The translations under genes were made by a program, and so were the position numbers. Below the pieces are notes generated by a model, which was not told the origin of the DNA, ran no database searches, and worked only from the letters and a program-made list of their open reading frames with translations. A stretch of DNA of 64,000 nucleotides from Tetracentron sinense (lineage: Eukaryota > Streptophyta > Magnoliopsida > Trochodendrales > Trochodendraceae), in the NCBI GenBank assembly GCA_015143295.1, contig CM026570.1, positions 12,052,047 to 12,116,046 on the forward strand, in the 5' to 3' direction. The stretch's first letter is position 1, and every line of letters starts with the position of its first letter. Of the stretch, positions 1 through 64,000 are shown one piece after another.

Positions 1-479
1 TCTTTTCTTAACCCTTTTCTATCTAAGTTTCTCAACCCCTTCTCAAAAAATCTCGATCGGAACACTTTTAACTACGCTTAGTACGGGTTTCCGATTGCTG
101 ATTTTTTTCTTCTAGGGATATATTGCGAGTTCGATTAATTTTTGTAAGTGACTTTTATTTAATGCAATGAATGAATGTTCTTATATATTTAATATTTTCA
201 TATCACTTTATTTAATTCAGTAGTTTGATTTCATGTCATTTAATTACTAGATCTTAATTACCTTTTCCAAAGTTGTTTTTAAAATTCCAAATAATTACCA
301 CTCTCATCCCTCCATCGATTTACAATTTTTTTTGGTTTCTTCTTTATACAAACCTTATAGTTCATGAGTGAGGATTCGACATTCGACACGATCCCTACAC
401 ATATCATATTTTGTAGGTATCAGATTAATTAAAGTGTTGATAGTAAGGTGATTTTTAAGCGACGGAAAATACTTACTAT
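1..479. other. intergenic, no gene seen
   Basis: AT-rich sequence without a credible coding frame, RNA gene or recognisable element. It shows no visible similarity to the sequence upstream of the intact inhibitor gene at 8,682, so the left duplication breakpoint of block 1 lies near 480. Confidence 0.5.
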
Positions 480-483
480 CAGT

Positions 484-569
484 TGGCACTGCACTTGTGA
501 AAGAAGGAACGATGGGTGGTTTGGGTTGATAAGTGTGGCATTGTCCAAATGATGCCACAAATTGGTTAG
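484..569 (+). pseudogene. Potato inhibitor I remnant
   Basis: The bases align with the last third of the intact potato inhibitor I gene at 8,682-8,984. They keep the segment encoding (V)KEGTM, then lose about 30 bases that would encode the reactive-site loop and the FRCDR segment, then resume with the WVDKCGIV-like and PQIG-like end and the same final TAG. The deletion puts the tail out of frame, and exon 1 and the first half of exon 2 are absent. The 3' flank (570-860) stays similar to that of the intact gene, so this is the decayed partner in the block duplication. No function is expected. Confidence 0.8.
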
Positions 570-1104
570 GCATTCTATTGTGGAGTTTACTTAATCTAAT
601 TGAACTGTGAAAGGATGCTTCATGGTGTAATCTCATAGTTATGATGTATGTAATCATGTAGGTATAAGGTTTGTACTCAATATTAAACAAAAATAACTAA
701 GCCTCTCTCCGTTTATAATCCCCTTGCTTTCAACAAATTAAATGGAGATCACTATTGATGCAGCGGATTCTGATATGTATCTGCATGTGGGTATGTTGTT
801 GTTAATGCACAATGAACACAAGGTGTAGGGCTGGCAGTGGATCGGATCCATTGTGGACGGAGAAAGATAATGGTTCTTCACTAAGGGCAAGGGGGCACAA
901 TACATGCATGTAGGGCTAGCAATGGATTGGATCAAGATCCAATCCGAATCTGATAATTCAATCCAATTAGACTGGATCGAGATCCTATTATAAATTGGTT
1001 GTTTTTGGGGAAACTCAGGGTGTCCCTAAAAAGAACTAAAAACTTCATTATTTTTCTCTTAAGACTTTATTATATCATGCTCAAATTTAAATTACCTCCA
1101 TTTT

Positions 1105-3275
1105 GTAATCTTAATTTTTATATCTTATTATTATTATTTTCTGAATACCAATGTCTGCTTTATCTAAGAAAAAGTGATCTGGAAAGGGGGGGGCAAGAAG
1201 CCTTACCCCTAAACCAACAAGATATGAGACACAATAAAATTACTCCTTAAATTGAGATGGCTTGTTAACTGATTCTTCCTTGAGAAGAATCAATTGTTGA
1301 TTCATTCTTCTTCTTTTTATTTCTTCTTAAAGTCACTGGTTGAAAACCATCTTCTTCTTCTTCACATTCTTCAAAAATAATAGTCACGAACTTGCTCTTG
1401 AATACCAAGTCTACTAGGAAGCTCAACCTCTCCTAGAACTTCAGAAATTTGACTCCTAGAGGCGGTCACTTGAGCCTTTTCACCCATGTTTTTCTCATAT
1501 TGAGGGCCAACTCGCACCTTCGATCTTGAAGATAGATCTATATATTGCTTAAGGAATTCTACCCCTTTTTCCATCTCTATTTCTTTGGTTGATCTGGATT
1601 CAGAGAGGCAATATGACTCACCTTGAATAATCTCCTTAGGTTTGGCATACTCCTTCTGTTTAAATATCAATCTAGGTTTTGTTGTAAGTAGGGAGTTAAG
1701 CAAGCTTTGGTGATCAGCTAGAAAAGGATCCATGGTCATCTCTCCTACAAAAGTTAAAGTGTCCCTCTCTTCGTCTAATAGATAAGAAGAATTTTGATAT
1801 GGACATTGGGGGGGAGGGTTTAAACTCTTATCACAATCGTCACCATGATCAGAATTTTAGTGGAAACATTATTTCCTATCTCTTTAGTAAAAGATTTGCT
1901 TCTAGATTCTGAATATGATCATCAAACAAATGATTTTTCTCCAGGTTGAGGGATGGCTGGGCGAAGGGAGGTTTTTATGAGATTTCATCTCGTTTGGTAT
2001 GGGATTTTGAATTATCCCAATCTTCAATCGAATCAAAATCAAAAGCATGAACTTCTACATCATTTTTAGATTCATTATGATTATTATGATTCAGATTTAA
2101 ACTTTTAGAATGATTACCTTGTTTCGCAGATTCACAATAATGGAACCGGTTTTGAAACTCTGTGTTGTTAGTTATGTCACGTTGAAAATTGTTTGGTTCC
2201 CTACTTTTTGAAGGATCTTCAACCATAGGAATTTCTGGGTGCTTGATATTGCCATCATCTGAAGAAACGCCAACACTAGTATCTTTTGTAGGGTCTGCCT
2301 TTGTTGGGCTGATTTTCGGAACCCATTCCATCTTTTTATTTTTGCATTCATCTTCCCTATTCTCCTTATTCAAAGGCTTCTTTAGAATAGATCTAGATTT
2401 TTTCCAGCCTTACAAGACTCCATTGAGTGGCCTTGTTTCCGGCATTGTTCACAGAAAAAGATACTATTTTCAAACTCAATTGTTTGCCATCTACCTTGAC
2501 CATCAATACCCAACCAAAAACGCTCAGGATTTCTTTTATGAAGACCAAATTCGATAAATGCTCTAGCCACGCTAGGTCTAGAGCATGTTTTGGTTGGTCC
2601 ATCAAGTTTCAACACTTTTCCAATGATGCTTCCAATAGATTTTAGTGCCGAGTCATTAAAAAGATGGATCAGAAGGTTGGGAAAACTCACCCAGATCTGT
2701 ACAATAGAAGATTCAGAACCTGAAACGAAGGTTGGAGTCCACTTCAAGAATCTAAAAAAGTTGCCTTCGATGTAGATAATCTCCTTTTGCCAAACTAGGA
2801 GGAAATCTTCCTCAGAAGAAAACCGAAACAAGAGATTACGAGCATCCACGACTCCCACCGAGAATTCCAAATGGATATGTAGAAATTCATGTATGCCTTG
2901 ATAATGTTGAATGCAGGTCTCCCATAAGTGCATTTGGCCATCAATGAAAAATGATGGGCACTTGCTAAAGAAGAGGTTTCCTCTGCTGTAAAAAAGATGG
3001 CTGGTTCTCCTTGGTTTTTAAGGAGGTCTAGCAGGAGAAGAAACCAGCGGTATCCCTGAGTTATTCCCAAGGAATTGGGAGTATGAGAGGAGGGAGGGAT
3101 CAGGTGGGCGGGAAGAGGATCCTCCTGTTAGGTCGCCAACTGCCATAGGAGATACCATGGAACCCTAGAAAAAAAACAAGAAAAAAAATCTTGCTGTCGT
3201 GCACCATTAGGGATGTTGCTAACTATCACCTATTCTACTCCACCAAGTCCAAATCCAGTTTAGTGTGGAAGGTTT
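1105..3275 (-). mobile_element. LINE (L1-type) fragment with ORF1
   Basis: This segment is absent from the matching place in block 2 (around 16,635), so it is an insertion. On the minus strand, about 3,010-2,382 encodes a DUF4283-type region, with an RFSSEEDFL stretch and an FLKWTPTF stretch. A CX2CX4HX4C zinc knuckle (CEQCRKQGH...C) follows at about 2,410-2,460, the usual layout of plant L1 ORF1 proteins. Further minus-strand pieces at 2,373-1,975 and 1,739-1,371 are probably the low-complexity ORF1 tail. The N-terminal part (3,070-2,850, KCTYGRPAFN...) is in another frame from the rest, so ORF1 is frameshifted. No ORF2 (endonuclease or reverse transcriptase) is present. No clear poly-A tail or target duplication was found. 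Confidence 0.75.
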
Positions 3276-3317
3276 GTTATTTTTTTATATCCCAAATAGG
3301 GTTATGGCGTAGAATTA

Positions 3318-3510
3318 GCCTACGGGTACTCCCAAAGTATACTCCCAAATCCTAACCGTTTAATTCTATTATTAAATGGTTAGGATTAGAGTTGATGTGG
3401 CGATAGAAAAAAACAAAAATAATTAATCAAGCAAAGCCAAATCATGACCCTTAGTGGTTAGTTATAGCCGGTTTGGATTTTAGAGTATATTTGGGAGTAC
3501 CCATAGACCG
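3318..3510. mobile_element. MITE with TIRs (block 1 copy)
   Basis: The ends are inverted repeats: GGGTACTCCCAAAG from 3,324 pairs with TTTGGGAGTACCC ending at 3,502. A second inner pair is built on CCTAACCGTTTA and its near-complement. There is no coding capacity. The block 2 copy (about 16,670-16,860) sits at the same relative place, so insertion predates the block duplication. Part of one end also occurs at about 4,380-4,430. The superfamily is not determined because the target duplication is unclear. Confidence 0.65.
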
Positions 3511-5290
3511 ACTCGATAAATGAGAGGCTATCAAAGTTCTTAATACGTACTTTTTCTGATATAGTTCACTATATACCCTTCAACTTTAAATGACCTCCTC
3601 TACCTTAATGGCATTTCAGTAATGAAATAAATAATAAGATGATTTAATGGCAGCATTAATCAAAGATAGCAGACTGAGAATGATTCTATTCATACCCAGA
3701 TACTTTAAAGGGCACTCAAACCACCATACAAGAGATATGGCATCTGACTATCCAGGTAAGTAAGGCCATGTTTTAGTAGAGTTCCAAATGTAAACATGGC
3801 TTATATTAGATATTTATTCAAAATTATTTAAAAGTCACGAATACTTTGCGTCCCGACTTTTTGAAGAAGTCATGATTTATTTTTGATTTTTTGAAAAAGT
3901 TTATTACTATACAGGTGACATCCTTTCAGTAAACCATTTGTGGATGATATATGTATATGTTCTCTCTCCTTTTTTTTTTTTTTTTTTTTTTAAATTCTTC
4001 AGATAATATGATCAACCTAGTAGATCAATCTCTTGATTAATGATCTCTGAAGCGGGTACCAACCAATTGGATCTCTAATTCTCATTTGTTGGGGATTTCT
4101 ATGGATTATGTTTAAGGAAAAGCTCTTGTTTATGATATCTATAGGGGGTTTCCAGTCAATTTGAGTGTATCTCACAGGGGATGATGAATGGTATATGAAT
4201 TCATCCTAAAACTCTTATCCTTGTCTAATTCTTTACCAGCACCATAATTATTTATCAAATAAAACAAAATACATCAAAATCTCTTAAAGTAGTTTGTTTT
4301 AATGAATAAAAATTGGCTATTTGTTTAATAGACTATACAAATCTATTTTATCTTTTCTAATGCCACATCAGCTCTAATCTTGATCCTTTAATAACTGAAA
4401 TAAAGGGTTAGGATTTGGGAGTACCCTGTGGGGGCCACCCCCAAAAGAAGGTAATTCAAGCCTAACACCTTCATCAAAGGTGTCATCACTATAAATGGTT
4501 GGAGAAATCTGTGAAGATAATTATTCTGCAAGAACCCATTTGTTTGTGAGGAAAGAATCTTTTAATGAGGTGTGGGATTTCAAGTTTGGATGATAGAAAT
4601 TATGTATTGCTGTGACGAGACTTAGATATTATTGGCTTTTTTCTGTTTAAGGTTTAAGAAAAACGGGTCGGGTCTAAAGTCTAAAAACGCGGTGCAAAGA
4701 CCGCCTTTGAATTTGAATGAAACTATGAATAAAAATTCTTCAAACTGTTGTTTTCACGGAAATAATTCAGACCAATTTGGTCAGCTCACAGCCTTGTTGA
4801 CAATGCCATGTGTCACCTTTAAAAAAAACACTAAATTTCTAGATGGCCCCAAACCGTTGTTTCTAAATTTTGCTTTGTGGCTAGGTGTTACCATCCCACT
4901 TTAGTCCTACATTAATTGGGTGCTAAGACTTCGCAGGGGTGTATAAGGGTCCAACAGTCCTCCTTTAGTGCTCTTTTGGATTGATTGGGTAGATTTTTCT
5001 CTATGACACCTTACCGGTTCCCTTAGATCAGACTGTGTGTGTTTAGGTGTTACTTTACCTCCTTAACCAAAAAATAAATTAATAGTTACTCTCATATGAA
5101 CCTGAAAGCACTTAGAAGCACATTTTCATCACTTCCATTCTAAGTTCTCCCCCCAAATGATACTTCAATAAGTTTGTCAACACCGTTTGCCAACACATTT
5201 TCATCAATTCCGGTCTAAACTCTATTCAAACTTGTGAGTCATACATCCATGAAGAAAAATCAAGACCCTGGTGAAATGAGAACAGCTAAA
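3511..5290. other. intergenic, repeat patches only
   Basis: No supported gene. It holds patches shared with block 2, a poly-T run at about 3,970-3,992 and a dispersed repeat at about 4,900-5,075 that also occurs at 18,640-18,830, at 18,420-18,560 and inverted at 17,020-17,155. The 90-codon frame at 4,632-4,904 is not conserved in block 2 and is not called. Confidence 0.5.
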
Positions 5291-5298
5291 CAAACACA

Positions 5299-5306
5299 TA
5301 TATAAA
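5299..5306 (+). promoter_or_regulatory. TATA box of CTNIP-like gene A1
   Basis: TATATAAA lies about 180 bp before the ATG, ahead of the duplicated leader. It is conserved in the paralogue (19,119-19,126). Confidence 0.6.
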
Positions 5307-5319
5307 CCCACCTATCCTT

Positions 5320-5465
5320 CATTCTCTAGCCATCACAGCTTTCTTCAATCTCAAATCCTCATACTTTCAGCAAGAAAACTAAACCCATCTATCCTAGCTA
5401 ATTCATTCTCCAACCATCACAGCTTTCTTCAATCTCAAATCCCTATAATTTTGAGCAAGAAAACT
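5320..5465 (+). repeat. Tandem duplication in the 5' leader of gene A1
   Basis: Two near-identical copies of about 61 bp (5,320-5,380 and 5,404-5,465) share CATCACAGCTTTCTTCAAT and end in CAAGAAAACT. The paralogous gene has the same arrangement at 19,140-19,278, so the leader duplication is older than the block duplication. It lies between the TATA box and the ATG and is probably transcribed as 5' UTR. Confidence 0.8.
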
Positions 5466-5486
5466 TCCGTCTTACTCTCCACAAAA

Positions 5487-5762
5487 ATGGCCTTCAAGAT
5501 AACCCAAATTATCATCTTTACAATCTTGATCCATAGTTTCATACTTCTCGCAACGGCGAGACCGTTGGGAAGAGAATTACAGTCGCTGAATGCAGGTCTC
5601 GTGTTAGAGTCTCTTAATGATGTTCCTGTGCCACCTTCTGGAAGTTCAAGTTGCTCCCACATACCTAGTCCAGGTGGTAAATGCACAATCAGTGAAATGA
5701 ATTTCGCCGGTAGTGTCTTCGCTGCACCGCCCCACTTTCACGATGCTATCAGTCGTTTTTAG
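5487..5762 (+). CDS. CTNIP/SCREW-like secreted signalling peptide precursor A1
   Basis: A 91-residue single-exon precursor. Residues 1-24 form a signal peptide: a Lys near the start, a hydrophobic Ile/Phe/Leu core, and ATA before a likely cut at R25. A variable propeptide follows. The core (residues 48-66) reads VPPSGSSSCSHIPSPGGKC, with cysteines C56 and C66 (CX9C). A 25-residue tail ending HDAISRF follows the second Cys. By family knowledge, CTNIP/SCREW peptides are small apoplastic ligands of the LRR receptor kinase HSL3/NUT that modulate immunity and water loss; the PPSG lead-in also recalls IDA/PIP peptides. The ATG at 5,487 is chosen because the signal peptide starts there and the paralogue shares it. 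A possible poly-A signal (AATAAA) is at 5,870-5,875. It differs from A2 at 10 of 91 residues. Family assignment is by motif; the function is inferred. Confidence 0.82.
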   Translation: MAFKITQIIIFTILIHSFILLATARPLGRELQSLNAGLVLESLNDVPVPPSGSSSCSHIPSPGGKCTISEMNFAGSVFAAPPHFHDAISRF

Positions 5763-6220
5763 TGCAGCCATGGTTGAGAACTAACCTAGTTGCCAAGTTC
5801 ATGGATCTTCATTTATCTCTTGGCTGTGATGAATTTCGTGCAACAATAGCTGTTTAATAACATTCAAACAATAAATTTCTTGTTTTATTTATGTAGTTTC
5901 TTAATCTGGAGTACTCAAAGGGTACTCATGTACTTGATTCCATGACTACCTTGTATTTGCATTGGTTTTAGAATTGTATTATGTAATCATTTCTGTGTTG
6001 AATAAGGAATATTTTCTATATTTGATGCATGGGTATAAGAGATACAATACAGAAAGTTTGCTAACAAAATTAGACCCCGTCTGGAATCTCTAGTCCTCTC
6101 GACTTAGCAAATCAGTTGGCTGTAGGTTTGCTAACAAAATTGCATAATAAGATTCATATTTCTGATCCAAGTATTTTGGGACAACGCATTGATAATGATG
6201 ATACGTATTGTACTTTGTAA

Positions 6221-6419
6221 CAAGGTTTAAAATTTCGAAATTTCGGTCGATTTCGGATGTCCCATTTGAAACGAAATTTTCCGAAATTTCGAAATTTCGG
6301 CCGACATCTCACCGAAATCGAATTTAATAATAAAATATTATTCTAAAATTTGATCCAAAATTTCGCCGAAGTATTCCGAAATTTCGAAATATTCCGAAAT
6401 TTTTATTTTTTATATAATA

Positions 6420-6479
<60 letters not shown>

Positions 6480-6748
6480 ATTTTTAAAATTAATATATAA
6501 ATTTTTTGAAATTTCACGAAATTTTAGTAAAAATTTCGGAATATTTCCGAATTTTAATTAAAAAATAATAAAAACAAATTATTTAAAAATAAAAAATCAG
6601 ATTTTGGCCGAAATTTTGAAATTTTTGAAATCCGAAATTTCACCCGAAATTTTCGAAATTTCGGCCAAAATCTGATTTCCAAAATAAACCCAGTTTCAAT
6701 ATTGGTGGGGATGTCCGAAACCGAAATTTCGCGAAATTTCAAACCAGG
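6221..6748. mobile_element. Mutator-like fold-back MITE
   Basis: The element is 528 bp, flanked by a perfect 9-bp duplication ACTTTGTAA (6,212-6,220 and 6,749-6,757), the size typical of Mutator-like elements. Its ends are inverted: CAAGGTTTAAAATTTCG at the left against CGAAATTTCAAACCAGG at the right. Most of the interior is built from GAAATTTCG/CCGAAATTT motifs on both strands, so the whole element can fold back. It contains a (TA)n run at 6,425-6,474. No transposase is encoded, so it is non-autonomous. Confidence 0.85.
6425..6474. repeat. (TA)n microsatellite
   Basis: An almost pure TA run of about 50 bp at the centre of the fold-back element. Confidence 0.95.
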
Positions 6749-6826
6749 ACTTTGTAATGAAAACTAACATAAAGTTGAATTTCAGGTAGTATGCGCCTTA
6801 GAAGAGATGAAGTTTATGCCCTATTT

Positions 6827-7015
6827 TAACCCACCAGGGGTTGGTGCAGTTGGCTAGCATCCTGGGTTTGCTCCCTGTGGTCATGTGTTCAACTCCCACT
6901 CCTTGACTTATTCTGGTATTCGTGGGGAAAATTACGAGTGGGCCAATGCGGGTACCCAAAAGGACTAGTTCTTGGCTCGAAGGCTTTGGGACTCCCTCCA
7001 TTATCATAAATAAAA
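6827..7015 (+). mobile_element. tRNA-derived SINE with intact target duplication
   Basis: The body is 189 bp, between perfect 17-bp direct repeats AAGTTTATGCCCTATTT (6,810-6,826 and 7,016-7,032). The 5' part has an RNA polymerase III A-box-like stretch (TGGTGCAGTTGG, near 6,842) and a B-box-like stretch (GTGTTCAACTCC, near 6,884) at tRNA-like spacing. It ends in an A-rich tail. The perfect duplication suggests a fairly recent insertion. It encodes no protein; mobilisation would rely on LINE enzymes. Confidence 0.88.
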
Positions 7016-7099
7016 AAGTTTATGCCCTATTTGACTAATATATTAAATTTGTGGAGCACGATTCATGTTGTGTTCCAAGTAGTTAGGATATGGCACTGA

Positions 7100-7660
7100 T
7101 AAATAAGAATATAAAGTTGATACCCCATCTCAATGTATGGTCAACGAGATGGTTTGAACCAAGGTTTCCAAGTTCGTTGTCTCCTATAGCAAACCGCGAA
7201 CTAGTGCGAACTCAAACCAATTTGTGGTTCGGTTCAGCTTGGTTCATAAATATGAGCGAACTACACAATTCTTCTAGACAGTCTTGGTTCGCCAATTTTT
7301 TTATTCAAGTTTGCTGATATTTTTCTTTTGATTAAGTGATTTTATACTTTGAGTTCAACGATTTTTTTTTTTTTGATTCGAGAAGGGCGCATTAAAATAT
7401 AATAATTTATGGGTTGTCAATATAATTATTTATAATATATTTATTTACATACTTAAATATATATTTCAATATATTATACACTATATATTAGTTTTACATG
7501 CTTAAGTAAGCGAACCATGCTAGCGAACCAAATTAAAAAACCTAAGCGAACCAAGAAATGAATTATCTCATTCTACCCTAGTGCACCCTGTTCACTCTAG
7601 AGTGGCGAACCGTGAACCACGAACCTGAATTCAAACCGACGAATCAGGTAACATTGCACT
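7100..7660. repeat. GGTTCG/CGAACC-rich inverted-repeat region
   Basis: The left half is rich in GGTTCG-type words and the right half in CGAACC-type words, around an AT-rich centre. This resembles another decayed fold-back element. No clean terminal inverted repeat or target duplication was found. There is no credible gene. Confidence 0.4.
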
Positions 7661-8448
7661 TTTGAACACAATTCATAAAATTATCACTTATAATAATCAT
7701 GTCATAACTATAAACAAGAGCTATGCTTGTATGAAGAATATAATCTATTGATACAACGATTTAGAGAAAGTTTAAGTGGCCCATTACTCAAAAAAGTTTT
7801 TATGGGATCTCTATCCACCAAAATTCACTTCTATTTCCTGGAATGAATAATCACTGAGTCCTCTTTCCGGACAACACATACAAAACAATTTACCTCCCTT
7901 GTAAAATAACATGATGGAGGAGGATATCAATATCTATACGTAAGCCAGCAGGATGACTGAAGGAATTCCATGGATTTTTCTTAGGAAAGTCCACAAAATG
8001 ACAGGTTGATTACTCCATTTTTCTTGAATTTTCTTTTAAGTCGACTTTCCATAGACATAACCATACCATAGGGAAAGTCACCTATGTTTTTAATATAAGA
8101 GAAAACCTATTCTAAAAAATTAATTAAGATAGGAATAACTCTATCTACACAAATCAATCTCCGAAGCCAAAAAAAACAAAATCAATCTAAAATAGTCAAC
8201 TAAAAAAGAAACTCTATTAATGTATAACTCTACTCAGTGTAATCTCTAGAGATAGTTATCCTAAGATTTGATAAACATAATTCAGGACCACAATTTAAAT
8301 ATGGGTCCACTTCTATGATCCGCAGCTATCATTGATATGTGACTCCGATTTAGTCCGCCGGCAGGCGAGTGCAGAGTTGGCGATGACTCAACATGGTTGA
8401 GATCTAAAACGACCTCCTAGAGATAGAGCTTTTACATGGTAACCCCAG
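7661..8448. other. intergenic, nothing recognised
   Basis: AT-rich sequence upstream of the inhibitor gene with no element or gene I can name. Confidence 0.5.
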
Positions 8449-8584
8449 AAAGGCATCTCTCATTAAATAAAGTTAAATACTCCTGTCTCAAGTCATAGCT
8501 ACAAGTTTAAAAGCTAAAGGCATCTCTCATTAAATAAAGTTAAATACTCCTGTCTCAAGTCATAGCTACAAGCTTAAAAGCTAA
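8449..8584. repeat. Tandem 67-bp repeat upstream of the inhibitor gene
   Basis: Two nearly identical copies, period 67 bp: AGGCATCTCTCATTAAATAA begins at 8,451 and again at 8,518. It lies about 40 bp before the TATA box of the inhibitor gene, so promoter elements in it are doubled. Confidence 0.9.
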
Positions 8585-8622
8585 GGCCAGGTACTACATA
8601 CCTCTCAAAGAGCCCGTTTCTC

Positions 8623-8630
8623 TATAAATA
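8623..8630 (+). promoter_or_regulatory. TATA box of potato inhibitor I gene
   Basis: TATAAATA lies 59 bp before the ATG at 8,682, a normal plant spacing allowing for a short purine-rich leader. Confidence 0.75.
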
Positions 8631-8681
8631 CCAATCTGATCCTCTCACAAACTCGAAGAGAAGAGAAGAATAGAAGAGAAG

Positions 8682-8984
8682 ATGGATTTTTGCCGAGGTA
8701 ATTAAGGCACTTCTTTTTTCATAGATTAGTGTTAATCGGTACTATTTTATGCTCAAGATAATTCACTCTTTGTGTTAATAGTAGATAAGGGTAAGAGTTC
8801 GTGGCCGGAGCTCGTGGGTGCAAATGGAGAGGTCGCGGCGGAAATGATCGTGAGAGAGAATCCGAAGGTTGGTGCTGTAATTGTAAAAGAAGGAACGATG
8901 GTGACCATGGATTTTCGTTGTGACAGGGTTTGGGTTTGGGTTGATAAATGTGGCATTGTCAAAACGATGCCTCAAATTGGTTAG
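8682..8984 (+). CDS. Potato type I serine proteinase inhibitor (two exons)
   Basis: Exon 1 (8,682-8,697) encodes MDFCR plus one base, then GT at 8,698. The intron runs 8,698-8,784 with AG at 8,783-8,784. Exon 2 (8,785-8,984) continues DKGKSSWPELVG to PQIG and TAG, giving about 71 residues, a normal length. Family hallmarks are SSWPELVG near the N-terminus, VKEGTMVTMDFRCDRVWVWV in the middle and a C-terminal P-x-IG. By homology the reactive bond is Met-Asp within TMDF (P1 Met), so chymotrypsin- or elastase-like targets are expected. Cys4 in exon 1 and the Cys of FRC probably form the usual disulfide. There is no signal peptide. A Cys in VDKCGIV replaces the common Asn-type residue there. The splice sites are my reading; an upstream in-frame start inside the intron lacks the Cys. 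The likely role is defence against insect or microbial proteases. Confidence 0.88.
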
Positions 8985-9283
8985 GAGTACTAGCCAGTGT
9001 GGATTTTACATGATATAATTGAACTGTGAAAGGATGTTTCATGGTGTAATCTCATAGTTATGATGTATGTAGTCATGTAGGTATAATGTTTGTACTCAGT
9101 ATTAAACAAAAATAAGCCTCTTATCCGTTTATAATCGCCTTGCTTTGATCAAATTAAATGGAGATCTCTCTTGATGGAGCATATTCTAATATGTATCTTC
9201 ATGTGGGTATGTTGTTAATGCACAACTTTTCTCAAATCTTGTCATCGGGAGTGGTAAGTGGTTCACCCAATGTGGACGGAGAA

Positions 9284-9713
9284 TGTTGTGCGAAAGTGTG
9301 CAAATAACAGTGTAACGATCTAGAAAACAGTGAACAAATAACCAAACGGAAGAGAGAAAACAAACCAACAGAGAGACATGATTTACGTGGTTCAGCAAGA
9401 CGCCTACGTCCACGGGCAGCGATGATTTCTTTTATACAACGATGAGATTTTTTCTCAAACAATCACTTGGAAACCCTCTTTACAACACTTCCAAAAAATG
9501 GCTCCCTCTTCTCTCTTTTTTCCTTACGAACAAAACCCTAAAAAATCTCTTTTATATTAGCGTTACAATAAAGAGAAAATGGGTAAAATATCCAAAATGG
9601 GTCAGGCCTTAAATCGGGTCAAAATTTCGGCCGGGGGCTTCTCCCTTGGACCTCATCCAGGTCACTAAATGGGTCATCATGAATCCAGGTTGAATTCATG
9701 ACAACTTCCAACA
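9284..9713 (-). repeat. 3' LTR of the first copia element
   Basis: Plus-strand ends are TGTTGTGCGAAAG and CTTCCAACA. A polypurine tract (complement of AATCTCCACCTTGG) follows on the interior side. Confidence 0.85.
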
Positions 9714-12700
9714 AATCTCCACCTTGGCTTGAATTCTACCAAACCATCCAAAAACAAACCACGCTGCTTCTAAATGCGCCTTTAGGTGTCATGCACCCGA
9801 AGGTGCTTAAACTTGAGAGATATTGATCAAGTCCAAACAGTGCTTGAACTTGACCCCAATCACCACCTTAGTAAGCATATCTGTAGGGTTATCTGTAGTC
9901 TCAATCTTTTGAAGAATAATATCACTTTCATCCACAACTTCTCGAATAAAATGAAAACGAAAGTCGATATGCTTTGTTTGAGAATGATGAACCTAATTAT
10001 TTGCTAAACAAATTGCACTCTAACTGTTACAATAGACCTCAATGTGCTCCTGAATAATCCTCAAGTTCTCAATCAACCCATGTAGCCAAATGACCTCCTC
10101 AATAGCCTCTGTCACTGCCATGTACTTTGCCTCAATAGTAGACAAAGCAACTGTTGACTGTAATGTCGATCTCCAACTCATCGGTCCTCTGGTAAGAGTA
10201 AAGACATATCATATAGTTGACCGGCGCTTATCCAAATCACCAGCATAGTCTGAATCCACATATCCAACCATGTGCTGACTAAGCATATTATCCATCTCAA
10301 ATATTAACCCAACATCTACTGTACCCTGAATGTATCTTAAGATCAATTTTATTGCCAACCAGTATCATTTCCCTGAATCATGCATATATCTGCTCACCAT
10401 ACTGACGACATTGAAATGTCCGGCCTAGTACACACCATAACATACATTAGAGTACCAACTGCGTTAGCATTCACAATTTAAGCCATATACTCACGCTTCT
10501 CATTTGTGCTAGGAGACATCAAAGAACTAAGCTTGAAATGAAGGGCCAAAGGTGTACTTACAAGTTTTGGTTTTTCATCCATACCAAATCACTGTAACAT
10601 TTTCTTCAAATACTGTGTTTGTGACAAACAAACTTTTCCCTTCATTCTATCCCTTTTAATCTCAATACCCAATATTTTCTTAGCTTCCTCCAGGTCCTTC
10701 ATTTCAAATTTATTCTTCAACTAAATCTTCAACCTATCTATCTCCACCTTGCTCTTAGATTCAATGAGCATGCCATCTACATATAAGAGTGAATATATGA
10801 AGGAACCATCATGAAGCTTCCGACAATACACTGATCAAACTGACTTCTTGTGTACTTTGGCTCCATCATAAACCAATCAAATCGCTTGTACCACTGCCTT
10901 GGAGACTGTTTCAAACCATACAACGATTTTCTCAGTTTGCAAACCCAATTCTCTTTACCAGTAACCTTGTACCTATTTGCTTGGGACATGTATATTTCCT
11001 CCTCCAAATCATCGTGTAAGAAGGCAATCTTGATATTGAGTTGTGCTAACTCGAGATCAAACTGAGCAACCAAAGCTAGCAAAATTCGAATAGAAGAATG
11101 CTTAACGACTGGAGAAAAAAATTCATTGTTCTATCACTTCCTTTTGCGCGTAGCCTTTAGGCACCAATCTAGCCTTGAATCTCACACTGTCCTTTTTTGA
11201 AGAACCTTCCTTCTTTGCATATACCTACTCAACCGATTGCTTTCTTTCCATTTGGAAGCTGTACTAACTTCCAAGTCTGATTTTTGTCAAGTGACTCAAT
11301 CTCCCATTCATTCCCTTTTTCCACTCTGCATTTTCTGAATTTTTCAATGCTCTCTGTAAGTTAGTGGAACATCATCATCAACTACTGGAAGTGCATAAGC
11401 CACCAAGTCAACAAATCTTGTAGGTTTTCGAGCTTCTCTTCTAGGTCTACTGGCTGCAATAGAATTTGGTTGTTGTGGGGTTACATGAACTGAAGCTTCT
11501 TCTTCAACTAAACCTAAGTCCTCACCACCTGAATCTCCTATGAGCCTATTGACTATTTGAACCATCTTTATTGGAACCACTGGAGCCTCAAACTCCACCT
11601 GTTTCAAAATCCCATTTTTTATATTCTTCTTCTGAGAATCCTTTTGCTTCATTTGATTTACCATCTTAAACTCCACAAAAGTCACACCCCTGCTTAAAAC
11701 AAATTTATTTTCATCTGGACACCAAAGCATATATCCCTTCACTCCTGTGCTAAAGCCCAAAAATATAGATTTCTTGGCTCTAGGATCCAACTTAGTTTCT
11801 TTGACATGAAAATAAGTAGGACAACCAAATATATGCAAGAAATCATAATCTATAGCAGGTTTTCCAGACTACACCTCTATAGGCGTTTTTCCATCATTTA
11901 CAGCTGCAGGTAACCTGTTGATGAGATGACAGACATATGTCACTAGTTCAGCCCAGAACGCCTTGCCTAATCCGAAATTGGACAACATACATCGCACATT
12001 CTCCAATAAAGTATGATTCATCCGTTCTGCCACTCTATTCGGTATATCTCTAACCGTGAAGTGTCTAATTATCCCCTAGTCCTGACATACTTGCATGAAT
12101 GGATCTGACTTGTATTCACCACCAATATCTGACCTGAGACTTTTTATCTTTTTGCTAGTCTGGGTCTCAATCATTTTCTTCTACTGTAGAAACACATTCA
12201 AGACTTCACTTTTATGCCGCATTGTGTACACCAAACTTGCCTTGAGAAGTCATCAATAAATGTGACAAATCAATGTTTACCTCCCAAAGATGCAACTTTG
12301 GTAGGTCCCCATACATCTGTGTGAACATAATCTAGAGTCCCTTGAGTACGATGAACTGCTGTCCCAAACTTGACTCTAGTCTACTTGCCCATAATACAAT
12401 GCTCATAAAACCCGAATTTTCCAGTCTTGGCGCCTTTTAACAAACCATGCTTCATCAATCCTTGCAAATTCTTCTCTCCTGCATACCCTAAGCACATGTG
12501 CCATTGTTTGGAAGTATCAGACACAATCTCATCTGGGCTGTCAGAAAATGCTGCTCTCCTTGTACGTAATTGTATTCTCATCTAGAAAATACAAATTTTC
12601 CCGTTGAGTACCCTTCATTATCACAAACCTTTAGGACTCCACCTTTCATAGTAATCTTGAAACCTTTTGAGTCTAAAGAACCCAATGAGATGAGATTCTT

Positions 12701-13879
12701 CAAGTCCGGTACATACTGAACATCTGTTAGAATTCTAACTGATGTATTATGCATCTTCAACCAAATTTTTTCTATCCCCTTTGTTTTGCAAGCATTATCA
12801 TTTGCCATTAAAACAATTCCTCATTCTAACTCCTAAAAACTTGAAAATCAGTCCCTATTGGGACACATATGGTAGGAATAACCCGAGTCCAAAATCAACT
12901 CATTAGAATGACCAACTGATGGTGAAACAGTCAAAACAAATTCTGAATCATCATTTTCAAATTGTGCAACATTCACATTCAAACTCTTCTTTTCCCTGTT
13001 TTTCAATTTTGGACAATCGTTTTTCCAATGCCATTTATTACGACAAAAGGCCAACTCATCTTTTGCTGGAATTTTTCTTTCAGATGATGCTGCTCTTAAC
13101 TTTGAACGAGATTTACCCCGCCTACCAGAATTTCTATCATTTGATCTACCCCTTATAGTCAAAGCCTTTAATGTTGAGTTCCTATTGATTTGTTGGTCAT
13201 TCTTTCGATACTCATTATTCATCAAAGCATTTGATACATCTTCAAATTTAAGTTCATCTTTTTTATAAATTAAAGTAGTAGACAGATGATGATAACTATC
13301 AGGTAAAGAATTTATCAAACATAATATTTTGTCTTCATTGTCTATTTTCACTTCAAGATTTTGAAAATCAACGAGAATTTTATTATAACTATCTAAATGC
13401 TCAATAATAGTAGTACTTGATTTATACCCAAAATGTAAGGGTCTTTTCTTCAAATAGAGCCGGTTTTTAATGCTTTTGGTCATATACTTGTTATCTAATT
13501 TCTTCCATAACTTCTTAGCCGCAGTTTCTTTCGTCACAAATATTTCTGATCTTTAGCGAGACAAAGCCTGATGATGCCTCAAGCCTAGTGATTTATTTTC
13601 TTCAAATCCTTCTCTTCTATATCGTTGGGTTTATCCTCCAAATTAATATCCAACTCTTGTTGGATTAGAACTTCCAAAACTTCGCATTGCCACATGCCGA
13701 AGTTGTTCTTCTATCAAATTTCATAACTTCTAATTTTGCATTTGAAACAATAGGTTTGGTCACCGATGCGAGTCTCGAAGACGAAACTTTAACAACTGCT
13801 TCACTCGTTTCCGCCATTAATTCAATCTGCAGAAAATTAAACAATACCGATGTCGGAACCTGGGAGCCAGATACCAATT

Positions 13880-14287
13880 TGTAGTGCGAAAGGTGCAAAT
13901 AACAGTGTAATGATCTAGAAAACAGTGAATAAATAACCAAACGGAAGAGAGAAAACAAACCAACAGAAATATGATTTACGTGGTTCGGCAAGATGCCTAT
14001 GTCCACGGGCAGCAATGATTTCCTTTATTCAACAAGGAGATTTTTCTCAAACAATCCCTCAGAAACCTTCTTCACAATACTCCAAAAAAAAAAAGGCTCC
14101 CTCTTCTCTCTTTTTTTCTAACGAACAAAACCCTAAAAAATCACTTTTATATTAGGATTACAATAAAAAGAATATGGGTAAAAATACCCAAAATGGGTCG
14201 GGCCTTAAATCGGTTCAAAATTTTGGTCATCCGGGTTGCCAAACAAGTCATCATAAATCTGGGTTGAATTCATGACAACTTCCGATA
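13880..14287 (-). repeat. 5' LTR of the first copia element
   Basis: Begins TGTAGTGCGAAAG and aligns along its length with 9,284-9,713. It is followed by the GAGAA target duplication. Confidence 0.85.
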
Positions 14288-14520
14288 GAGAAAGATGATG
14301 GTTCTTCACTAAGGGCAAGGGAAGCACAGTACATGCATGTAGGGCTGGCAATGGATGGATCAAGAACCGACTTGATCCGGTTTGAATCCGATGATCCAAT
14401 CCAATTAGACTGGATCATGATCCCATTATTATAAATTAGTGGATCAATCATATTATTACCGAATTCTGATCTGTATATAGTAGTCCGATCTCTGATTTGA
14501 TTTCATATGTATATAGAGAG

Positions 14521-15649
14521 TGTTGAGTGTTGTTTATCGCCTCCACTCCCGGGTGCCGCGTATCGTGCAATTTTTCATGTGACCCTCTTATATTCATTAT
14601 TACTATTCTCTTCATCAGATCGGTCTTTTTGATTAGTTGGTTGTTAACATGGTATCAATGCGCTGGTTGCGATTTGGTCACAGGTTCGATTCTTTCCACC
14701 CTTTGGGTGAGGGGAAGTGTTGAGTGTTGTTTATCGTCTCTGCTCCCGGGTGCCACGTATCACTAGGGGTGGCAATTGGGCTGGGCTGGCCCAAAGCCCG
14801 ATTGTTCGGCCCGAAGTTTGGGTGGATTGAGCCTTCCTTATTTTGGGCTGGGCTGAGTTTGGACAAGACTATAGGCCCGAAGTAAATATTGGGTCGAGCT
14901 TGGGCTGCCCTTAGCTCAGCCCGAATTCAGCCCGACCCAAACTAAAGATATTTTATGTTTTTATAAATAGTATATATAGATAGAGAAGGCTCACGAGCTA
15001 ATTTCATTGAATTGGAATTGATGTGTTTACATGGAGAAACTCTTTTTGTGTTTGCTATCTAAGAATGTTACTTGTAGTATTTTTTTTTAAAAAAATTTAT
15101 TCTTAACCTTGTTTATCAAGGGTTTGAATCTAGTTCTTTTCCTATTGGAGAAACACTTCTCAAAATTGATTACTAGTTAAAAGAATTAGGTACCAAGAAC
15201 AGTGATTGCCTAATTTTACTAAACTCTAAATTTGTTTACTAATTAAGTTCTTGTTAATTGTATGAAGGTGTTTAAGGGAAAGTTAACAAGTAATTACGGG
15301 AGAACTTAGCCCGAAATCAGCCACAAGCTACTTAATTTGGGTCAGCCCGAATTGAACCCGAACTCGGCCCACACTTTGCTTACTTTGGGCCAGTCCGAAC
15401 TCAGCCCGAAGCCCGATACTATTTGTGAGCCGAGCTTGGGCTGGGGTGCTAGGGCTGAGATTGGGTTGGGCTGAGATTGGGATAAGGTTTTGAACTTTGG
15501 GCTGAGCTTGGGCTAACCCCAGCCCGACTTAGCCCGGCCCAATTGCCACCCCTATGTATCACGCCCCATTTGTCCCGTGACCCTCATAGATTCATTGTTT
15601 ACTACTCTCTTCATCAGATGAGTCTTTTGGAATAGTTGGTTCTTAAGAG
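14521..15649 (+). mobile_element. TRIM/SMART-type miniature LTR element, interrupted by a hAT MITE
   Basis: A 129-bp LTR (14,521-14,649, TGTTGAG...GTTAACA) is followed by TGGTATCAATGC, a good initiator-Met tRNA primer-binding site. An interior of only about 68 bp follows, then a purine tract (GGGTGAGGGGAAG) and a second LTR starting at 14,718. The second LTR is split by a hAT MITE (14,764-15,554) and ends near 15,649. Flanks read GAGAG on both sides, though they sit next to a GA microsatellite. It encodes no protein, and without the MITE it would be about 340 bp. It is absent from block 1. Confidence 0.8.
14764..15554. mobile_element. hAT-type non-autonomous element (MITE)
   Basis: 791 bp with terminal inverted repeats TAGGGGTGGCAATTGGGC and GCCCAATTGCCACCCCTA. 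The 8-bp target duplication is CGTATCAC (14,756-14,763) and TGTATCAC (15,555-15,562), with one mismatch. TAGGGGTGGCAA ends and 8-bp duplications are typical of hAT elements. The subterminal regions are rich in GGGCTGGGC/GCCCGA words. No transposase is encoded. It sits inside the second LTR of the TRIM and is therefore younger. Confidence 0.9.
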
Positions 15650-15660
15650 AGAGAGAGAGA

Positions 15661-15787
15661 GGTAATGCTAGCTCCACTTTCTTTTAAAGTCACATTTTCT
15701 TCGAGAGAAGACATGTTATGAACCAACACATTTCTTTCCCTTAAAAGAAAAAAAGGACTCCTAAAAGATAGTGGAGCTAGCATTACC
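15661..15787. mobile_element. Short MITE with about 30-bp TIRs
   Basis: 127 bp. GGTAATGCTAGCTCCAC at the left matches the complement of GTGGAGCTAGCATTACC at the right, with homology running further in. It has no coding potential. The target duplication is not clear because the left flank is a GA microsatellite. Confidence 0.75.
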
Positions 15788-16660
15788 CGTATATATTACT
15801 TTGTAGATATATTATAATACTACCCACAATTTTTTTAATTTTGTAATTAAAAGATTAATTTTTAAAGATATTATTACTAATCATATTAGATTCTGATCTT
15901 GAAGAAATTGTCGGATTCAAATTCAATCCAGCGAATCTGGGATTAGATAGAAATATGTCAAATTTAATTCAGATTCAAATATAGACAAATACGTATGAAT
16001 CCGATCCATTTACAGCCATAAGCACACATGGTGGCTTGCTTAGATCTCATATTTGCCATGAAGTCCGTCGGTCAAACCAATGATTATCTTCTCAAAGTAA
16101 TATAGCCTTTTTTTATGTTCTCTAAGTAAATCATCATATAACAATATAATAATGATAAAAAAGTGCAATAGAAAAGAAAAAAAGGGTTTGTGATAATTTT
16201 GAAATATTTTCTATTAAGTAATCTATTATCCTTATGCTTTAATAAATTCGATCGTTCTTTGCATTTTGCTCCTTCAGATTGGATCTAGTATAAATATAGG
16301 GAGCAACTTGCGATCAATTTGTAAGTTTCAGTCATCTTCCTCCAATATTAAATAGCTGAAGACACCCCCTGCACAACATGTTTGGAAGTGTGTGCATTTT
16401 CATGTTTGTACATTGATGAGACCACCATTTTATTGGCATTTCCACAGCAGTGAGGGTTATTGCTGATCCGAATTCGTACATCCAAAGCCATGTCTCTACG
16501 TATTATGCAAAGACACGGTCTGTGTTGTTCACTAGCATACCTCTTAAGGGAAAAAAAACTAAAAACTTCATAATGCCCCTTTTTTTTTTCTCTTCAGTCT
16601 TTATTATATCACGGTCAAATTTAAATTACCTTATTTTATTTTTTATATCCCAAATAGGGT
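15788..16660. other. intergenic, nothing recognised
   Basis: AT-rich with no element ends or gene seen. The 87-codon frame at 16,450-16,713 runs into sequence shared with a non-coding part of block 1 and is not called. Confidence 0.45.
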
Positions 16661-16669
16661 TATGCCGCA

Positions 16670-16860
16670 GATTTAGCCAACGATTACTAAAACAGTATAC
16701 TCCCAACTCCTAACGGTTTAACTCTATTATTAAACGGTTAGGATTAGAACTGATGTGACATTAGAAAAGATAAAATAAGCACAGCCAAATCATGGTCCTT
16801 AGTGGTTAGTTATAAACGGTTAGGATTTGAGAGTATATTTGGGAGTACCCATAGGCGAGT
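16670..16860. mobile_element. MITE with TIRs (block 2 copy)
   Basis: Same element as 3,318-3,510, with the paired CCTAACGGTTTA / TAAACGGTTAGG inner repeats and ATTTGGGAGTACCC end. Its left end is more degraded than in block 1. Confidence 0.6.
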
Positions 16861-17004
16861 TGATAAATGAGAGACTATTGAAGTTCTTAGTAAGAAACTT
16901 TTCTCATATCCTTCACTATACCCTAAAACTTTAAATGACCTCCCCTACCTTGATGGCATTAATTTCAGTCATGAAATAAATAATCAGATGATTTAATGGC
17001 AGCA

Positions 17005-18650
17005 TTTAAAGATAGCATATATATATTTTTTTTTGGTGGAAATGTTATCATGTAACTAACACACTCTAAACTCACACACACAGTCGAGATCTAAGGTAGC
17101 CGCTAAGATGCCATAAGGATAAGTCCAGCTAACCACTCCAAAAGGACTTGCAGACTGAAAATGATTCTATTCCTTCCCAGATACTTTAAAAGGGTACTCA
17201 AACCACCATACAATAGATATGGCCTCTGACTTTCCAGGTAAGGCCATGTTTTAGTAGAGTTCCTTATGTAAACATGGCTTCTATCAGATATTTATTCATA
17301 ATTATTAGATATTTATTCATAATGAAAGCTGCCACACAAAGGGCTACTTAGGGAGGGCTATAGAAAAATCTTGGGAATTGTCCCACCCTAGAGTGAGAGC
17401 CGTCGAGGACGTCTGCTGCAATGTGGTGGTATGTTATGATCCAGGTGAGATACTTAGATTGCCTTCCATCAATCCAGGCTTTTGGGATCATTGGTTACGT
17501 CTAGGTACGCATCATAATGGTTCGTTGACACCCCTATTAAAGGGTGGGTAGTACCTCCACCCTTTAATAGGGGTGGACGGACCCTATCCAGGTACTCGAA
17601 CCTAGCACGTGGTGGTCGATATACCATATTCATGCACAGTAATAATGGTCTAGAACCGGGTAGTCAAATTGTCGTCTATGCCCAACCGCCCTGTAAGCGC
17701 CCCTGAGGGGGGGCACCCCCAAAAGAAGGCAATTCAAGCCTAACACCTTCATCAAGGGTCCATTATTTTGATGAAAATTTTAAAATCTAGAACTTTTATT
17801 GTTTCTAGCCTTATTTTACTTAATGTCTAGAACTATATTATTCCATAGTGTGCAAAAGTTCTACAAATTCGGAACTATCAAGTTCCATTAATTTTTAAAA
17901 TTTTTTAAAATTCCATACATCTGAAACTTTTAATTAAATTGAACTGATATATCTAAGATACCATTGTGTAAAAGAGTAAGAAATCCCTTTCCTTTCTCCT
18001 TTCAAACTTTTGTCTTTGTTTTAAAATATTAATGTTCTGGACTTTTAAAAGTCATTAAAAGAACGAAGCCCAAAGGTCTTTCCACTACAAATGGTTGGAG
18101 AAAACCGTGAAGAATATTATCCTGCAAGAAGCTTTTAATAAGGTGTGGGATTTCAAGTTTGGATGATAATTCGCTGTGACGAGATTTGGATGTTATTGGG
18201 TTTTGCCTGGTTAAGGTTTAAAAAAAATGGGTCGGGTCTAAAGTCTAAAAACGTGGTCCAAAGACAAGACCTTTGAATGAAACTAAGAATAAAAATTCTT
18301 CAAACCGTTGTTTTCACGGAAATAATTCAGACCAATTTGATCAGCTCACAGCCTGTTGACAATGCCACGTGTCATCATAAAAAAACTAAACATCTGAATG
18401 ACACCAAGTGATAGTCCTTTTGCGGGGAATGGTGCTATTAAGCTAGGGTGCCGACCCTTTTTGAGTGGTTGCTTGGACTTACCTTATGGCAACTTAGCAC
18501 CTACCTTAGGTCCGGTTGTGTGCGTTTAGAGAAAGTGTTAGTTATATGATATCATTTCAACACAAAAAAAAAGGTGCCGGCCATAAAGGTTAGTACTCGG
18601 CCATGAAAAAAGTAAAATCCGCTTAACGGCTAAGTATTACTATCCCACTT
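17005..18650. other. mixed repeat fragments, no gene
   Basis: It contains an inverted copy of a dispersed repeat (17,020-17,155), a GC-richer piece at 17,330-17,710 with a perfect hairpin, a block-specific AT-rich piece (17,760-18,090) and another dispersed-repeat copy (18,420-18,560). No frame looks like a real gene. Confidence 0.5.
17530..17574. repeat. Perfect 18-bp hairpin
   Basis: ACCCCTATTAAAGGGTGG (17,530-17,547) and its exact complement (17,557-17,574) are separated by 9 bases. It lies in the GC-richer segment specific to block 2. Confidence 0.85.
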
Positions 18651-19118
18651 TAGTCCCCCATTGGTTGAGTCCTAGACTTCATAGGGTGCATAAGGGTCCA
18701 ACAATAGTCTTTTATTAGTTAAGCCTTTTTGGAGTGATTGAGTGGGTTTTCCTTTATGGCACCTCAACGGTAACCTTAGGTCTGACTTTGCATGTTTAAG
18801 AGTTTCTTTACCTCCTTAACCAAAAAAATAAATAAATAAAAATAAAGGCTTTTACTCTCATATGAGCATGAAAGCACTTAGAAGCACATTTTCACCAATT
18901 CTATCTCTAACATATTTTTCCCCTCTTTTGATCCCTTATAAGTTCTGACCCCAAATATACTTCAATAAGTTTGACAACACTGTTTACACGAAAGGGAGAG
19001 AGGTTTAACAAGACTATGTCCGGTCTAATCTCCATTCAAACATGCGAGTCATACTTCCCAACCCAAGTCATGAAGCAAAACAAGACCTTCGTGAAATGAG
19101 AAAAGCTTAAAAAAAACA

Positions 19119-19126
19119 TATATAAA
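19119..19126 (+). promoter_or_regulatory. TATA box of CTNIP-like gene A2
   Basis: TATATAAA, followed as in A1 by the duplicated leader (19,140-19,200 and about 19,218-19,278). Confidence 0.6.
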
Positions 19127-19139
19127 CCCATCTATCTTT

Positions 19140-19278
19140 CATTCTCTAGTCATCACAGCTTTCTTCAATTTCAAATCCTCGTACTTTGAGCAAGAAAACT
19201 AAACCCATCTATCCTTTATTCTCCAACCATCACAGCTTTCTTCAATTCCCAATCCCTGTAATTTTGAGCAAGAAAACT
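19140..19278 (+). repeat. Tandem duplication in the 5' leader of gene A2
   Basis: Two copies of about 61 bp containing CATCACAGCTTTCTTCAA and ending CAAGAAAACT, as in gene A1. Confidence 0.8.
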
Positions 19279-19295
19279 TCTTATTCTCCACAAAA

Positions 19296-19571
19296 ATGGC
19301 CTTGAAAATAACACACATCATCATCTTTACATTCTTGATTCATAGTTTCATACATCTCGCAACGGCGAGGCCGTTGGGAAGAGAATTACCGTCGCTGAAT
19401 GCAGGTCTTGTGTTAGAATCGCTTAATGATGTTCCTGTGCCACCTTCTGGAAGTTCAAGTTGCACCCACATACCTAGTCCAGGTGGTCCATGCACAATCA
19501 GCGAAAAGAATTTCGCCGGTCGTGTCTTTGCTGCACCACCCCGCTTTCACGATGCTATCAGTCGTTTTTAG
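19296..19571 (+). CDS. CTNIP/SCREW-like secreted signalling peptide precursor A2
   Basis: A 91-residue single-exon precursor, colinear with A1 (5,487-5,762). Residues 1-24 are a signal peptide with cleavage expected after ATA before R25. The core (residues 48-66) reads VPPSGSSSCTHIPSPGGPC, closer to the family CTNIP word than A1 (CTHIP versus CSHIP), with the same CX9C spacing. The same 25-residue tail follows. Changes from A1 are F3L, Q7H, I13F, L20H, Q32P, S57T, K65P, M71K, S76R and H83R; four lie in the signal peptide and the propeptide is nearly fixed. Promoter, leader and 3' flank are shared with A1. Its likely role is an apoplastic ligand for an HSL3/NUT-like receptor kinase, inferred from the motif. 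The intact frame and conserved TATA box suggest a working gene. Confidence 0.83.
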   Translation: MALKITHIIIFTFLIHSFIHLATARPLGRELPSLNAGLVLESLNDVPVPPSGSSSCTHIPSPGGPCTISEKNFAGRVFAAPPRFHDAISRF

Positions 19572-19899
19572 TGCAGCCATGGTTTAGAACTAACCTAGCT
19601 GCCAAGTTCATGGATCTTTATCTCTTGGTTGTGATGGATTTCGTTGCAAGAATAGCTGATTAATAACATTCAAACAATAGATTTCTTTTGTTTTTTTTAT
19701 TTATATTAGTTTCATTGGCATCTTAATCTGGAGTACTCGAAGGGTACTCATGTACTTGATGCCATGACTACCTTGTATTTGCATTGGTTTTAGAATTGTA
19801 TTATGTACTAATTTCTAATTGTTGAATAAGGAATAATTTCTATATTTGATGCATGGTTGTATATATTTGGAGATCTGGACAGTACTAATTGAATTGTGA

Positions 19900-20115
19900 A
19901 TCAGTAATACCTGTTGGAGCAATCAGCTGATCATGAACAGCTCAAGCTTGGCTATTAAAAGCTCATTCCTATAATAAACGAGTCCAGCTCGATGTGAGTA
20001 ACAAACCCAATAAACAAGATTGAGCATCAAGCTCGAGCTCGAGTAGTTAGTGTAAACAAGCCGATCGAGCCAAGTCAAGCTCGAGCTTAAACATATTTTA
20101 TTAAGCTCGAGCTGA
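19900..20115. repeat. GCTCGAGC-rich repeat fragment
   Basis: It carries several AGCTCGAGCT-type words in both orientations, a composition typical of decayed plant MITE ends. No paired termini were found. Confidence 0.35.
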
Positions 20116-20368
20116 ACATGAATATTTATGTACCAGCCATGCCTGAACAGCCCATTACACGACTCAGCTCTCTTTGGACACATGCCTAGGAGTAGGCTGT
20201 TCTTTAATAAGATTTAGCGCCCCTACATGAGAATTTTCAAGCAGAAAAGTTGTCACTTTTCCCGCTCTGGTATACAAAGGGGTGTGCAAAAGTTCAAAAG
20301 TAAGCACGATAAGTCCACGCACTTTATCGCGATTTCATTAGGGCCTCAGATTAGCCAAAAAGGTGGTC

Positions 20369-20583
20369 TTGGGCAACCACAAAATAAGGGACATGTGGTG
20401 TTAAAAAGGGGAGAAGTCATTCCATTTTCTCCCCATGATTTTGACTTCTCCCCACTTGATATCTCTCTTCTTTTATCTCATCATTTTATTGCCATGTGTC
20501 AAATAATGGGTGGAGAAGTCAAAATCATGAGGCCCATGAAATAACTCCTCAAGCCACTTGTTCCCTATTTTGTGGTTGCCTGA
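20369..20583. mobile_element. MITE with TIRs
   Basis: 215 bp. TTGGGCAACCACAAAATA at the left pairs with TATTTTGTGGTTGCCTGA at the right. Internal GGAGAAGTCA / TGACTTCTCC words also pair. No coding capacity; target duplication not determined. Confidence 0.7.
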
Positions 20584-22900
20584 GAGGAGCCTTTCTGGCT
20601 TCACCAGATACAATCCAAGGCCTTTCATTAGTGGTAGAGAGAATAAGTTTTTAATAGGAAACGGCCTCACCTCCACACTCATATACATGCTTATCAAGAA
20701 TTCACATGTAACCATTGTTTGGTTCCAATTCTTACATCCAGAATCAATTGTAGTGTAGTTGATGGTTTTATAGAAATAAATGGTCAATAAGCGCATTGTC
20801 ATGAATAATCATGTTTTGTTTGCCCTGGACAGAAGCCATATCTAAAAATAATATTCCATGGCAAAGAATCTCATTTGGTTCCCGAATACCTAATCAACCT
20901 GAATACCTTTCCATCTCCGCACTCATATTAGAAGAAATCCCATAAAAGTAAGAGAATTAATGCTCTATAAAACAAACCTGATTTTCACTATTCATCTATC
21001 CAATTAAGATAAAAAAAAATGATTTTTACCCATAATGATGATTACAAAGCCCATTTGATTGCATACATGCACAGAGGAGCATAAGTTGTCACTAACTAGA
21101 CTAAAAATGTTGCAGAAGCATCAAATGCGAGAAGAAAGAAATACTTAAACAAATCCATACATCAGAGACCTTCAAAGAAAGAAAGTAGTTTAAGATTTCC
21201 CATCACTTTCTTCATTTCGTGCATCAAATGAAGAAGAGCACATAGAAAGGAATGTGAGGAAGAGAGATGTATTGACTGAGAATGGTACGTGCACAAAGGA
21301 GAGGAAGAGAAGATGGATAATGAAGGATGGCATCCCCACCAAGCCCGAGTTAAGGGCAGACTCCAATTGATATACACCAGTTGTTTCATGTTTGGCATGA
21401 GCTCGAAATGAGATTCGGCTGAGCCCGATATGAGTTTGGTCCTGTCAGGCTTACGCTAACTTGTTTAAAGAACAAAAGAAAATGTTTAGGCCAACTCAGG
21501 CTTACCACATGCTTAGGAAATTTTTAGTGGGCTGGGTTCAGGCCCAATGGCTTGGGCTTAGTTTGGGATCGGATTTGGTTTGGGTTGGCTTAGGGGGTGA
21601 GGGGCCAGACTTCACCCAAAAAGACCTTGGCCTAGCCTAGGAGCAGAGCGAGGATTTTATTGTATGGGGGCACACAATTGTTGATGGAAAGTGCGTCATG
21701 TTGGTGAATTTGTGGAGAATGATTATTTGGGTACAAAATAGTTTGGGTCGGGTCTGGAGGATGGGAGTTCCAGGGATTGCCTCGGAATTGTTTTGACAAC
21801 TAAATTTGTAGGTAATTTCTGCCACTTACATTTCCTATAGGTATTATTTCTCATTGTTTGTAGGGTAGCTATCCCGTGACCTATGGTTATGCCCTATTAA
21901 TAATTAAATAATATTGTTTAAAAAATATTTTTTATTTTTAAAGTTTAGGGGCCCTTGCCAAACAGCTATGCCCTATTAAATAATATAGTATATATTTAAA
22001 AGTTTAGGAGGTAGCTGCCCTCTTGTCCCATAACTATGCCGCACTAAATAATTCGATAACATAGTATAAACGATTTTTTTCATAAGTTCAAAGGGGCAAC
22101 TGCCCCATGCTAAACTATAAAATTCTTATTTTTTTCAAAAGTTCAAGGGGGCACCTACTCCCCATGCCCCATGCTATGCCCCGATTTTTTTTTACTACTC
22201 AAAAGTTGGGGGGGCTTATGAGAGCTATTACTGAACTCAGTAAGAGACTAGCTCAACTCATAGCTGGTCTGCCCTTACTCCATTCATTTCAGGAATGTCG
22301 GGCAGTAAAACAAAAGGAAGATTCTCTTTTGTTGTTACAGTTGTTTTTTCTCTTTAGCTCAAGCTCAGCTACTACTGCAAAACGACCTGAAAGACCTTTA
22401 AACGGACTTTTAAGCAGGTTTCTGAAAGTTACTTTGCTTGTTTTCTCGTTTTCATATTTCTGTAGGTGATGACAGAAAGCCGATGTGGTTCCTCATTCTT
22501 TCTTAAGTGCTCAAAACCTCTTTAAAATCCCTTGGCTCAATAAGGTGGAGTGGAAGGAGGGGCCCCTCCCAACCAAGAGGGGACCAAGTAGAACGGTCCC
22601 CGTTTAGTTCGTGCAGTTCTCCCCGGGGGGGGATGCAAATACCCATGGCCCAGCCCAACCCAGGTTGATAGCACTACTATCCATATCCGATTTGTATCCA
22701 AATTCGTTTACTCAGATAATTATTCGAATAGGTATCCGATGGAGTGAATTCAAATAATAATTTTACTATCCGTTTATAATCAGATACAAATTTAGATATT
22801 GATATATCTGATTTGATCGATTTGACAAATATCCAGCCGATTATATACTTTATTTTTATATATAAATAGGGGAAAGATTCTTTTCATGAATGTGTGTTCT
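20584..22900. other. intergenic, degraded repeats
   Basis: No supported gene. Around 21,420-21,600 is GGGCTTGGGC-type sequence resembling hAT MITE arms. At 21,870-22,210 the words CTATGCCCTATTAA and GGGGCAACTGCCC recur, suggesting an old element, and related words appear at about 37,030-37,120 and 49,850-49,930. The 120-codon frame at 22,107-22,469 has no recognisable domain. Confidence 0.45.
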
Positions 22901-23130
22901 GTCCAATGGATGTGCATGCCTCCCCGACTCACCACGTGTCCCTTTTGACTCCCTTTAATTGTGGTTAAGACTCCCTTTAATTGTGGTTAAGATTCATTGA
23001 ACCTTAGGGTTAATTAATCTAACCTTGATTTTTAGGGGGAAAAATAACCCTTGAGCTAGTGAATAACCCTTGAGCTAGTGAATATTAACAACAATTAAAG
23101 AGATTAAAAGGGGGACGTGATTAACTATTA
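22900..23130. repeat. Copy of the CACGTG/TTAACC fold-back repeat family
   Basis: It contains CACGTGTCCCTTTTGA, then AATTGTGGTTAAGA twice in a short tandem duplication, then AACCTTAGGGTTAATT. The same words in the same order occur near 25,400-25,950, 27,230-27,450, 27,760-27,900, 29,770-30,205, 38,400-38,560 and 51,190-51,360. Confidence 0.6.
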
Positions 23131-23895
23131 ATAATATTTTATAGATGGAGAATCATGTCTCATATAACTAATATATTATAAGTTTACATGACTAAAATAA
23201 CCTTATTTAAATATGTACGTTTTATATAATTTAAGAAATTAAATTGTTATTTTTATATATTATAGATGAAGATAAAATATTAATTTACTATTTTTAAATA
23301 AAAATCATATTTTTAGCATATTTTTTTTCAAAGTAAGCAAATAATTTGGGTGTTATCCAAATTCAAATATTTTAATCGGAGTCAGATACAAATATAATGT
23401 TTCACTATCCATCATATATTTATTCGAATTTGGATAGTTGGATATGTAATCGAATACAAACATAGATATGCCACTATCAGCTCTCAATTTGCTTTGTAAT
23501 TGATAGCTCTACCCAGTGGCATGCGTCACCTATCCCAAAAGATACAAGATTTCAATCAACCGATAAGAATGCTAATCTAATTCATGTAATCAAGTCCAAC
23601 AGTCTGTAGGCTCTCTATAGAATATAAAAGATAATGATCCTCAAATAACTATTGCTAGTATCTGACAAGGGTGAAGAAGTGAGCAATTGAGTTGGAGCTA
23701 CTCCTATTGCCAAACATTGGAACTACACTAAGGTTGTTTTTTTACAAGAGAATTTCTAAATTGAGTAATCAACAATCTAGAACAATCTAGAAGATGACGG
23801 TTTTCAATTAGTTTCTTCAAAGAGAAATGAGAAGAAGAAAAAGAACAAAGCAACTAACAATACATCAACTATTGATTCTTTCCAAGAATGGCTAA

Positions 23896-24139
23896 GGTGG
23901 CATTTGGATTGGATTTTTTTTGCCGAAAATGAATTTTGATAAAATTGATTGTGTAGAAATTCATAATCAAATAATCATTTTTTCAAATAATAGTGTTCGG
24001 AGAATGCGAAGTTGAGAGACTCACCTACTTATTCTCCGAACACTGTTATTTGAAAAAATTATTATTAACCATTAATTTCTATACAATCAATTTTACCATA
24101 ATTGATTTTTGGCCAAAAAAATCCAATCCAAACACCCCA
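23896..24139. mobile_element. PIF/Harbinger-type MITE
   Basis: 244 bp with inverted ends GGTGGCATTTGGATTGGATT and AATCCAATCCAAACACCCCA, between TAA triplets (23,893-23,895 and 24,140-24,142). The 3-bp TAA duplication and TTTGG-containing ends fit Tourist-like MITEs. Inner arms also pair (ATTGATTGTGTAGAAATT against AATTTCTATACAATCAAT). Confidence 0.8.
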
Positions 24140-24264
24140 TAAAGAAGGAGGTTAGAAAACTTAATCGATTTAATGAGTAGTTTTGTAGTGTCGCAATTTA
24201 AGGGTAAGATTTGATGTCCTCTTTGATGTAATTGGCTTTTAATAAATAGACAGGGTTCTTGCCA

Positions 24265-24266
<2 letters not shown>

Positions 24267-24303
<37 letters not shown>
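24267..24303. repeat. (TA)n microsatellite
   Basis: A TA run of about 37 bp just outside the Harbinger-type MITE. Confidence 0.9.
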
Positions 24304-24309
<6 letters not shown>

Positions 24310-24724
24310 ATGCCAAAGTATATACAAGCCAATCCAGGTCTATTCTATCACTCAATACACACTCATAATAAAATTTGAAATTAGTTAGTAGAGGGCCAAA
24401 CAATAATAAATAGTGCAGTATGCCTTTCCGTCTCTTGTCTGAAAAAATTGGCATAGGTGTTGCATGTACTTAGACTTTGCTAGCAGCTACGTACATGGAG
24501 TCTGCATGAGAGATAAGAGTTATCCCAAGTGTCGGCCCCTTCTCTATATCAGAGTCTCCAACGTTGCAGGACTTGGAGATGTATGGTTTTCAACAAAAGA
24601 TGTCTAAGTGTATCCAAAACCTTTTAAGATTTTGAGTACTTAGTTTGATGAAAGGCGTAGATACTGACTGAGGCTTGAAATATTCTTTGTACTTATCTTT
24701 TTGTTTTCGATAACATACCCATAA

Positions 24725-25168
24725 GAGCATTACTAAATAATTTTTTGGTTATTTTGGTGAGCCAAAACACTAAAAGGATTTTAAAATGAGTCCCAACAGC
24801 CTTAACAAAATAAAGAAATTGGTTTGGTGAGTTTGGTGAGTCTACAGTACTCACCAAGTTTGGTGAGTACTATACACTCACCAAAGTTAAATCTTTCTCA
24901 CCCTTGGGCCCACACAAATAATACAATAAGGTTTCTCTCTCTCCCTTTCTTTTTTGTGGTCTCACACAAATAATAAAATAATATTTTTCTCTCCCATCCT
25001 TTTTCGTTTTCCCGCACAAATGATAAAATATTGTTTCTCCCTCCTCTTTTTTTGGTTAAAATGGTGAGGCAGTTGGAAGTGTTTTAAAAAAGTGGCTCAC
25101 CAAAATCACTTTTTGTGAGTTTTGGCTATTTTGGTGAGTGAAATTTGATGAAGCTGCTAGGAATGCTC
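24725..25168. mobile_element. Second MITE with TAA target duplication
   Basis: 444 bp. GAGCATTACTA at the left matches the complement of TAGGAATGCTC at the right, with TAA at 24,722-24,724 and 25,169-25,171. The interior repeats TTTTGGTGAG and CTCACCAAA words on both strands. It probably belongs to PIF/Harbinger by duplication size. It splits unit 0. Confidence 0.7.
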
Positions 25169-25399
25169 TAACACAAAGCCCACCCACCCACACGCCCCCA
25201 AGCCACAAGGCTAGTGCACACACACAACCCTTACAAAAACAGAGAGTGTGGTGGGGCTAAATGAGCCCACCCACACACACCTGCACACATTTTATTGGGT
25301 GGTTCCATTACTAGAAAGGTCAGCATTAGTACTCAGGGGAGACCTTTGTCGGCTTATGTAAAACAGATTTGCAAATTAACTCATAATTTGTCAACAGTT

Positions 25400-25950
25400 G
25401 GAGAAAGAACATCAATCCTTAGACACTCGGTTATAACTGTTTAAAATGTTATTATGCCCTTAAGATATTTTGTAATCTCACAAAACCTCTTTAATTGAAC
25501 TATGTTTAAAAAGTTTTAACTCATATTGTTAATTTAAAAAAAATATATTATAAAAATTAAGGTTAGATGCTTTAACCCTAAGGGTTAGTGAATCTTAACT
25601 ATAGTTAAAGGGTGTTAAAAGAGGACACCCCTTTAACTATCCTTGAACTATGGTTAACAAGTTTTAACCCTTGTGATTAATTAATATTTTTTTCTAAAAA
25701 TCAAGGTTAGATGCTTTAACCTTAAGGGTTAGTGAATTTTAACCACAGTTAAAAGGAGACACTCTTTTAACTATCCTTGAATTATGGTTGATAAGTTTTA
25801 ATCCTTTTGGTTAATTTTTCTTCTTCAAAAAACCAAGGTTAGATGCTTTAAACTAAAGGGTTAGTTAATTTGAACCACAGTAAAAGGAAGTTAAAAGAGG
25901 ACACTCTTTAATTGTCTTTAAACTATGGTTAACAAGTTTTAACCGCTATT
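25400..25950. repeat. Array of CACGTG/TTAACC-family repeat arms
   Basis: Three or four imperfect repeats of about 125 bp, each with TTAGATGCTTTAACC, AAGGGTTAGTGAAT, AACCACAGTTAAAGG, a GACAC-type word and AACTATGGTTAA. It looks like tandem growth of one arm of the fold-back family. No gene. Confidence 0.6.
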
Positions 25951-26204
25951 GTTAATTTTGTTTTTGTAAAATCTAAACTTACAAGACGTATCTGCTCAAT
26001 ATGCTTCTCCAGTATTGATACCAACACTAAGCTAGAATGCTTCAAATGGTTAAAAAAATCATTGATGAAGCTATAGGCCAGTTTTAAGAGCAAAAATTTG
26101 GCCATCAAATGGTTAAAAATCATTGGGTCATTCTCATTCCTGATTGACGAAATCTCCTTGCCAGAACCCATTAAGTGGTGGGTTCCCACCTTTTACTTTT
26201 TCCG

Positions 26205-26560
26205 GTCCTCTGCAGGGGCGGAGCCAAAAATTTTTGAAATCCCTTCCTTGATTACTACTATATAGTGGGACCATAAAAATTTTAAATTTGATTTATATAG
26301 CGCCCCCCCGCCCCCCTCTCAAAACCAAATTTGTAGTCATGAATGAAGAGAAGTAAAAACCAATGTTTGTGTCCCTTTCCGGTCCTCTCAAAAGTTTACA
26401 AATTTTTTAATGTATAAAATACAAATTAAAAAATATAGTTAATTTTATTTATATAATGGCTATATTTCCAAAAAAAAATTCTCACGGGCTACACCCCTGA
26501 ACCCCCACTCCATAATATTTCATGTAAACTTGATCCTTTTCAGAAATTAATGAATTTTAT
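26205..26560. repeat. Fragment of a repeat with a GGGGCGGAGCCA end
   Basis: GCAGGGGCGGAGCCAAAAAT at 26,212 resembles a common end of plant hAT-like elements. A matching opposite end is not seen, so it is probably truncated. Otherwise AT-rich and non-coding. Confidence 0.35.
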
Positions 26561-26786
26561 CACTCCACCCCCCGAACTCTTTATAATACCAAAATTGTGT
26601 CTTGAGTACTAACCCATTGTCAAAGTAGCACGCATCTAGTTATTGCTCTAAACGCCACTTTTGTTTTTTCAATGGGAGGCAAAGTCTACTAAATTTATAC
26701 AGCACAAATCCTTAGAGGTGGTAGTCCCATTACATCATTTCCAAGCAAAACATTAAGATCATCGGAGACATGTGAAAGTCTTCAAG

Positions 26787-27025
26787 TTAAGGGGAAGAGA
26801 TAGACCATGATTTCAAGGCAATCCACCTAGCCAATGTGAGACCATGACAGATAACCCATAATTCAGCCATGGTCATAGAACAAATGTCAATAATATTATA
26901 GGCAAAACCTTTCAACCACTTGCCAGAGTCATCTCTAAGCAGGCCTCCTCCACTGAGTAGGTCCGGTTTACCATAGAGCATCCATCCGTGTCCAGCTTAA
27001 CCCACCCAAAAGGAGGAGATCCAAC
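26787..27025 (-). pseudogene. LINE RNase H domain fragment
   Basis: Minus-strand translation reads KLDTDG at about 27,010, then in a shifted frame GGGLLRDDSGKWLKGF and MAELWVICHGLTLAR. This is the RNase H-like domain found at the C-terminus of plant LINE ORF2 proteins and related host reading frames, with the catalytic-type D of DTDG and E of AELW. About 75 residues remain, with one frameshift near 26,975. No reverse transcriptase is adjacent, so it is a relic. Confidence 0.75.
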
Positions 27026-27229
27026 TAATAAAGAGTTGAAGATTGGGCTTTTTCATAGAATCTAGTTATTTCTCTAAACGCCACTTTGTGTATTACTCAT
27101 ACACACTCGCTTTCTCATCAATAAAAAAAGATTTGAAATTCTCTCTGTCTGTAACCGGACTCAAGGAGTATAAAAGCTTTTTTCCTCTGGTTAACAACTT
27201 TAATTTAGAGTTAATATTATTTTTTTTTT

Positions 27230-27960
27230 AAAAAAACCAAAATTAGATGGTTGAATCCCTAAGGGTTAGTGAATCTCAATCAAAGTTAAAGGGTATTAAA
27301 AGAAACACATATTGACCCATGGGACGTGGTTATAACAGTAGATAATTTCAACTTAGGGGTGTCCAGTTTCGCCCCTCAGGTCGTCATGTGTCCCTTTTGA
27401 CACCCCTTAATTGTGATTAAGATTCACCCATGCCTAAGGTTCACCCACCTATCCTTGGTTTGTAGAAAAAAAAAATGTAAATTGCAAAAATCTCCCTCTC
27501 GTTTATGAAATTAAATTAACCTCCCTTGGAAGTTTAGTAAAATTGTAGAAATTTCTCCTCCTGTTTTTGAAATTACATTGCCCTTTCCTAAGGTTTGGTG
27601 AAATTGCATAAACTTCTATTGTTTATGAAAATACACTGCCCTCGTGTCTATATAGTTGTGGATCCCTTCTATTAGTATTTCGTTATTGAAATAGATGAAT
27701 TTTGATTGAGCAGTGATTAGAGGACCCCACGATCGGCTATATAGTGGACCGTCGTGCCTACGTGTCTCTTGTAACTGTGATTAAGCTTTAAATAGAGATT
27801 AATATTTTTTTTTCCCAAAAATCAAAGTTGGATGGATGAACCCTAGGGGTGAGTGGATCTCAATCACAATTAGTGGGTGTTAACAGGGGTTATGGACCAA
27901 TGAGAACCAACATTTTGCTACATAGCGGAATGTATTAAGTATTTTTCATTTTGATTTTAC
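27230..27960. repeat. CACGTG/TTAACC-family copies before unit 1
   Basis: Two fold-back family pieces (27,230-27,450 and 27,760-27,900) flank AT-rich sequence with three approximate repeats of a GCCCTC/GAAATTACATTG-type word. No gene. Confidence 0.45.
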
Positions 27961-28331
27961 TGGACCAATAATATTGCAGTACGTCTTTACGTGTCTCTTG
28001 TGTGAAAAAATTGGCATAGATCTTGCATGTGCTTAGACTTTGCTAGCTGCTACCGCGTTGAGCAAACAACGTGAAATCTGCATGAGAGTCATGTTATCTG
28101 AAATGTCAGTCCCATTCCATATGAGAGTCTCCAACGTTGCAGGACTTGGGGATGTAAGGTTTTTCCACAAAGGGAAGAACCCAGGGAAGAATACAGAGGA
28201 TATGTTTCCTCCACTAAGTGTATCCAAAACTTAACTTTTGAGTACTTAGATTTCATAAAATTCGATGAAAGGCATAGGTCCCTGATTGAAACATTAAATG
28301 TTCTTCATACTTATCTGTGGTTAGTCCTCTA

Positions 28332-31032
28332 CTAATGGAGACCCCGTGCGATACACGGGTTAAGAAGACAAAATAGTAATTTGAGATAACAAAATAGAAA
28401 ATAATCAAATTAACATCATGTATCTAAATAATGCTATCAGTATTATAATCAATGAAAGATCCAACAACAATCGGATGATACAAATTAAGGAGGTTAAACA
28501 CAATATTAATTGTAAGAATAAATTAAGGTACTAATAAAATTAAAGTTTCATTCACCTCCTAAGTTCACTCATTTATCCTTGATTAAAAAAATTCATAAGG
28601 GTTAACAAAATTTAACCACGGTTCATGGTAATTGAAGTAGCTTTGACACGAATCATTCCCAAGCAAAAGCTTCAGCTCATAAGATCATCAAAAAAGAAAA
28701 TAAGAAACAAAGGAGAGAGAGAGAAGCTTCATCTCATAAGATCATCAAAAAAGAAAATAAGACACAAAGGAGAGAGAGAGAGAGAGATTTTCCATGAATG
28801 AGGTTTTCAAAATTCTGGCATCAGATACAAACCACCCCCTTTTATTTTTTTTTGGTAATAAGATACAAACCACCCTAAAGACCAAAATAGATTGCAAACT
28901 AAAGTACTTATCAATCACCAGAAATCAAAACCTAACATTGAGGAGAACATATATAAAAGTGAAATAAAAATTTGTCATACCAGTGAGGAAAAATACCATT
29001 AACCGTAAAAGAACTGATTTTTCTCAAAAACAATAGTAGAAAACAGCAGAAAAAGGTGAAAAAATTATGAATATGCAAATCTGAATAAAAAGGAAAATAA
29101 ATCAAAATCATGTGCATAAGTAAAATAATATTACAGAAATTAACAAAAATACATAAGAAGGTGGCCTTTGCGTAGTTGTCCGTATCGGGAGATGTGCATT
29201 ACAGAGACAAAGAAAAACAGGCCTTGACCATTTTTGTAAGGGAGATTATTATATGTATCACATAGCTACAAAATAAAAATGCTGCTAACTGTTGAAAGGT
29301 ACTGACGTATGATGTGTAGTTTGAAACCCACACGCTCCTTAAGTATGATAGGTCGCGATGCACAGAATCGAGCCAAGAATCATCCAACAACGTGTTGGAA
29401 GACAGCTTTGAAGCATATTCCAGACATTTGGAATTTAGGGCGGCAGCAAATAAATACTGTTACTCCGTCCTAAAAAAATAGGTTTAACATCGTACTTATT
29501 AACGAAATTGCCATAATTTCACCTAAATATGTTCAGGGCACAAAGGTATTACTGTTATTTTCCTAAAACAAAAGCCTTTAATAGTAAAAGTACTTATTAA
29601 TCAATTAAAACTGATCAAAGCTTATGAACAAAACCACAATAATGCCACTTTGGTATCAATTAGGCAAGGCAATTAGGTGACCGCCTTTATCAGGTCAGTG
29701 GCATTAACGTAATTATAAGGTAAGTAATATTGAATTCGAAAACTATCTACTAAACGAAAAAAGGATAGTGGTTAAGGGGTGTCAAAGGAGACACGTGGTG
29801 ACCTCTAGGGGTGATAACTGGATTTGCCAAATCCGGTTATCACCCTAGATGATTTGGCTCCTTTTTGGCACCTATTCCTCTCCAGTTGTAACCGGTTTTG
29901 CCAAAACTGGTTACACCCCCTGAGGTGGCCACATGTCCCTTTTGAGACCTCTTAACTATGGTTAAGATTCCCTAAGGTTCACCCACCTATCTTGGTTTCT
30001 TTTTTTAATATAGAAAAAATTTGTTAACCATGGTTAAAATTTACCAACTCCTAGGGTTAATTTATTTTATACATTTTTTCTAAAAACCAAATATAGTTGG
30101 GTGAACCCTAGGGGTAGGTGAATCTTAATCACAGTTAAGAGGCGTCAAGAGGGACATTTGGTGACCACAGGGGAGTAACCGGTTTTGTCAAAAACCGGTT
30201 ACAACAGGAGAAGATCACCAGTTTTATTTTTTTTTTAATGCAGAAGAGAACAAAGGAAAGGAAGAAAATGGAGCTGTTCCACCCACCCTATTTTCTCTAA
30301 AGTCTAATCAAGGTCGGTAATGCAATGATGGATTTTAGTTGGTATTCCTCCAATTTCTTTGTTTAAATCAGAGAAAAATGAAAGATAGAGAACGGCAAAA
30401 AAGCACATAGAAAATAGAGAGAAAAAAAATGAAAGACAAAGATCAGCAAAAAAGCACACAGAAAATAGAGAGAGAGTGATGGTGAGAGTGAGTGGGACTG
30501 GCCTGTGAAGCCGATGAAGGATGTGAAGCCGATGAAGGAGATGGTTGTCCAATGATTAACCCGAGATCGATGGTTATTGCCACTGTCCTAGACGAGCGAG
30601 TGGGAAGCCACACGATCCTCTAGTGCTGGAAAGTGGTAAAACCCTTGAAAGAGACGATTGAGAGAGTGGTAAAACCCTTGGAAGAGACGATTGAGAGAGG
30701 AAAGACTGAAGAGAGATGGATGAAGAGAGAGAAGAGATATGGATGCTTGCAGAGAGGAGTGTAACTCTTTATGGTATAGATTGAACGGTAACTTCCTTGG
30801 AAGAGGAAGAAACCTGTGTTGGAAATAGGGATGTCTATTTCCCATGTTTGGAAGATGAACCCAAGTAGGGAGATGAAACGTTCTCTCTAATAGTCCCAAA
30901 TAACGTTCTCTGTAATAAATAAATAAATAAATAAGAGAGGAAGTCTTTGGTGATGGAGAATCAAAAACACAAATTGCAGCACAAATAAGGGTGCCAACAT
31001 GGCACCCTAATTTCTTTAGTATATGGAATAGA
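28332..31032 (-). mobile_element. Non-autonomous Helitron in unit 1
   Basis: 2,701 bp, absent from the same place in units 2 (39,058) and 3 (51,738). On the minus strand it begins TCTATTCCATATACTA and ends with a hairpin (CCCGTGTATCGCACGGGG) followed by TCTCCATTAG. It lies between host A and T with no target duplication, the Helitron pattern; removing it gives AGTCCTC-TA-TTCAGC against CA or GA in the sister units. The final four bases are TTAG rather than the usual CTRR form. No Rep/helicase is encoded. The interior has several local tandem duplications (28,667-28,788, 30,365-30,475, 30,620-30,700) and a nested fold-back repeat at 29,770-30,205. Confidence 0.82.
29770..30205. mobile_element. 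Fold-back element of the CACGTG/TTAACC family
   Basis: The most complete copy. Arms contain ACACGTGGTGACC, TTAACTATGGTTAAGATT and GGTGAATCTTAATCACAG in inverted relation. Three near-palindromes based on AACCGGTTTTGNCAAAACCGGTT (at about 29,835-29,850, 29,892-29,918 and 30,176-30,202) lie at its ends and within it. No coding capacity; nested in the Helitron. Superfamily not assigned. Confidence 0.55.
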
Positions 31033-31136
31033 TTCAGCATTTAGGGAAATTATTGGGAAGTCTCAATACTAGAAAGGTCAGCACTCTAGAGGAAAACATC
31101 TACTTATCTGAAGGTTAAAATCATTCCTATCAAAAT

Positions 31137-31142
31137 GGTCAA
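31137..31142 (-). promoter_or_regulatory. W-box (TTGACC) upstream of gene B1
   Basis: TTGACC on the minus strand, conserved in units 2 (39,161-39,166) and 3 (51,842-51,847) about 275 bp before the ATG. W-boxes bind WRKY factors, which would suit a stress-induced phytocytokine; that link is inference. Confidence 0.45.
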
Positions 31143-31362
31143 CAAACGCTTCTCGTGGGTCCAGTCACCCAGCGGTCCAGATTGATGTAATATCTTAAGT
31201 AAGGTAGAACTTGAACTATCCCATAACGTTTGGTCATTAATATAGAGACCGCGTCATTTTATCATAAGAGGAGACCTTGGTCGGCCATTGCCGTGCTACT
31301 AGTCATCCTTACCCACCTCACTGGTCCATAGATATGAAGAAACGAAGGCTAGAAAAAACTCC

Positions 31363-31370
31363 TATAAATA
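31363..31370 (+). promoter_or_regulatory. TATA box of gene B1
   Basis: TATAAATA, 52 bp before the ATG, identical in position in unit 2 (39,388-39,395) and unit 3 (52,071-52,078). Confidence 0.75.
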
Positions 31371-31414
31371 TCCTGTAACCCTTTCCTTTAGTCTAAGCAT
31401 CTCATCTCTCCAAA

Positions 31415-31663
31415 ATGGCAATGAACTTTTACAGAGGAAATGGCCACAAGATGGTACAAATGGTTGCTTTTGTTTTCCTGATTCTAAGTTTCAGTCCTCT
31501 TTCAATGGCAAGGGTCTTACAAGGAGTGAGGCCGTCGATGAAGAATGGAGTAGGTTTAGTATCACTCGATAAAACTCTGGTGCCGCCTTCCGGGCCTTCG
31601 CCCTGCACACATATCCCCGGCAATGGTGGTAGTGGTGGTCGATGTCCACCAAAACGTCGGTGA
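31415..31663 (+). CDS. CTNIP/SCREW-like secreted signalling peptide precursor B1
   Basis: An 82-residue single-exon precursor. After a short polar start, residues 13-32 form the hydrophobic signal segment ending PLSMA, with a cut expected before R33. The propeptide (33-54) is followed by the core VPPSGPSPCTHIPGNGG (residues 56-72) and a second cysteine at 77 (CX12C), with a very short basic end CPPKRR. The PPSGPSPC-T-x-IPG-C layout is what I recognise as the CTNIP/SCREW phytocytokine family (ligands of HSL3/NUT). The TATA box is 52 bp upstream. It differs from B2 at Q36E, L51I, L55P, S73G, G75R and R82G, making B1 the most divergent of the three. The overlapping minus-strand frame is a shadow. 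Family by motif; function inferred. Confidence 0.85.
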   Translation: MAMNFYRGNGHKMVQMVAFVFLILSFSPLSMARVLQGVRPSMKNGVGLVSLDKTLVPPSGPSPCTHIPGNGGSGGRCPPKRR

Positions 31664-31793
31664 ACTTCGTCAGCCATGGCCAGCTTTCGGGATACAAGTT
31701 AATGGAAATAAGATGTAAATTAAACAAAAATATTTCTTTTTAGTTTCATTGTTATCTAGTACTATGGTCGGGCTAATGGATGTCATTGTATTA

Positions 31794-32484
31794 TGAAGTG
31801 GTAAATACCGGTGATGACACGCGTCAGCAACCAACTGCTACTTGAACTCTGGTTTACTTGAAGAAAGTAGAAGTTGAAGGGTGTGATGCCCTGCCCTGTA
31901 CTCCGATGCCAAAATAAGTAGATGTAGGAGATGATGAATAGTAGCAAAAAAACAATACAAGTGAGAGTAAGGGAGAATCTCTAAAAACAGGATCCTTGGC
32001 ACTGAATTCCTCGAGGGTATTTATAGGTTCAGCTCAGAATGCCGCCATAGATGACCATAACACGTGTCCAGCACTCATTACCAAATATGTCAGACAAATC
32101 TGCCACCCAACCTCTCTCATGTGGGCGCCTACTATTAGTTCAGTCGGTTTGTTTCTGACAGCATGCAGAAGTGACCAGCATTAAATGTCATGACAGTGCT
32201 TTTCGCCCATTCGTCAGAATAAACGATCGCCTCCTGATCACTTCCTCCTGCGAGTCGGTCTCGTTGTTGACTCGAGCTCGAGTCCGTTGTTTATATCTTA
32301 CAATGAGGTTGGTCTAGCTATCTTAAGATAACGGATACGTTGTCTAGAAGACAACGGAAACGTTGTGCAACAGACAACGGAACATCTCCCCCTTTTAAGC
32401 ACGCGATTCTCGTGAACAGGACAACACAAGCTAGCTCGTTCTCCAACATTTAATCAATTTTACGAATTTTATCCATTACATATT
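31794..32484 (-). mobile_element. LTR fragment (one LTR plus adjoining tract)
   Basis: Present only in unit 1. On the minus strand a LTR of about 591 bp (32,384-31,794) begins TGTTCCGTTG and ends CACTTCA. It has a TATAAATA-type box in the middle, and a polypurine tract (AAAAGGGGGAGA) lies directly before it. About 90 bp of further sequence precedes that. TATTA-type bases lie at both edges. No coding part remains. Likely Ty3/gypsy by general look, low certainty. It entered after the unit duplications. Confidence 0.6.
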
Positions 32485-34690
32485 ATATTAACAAGATAGT
32501 TGAATTATTATTTGAATCACATACCATTTCTGCTCCATATGCTTCTCCATTGATACCAACACTAGGCTACATGCAGCTTTTGAAAGAAATGGCACGTAGA
32601 GTTACTGGTGAAGCTAAATTCCCGCATGGTGCACTATGCTGTAACTAAAGCAACCAAGCTTCTACTTTAGCTCTACAACGGGTTACGATTTCGCTTGCTC
32701 TATTAGCAGCACCCTTAATCGCCCTTTACATCGATAATAAACACATTAAAAGTGCTTTGTCTTAAAAACTGCTTTAGGGTTTATTAAGGGTGCGACGAGT
32801 AAGGCTACTATTGCCATTTTAATTATGCATAGAGAGTGTAGATGATGGATTTTGGTAAATGTCACGTGGCACCATCTCAGTGCACTCATAATTACTCCTA
32901 GTTCAATAGGTATATATCTTAAAAGGCGCATGATCCGCCTTACATACACCTATTATCTTATTTCGGGGTGTTATGGACTTGTGGTTTGGAGGGTGCCCAA
33001 GAATGGATTAAGGTTTATGATACCATGGTTAGACTTGTCAAGTAAAAAAAGTTGTCATGTGTCATTTTCTTAACCTATGATCTATTGTCAAACAGTTCAT
33101 GCGTAGGGTGGGCTTCATAACATCATAAGGCAGTTAAAATCTAATTGTTGAGCTGTTAAAATAATATTAAATCAAATCCTAACCGTCTAAGGGATCCCTT
33201 TTTCAGAGACGATAGATAGAGGGTTGGCCTCATTAATGATTCATTATATATTTTTGGGAATGAGCTCTAGCAAAACGATTTTCTTTGCAACATCTTATTT
33301 CCCCAAGATATCATAGTTTCTCCCTCTTCCTCCTGTCCACATTCTTGATCACCGTCTTTTAGCAAAATTAACATTGTCCAAACGGTTGGGATTACCAATT
33401 TAGGTGGACGATGGGACGATCTAAACCTTTCAAATTTTCTACACGGTTCAGAGAGACAAAAAGACACATAGAACAAAAGAATTATATATATAATCATGAC
33501 TGAGCAATGATCAAGTTGTGTTCTATGCAAGACCTTTGACTTTCACCGGCTTGGGTATTTGATTTTTTGTGTTCTTTTGCACCTGGGACTTTGAGGGTAA
33601 ATTCTCAAGACTTTGAATTTTGTTGTTTATGTACTAATCCAATTCATCCCACTATCAGAAGTAATTGAAAAACGACAAGCAGGTTCATATGTAGTCCTAG
33701 ATGGTACCCAGTGGTAGGAGTGTCAATGGATACTATCCGTATCCAAATTCGTTTAATCGAATAATTATACGAATTAATATCTGGTGGAGAAAATTCAAAT
33801 AGTAATTTTACTATTTGATATATCTTATACCATAAATATCCGATCAATTATATAATTTATTACTATATATAACTAGGGAAAAGATTTATGCATCTGTCTA
33901 CCCGCTCCTATCCATCTCTATTGTGACAATGTTAGTGCGACTTACATGGCTTCCAACCCTATCTTCCATGCTAAATAAGGGATGAACAAATACTTATTTA
34001 TTTTGAAGATGGTACAACTCTCTAGATTCTTCCAATTAACAATCAAAATTTTCTGAAGTAGAAGATGAGAGTCGACGCGTGATCTCGATCTTCTTTGAAG
34101 GTGTTGATGTAGTTTTTTCTTTCTTCCGAGCTTTGTGCTTAATCGGTTATAAAGTAATTTTGGAAAAAACTGGCTTCTTTGTACCTTTGCCTTCTCTAGA
34201 ATACTTCGATTTCTTTTCTTTGAAGATTAGAGAATGCTTGACTTGTGTTGTTTAATGATTCTTCTTAATTCTCTTCTTTCGCTTCTTCTGAATCATCTTT
34301 CTAGATTTCTGAATCATCCCCCAAATCTCTAGCTTCGAGTCTTATTTATAAACATTTTGTGATAAGAATGCAAGAGTCCCACTTGATTTAGTAGTTTAAG
34401 GAACTTATGAGACTTTGATGGGCCCCACCCATCTTCTTGGGTATTGAGTCCATACTCAGGCTTCTTGTGTTGACGGATCGACTCATTTGTTCAGTGTGTG
34501 ACCCATTTGAATTTGGACTTGGATTTTGGGTTTATGGGCTTTCTACTTCATGCCTAGACCTGAGCCGTAGGAGGCCCATGCCTTGTCATTAGGCTCAATT
34601 TTCATGTATAGGGTCTTTTAATGATTTTAGGCTCTTTGAACAATGTTACGAGTGTGTAGGGACTTTTGTATAAAATTGAGAAATTTTAGG
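32485..34690. other. Unit 1 segment downstream of B1, conserved in the array
   Basis: No firm gene. It holds an exon-like stretch at about 32,530-32,665 (in unit 2 translated as YMQLLKEMARRAIGEAKF), a CACGTG motif near 32,868, and a TATA-like site followed by an 18-codon frame at 33,260-33,316. The sequence at 34,040-34,700 resembles decayed LTR DNA with a TATTTATAAA box. Confidence 0.5.
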
Positions 34691-34699
34691 GTTCTACAA

Positions 34700-35110
34700 T
34701 ATTATCATTTTGTTCGAGAATGAGTGGTTCAAGGTGATCTACGGATTTCATTTATCTCCACAGAACATCAAGCAACTGACATTTTCACTAAGGGTCTCCC
34801 TAGTCCTCGGTTTCAGTGTTTACAATCCAAGTTGCTATGTCAATCACCATCAACTTTCGGGGTTGTATTAACCGATATTCATGAATCACCAAATCCTATT
34901 ATTCTTGGAGATTCTATAATGAGTCCTACACAACATAGATATCGTATATATCACTTAGGAAAGCAATCTAAAGTCTGTTGTAATCATCCTTATTTATCTC
35001 TATGTATTTGGGTAACAATAAGACTTGTATTATGTATATATACAAGAATGAAGACAAGTAAAAATCCTACGTTTGTTATTCAATTCTTTGCCTAAGCTTT
35101 CACTCTTTGA
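34700..35110 (+). mobile_element. Ty1/copia 3'-end fossil (unit 1)
   Basis: A short stretch translates to the end of a copia RNase H region (FISTEHQ-DIFTKGLPSPRFQ). It is followed by LTR-like sequence ending near AATTCTTTGCCTAAGC. The same fossil lies in unit 2 (about 47,425-47,830) and unit 3 (about 54,738-55,140), so it predates the unit duplications. Broken. Confidence 0.75.
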
Positions 35111-38100
35111 GAGCCACACTCACATAGAATGAGAAACTCGTGACCCCAAAATCTCTATCACAAAGACGTTCAAATTATCAAATACAATTAAGCTTGTACC
35201 CTAGGCTAATATATAGTCTCAAACCAATCCTAAAACAAATAGAAATAGAAAAATCCTTCACCCAGATAAAATCCTCAAAAACGAACCCCCCCCCCCCCCC
35301 CCCCAAAAAAAAAGGCTAATAAATTTAGCCACACACATTGATTGACATTATGCAAAAGACGAGTGCTAGCCCATACGTAGATTTTAAGTTTCTGAACTCC
35401 CACTATAAGAGCAACACACTCTCAATACGAGAGCAACATGTGTCTGCTACCCCGTCCACAAGTTAAAGAAACAATTTTTTTCAACCCCTTCAACAAGATA
35501 AATAAACAGTTCTTTGTAGAGAAACTGATTTATTAGGAATAGCTTGGATGATTTACAATGACCCCATAGAGCTAGGGTTTAAATAGATGTTCTATGCCAA
35601 GATTCCTAATATAGAAGGATCTCTCAAAGATAATCCTAATTTAATCATACATAAGCAAATTCTAAATTCAAATTTAATTGATACTACCTAATCGCGAAGA
35701 GATACACTGATAATGATATTCACTTTATTAGAATAGGATATTCCCGAATACTAATATTTTTTTTCAACAAGTTAAAGTTCAACCGGTTAAGGAGGTACCA
35801 AGCACATGTCAGTACATGAGAGCTTGGAAGTTTGTGCCTAGGGCTAGCATTTCTCTTAACATGCACAATAACCACTAATAATGTTGTCATACTGATACAT
35901 CACAAAAACGTCAAATGTAATCTTTTAAATTAGACCTACTAGATTTTCCTTTTTTTTTTAGTATTAGCTGAAAATTTTTCTAGTGTAATGGGAGTTTATT
36001 GATCCTTTATAGCCTTGGACTACCAACACTATTGACACCAAGTTTCACTCATATAAATGTTAGTAACACTATACTGGAATTGAATTTTTTGCAACATTCT
36101 AACAAGCCGTCACCATGGCTTGAATTCGGTCAGGCCGCCAAATATGCTCCTCGTCCATCTTATCCACCACGCCTCCTAAAGAGCTGGTAGGTGTGTCAAA
36201 GAGCCAAGCTTTAGCAACTCGCCAAGCCTAACTGATCTAACATAGTAAATTCGCTTCACAAATGAGCTGAACTTGATCAAAAGTTGGCTTGATTTTTAAT
36301 AGTTTTATTTATTTATTTATTTCATCATTTTGGAAGATAACAATACTCTTTTATTTTATTTTGTACAAGACATGTGGTTAGACCGCAAATTCGATTAATG
36401 GTGTTAGTATCTGTTCATGAGTTAGAGGGTTAGAAGCCCATGATTCGAAGTTTGACCAAATGATGGGTCATCTCAACCACTACAACCAAAGATAGTAGAA
36501 CCCTGATCACCCCAATGTGGGTATACAAATTAACATTGTCACTAGCACAAGCAGTTGTACAATACCCTTTTATAATATATAGGGTTTTGGCATATATCTA
36601 TATATATAATTGTGAAAAATTTAATATGTATTTTTGTTAATGTAAAACCCTAGTGTATAGTTTTATAAAATGCAATTTATAAGTTTAATTTTATAACCCG
36701 ACATACACTCTAAAACCTTAATTTTTCTTGTTGCCCATTTTCTCTATTTTTTCTTTCTTGAATAATAGTAAACCATAGGGCTGACCTAGGATTCTCTTGT
36801 ATGGAAGCAAGAAGGGTAGATTGAAAATGTTAGTAATTGCAAGAGATTTTTGGAAAATAATTAGGCAGTACGAAATTCTAGGTCTAGGGGATGAAGGTTT
36901 TCAACTTCCAACCCCCTTGTTAGGGTTCGGGGTGTGACCCCCACCCCCACAAAAATAAATAAATAAAATAGGACAAATTTCATAGACCATCTCGTTTGTA
37001 CGTCTTGTATGGTACTGTTTCTCCTTTAGGTGGAAGTTGCCCCCCTTGCCCATGGATATGCATTGTGAAAAAATTAAGAAATGTGTAAAAAAAAGTTAAG
37101 GGGCAACTGCCCACATGCTCCGTCCTAGTAAACCAAACCCTAAAGCAATAAACCTGGCCCCTTTTTTCAACTCGGAGAAGATAAAAAAAGAAGATGATAA
37201 ATATAGAATAAATGATAGCTAAGGTTCATCCTCTATGGTGCATTTCAGGTAAGAATATCCCCCATGAAGAAATTTGAAAAAACAATTCCATAGAATACAG
37301 ACTACAACATGAACCCTAAGGATATTTTTTTTGGGACTTGATGTGGATTATGTCTTACAAGATTTTTGATTAATTTCAGACAATAACGGTAGATTTGTTG
37401 ATTTTATGTTATTATTCCACTTAAGATAATGGTTCCATGACTGATTTTGTGTGTTTTGGTGCTCTTATAACTTCAATGTGATGCACCAGGAAAGTACCTG
37501 GAATAATGAACACCCACTGTCTTGTTGATTCTTAGGAATACCAAAACAAAAGGAAAAAAGAGAAAATATTTTCAAGAAACATCAATATTAAACAAAACTC
37601 TCTTTACCTTGTGGTTTACCTTGCGGCTTACATTTATAAACAGGAAAACACGAAAAATTACTAAAAATAGTAAAATTGAATTAATCACGGAAACTGCAAA
37701 TACTAAAGCCTAGAATCAAGGCAGAATCAACGATCCATGATCCTGACTTCTAAAACTATATTTATTATTTAAAACAAAACTTTTCAAAAATACCAAAATC
37801 GTTATTTTTGAAGCGTAAACGAAGGAATTTAACCAAAAAGTAAAAGTCCATGATGAAGTGATTCAAACCGATCAACTCGATATGCAGTCCTAGACGGGAC
37901 CTAGTGGTCTGTCACGTATCCCAAAAGATACTAGATCAAATCCAACGATAAAAATGCCAAGAGTATGTCCATGACTCAATCCAGACTAATTCTATCACAC
38001 ATACACAGTTACGCACCCTATAAAATATAATCTGAAGATAAAATTTAGTTAGTGGCAAAGTCAGGGTTCGGTAATAATTCGGCAAGGGTCAAGTTCGGAA

Positions 38101-38647
38101 AAATTCAGGAAAAAAAAGAAAAAAAGAAATATTCGGGAACAATTCAGGGAAAAAATAATTATTATAAAAAGAAATTCAACAATTTGATTAGATAATATAC
38201 AAAATAAGCAATTTACTTTGTCAAACTAACGAATTATTGCGAAATTTCTCAAATGATTCCAGAAAATTTGACAAACCTAAAATTCGCAAATAATTTAGAG
38301 AATAATTCGGCATACCTAAAATTCGAGAATTTTTCAACAATTCGGAGAATTTTTCAAAAGAGTCTTCAAAAGAGGATCCCAAGGTACTCTTCTAAGATAA
38401 CCGCAGTGTCCTTGTGTCCCTTTTAACACCACTTTAACCATGGTTCAGCTTAATTCAATTAAAATTAATAAGTTTTTCTTTTTTTTTTGTTTTTTTGAAA
38501 ACCACGGTTAGATTGGTTAACCTAACCACAATTGAATAAGATCACGGTGTCAACTTGTAAGCTGACCTTGGGTCCATTTTCCATTTCCCTTTTCAAAACT
38601 TTGAAGAATTGTGTTACTGTGATCATTTGAGGGCCTAACAAAATAAA
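35111..38647. other. Unit 1 distal segment, no firm gene
   Basis: It contains a C/A homopolymer tract (35,287-35,312) and an exon-like stretch at 36,108-36,190 (SPWLEFGQAAKYAPRPSYP) that recurs in units 2 and 3. A possible tRNA-like SINE relic lies at about 36,400-36,560, with a GATTCGAAG B-box-like word. An AATTCGG-rich stretch (38,080-38,370) and a TTAACC-family piece (38,400-38,560) follow. None has an intact coding frame of useful length. Confidence 0.45.
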
Positions 38648-38834
38648 TATTGCAGTACGTCTTTACGTTACTCTTGTGTGAAAAAATTGGCATAGATCTT
38701 GCATGTGCTTAGACTTTGCTAGCTGCTACCGCGTTGAGCAAACAACGTGGAATCTGCATGAGAGTTATATGAAATGTCGTCCCCTTCCCTATCAGAGTCT
38801 CCAACGTGGCGGGACTGGGAAATGAAAGGTTATT

Positions 38835-38916
38835 ATCCTCTGTATTCTTTCCTGGGTTCTTCTTTGAGGAAAAAGTTTTCCTCAAAGAAGAACCCAGGAA
38901 AGAATACAGAGAGGAT
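38835..38916. repeat. Long near-perfect palindrome, about 40-bp arms
   Basis: Arms 38,835-38,874 and 38,876-38,916 are complementary except for a 2-base insertion near the outer end, with essentially no loop. The sister sequence in unit 1 (28,158-28,202) has only one arm, so the second arm arose in unit 2. Confidence 0.9.
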
Positions 38917-39387
38917 ATGTTACTTCCACAAAATATGTCTAGTGTATCCAAAACTTGACTTTTGAGTACTTAGATTTCATGAATTTCGATGTAAGGCATA
39001 GATCCCTGATTGGAACATTAAATGTTCTTCGTACTTATCTTTGGTTAGTCCTCGATTCAGCATTTAGGTAAAATTATTGGGAAGTGTCACTACGAGAAAG
39101 GTCAGCACTCTAGAGGAAAACATCTACTTATCTGATGGTTAAAATCATTCCTATCAAAATGGTCAACAAACGCTTCTCGTGGGTCCGCTTGCCCAACGGT
39201 CCAGATTGATGTAGTATATTAAGTAATGTAGAACTTGAACTATCCCATAACATTTGGTCATTAATATAGAGACCGCGTCATTTTATCATAAGAGGAGACC
39301 TTGGTCGGCCATTGCCGGTGCTACTAGTCATCCTTACCCACCTCACTGGTCCATAGATATGAAGAAACGAAGGCTAGAAAAAACTCC

Positions 39388-39395
39388 TATAAATA
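39388..39395 (+). promoter_or_regulatory. TATA box of gene B2
   Basis: TATAAATA, 52 bp before the ATG. Confidence 0.75.
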
Positions 39396-39439
39396 TCCTG
39401 TAACCCTTTCCTTTAATCTAAGCATCTCATCTCTCCAAA

Positions 39440-39688
39440 ATGGCAATGAACTTTTACAGAGGAAATGGCCACAAGATGGTACAAATGGTTGCTTTTGTTT
39501 TCTTGATTCTAAGTTTCAGTCCTCTATCAATGGCAAGGGTCTTAGAAGGAGTGAGGCCGTCGATGAAGAATGGAGTAGGGTTAGTATCAATTGATAAAAC
39601 TCCGGTGCCGCCTTCCGGGCCTTCGCCCTGCACACATATCCCTGGCAATGGTGGCGGTGGTCGTCGATGTCCACCAAAACGTGGGTGA
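39440..39688 (+). CDS. CTNIP/SCREW-like secreted signalling peptide precursor B2
   Basis: An 82-residue single-exon precursor with the same plan as B1: signal segment to PLSMA (cut before R33), propeptide beginning RVLEGVRPSMKNG, core VPPSGPSPCTHIPGNGG, second Cys at 77 and end CPPKRG. It differs from B3 at only two residues (V14 versus I, I51 versus L). The PVPPSGPSPC lead-in matches the group A genes better than B1's LVPPSG. Promoter, TATA box and upstream W-box are intact. Its downstream region was invaded by a Helitron about 560 bp after the stop, which leaves the gene itself untouched. A signalling role through an HSL3/NUT-like receptor is inferred from the motif. Confidence 0.85.
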   Translation: MAMNFYRGNGHKMVQMVAFVFLILSFSPLSMARVLEGVRPSMKNGVGLVSIDKTPVPPSGPSPCTHIPGNGGGGRRCPPKRG

Positions 39689-42439
39689 ACTTCGTCAGCC
39701 ATGGCCAGCTCTCGGGATACAAGTTAATGGAAATAAGATGTAAATTAAACAAAAATATATATTTTTAGTTTCATTGTTATCTAGTACTATGGTCGGACTA
39801 AAGGAGTCGTTGTATTATATTAATATGATAGTTGGATTAATATTTGAATCACATACCATTTCTGCTCCATATGCTTCTCCATTGATACCAACACTAGGTT
39901 ACATGCAGCTTTTGAAAGAAATGGCACGTAGAGCTATCGGTGAAGCTAAATTCCCGAATGGTGCACTTTATGCTGTAACTAAAGTAACCAAGCTTCTACT
40001 TTAGCTCTACAACGGGTTACGAATTTTGCTTGCTCTACTAGCGGCACCCTTAATCGCCCTTTAGATCGGTAATAAACAATTTAAAAGTGCTTTGTCTTAA
40101 AAACTGCTTTAGGGTTTATTAAGGGTGTGACGAGTAAGGCTACTATTGCCATTTTAATTATGCATAGAGAGTGTAGATGATGGATTTTGGTAACGGTCAC
40201 GTGGCACCATCTCATCTCAGCGCACTCATAATTACTCCTAGTTCAATAGGTACTAGTAAACATCCCGTGCGATGCATGGAAAAGAAAAGAAAAATATCAA
40301 ACTAAAAGAAAGAGCAAAAATGAGTAACATGACATTAAAGTCATACTTACCAAAAGAATCCTAAAACATCATGCCTCAGTAGCTTATTCAGGGATGGGTA
40401 TACCTTGAGAGGATGAATTTTTTTTTTTATAGGTGAGAGGATGAAATCCTTCTGTTCTTGTATATTTAATGTCTAGAAAAAGAATTAGATAAATTTATAA
40501 TTTTAAAGAAAATGAACATCTAAAAGAGATCATTGAGCAAAAGAAGAAAAAGAGCGGAGTACTACAATGAAACTTTACCAACCAATGAATCAAAGCAGCA
40601 TCAAAATTGTGATCTGGATTCATCTAAAGATCTTTTGATTGGCTTGAATCCATTACTTAAACTAAAAAAGTATCTCAAAAACTAAATTTTGACTATCCAA
40701 CCCAATTTTCTCTATGAATTCCTCAAAAATTCCAAGTCATAACAATCCTGAACTACAGGAAAGAGGGAGAGCTACTTAACGGTCTAATATAGTAAGTGAT
40801 TACTTACATAGTAGAATTACAAACTGAAATTGTGATAGAAAGTGATACAAACAAATTCCAATACACAAAAAATCAAAATAACAATTAAAAGTAAAAGATG
40901 GCGCAATTCCCTAGATTGGGGAGTTTATGTTTTCAGCACAAAAGATTTTTCAGTTATAGTTAGATCTAGACTGCAACACAATAGAGGGAAGAACCCTCAC
41001 TGAAAGGCCTCTCCAAATTGCCTCTGTAACTCTCCTAATCTTCTAAAGGAATCCGCAGAATATCTTGACCATTCTGTAAGCATAGTGAGCACCAATACTA
41101 TCTTTACACAACCTTCTCCTATTTCCTTTCGGATGAAAAACACAGAGATCTTAAATCTGAAGAAATCCTAAGAAAAAGAGATAGACATACAAATAAATGT
41201 GAGTAATAATATTTCAGAAAGCAAATGATCATAGAAGGAAGTGAAAAAGTATGAGATCTTTTAAATTATATTCATGATTTTTTTTTAAAGTGCAACAACA
41301 ATCAAGCAATGGACTCTACCTAGCTAATGTAGTAATAAAATGGAACATCGGTCTAAGAATGAGCTGCTTTATTGGTGAATCTTGTGGGAAAATAGTCAAT
41401 TACTTCACATCCATATTATTAATGACATGAAGAATCTTTTTAATATACAAAGTTCATTTGATCAATTTAGAGAGTAGTGCAATCATTCATTCTACTTTCA
41501 TGGGTAGCACACAAATATCAATCCATCGTGCCAGCCATAAAATCAATGAAATTACATAATTAGACTTTGAAGAATGTAACCTGTAACTATAATAGGAAGT
41601 TTAACATATCATGGTGAAATCATAGGTTTAACCATGAACTTAACTGGCTATTTAAACATAAACTATGAGCACATATGAAGAAATATACCAACCAAAACAT
41701 TCTAATATTCATAGAAACTCTAATTGATCCCCCTTGTCCTTTTATTTTGTAACTACATTTCTCATCAATCATGGATGGCCATGTTGTGCTTCACTGGTTT
41801 TATGTATGTCTTTACTACCCATGTTCCTAAACTTGAAATAATTAGCAACAGACAACTCAATTCCAAAGTGCATGCTAATCACTAAATAACTATTAACAGT
41901 TGAGAGATTTTTGGTATATTTAACAAAGATTTCTATGGTAAAACACTAAATAACCAAATAAAACCCTAACATAAACACAAATCTGTCTAAGAAAAAAAAA
42001 ACTGAGAACATTTATGTGATGATACTTTGTTTGTTTCTATACTAAAAGCAATTGGCACCCGTTTGAGTGTCAACCTCCAAGAAGCTCACGATTGATACAT
42101 CTACAACATTCTTGTCACTCTCAGGGTCTTTATTTGATTGTACATGCTAATCACCAAAACAATTCAAAATTACTTGAGTTGAGAAACAAACAAAGTGCCA
42201 TCTTAGTAATGGGAAACAAATATCATACAGTCTGTAATTTCATAAATATTATGAACATGCTATGCTAAATAGCTAAGAAGATATGTAGGTTTTTAACTTG
42301 AACATAGCTGCAGAGAGGCTCTTAATTAGAGATTTTGTTTTTGTAAAGCAAAAGTTATGCTCATTAGTTTCGAAGACTTATCCAGCAAAACCCAAATAAA
42401 CAGACACAACGTAATATTGTCTTGAGAGAAAAAAAAAAT

Positions 42440-42962
42440 CAAACAATTTATGAGCACAATTCCTTTCGGTAAGTTATACCAAAACCCAACATCTTAATAG
42501 AACTAAACCCTAATTAAATAAATAAATAAGAAAGCTTATAGAACTGTAACAATCAAGATGAATTAGGATATAACTTACCAAAAGGAATGAAGAAGAAAAC
42601 AACAACACATGGATAAAGAGGAAATCCTCTCTGATCAGGGACTAAAGACCGGTGTACAAATCCCTCATGTCCTCCCGCTCTAAAGATTGCCGCCATGGGA
42701 TTCAACTTCGAGAACGTGCTGAGACTAACTTGTGAACAAAAGAGTATGATAAGAGAAAGGGACGTGATGAGATTGATCTATGAAGCCCGAATACAAATGC
42801 ATGTTGCTGTTGAAACTTGAAACCAAACAGTGACTGTGAGAATGCGGAGAGTACAAGGAGATGAGTCGTTCTGAAAGAGAAGTCGAGTCGTAACATAAGC
42901 ATACGGTCCATTAGATAATGAAATTGTGGATTTATTGTGGTGAATAGGGGATAATGAAAGAG
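42440..42962 (-). other. Possible captured exon inside the Helitron
   Basis: On the minus strand a purine/pyrimidine-rich leader-like stretch is followed by an ATG at about 42,697 (reads MAAIFRAGGHEGF) and about 100 bp later by TTTGGTAAGTTAT, a good 5' splice site. This looks like a first exon taken up by the Helitron. I do not recognise the product. No matching downstream exon is certain, though a CTTACAG-bounded stretch occurs at about 41,080-40,960. Confidence 0.3.
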
Positions 42963-42967
42963 TAGTG

Positions 42968-45185
42968 TGTAAGCACCCTATTTTTGCACCCCCTATTCCT
43001 CTTCCCACTTCTTCAAATGCTCCAAGGTTTACCCAAGGCCCAAGTAGTCAAGCCCAAATACCCAATCACCCAATTGCCTAAGCCAAAGCCTATTTCCATA
43101 GCTCAAGCCCAAATGTCATAGTCAAAGTCCAATAATCATAACCCATGACCCATCTACTAATAACCCATGATCCATAAGACCTAATCCATATATCCATATC
43201 CACCTACCCTATATCCTACAACCCATACCCATATAACCCATAGTTCACTCAACCCACCAACTCTCTTACACCTCTCTTATACCAACCCATACCCATATAA
43301 CTCATAGTTCACTCAACCCACCAACTCTCTTACACCTCTCTTACACCATATATCCTAGAACACATACTCATATAACTCATAGTTCACTCAACCCACCAAC
43401 TCTCTTACACCCCTTACAATACTCAACCATCAACTCTCTTACACTCCTTACAACACTCAATCTATCAACTCACCTTACAACACTCAAGTCTTTACCCACT
43501 AGCTCCTTTTATCCCTCATGTAAAAGACACAACCCAACCTCTTAGTTTTCCTATAAATACCAATCCCTTAGCTCCTTAGATTCATCCCTCAAGACCCCTA
43601 GAAGGTTCCCACCTACTTGTGTTTCTCTTAAGTTTGAAGAAGGGAGAAGAAATTAAGGTTTAGAGTTTGGAAAGAATTCTAAGACTAAAAGCTTAGAGTT
43701 CTTCACTAACTCTCTTCCTTTGTGGATTCTAAAACCCTACCCCTTGGAGCATTGAAGGAGAATTCTTGGAGGAGTAGGCACTCCTTCTTTCATTTTATCT
43801 TCTTTTTTATCTTTTTTCTTATTTGGTTCTCTCTTCTTGATCTCTCATTTCTCAAGCATAGTTGGGCCTCTCTACACCAATCTAATGGTGTAGAGGGACC
43901 CCATATCAAAGGCAAGGAGATGCTCATTTTTTCTTTTCCTTTCCATGTACATATTTTCTTCTTTTTTATGTACCCACAAGTGTGGATATGGGTAGGCCCA
44001 TAGAGAGTGGAAGTTAAAGCTATACCTCTCTTTTTATTTTGTTTTCTTTTGAGATTCTAGTCCTCTTTCTAGAATTTTTTGTGAAAGCTCATCCCCTCCC
44101 TAACATTCTTTAGAGCAACATTACATCATTAATAATGGTGTAAATGAACCACCTTAAAAGGGAGAGGATGAGTTTTCATTTTCTTTCATTTCTTTATTTT
44201 TCCTTCATGTTCTATGTTGAATGGGTAGGTGATGGTTTAAGGACTTAAGATAAATGATGGTGTAAGGACTTAAAGAGGACATTCTTAAAAATGTTTCATA
44301 CTAAAGACAATGGTATTTGATCTATTATCAACATCAATCCAACAAAATAGGTGTTGGTAATAGACCATTTACTATTCATAAGGCACATCCCTCTTTATGT
44401 CTTAAACTATAATCTTTTAGCCAAACTCTTGGACTAAATTTGACTTTAGTTAAGTTTGTCAAAACCTTACCTATATGAAAATTCAAAAACATGATAAAAT
44501 CTCAAAATACCAAAAACATGATAAAATCTCAAAACACCAAAAACATTCAAATATAACCAAAATATAAAAAACATTCAAATATCCCCAAAAATCTCAAAAA
44601 ATATAAAAAATACAAAAAGACCAAAAAGAGACTTGTAGGACCTCCTTAGTTTTGGTTAGCTCATCTAACCATGGATAAATACCCTCTAACCGCGGTTAGA
44701 CTTAACACTTGTGCACTTGACCTCCCCGGTCAACTAAACCATAGTCTTCTAGGCTAGACCCTTTGACCATCCTATGCACACACACACTCCCCCCTAGCCT
44801 CGGCACGGGCTCATGTGCCAGAACTACGCTCGGTCTGATCTCACCATGTGAGTACGTAGGCAACTCAACTCGGGTTCGACCCTAGCCATCTAGCTTTCTA
44901 TTTTTCTTGGATTAGCACTCACTTAAAAACTTTGGACATTTTAATTAAACTTTGAGATTATAATTGGCTTAAGTTTAGGGAGTAGGTAACCGTTATAAAA
45001 CGGAGGTCTTGGGGTGCCTAATACCTTCCCCAGGACTTAATCGAACCGCTTACCCTAACTCTGTAAAGACCATTTGCCTTATCCAAACAAACAAATACCC
45101 GGGACCCATCCCTAAGAATGAATAGGTGGCAACTCAAGTCAAACCATATAATTTTTAAAGTAAGTTGGAAAATCCCATGCTCACA
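42968..45185 (+). mobile_element. LTR-only insertion (solo LTR type), 2.2 kb, copy 1
   Basis: 2,218 bp starting TGTAAGCACCC and ending ATGCTCACA, flanked by a 5-bp duplication TAGTG (42,963-42,967 and 45,186-45,190). TG...CA ends, a 5-bp duplication and an internal TATAAATA (about 43,551) make it a solo LTR. The final third has GGGGTGCCTAATACCTTCCC and TACGTAGGCAAC words that I associate with long LTRs of Tat/Ogre-lineage Ty3/gypsy elements. A second copy, inverted, is at 60,506-62,774. The 93-codon frame at 43,722-44,003 is not considered a gene. Confidence 0.85.
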
Positions 45186-45572
45186 TAGTGATAGGCAGAC
45201 CCATGGATCCTATTTACTAAGCATTTAAGAGGGGGGGGGGGGGGGGATGCCTTAGGTTAGCAAATGGGATCCATGGCTCTGTTAACTATTTCCCATAATG
45301 AAATGAATGTTGGGAGAGAGATAGTGGGGGCGTTTAAGTGGAGAGTGAGAGGGAGTTTAAAAGTCTGAGTGAGAGAGAGAGAGAGATGGAGAGGCACAAA
45401 GGGTTTGGGTTGGGGGAAGATGAACGGGAGAAACGGTTTAAAGGGAGATCTTATCCTAACACGTGGCAAAACATAAAGTGGAGATTTTTGACATGTGGCA
45501 TCAATTTAGAAGAAACACAGAACTTTGAGGGTGTCCACGTGGATACACTTTGTAATATAATAGTAGTATAGA

Positions 45573-47424
45573 TATATCTTAAAGGCGCATGATCTGCCTT
45601 ACAAACACCTTTTATCTTTTTTTGGGGGTGTTATGGACTTGTAGTTTGGAGGGGGCCCAAGAATGGATTAGGGTTTATGATGCCATGGTTAGACTTGTCG
45701 AGTAAAAAAAGTTACCATCTGTCATTTCCTTAACCTATGATCTATTGTCAGACAAATGATGCTTAGGGTGGGCTTGATCATAACGTCCTAAGGCAGTTAA
45801 AATCTAATTGTTGAGCTATTAAAATAATAATAAATCAAATCTTAACCATCTAAGGGATCCCTTTTTCAGAGACTATAAATAGAGGGTTGGTATCATTAAT
45901 GATTCATTATATATTTTTGGAAATGAGCTCTAGCAAAACGATATTCTTTGCAACATCTTATTTCCCCAAGATATCATAGTTTCTCCCTCTTCCTCCTCTC
46001 CACATTCTTGATCACCATCTTTTAGCAAAATCAACATTGTCCGAACGGTTGGGATTACCAATTTAGGCGGACGATGGGACAATCTAAACCTTTCAAATTT
46101 TCTACACGGTATAGAGTGAAAAAAACATACATAGAACATAAGAATTATATATATAATCGACTGAGTAATGATCAAGTTGTGTTCTATGCAAGACCTTTGA
46201 CTTTCACCGACCCGGGTATTTGATTTTTTGTGTTCTTTTGCACCTGGGACTTTGAGGGTAAATTCTCAAAACTTTGAATTTTGTTGTTTAAGTACTAATC
46301 CAATTCATCACACTATCAGAAGTAATTGAAACACGACAAGCAAGTTCATATGCAGTCCTAGATGGTACCCAGTGGTAGGAGTGTCAACGGACACTATCCG
46401 TATCCAAATTCGTTGAATTGAATAATTATACGAATCAATATCTGGTGGAGCAAATTCAAATAGTAATTTTACTATTTCATATATCTTATTCCAAAAATAT
46501 CCGATCGATTATATAATTTATTACTATATATAACTAAGGGAAAGATTTATGCATCTGTCTACCCACTCCTATCCATCTCTAATGTGACAATGTTAGTACG
46601 ACTTACTTGGGTTCCAACCATATCTTCCATGCTCACACAAAGCATATCAAGATATATTTGTCGACACAAAATTTTGTGATTAGTGAATTAATCACAAAAT
46701 AAGGGATGAACAAATATTTATTTATTTGGAAGATGGTACAACTCTCAAGATTCCTCTGATTAACAGTCAAAATTTTCGGAAGTAGAAGATGAGAGTCGAC
46801 GCGTGATCTCGATCTTCTTTGAAGGTGTTGGTGTAGTTTTTTCTTTCTTCCGGGCTTTGTGCTTGATCGGTTATAAAGTAATTTTGGAAAGAACCGGCTT
46901 CTTTGTACCTTTGTCTTCTCTAGAATGCTTTGATTTCTTTTCTGTGAAGATTAGAGAATGCTTGACTTGTGTTGTTTAACGATTCTTCTAAATTCTCTTC
47001 TTTCGCTTTTTCTGAATCATCTTTCTGGATTTCTGAATCATCCCACAAATCTCTAGCTTCGAGCCTTATTTATAAACATTTTGTGATAAGAATTCCAAGA
47101 GTCCCACTTGATTTAGTAGTTTAAGGAACTTATGAGACTTTGATGGGCCCCACCCATCTTCTTGGCTATTGAGTCCATACTCAGGCCTCTTGTGTTGACG
47201 GATCAACTCATTTCTTGAGTGTGTGACCCATTTGAATTTGGACTTGGATTTTGGGCTTATGGGCTTTCTACTTCATGCCTAGACCTGAGGCGTAGGAGGC
47301 CCATGCCTTGTCATTAGGCTCAATTTTCATGTATAGGGTCTTTTAATGATTTTAGGCTCTTTGTACAATGTTATGAGCGTGTAGGGACCTTTGTATAAAA
47401 TTGAGAAATTTTAGGGTTCTACAA
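45573..47424. other. Unit 2 segment downstream of the Helitron
   Basis: Matches 32,914-34,700 of unit 1. It includes a TATA box (45,874-45,881) 49 bp before an 18-codon frame (45,923-45,979) and decayed LTR-like DNA. No firm gene. Confidence 0.5.
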
Positions 47425-47830
47425 TATTATCATTTTGTTCGAGAATGAGTGGTTCAAGGTGATCTATGGATTTCATTTATCTCCACGGAACATCAACCAG
47501 CTGACATTTTCACTAAGGGTCTCCCTAGTCCTCGGTTTCAGTGTTTACAATCCAAGTTGCTATCTCAATCACCATCAACTTTCAGGGGTGTATTAACCGA
47601 TATTCATGAATCACCAAATCCTACTATTATTGGAGATTCTAAAATGAGTCCTACACAACATAGATATCGTATATATCACTTAGGAAAGGAATCTAAAGTC
47701 TGTTGTAATCTTCCTTATTTATCTCTATGTATTTGTGTAACAATAGGACTTGTATCATGTATATATACATGAATGAAGACAAGTAAAAATCCAACTTTTG
47801 TTATTCAATTCTTTGCCTAAGCTTTCACTC
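47425..47830 (+). mobile_element. Ty1/copia 3'-end fossil (unit 2)
   Basis: Sister of the fossil at 34,700-35,110 (RNase H end plus LTR-like sequence). Broken. Confidence 0.75.
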
Positions 47831-50800
47831 TTTGAGAGCTACACTCACATAGAAAGAGAAACTCGTGACCCCAAAAACTCTATCACAAAGACATTCAAAT
47901 TATCAAATACAATTAAGCTTGTACCCTAGGCTAATATATAGTCTCAAACCAATCCTAAAACAAATAGAAATAGAAAAATCCTTCACCCAGAGAAAATCCT
48001 CAAAAACGAAGTCTAAACCCAAAAATATTCCCCCCCCCCAAAAAAAAGGCTAGTAAATTTAGCCACAGAAGTTGATTGACATTATGCAAGAGAGGAGTGC
48101 TAGCCCATATGCAGATTTTAAGTTTCCGAAGTCCCACTATAAGAGCAACACACTCTCAGTATGAGAGCAACATGTGTCTGCTACCCCTTCCACAAGTTAA
48201 AGAAACAATTTTTTTCAACCCCTTCAACAAGTGAATTAAACAATTCTTTGTAGTGAAACTGATTTATTAAGAATAGCTTGGATGATTTACAATGACCCCA
48301 TAGAGCTAGGGTTTAAATAGATGTTCTATGCCAAGACTCCTAATATAGAAAGATCTTTCAAAGATAATCCTAATTTAATCATACATAATCAAATTCTAAA
48401 TTCAAATTTAATTGATACTATATGATTGTGAAGAGATACACTGATAATGATATTCACTTTATTACAATAGGATATTCCCGAATACTAATAATTTTTTTCA
48501 ACAAGTTAAAGTTCAACCGGATAAGGAGGTACCAAGCACATGTCAGTACATGAGAGTTTGGAAGTCTGTGCCTAGGGCTAGCATTTCTCTTAACATGAAC
48601 AATAACCACTAATAATGTTGTCTTACTATAGCTAATGCGGTACTACTGTAAATGATGTTAAACATAGCGGCAATGTAGCCCAAGGCTTTAAAGGACTAAC
48701 AATCTGCTGATACATCACTAAAACGTCAAATGTAATCTTTTAAATTAGACCTAGTAGATTTGCCTTTTTTTCTTAGTAATAGTTGAAAATTGTTCTAGTG
48801 TAACGAGAGCTAATTGATTCTTTATAGCCTTGGACTACCAACACTATTGACACCAAGTTTCACTCCGATAAATGTTGGTAACACTATACTGGAATTGAAT
48901 TTTCGACAACATTCTAACAACCCCTCACCATGGCTTGAATTCGGTCAGGCCGCCAAATATGCTCTTCGTCCTTTTTATCCACCACGCCTGCTAAAGTGCT
49001 GGTAGGTGTGTCAGAGAGCCAAGCTTTAGCAACTCGCCAAGCCTAACTGATCTAACATAGTAAATTCGCTTCACAAATGAGCTGAGCTTTATCAAAAGTT
49101 GGCTCAATTTTAATAGTTTTATTTATTTCATCATTTTGGAAGATAACAATACTCTTTTATTTTATTTTGTATAGGACATGTGGTTAGACCACAAATTCAA
49201 TTAATGGTGTTAGCATCTGTTCATAAGTTAGAGGGTTAGAAGCCCATGATTTGAAGTTTGACCAAATGATGGGTCATCTCAACCACTAAAACCGAAGAGA
49301 GTAGAACCCTGCTCACCCCAATGTGGGAATACAAATTAACATTGTCACTAGCACAAGCAGTTGTACAATACCCTTTTATAATATATTGGGTTTTGGCATA
49401 TATATATATATAATTGTGACAAATTTAATGTGTATTTTTGTTAATGTAAAACCCTAGAGTTTAGTTTTATAAAATGAAAATTTTAAGTTGAATGTTATAA
49501 CCCTACATACACTCTAAAACCTTAATTTGTCTGGTTGCCCATTTTCTCTATTTTTTTTCTTTCTTGAATAATAGTAAACCATAGGGCTGAGCTAGGATTT
49601 TCTTGTAGGGAAGCAAGAAGGGTAGATTGAAAATGTTAGTAATTGAAAGAGATTTATGGAAAATAATTAGGCAGTACGAAATTCTAGGTCTAGGGGATGA
49701 AGGTTTCCAACTTCCAACCCCCTTGTTAGGGTTCGGGGTGTAACCCCCACCCCCCACAAAAATAAATAAATAAAATAGGACAAAGTTCAAAGATCATCTC
49801 GTTCGTACGTCTTATATGGTACTGTTTCTCCTTTAGGAGGAAGTTACCCCCTTGCCCATGGGTATGCATTGTTAAAAAATTAAGTAATGTGTAAAAAAAA
49901 GTTAAGGGGCAACTGCCCACATGCTCCGTCCTGGTAAACCAAACCCCAAAGCAATAAACCTGGCCCCTTTTTTCCACTCTGATTAGATCAAAAAAGAAGA
50001 TGATAAATATAGAATAAATGATAGCTAAGGATCATCTTCTACGGTGTATTGCAACTAAGAATATCCCCCATGAAGAAATAATACAGACTACAACATGAAC
50101 CCTAAGGATATTTTTTTTGGGACTTGCTGTGGATTTTGTCTTACTAGATTTTTGATTAATTTCAGACACTAACGGAAGATTTGTTGATTTTATGTTATTA
50201 TTCCACTTAAGATAATGGTTCCATGACTGATTTTGTGTGTTTTGGTGCTCATATAACTTCAATGTGATGCAACAGGAAAGTACCTGGAATAATGGACACC
50301 CACTGTCTTGTTGATTCTTAGGAATACCAAAACAAAAGGAAAAAAGAGAAAATATTTTCAAGAAACTACAACATTAATCAAAACTCTCTTTACCTTGTGG
50401 TTTACCTTGCGGCTTACATCTATAACCAAGAAAACACGAAAAATTACTAAAAATAGTAAAATTGAATTAATCACGGAAACTGCTAATACTAAAGCCTAGA
50501 ATCAAGGCAGAATCAACGATCCATGATCCTGACTTCCAAAACTATATTTATTATTTAAAACAAAACTTTTCAAAAATACCAAAATCGTTATTTTTGAAGC
50601 ATAAACGAAGGAATTTAACCAAAAAGTAAAAGTCCATGATGAAGTGATTCAAACCGATCAACTCGATATGCAGTCCTAGACGGGACCTAGTGGCCTGTCA
50701 CCTATCCCAAAAGATACTAGATCAAATCCAACGATAAAAATGCCAAGAGTATGTCTACGACTCAATCCAGATTTATTCTATAACACATACACAATTACGC

Positions 50801-51454
50801 ACCCTATAAAATAAAATCCGAAGATAAAATTTAGTTAGTGGCATAGTGGCAAAGTCAGGGTTCGGTAATAATTCGGCAAGGGTCAAGTTCGGAAAAATTC
50901 AGGAAAAAAAAACAAAGAAATATTCGGGAACAATTCGGGGAAAAAAATAATTATTATAAAAAGAAATTCAACAATTTGATTAGATAATACCCAAAATAAG
51001 CAATTTACTTTGTCAAACTAATGAATTATTGCAAAATTTGCGAATGATTCGAGAAAATCGACAAACCTAAAATTCGAGAATAATTTAGAGAATAATTCGG
51101 CATACCTAAAATTCGAGAGTTTTTCAACAATTCGGAGAATTTTTCAAAAGAGTCTCCAAAGGAGGACTCCAAGGTCCTCTTCTAAGATGGCCGCAGTGTC
51201 CTTGTGTCCCTTTTAACACCTCTTTAACCATGGTCCAGCTTAATTCAATTAAAATTAATAATTTTTCTTTTTTTTTGTTTTTTTAAAAACCTTGGTTAGA
51301 TTGGTTAACCTAACCACAATTGATGGGAGGTAAAAAGAGGGCGTGGACCAATAAGATCATGGTGTCAACTTCTAAGCTGACCTTGGGTCCTTTTTCCATT
51401 TTCTTTTTCAAAAATTTGAAGAATTTTGTTACTATATTTAGTTGATGGCAATTT
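47831..51454. other. Unit 2 distal segment, no firm gene
   Basis: Colinear with 35,111-38,647. It holds the C/A tract (48,031-48,047), the exon-like stretch (48,923-49,005), an AATTCGG-rich stretch and a TTAACC-family copy (51,190-51,360). An extra 85 bp at about 48,625-48,710, also in unit 3, is missing from unit 1. Confidence 0.45.
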
Positions 51455-52068
51455 TTAGTCCGTCTTTACGTCTCTCTTGTGTGAAAAACTTGTGTGAAAA
51501 AATTGGCATAGATGTTGCATGTGCTTAGACTTTGCTAGCTGCTACCGCTTTGAGCAAACAACGTGGAATATGCATGAGAGTTATCTGAAATGTCGTCCCC
51601 TTCCATATCAGAATCACCACTAAGTGTATCCAAAACTTGACTTTTGAGTACTTAGATTTCATGAATTTCGATGAAAGGCATAGATCCCTGATTGAAACAT
51701 TAAATGTTCTTCATACTTATCTTTGGTTAGTCCTCCATTCAGCATTTAGGGAAATTATTGGGAAGTCTCATTACTAGAAAGGTCAGCACTCTAGAGGAAA
51801 ACATCTACTTATCTGATGGTTAAAATCATTCCTATCAAAATGGTCAACAAACACTTCTCGTGGGTCCGCTTACGCAACGGTCCAGATTGATATAGTATCT
51901 TAAGTAATGTAGAACTTGAACTATCCCATAACGTTTGGTCATTAATATAGAGACCGCGTCATTTTATCATAAGAGGAGACCTTGGTCGGCCATTGCCGGT
52001 GCTACTAGTCATCCTTACCCACCTCACTGGTCCATAGATATGAAGAAACGAAGGCTAGAAAAAACTCC

Positions 52069-52078
52069 TATATAAATA
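52069..52078 (+). promoter_or_regulatory. TATA box of gene B3
   Basis: TATATAAATA, with a 2-bp TA expansion relative to B1 and B2, 45-54 bp before the ATG. Confidence 0.75.
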
Positions 52079-52122
52079 TGCTGTAACCCTTTCCTTTAAT
52101 CTAAGCATCTCATCTCTCCAAA

Positions 52123-52371
52123 ATGGCAATGAACTTTTACAGAGGAAATGGCCACAAGATGATACAAATGGTTGCTTTTGTTTTCTTGATTCTAAGTTTC
52201 AGTCCTCTTTCAATGGCAAGGGTCTTAGAAGGAGTGAGGCCGTCGATGAAGAATGGAGTAGGGTTAGTATCACTTGATAAAACTCCGGTGCCGCCTTCCG
52301 GGCCTTCGCCCTGCACACATATCCCTGGCAATGGTGGTGGTGGTCGTCGATGTCCACCAAAACGTGGGTGA
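52123..52371 (+). CDS. CTNIP/SCREW-like secreted signalling peptide precursor B3
   Basis: An 82-residue single-exon precursor nearly identical to B2: I14 instead of V in the signal segment and L51 instead of I in the propeptide. The predicted mature region is unchanged: VPPSGPSPCTHIPGNGG, basic RR, second Cys at 77 and CPPKRG end. Its promoter has the W-box (51,842-51,847) and TATA box. B2 and B3 would release the same peptide, so the pair provides dosage or divergent expression rather than a new ligand. Receptor assignment (HSL3/NUT type) is inferred from the motif. Confidence 0.85.
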   Translation: MAMNFYRGNGHKMIQMVAFVFLILSFSPLSMARVLEGVRPSMKNGVGLVSLDKTPVPPSGPSPCTHIPGNGGGGRRCPPKRG

Positions 52372-54737
52372 ACTTCGTCAGCCATGGCCAGCTCTCGGGA
52401 TACAAGTTAATGGAAATAAGATGTAAATTAAACAAAAATATATTTTTTTAGTTTCATTGTTATCTAGTACTATGGTCGGACTAAAGGAGGTTGTTGTATT
52501 ATATTAATATGATAGTTGGATTAATATTTGAATCACATACCATTTCTGCTCCATATGCTTCTCCACGTAGAGTTAGTGGTGAAGCTAAATTCCCGCATGG
52601 TGCACTATGCTGTAACTAAAGCAACCAAGCTTCTACTTTAGCTCTACAACGGGTTACGATTTTGCTTGCTCTACTAGCAGCACCCTTAATTGCCCTTTAG
52701 ATCGATGATAAACACTTTAAAAGTGCTTTGCCTTAAAAACTGCTTTAGGGTTTATTAAAGGTGTGACGAGTAAAGCTACTATTGCCATTTTAATTATGCA
52801 TAGAGAGTGTAGATGATGGATTTTGGTAACGGTCACGTGGCACTATCTCAGCGCACTCTTAATTACTCCTAGTTCAATAGGCATATATCTTAAAAGGCGC
52901 ATGATCCGCCTTACATATACCTATTATCTTATTTCTGGGGTGTTATGGACTTATGGTTTAAAGGGTGCCCAAGAATGGGTTAAGGTTAATGAAGCCATGG
53001 TTAGACTTGTCAAGTAAAAAACAGTTACCATATGTCATTTCCTTAACCTATGATCTATTGTCAGACAAATGATGCTTAGGATGAGCTTGGTCATAACATC
53101 CTAAGGCATTTCAAATCTAATTATTGAGCTGTTAAAATAATAATAAATCAAATCCTAACCGTCTAAGGGATCTCTTTTTCAGAGACTATAAATAGAGGGT
53201 TGGTATCATTAATGATTCATTATATATTTTTGGGAATGAGCTCTAGCAAAACGATTTTCTTTGCAACATCTTATTTCTCCATCATATCATAGTTTCTCTC
53301 ACTTCCTCCTCTCCACATTCTTGATCACCGTCTTTTAGGAAAATCAACATTGTCCGAATGCTTAGGATTACCAATTTAGGTGGACGATGGGACGATCTAA
53401 TCCTTTCAAATTTTCTACACGGTACAGAGAGACAAAAAGACAAATAGAACAAAAGAATTACATATATAATCATGGCTGAGTAATGTTCAAGTTGTGTTCT
53501 ATGCAAGACCTTTGACTTTCACCGGCTTGGGTATTTGATTTTTTCTGTTCTTTTGAACCTGGGACTTTAAGGGTAAATTCTCAAGACTTTGAATTTTGTT
53601 GTTTAAGTACTAATCCAATTCATCACTATCAGAAGTAATTGAAACACGATAAGCAGGTTCATATGCAATCCTAGATGGTACCCAGTGGTACGAGTGTAAA
53701 CGGATACTATCAGTATCCAAATTCATTTAATCGAATAATTATACGAATCAATATCTGGTGGAGCAAATTCAAATAGTAATTGTACTATTTGATATATCTT
53801 ATTCCATAAATATTCGATCGATTATATAATTAATTACTATATATAACTAGGGGAAAGATTTTTGCATCTGTCTACCCGCTCCTATCCATCTCTATTGTGA
53901 CCATGTTAGGGCAACATACATGGCTTCCAACCCTATCTTCCATTCTCACACAAAGCATATCAAGATATATTTGTCGACACAAAATTTTGTGATTAGTGAA
54001 TAAATTACGAAATAAGGGATGAACAAATATTTATTTATTTTGAAGATGGTACAACTCTTAAGATTCCTCTTATTAACAGTCAAAATTTTCTGAAGTAGAA
54101 GATGAGAGTCGACGCGTTATCTCGATCTTCTTTGAAGGTGTTGATGTAGTTTTTTCTTTCTTCCGGACTTTGTGCTTGATCGGTTGTAAACTAATTTTGG
54201 AAAGAATTGGCTTCTTTGTACCTTTGTCTTCTCTAGAATGCCTTGATTTATTTTCTCTGAAAATTAGAGAATGCTTGACTTGTGTTGTTTAACGATTCTT
54301 CTGAATTCTCTTCTTTTGCTTTTTCTGAATCATCTTTCTGGATTTCTGAATCATCCCCCAAATCTCTAGCTTCGAGTCTTATTTATAAACATTTTGTGAT
54401 AAGAATTCCAAGATTCCCACTTGATTTAGTAGTTTAAGGAACTTATGAGACATTGATGGGCCCCACCCATCTTCTTGGGTATTGAGTCCATACTCAGCCT
54501 TCTTGAGTTGACGGATCGACTCATTTGTTGAGTGTGTGACCCATCTGAATTTGGATTTGGATTTTGGGTTTATGGGTTTTCTACTTCATTCCCAGACCTG
54601 AGCCGTAGGAGGCCCATGCCTTGTCATTAGGCTCAATTTTAATGTATAGGGTCTTTTAATGATTTTAAGCACTTTGAACAATTTTACAAATATGTAGGGA
54701 CCTTTGTATAAAATTGAGAAATTTTAGGGTTCTACAA
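52372..54737. other. Unit 3 segment downstream of B3
   Basis: Matches the corresponding parts of units 1 and 2. It includes CACGTG near 52,834, a TATA box at about 53,187 followed by an 18-codon frame (53,236-53,292), and decayed LTR-like DNA. No firm gene. Confidence 0.5.
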
Positions 54738-55140
54738 TATTATCATTCTGTACGAGAATGAGTGGTTCAAGGTGATCTACGGATTTCATTTATCTCCATG
54801 GAATATCAACCAGCTGACATTTTCACTAAGGGTCTCCCTGGTCCTCGGTTTCAGTGTTTACAATCCAAGTTGCTATCTCAATCACCATCAACTTTCGGGG
54901 GTGTATTAACTGATATTCATGAATCACCAAATCCTACTATTATTGGAGATTCTAAAATGAGTCCTACACAACATAGATATCGTATATTTCTCTTAGGAAA
55001 GTAATCTAAAGTCTGTTGTAATCTTGCTTATTTATTTCTATGTATTCGGGTAACAATTGGACTTGTATTATGTATATATACATGAATGAAGACAAGTAAA
55101 AATCCAACGTTTGTTATTCAATTCTTTGCCTAAGCTTTCA
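54738..55140 (+). mobile_element. Ty1/copia 3'-end fossil (unit 3)
   Basis: Sister of the fossils in units 1 and 2. Broken. Confidence 0.75.
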
Positions 55141-57059
55141 CTCTTTGAGAGCCACACTCACATAGAAAGAGAAACTCGTGACCCCAAAAACTCTATCACA
55201 AAGACATTCAAATTATCAAATACAATTAAGCTTGTACCCTAGGCTAATATATAGTCTCAAACCAATCCTAAAACAAATAGAAATAGAAAAATCCTTCACC
55301 CAGAGAAAATCCTCAAAAACGAAGTCTAAACCCAAGAATATCCCCCCCCCCCCCAAAAAAAGGCAAATAAATTTAGCCACACACGTTGATTGACATTATG
55401 CAAGAGAGGAGTGCTAGCCCATACGCAGATTTTAAGTTTCCGAACTCCCACTATAAGAGCAACGCACTCTCAATATGAGAGCAACATGTGTCTGCTACCT
55501 CTTCCACAAGTTAAAGAAACAATTTTTTTCAACCCCTTCAACAATTTAACTAAACAATTTTTTGTAGAGAAACTGATTTATTAAGAATAGCTTGGATGAT
55601 TTACAATGACCCCATGGAGCTAGGGTTTAAATAGATGTTCTATGCCAAGACTCCTAATATAGAAAGATCTCTCAAAGATAATCCTAATTTAATCATACAT
55701 AATCAAATTCTAAATTCAAATTTAATTGATATTATCTAATTGTGAATAGATACAATGATAATGATATTCACTTTATTACAATAGGATATTCCCGAATACT
55801 AATATTTTTTTCAACAAGTTAAAGTTCAACCAGTTAAGGAGGTACCCAGCCCATGTCAGTACATGAGAGTTTGGAAGTCTGTGCCTAGGGCTAGCATTTC
55901 TCTTAACATGCACAATAACCACTAATAATGTTGTCTTACTATAGCTAATGCGGTACTACTGTAAATGATGTTAAACATAGCAGCAATGTAGCCCAAGGCT
56001 ATAAATGACTAACAATCTGCTGATACATCACTAAAACGTCAAATGTAATCTTTTAAATTAGACCTACTAGATTTGCCTTTTTTTTTAGTATTAGCTGAAA
56101 TTTTTTCTAGTGTAAAGGGGGCTTATTGATCCTTTATAGCCTTGGACTACCAACACTATTGACACCAAGTTTCACTCCTATAAATGTTGGTAACACTATA
56201 CTAGAATTGAATTTTTGACAACATTCTAACAACCCCTCACCATGGCTTGAATTCGGTCAGGCCGCCAAATATGCTCCTCGTCCATCTTATCCACCACGCC
56301 TCCTAAAGAGCTGGCAGGTGTGTCAAAGATCCAAGCTTTAGAAACTCACCAAGCCTAACTAATCTAACATTGTAAATTCGCTTCACAAATGAGCTGAACT
56401 TGATCAAAAGTTGGCTCGATTTTAATAGTTTTATTTATTTATTTATTTCATCGTTTTAAAAGATAACAATACTCTTTTATTTTATTTTGTACAGGACATA
56501 TGGTTAGACCGCAAATTCGATTATGGTGTTAGTATCTGTTTATGAGTTAGTGGGTTAGAAGCCCATGATTGGAAGTTTGACTAAATGATGGGTCATCTCA
56601 ACCACTACAACCGAAGAGAGTAGAACCCTGATCACCCCAATGTGGGGATACAAATTAACATTGTCACTAGCACAAGCAATTGTACAATAGCCTTTTATAA
56701 TATATAGGGTTTTGGCATATATATATATATATATAATTGTGACAAATTTAATATGTATTTTTGTTAATGTAAAACCCTAGAGTATAGTTTTATAAAATGC
56801 AATTTATAAGTTTAATTTTATAACCCTACATACACTCTAAAACCTGAATTTGTCTTGTTGCCCATTTTCTCTATTTTTTCTTTCTTGAATAATAGTAAAC
56901 CATAGGGCTGACCTAGGATTCTCTTGTAGGGAAGCAAGAAGGGTAGATTGAAAATGTTAGTAATTGCAAGAGATTTTTGGAAAATAATTAGGCAGTACGA
57001 AATTCTAGGTCTAGGGGATGAAGGTTTCCAACTTCTAACCCCCTTGTTAGGGTTTGGGG
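55141..57059. other. Unit 3 distal segment, no firm gene
   Basis: Contains the C/A tract (55,342-55,361) and the exon-like stretch (about 56,240-56,320). No coding frame is convincing. Confidence 0.45.
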
Positions 57060-57364
57060 TGTAAGCCCCTAAAGAAAACAAGAGAACCGTAGGAAGCAAA
57101 GAGGTATAGGCGTTCACACACAAAAACGTGTGGAACCCTAGCCTAGACATTTGTATTTATACTTGAGAAAGAGATTACAATAAAGAGGAAACCTCTACAA
57201 TAAAGGGAAACTTACAATAAAGAGGAAACCTCTCATAATGGGAAACTAGCTAATAGCTTACAATAAAGAGGTTGGGCTACTATTGGAAACTACCAACTCA
57301 CTCATATCAGACACACACGTTTTGAGTCTTCCATATTCAGCCACTTTTAGATCTTCCTTCATCA
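57060..57364 (-). repeat. 3' LTR of the second copia element
   Basis: 305 bp. Plus-strand ends are TGTAAGCCCC and CCTTCATCA. On the minus strand a TATAAATA box lies near 57,155. The junction with host DNA is ambiguous by about 5 bp because the host also reads TGTAA there. Confidence 0.8.
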
Positions 57365-60300
57365 CTCCCCCTCAAGCTGGAGGGTGGTGCAAGAACCACA
57401 CCCAGCTTGTCTCGCAAAACTTTGAAAGGATAGCTTGGGTAAGGGTTTAGCGAAAACGTCCGCTAGCTTATTGGACGAGGTGACAAATTGAGTAATTAAA
57501 GCTCCTAAGGCTACTTTCTCTCGAACAAAATGATAGTCAATCTCGATGTGCTTTGTGCGAGCATGAAACACAGGATTGATTGTCAAATAGAGAGCACTAA
57601 GATTGTCACAAAACAGCACAGGAGATTGAGCAAGATAAACGCCGATGTCACACAAAACATATGAGATCCAAGTCAATTCTGCAGTAGTTGATGCTAAAGC
57701 TCGGTATTCTGCTTCTACACTGGAACGAGCCACAGTTGGCTGCTTCTTAGCTGTCCAAGAAATGCAATTTGAACCCAAATAAATACAATAACCTGTAGTT
57801 GACCTCCTAGTATCAGGACAACCAGCCCAATCAGCATCGGAGAAAGCATAAAGGTTCAAGGAAGACTGAGAGACAATCGAAACCCCATAATGTAATGTTC
57901 CTTTGAGATACCGAAGGATTCTCTTCACAACTTGATAATGTAATGTTCATTCATAAACTGGCAGACAAGGTTTACAGCATGGGCAAGATCAAGCCGAGTC
58001 ATGGTGAGATTTTGCAAAGCTCCAACAATGCTGCAATATTGTGTTCCATCAATCGGATCACCTGAAGAGGCATGTAAATTGTGTTTTTGTGCTAAGGGTG
58101 TACTACAAGATTTACTGTTCAACATATCAGACCGAGATAAAATGTCTTGAGCATATTTAGTTTGAGAAAGAAAAAGACCACCAGAGAAGGGTGTTACCTC
58201 TCTACCGAGAAAATAATGATGGGGACCAAGATCCTTCATTGCAAATTCTGAACTCAACTTGGTAATTAGCGGAGTCAAGAGAGAAGGATTATCACTAGTA
58301 ACAATAATATCATCAACATAGAGTAACAACAAAATAACACCCTGAGAGCAACGAAGAACAAACAAGGAAGAATCAGCTTTGCTGCAAACAAAGCCAACAC
58401 TGAAAAGAAACATGCTGAAACGATCAAACCAAGCTCGAGGAGCTTGTTTGAGACCATAGATAGCCTTTTTAAGACAACAAACATGATTAGGAAATGAAGA
58501 ATCTACGAAAGCCGGTGGTTGTTCCATATAGACAGTCTCACGAAGAAAGCCATGAAGGAAAGCATTTTTGACATCAAGTTGTCTAATGGGCCAATTACAA
58601 ACAGCAGCAAGAGAAACAACAATACGGATAGTAGTGGGTTTAATGACAGGACTAAATGTTTCATCAAAGTCAATACCGTCTTGTTGATTGTACCCCTTAG
58701 CAACAAGGCAAGCTTTATATCTGTCAACTGATCCATCAACCCTCAGCTTGGTCTTGTACACCCACCGTGAACCAACTACATTCATATCAGTTGTACGTGG
58801 TACAAGTACCCATCTACCATTAAGAGCGAGGGCACTTAATTCTTCTTTCATCGCATCAACCCACTGTGGATGTTGCATAGCTTCCTTGACATTTTGAGGC
58901 TCTTGGACATATGTTCTTGTTGCTGTAAGGCTAAGTTGAGATGTTGGAGCTGGTTTTGTCTTTGATCTCGTCTCCATGACATGAACATTGGATGTAGAGA
59001 TTGTAGGTAAAGGGGCGGGTAATGCTGATTTTCTCTTAGACCTGGTATTCATAATATGAACATTAGGGGCAGACATTGTGGAAGAGGATGGCAAAGCTGT
59101 AGAGGAAAGGTGCTGATGCTATCCACTTTGTATGTCGAGATCAATAAATAATTGACCTTGTAATCCTGCAGGATCAAAAACATCAATATTGGTGGCCTCT
59201 AGAGAATCTGTCACAATACTGTGCTGTGGGAGTTCCTCTTCAATGTTATCGTGTTCAAATGTCTCATCAGAATAATCATTAGCTGCAACAGAGGATTCGG
59301 ACATGTCAGTATCATCAGGAAAATTTACTAAATCATCATCAACTATAGTGGTAGTACTTGAGATTTCCCTTTCATCACTGGTAGCCGCATGTGGTGAAGA
59401 GTCACTTGGCTCGGGAACCAATCCAGCACTTGATGGTTTATCAGATTCATATTGTAATGGAGAATTCCACTCTGAAAACTCTGAGTAAGTAGTGATAGGC
59501 CTAGAGCCTTGAGCTGGAGTCGATAGGGAGGACAAGTCAGTGAAGGGAAAAACAGATTCATCAAAGACAACATGTCTTGAGATGAAATTTTTTTTTTGAA
59601 GTAGGATGATAGCATTGAAATCCCTTGTGCACAATACTATACCCAACCAACACACAGGGGTATGATTTGGGCTGAAATTTATTTACTGCTCTATCTCGTA
59701 AATATGGAAAACATCTGCAACCAAACACCTTTAGAGAAGAATAGTCAGGCTGAGCTCCATAAAGTTTAAAAAAAGGTGTCTCCATACCAATAACTGTAGA
59801 TGGCAACCTGTTGATTAAATGAACAGCAGTGAAAAAGGCCTCAACCCATAAAAACTTAGGCATCTCAGCATGAAAAAGTAGAGTTAGTCTCATCTCAACA
59901 ATATGCCTATGTTTTCTTTCTGCAACACCATTTTGTTCAGGTGTTCCTGGACAAGAAATCTGTCTCAAAATTCCATAATTTTCCAAATGAGCAATAAAGT
60001 TTTTAGACTGAAATTCTCCACCTCCATCACTCTGGAAAATTTTAATATTTGTAGAAAATTGATTCTCAACCAATTTCTGAAATTTTTTGAAGGCCTCAAA
60101 GAAATCTAATTTATTTTTAAGAGGATAAATCCATGTGAATCGAGAGTAGTCATCCACAAAAACTGAATAATATCTCATATGTTGAAAAGAAGCAACAGGA
60201 GCAGGTCCCCAGAGGTCACAATGAATTTTTGCAAGAGGAATAAGAGTTCTTTTATTACTCAAACAAAATGGGAGCCTACAGCTTTTACCCATCTGAGAAC

Positions 60301-60505
60301 TAACACAAATAGTAGGACTTTTCAACCAGGAACTAACATCAATAATTTTTTGAGAACTTAAATACTTCAACAACTTTGAGTTAGGATGCCTTGAACGCTG
60401 GTGCCAAACATTTTCTGGTGCCTTTCCTGATTTTACCGAAACTAAAGCTTTGACTGTATCACCATCAAGAGTATATAAATTTCCTTTCCTACTCCCTGTT
60501 GCTAG

Positions 60506-62774
60506 TGTGAGCATGGGATCTTCCTACCCACTTTCACAATTATATGTTTTGACTTGAGTCGCCACCTATTCATTCTTAGGGATAGGTCTCGGGTATTTGT
60601 TTGTTTGGATAAGACAAATGGTCTAATCAGAGTTAGGGTAAGTAGTTCGATTAAGCCCTGAGGAAGGTGTTAGGCACCCCAAGGCCCCCGTTTTATAACG
60701 GTTACCTACTCCCTAAACTTAAGCCAATTAATCTCAAAGTTTAATTAGAATGTCCAAAGTTTTTAAGTGAGTGCTAATCCAAAAAAAATAGAAAGCTAGA
60801 TGGCTAGGGTCGAACCCGAGTTGGGTTGCCTACGTACTCACATGGTGAGATCAGACCGAGCGTAGTTCTGGCACATGAGCCCGTGCCGAGGTTAGGGGGT
60901 AGTGTGTGTGTGCATAGGGTGGTCAAAGGGTCTAGCCTAGAAGGCTATGGTTTAGTTGACCGGGGAGGTCAAGTGCACAAGGGGTAAGTCTAACCGCGGT
61001 TAGAGGAGATTTAACTATGGTTAGGTGAGCTAACCAAAGCTAAAGAGATCCTACAAGTCTCTTTTTGGTTTTTTGTATTTTTATATTTTTTTGGGATTTT
61101 GGAGATATTTGAATGTTTTTGGTATTTTGGTTATATTTGCATGTTTTTGGTATTTTGATTATATTTGAATGTTTTTTGGTATTTTGAGATTTTATTATGT
61201 TTTTGGTATTTTGAGATTCTATCATGTTTTTTTGGATTTTCATATAGGTAGGGTTTTGAAAAACTTAGCTAAAGTCACATTTAATCCAAGAGTTTGGCTA
61301 AAAGATTATATTTTAAGACATAAAGAGGGATGTGCCTTATGAATGTAAATGGTCTATTGTCAACACCTATTTTGTTGAATTGGTGTTGATAATAGATCAA
61401 ATATCATTGTCTTTGGTATGAGACATTTTTAAGAATGTCCTCTTTAAGTCCTTAAACTATCATCTATTTTAAGTCCTTAAACCATCACCTACCCATTCAA
61501 CATAGAACATGAAGGAAAAATAAAGAAATGAAAGAAAATGAAAACTCATCCTCTCCCTTTTAAGGTGGTTCATTTACACCATTATTAATGATGTAATGTT
61601 GCTCTAAAGAATGTTAGGGAGGGGATGAGCTTTCACAAAAAATTCTAGAAAGAGGACTAGAATCTCAAAAAAGAAACAAAATGAAAAAGAGAGGTATAAC
61701 TTTAGCTTTCACTCTCTATGGGTCTACCCATATCCACATTTGTGGGTACATAAAAAAGAAAAAATATGTACAAGAAAAAGAGGAACATCTCTTTGTTTTT
61801 GATATGGGGTCCCTCTACACCATTAGATTGATGTAGAGAGGCCCAACTATGCTTGAGAAATGAGAGATCAAGAAGAGAGAACCAAATAAAAAAAAAGATA
61901 AAAAAAGAAGAGAAGATGAAAGAAGGAGTGCCTACTCCTCCAAGAATTCTCCTTCAATGCTCCAAGGGGTAGGGTTTTAGAATCCACAAAGGAAGAGAGT
62001 TAGCAAAGAACTCTAACCTTTTAATCTTACAATTCTTTCCAAACTCTAAACCTTAGTTTCTTCTCCCTTCTTCAAACTCAAGAGAAATACAAGTGGGTGA
62101 GAACCTTCTAGGGGTCTTGAGGGATAGATCTAAGGAGCTAAGGGATTGGTATTTATAGGAAAACTAAGAGGTTGGTGGGTTGAGTGAACTATGAGTTATA
62201 TGAGTATGAGTTGTAGGATATAGGGTGTAAGAGAGTTGGTGGGTTGAGTGAAGTAAGAGAGGTGTAAGAGAGTTGGTGGGTTGAGTGAACTATGGGTTAT
62301 ATGGGTATGGGTTGTAGGATATAGGGTAGGTGGATATGGATATGTGGATTAGGTCTTATGGATCATGGGTTATTAGTAGATGGGTCATGGGTTATGATTA
62401 TTGGACTTTGACTATGACATTTGGGCTTGGGCTATGGAAATAGGCTTTGGCTTAGGCAATTGGGTGATTGGGTATTTGGGCTTGACTACTTGGGTTGGGT
62501 AATAAAATTAGGTAATTGGGTTTGATTGAGTTGTCTAGGTATAAGTTTGGTCAAATGGGCTTGGGCCTTGGGTATACCTAGGGCTTACTAAGGTTAGGCT
62601 AGGGCTACCTAGGGTTTGGGTTTAGGACTACCTAGGGTTAAGCTTAGGGTTAACTAGGGTTTAGTCCTATGGTTAAGGGTTTACCTAGGGTTTGGAACTA
62701 GGGTTGATCTAGGGTTTGGACCATAGCTAAATTAATTAACCACGGTTAAGGGGTGTAAAAATAGGGTGCTGACA
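60506..62774 (-). mobile_element. LTR-only insertion (solo LTR type), 2.27 kb, copy 2
   Basis: Inverted relative of 42,968-45,185. On the minus strand it starts TGTCAGCACCC and ends ATGCTCACA. A 5-bp duplication (plus strand GCTAG) lies at 60,501-60,505 and 62,775-62,779. It sits within the integrase-side part of the second copia element and is therefore younger. Apart from shared LTR features (TATA box, long pyrimidine-rich stretches) it encodes nothing. Internal GGTTAGGGTTT-type repeats at 62,590-62,730 are specific to this copy. Confidence 0.88.
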
Positions 62775-64000
62775 GCTAGGATTTTCCCCGTGTCCCGATC
62801 CTTTATCAGAAAGCCACAATCAGTATATTCAATGCTGCATGAATTATCTTTAGCCAATTGACTAACTGAAATCAACTTTTTTTGTAACTCAAGTACAACC
62901 AATACATCATTTAATTTCATGATTCCAGACTTGGAGTAAATAGATGCATGCCCGGTATGAGATATATTCAATTGTGAACCATCACCAATAATTACTTTGT
63001 CTGGACCACTATAAGGAGTCAAGTTGGTTAATTTACCTGAATCATTGGTCATGTGTGCACTACCTCCAGTGTCTAGATACATGTTGTGATCTTGATGCTC
63101 ATTCAAAGTGACAGACGCCAAGGCTTGAGGGAGATTCTCTTGTGCCTGATAAGAGAAATCCCAACGATACCAGCACCGAAGTGCAGAGTGACCAGCACGC
63201 CCACATATCTGACAAGGAATAGGAAGATTTTGATTCCCTTGAATTGTGGGTGGTCGTCCCTCTGGTATACCTGTAGGTCTAGGTGCATTAAAATTAAATT
63301 GATTTCCACCATTGAATTCATTACCTGGCTGTTGTGGTTGTGGGAGTTGCTGATTTGAATTAAAGCCTTGATTTGAATTAAATCCTTGATTTTGATGTGG
63401 AGGCCGAAATCCTTGATTAAATGGACGAAAACCTTGCTACCCCGCAGGTGCAAAACCACGACCACGAGAATTAAAACCACAATTAGAGAAGCCTCCTCTT
63501 CCTCTACTATAATGTCGACCACCATTCCCACGACCTCCATTGAAATTACCATTAAAACCATTGGATCGCTGGCCAAAGAATGCCATACTATGATCAACTG
63601 GTTTTGATTCAAGCTCCATATTTTTCATTCGTAGATCATAGCTTTGCACCGTCGTAACAAACTGTGAGTATGTAGGGAAGGGAGGTTTGGCTAACATGGA
63701 TGTAACCAGCACATTGTATCGTTGTCCAAGGCCTCTGCTCATATAGATAACTTTGTCATCATCAGGCACCAGCTTTTGAATAGCAGCGAGACCATCAAAA
63801 ATGGTCTTAAAGGATTTAACATAATCAACTAATGATTGAGTACCCAAACGCGTATCTTGCATCTGTTGTTTGAGTTGTATTTCACGATCCTTTGTGGCTT
63901 GAAGAAAGTTCTCTTCAAGACATTCCCAGACTTCTTTTGCTGTTGTTGCAACCAACAACTAAATAGAGAGCTTCTTCTGAGAGCGTTCCATTAATCCAAC

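Follow-up and report, generated by a model that had tools for sequence, protein, structure and literature searches.

A 47-kb cluster of five genes that very probably encode small secreted precursors of the CTNIP/SCREW kind

The Arabidopsis peptides CTNIP1–4 are ligands of HSL3/NUT (PMC9191895). The active CTNIP4 peptide comprises residues 48–70, the last 23 of the precursor. It binds HSL3 at about 4 μM with recruitment of BAK1, and both cysteines are required (PMC9191895). The effects described are on calcium, ROS, MAPK and root responses, and bacterial susceptibility was unchanged in the mutants and with the strain tested (PMC9191895). The SCREW work (Nature 2022) is taken here from reviews (PMC11331138, PMC13056886, PMC13157962, PMC12907539, PMC9715534), some of which relate that stomata reopen in response to SCREW peptides (PMC13056886, PMC13157962, PMC12907539). 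Recognition of CTNIPs can be species-specific (PMC11331138, PMC9191895).

CTNIPs are known from Amborella, eudicots and monocots except grasses, and over 40% of them are unannotated (PMC9191895). In that study, the confident set was chosen out of a 'relaxed' set by the presence of two cysteines at a spacing of 9–11 residues. Closely numbered paralogues occur in Arabidopsis (AT1G06135/AT1G06137 and AT2G31335/AT2G31345; pairs CTNIP1/2 and CTNIP3/4; PMC9191895). A PSGP core is shared by CTNIP, CLE, PIP, CEP and IDA peptides (PMC11331138). A PVPP-type motif of 12 residues, PVPPSGPSPCHN, was described for 7 genes that were called IDA-like CLE (PMC7552357).

The window is the whole 64-kb stretch of DNA that was analysed (36.5% G+C, zero N), and its gene content points to plant DNA. 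It very probably contains an array of five CTNIP/SCREW-type genes for small secreted precursors: a type A pair and three CTNIP-like genes of type B. With Arabidopsis CTNIP1–4 they have in common a short, putatively secreted precursor, a two-cysteine core, the motif C-(T/S)-x-I-P and a close placement of paralogues; a spacing of 9 residues between the cysteines is common to type A only. They differ from the Arabidopsis peptides in the H that replaces the N of the motif, in the C-terminal tail of 25 residues in type A, in the 12 residues between the cysteines in type B, and in the grouping of five genes of two subtypes within 47 kb.

Gene set and precursor anatomy

An earlier note on this DNA had described five intact single-exon precursors, each with a signal peptide, a conserved TATA box and the same C-terminal core. 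Five single-exon open reading frames, intact from ATG to stop, are indeed present on the forward strand. A1 (5487–5762) and A2 (19296–19571) encode 91 residues; B1 (31415–31663), B2 (39440–39688) and B3 (52123–52371) encode 82. The N-terminus is hydrophobic in all five, with a best 12-residue hydropathy of 2.50–2.73 within residues 8–24. The hydrophobic stretch ends with ATA/R in type A and SMA/R in type B, in agreement with the –3,–1 rule. An N-terminal signal peptide is therefore predicted, by hydropathy only, for every precursor. The start context is AAAATGGC in the five genes. TATA boxes were found at –188 (A1), –177 (A2) and –52 (B1, B2 and B3). In each of the A1 and A2 leaders, about 80 bp are duplicated internally. 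Within 1 kb upstream, W-box-like sites number zero for A1 and A2, one for B1, and two each for B2 and B3.

The core reads VPVPPSGSSSCSHIPSPGGKC in A1 and VPVPPSGSSSCTHIPSPGGPC in A2, with the consensus VPVPPSGSSSC(S/T)HIPSPGG(K/P)C, TLVPPSGPSPCTHIPGNGGSGGRC in B1, and TPVPPSGPSPCTHIPGNGGGGRRC in both B2 and B3. The two cysteines are residues 56 and 66 in type A, with 9 residues between them and a tail of 25 residues after the second, and residues 64 and 77 in type B, with 12 residues between them and 5 after. The two-cysteine core announced by the note is thus common to the five genes but not uniform. Four genes have CTHIP and A1 has CSHIP: H replaces the N of CTNIP in all five, A1 has in addition S for T, and the literal CTNIP is found in none. 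In a six-frame scan of the whole window, PPSG[PS]S and C[TS][HN]IP were confined to the five genes.

The A1 and A2 proteins are 89% identical, and those of B1, B2 and B3 are 94–98% identical, with two residue differences between B2 and B3. Type A and type B proteins are 46–51% identical over 61 residues, with E-values of 1.4e-11 to 7e-15. When each protein was compared to the window by tblastn, the other four were found at E 1.4e-11 or better. As the next match had an E-value of only 0.16, no sixth copy was found in the window with any of the five proteins. The five precursors share common descent.

Duplication history and neighbouring elements

The duplicated flanks reported by the note were found as well. 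A1 and A2 align over 804 columns with 88.9% identity, B1 and B2 over 766 columns with 95.3%, B1 and B3 over 766 columns with 95.6%, and B2 and B3 over 944 columns with 97.4%. Self-BLAST delineated a left A copy (518–6037), which contains A1 and matches in patches of about 78–89% identity, and a right A copy (8933–19863), which contains A2 and is split by a copia-type element detected with Pfam. The B triplet consists of unit 1 (31031–38803), with B1 and about 7 kb of downstream DNA; unit 2 (38941–51619), with B2, interrupted at approximately 40253–45571, as read from the junctions, by some 5.3 kb of unrelated-looking sequence absent from the other units; and unit 3 (51623–57069), with B3 and a right side shorter than in the other units. 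The B units are mostly 92–97% identical, with one stretch at 83.6%. B2 and B3 are the closest pair of the triplet, with identity at 746 of 763 sites, compared to 730 and 732 of 763 between B1 and the other two.

The upstream DNA common to B2 (38642–39053) and B3 (51489–51735) has its counterpart at 27967–28329, 2.7 kb from B1. Owing to this displacement, the upstream DNA of B1 differs from that of B2 and B3 beyond about –385. The 2.7 kb beside B1 may reflect either an insertion or a deletion; a transposon origin was considered, and no target-site duplication was present in the junction letters.

The cluster grew by two duplication series, which produced an older A pair and a younger tandem B triplet amid copia debris. 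Among the matches listed, no flanking DNA longer than 80 bp is common to the A region (1–20 kb) and the 20–58 kb region, so that A and B probably separated long before either series began. A shared origin for the tail of A and the 3′ flank of B, hinted at by a five-way alignment, is not supported, as shuffled sequences reached the score in 51–75 of 1000 trials in four comparisons.

Pfam was run on thirty frames of the neighbourhood. The open frame 8736–8981 (+), on the left edge of the right A copy, matches potato inhibitor I, a family of protease inhibitors (PF00280, E 5.9e-27). The left edge of the left A copy has a broken remnant of a potato inhibitor I exon in two frames (482–566, +), with tblastn E-values of 2e-6 for 507–566 and 0.41 for 482–514. 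Before the A duplication, the inhibitor may have lain next to a type A gene. The copia-type element (9284–14283) occurs only in the right A copy, with RVT_2, SH3_retrovirus and gag frames on the minus strand. It is bounded by direct repeats (9284–9709 and 13880–14283) that are 83% identical and are probable LTRs. Copia-type pol and gag frames are also found on the minus strand to the right of the B array (57925–60523 and 62732–63958). Inverted repeats with 92–98% identity are located at 43029–45188, within the sequence that interrupts B unit 2, and at 60502–62502, adjoining the right-hand copia frames. A DUF4283 frame at 2385–3017 (–; E 4.2e-23) is probably of retroelement origin. Repeated frames with ADIFTKGLP, which we take to be the end of a copia RNase H, are present inside the B units at 47449–47769 and 54762–55001 (+); the first had no Pfam match. 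An Rfam scan gave no match at the gathering score. A 'tRNA' called by ARAGORN at 6834–6907, with a two-letter anticodon, was regarded as due to chance.

Family assignment and coding constraint

No Pfam family was matched by the five proteins with E-values up to 10. The PDB was queried with full A2, full B2, the A2 core, the B core, a profile of the five proteins and a 26-column profile of the core. The sole match of the A2 core was 9wum_B, a 23-residue chain named 'Transmembrane protein' (E 0.91; PVRGSGRNGCTNIPRGSGRC aligned to PVPPSGSSSCTHIPSPGGPC). The five-protein profile had two matches, the top one being 9w1s_C, a 43-residue chain also named 'Transmembrane protein' (E 0.42), and the second a calcium channel (E 3). 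Full A2, the B core and the core profile matched nothing in the PDB; full B2 matched no CTNIP chain, and its two matches (E 0.58 and 5.8) were put down to chance. Taken alone, E-values of 0.91 and 0.42 lack significance. 9wum_B and 9w1s_C match each other, both carry the letters CTNIP, and both end two residues past the second cysteine, whereas type A runs 25 residues past it. The spacing of 9 residues between the cysteines of 9wum_B is that of A1 and A2. It is presumed that both chains are CTNIP peptides, from the letters CTNIP and from the 23 residues, which is the length of active CTNIP4 48–70. No mention of 9WUM or 9W1S was found in the literature searched.

As a control set, every stop-to-stop frame of 30 residues or more in the window, 1085 in total, was scored against both chains. 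The five genes occupied ranks one to five, with ties, in both cases. Scores against 9wum_B were 53, 53, 45, 45 and 38, with the next frame at 34; scores against 9w1s_C were 56, 54, 50, 50 and 45, with the next frame at 36. A1 was tied first with 9wum_B and tied third with 9w1s_C. B2 and B3 were tied third with 9wum_B, and were second and first, respectively, with 9w1s_C. B1 was the weakest of the five, ranking fifth with both. The mature parts were also shuffled 2000 times and scored against the same chains. None of the 2000 shuffles reached the scores of A1 and A2 with either peptide. The score of B2 was reached by 2 (9wum_B) and 1 (9w1s_C), that of B3 by 2 and 0, and that of B1 by 26 and 8. 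The alignments between genes and peptides span 20 to 28 residues. Searches outside plants gave 288 pattern stretches in viral contigs and 165 in prokaryote genomes, of which none was confirmed as a relative, as expected of a plant gene.

The precursor lengths of 91 (A) and 82 (B) residues are under the 150-residue criterion applied to CTNIPs in PMC9191895. The spacing of 9 residues in type A is within the 9–11 filter of that source, and the spacing of 12 in type B fails it. Judged by their sequences, A1 and A2 are assigned to the CTNIP/SCREW family. Because of their spacing, B1–B3 are filed only as CTNIP-like paralogues of A. Type B may well work like CTNIP, since the filter is an operational one and the descent shared with A is clear. 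The CTNIP/SCREW identity put forward by the earlier note is accordingly retained for type A and softened for type B, all five genes being the best matches of the window to both PDB peptides.

Membership of the CLE family was rejected on a comparison by eye. The CLE motif has 12–13 residues and ends with P-x-H-N/H; the sequence found in the cores of the five genes is S-(P/S)-C-(T/S)-H-I-P. It is very unlikely that the genes encode IDA-like peptides, either IDA itself or the PVPP-type 'IDA-like CLE', in place of CTNIPs. The PVPP-type motif (PMC7552357) is the printed string closest to type B, as its first 10 of 12 letters, PVPPSGPSPC, are identical in B2 and B3, and it fits all five genes with none of 2000 shuffles reaching the score. 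It continues with HN, however, where B2 and B3 have THIPGN, and the set, which was named from this 12-residue motif in 2020, before the CTNIPs, may itself consist of CTNIPs; we suspect that its genes are CTNIP-like too. IDA, PIPPSAPSKRHN, aligns over the PxPPSxPS stretch that it has in common with the window genes, with shuffles reaching the score in 15 (A1), 27 (A2), 5 (B1), 0 (B2) and 2 (B3) of 2000 trials. Only its first eight letters align, it has neither cysteine nor C-x-H-I-P, and its KRHN end is absent from the window genes. All five of these have two cysteines as well as C-(T/S)-H-I-P, and their match to the CTNIP peptides covers a longer stretch; IDA/IDL membership was rejected on these grounds. 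Also very unlikely is a separate secreted two-cysteine family that would resemble CTNIPs in the core only and act on another receptor. The lack of a Pfam match, the loop length of B and the tail of A, which deviate from the deposited peptides, would be in line with it. Against it, the likeness reaches upstream of the core, where VFQALQRGPV of 9w1s_C resembles VLESLNDVPV of A2, and the five genes top the 1085 frames. The CTNIP/SCREW reading is preferred.

The note had pointed to intact frames. All five are intact, but this alone is weak evidence, since a stop arose in only 24–35% of neutral simulations at the observed divergences. No gap column is present in the four coding pairs compared. The flanks do contain gap columns: for A, 34 over 300 bp upstream and 16 over 150 bp downstream, and for B, 2–10. 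For A1–A2, dN/dS is 0.28 (Fisher p 0.004), from 11 changes of each class, synonymous and nonsynonymous, and 10 amino-acid changes were observed where 15.4 were expected on average from neutral simulation (P 0.008). For B1–B2, dN/dS is 0.30, with 6 synonymous and 6 nonsynonymous changes (Fisher p 0.044), and 6 amino-acid changes compare to 8.6 expected (P 0.083). For B1–B3, with dN/dS 0.47 (p 0.21) and 6 amino-acid changes compared to 7.2 expected (P 0.28), and for B2–B3, with dN/dS 0.31 (p 0.24), the changes are too few for significance. From dN/dS and the simulations together, coding constraint is supported for type A and only suggested for type B. The 19-codon A core by itself gives no sign of constraint between A1 and A2, as its three changes are all nonsynonymous. 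There is a minor but real chance that some copies, most likely in the B triplet, are recent unexpressed duplicates heading to decay, which would be compatible with the CTNIP/SCREW reading for the others. The B copies differ little, 70–76% of such copies stay free of stops in the neutral simulation, and both the non-significant B1–B3 ratio and the different DNA upstream of B1 beyond about –385 are consistent with decay. On the other side, the three B frames are intact, and identity between B2 and B3 is 97.6–98.7% in the three 250-bp bins that hold the gene with its proximal promoter, compared to 91–98% in the other bins, a modest contrast that fits constraint or local gene conversion. In an unlikely variant, type B, marked by PVPPSGPSPC and by a loop longer by three residues, would form a subfamily of its own whose preference has moved to a different receptor, either a HAESA-type one or a further HSL3 paralogue. 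It would be retained next to the canonical type A, and the locus would provide two different signals.

Proposed action and significance

By analogy with Arabidopsis, the precursors would be secreted with removal of the signal peptide, and a C-terminal peptide with the two cysteines would be set free. This peptide would bind the LRR receptor kinase HSL3/NUT with the co-receptor BAK1. Ca2+, ROS and MAPK signalling would follow, and stress, stomatal or root responses would be tuned. The extra gene copies may provide a higher dosage, and possibly a diverged expression or affinity.

The genes are real, the family call is sound, and the growth of the cluster by local duplications is ordinary. The note had presented the locus as unusual and possibly undescribed. 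Five genes of two subtypes do lie within 47 kb, and no described CTNIP/SCREW gene cluster is named by title among the literature matches listed, but a local CTNIP cluster is in itself ordinary, since the Arabidopsis CTNIP1/2 and CTNIP3/4 already form closely numbered pairs. Interest remains in the two forms found side by side, one in which a loop of normal length is followed by a long tail, and one in which the loop is longer and the tail nearly absent. The case suggests that the published 9–11 residue filter would discard clear paralogues. A family of stress-signalling peptides gains a sizeable local expansion while the concept of the family is unchanged. As the cysteine loop occurs here in two natural forms, the genes could help to map the loop lengths and tails that HSL3 tolerates.
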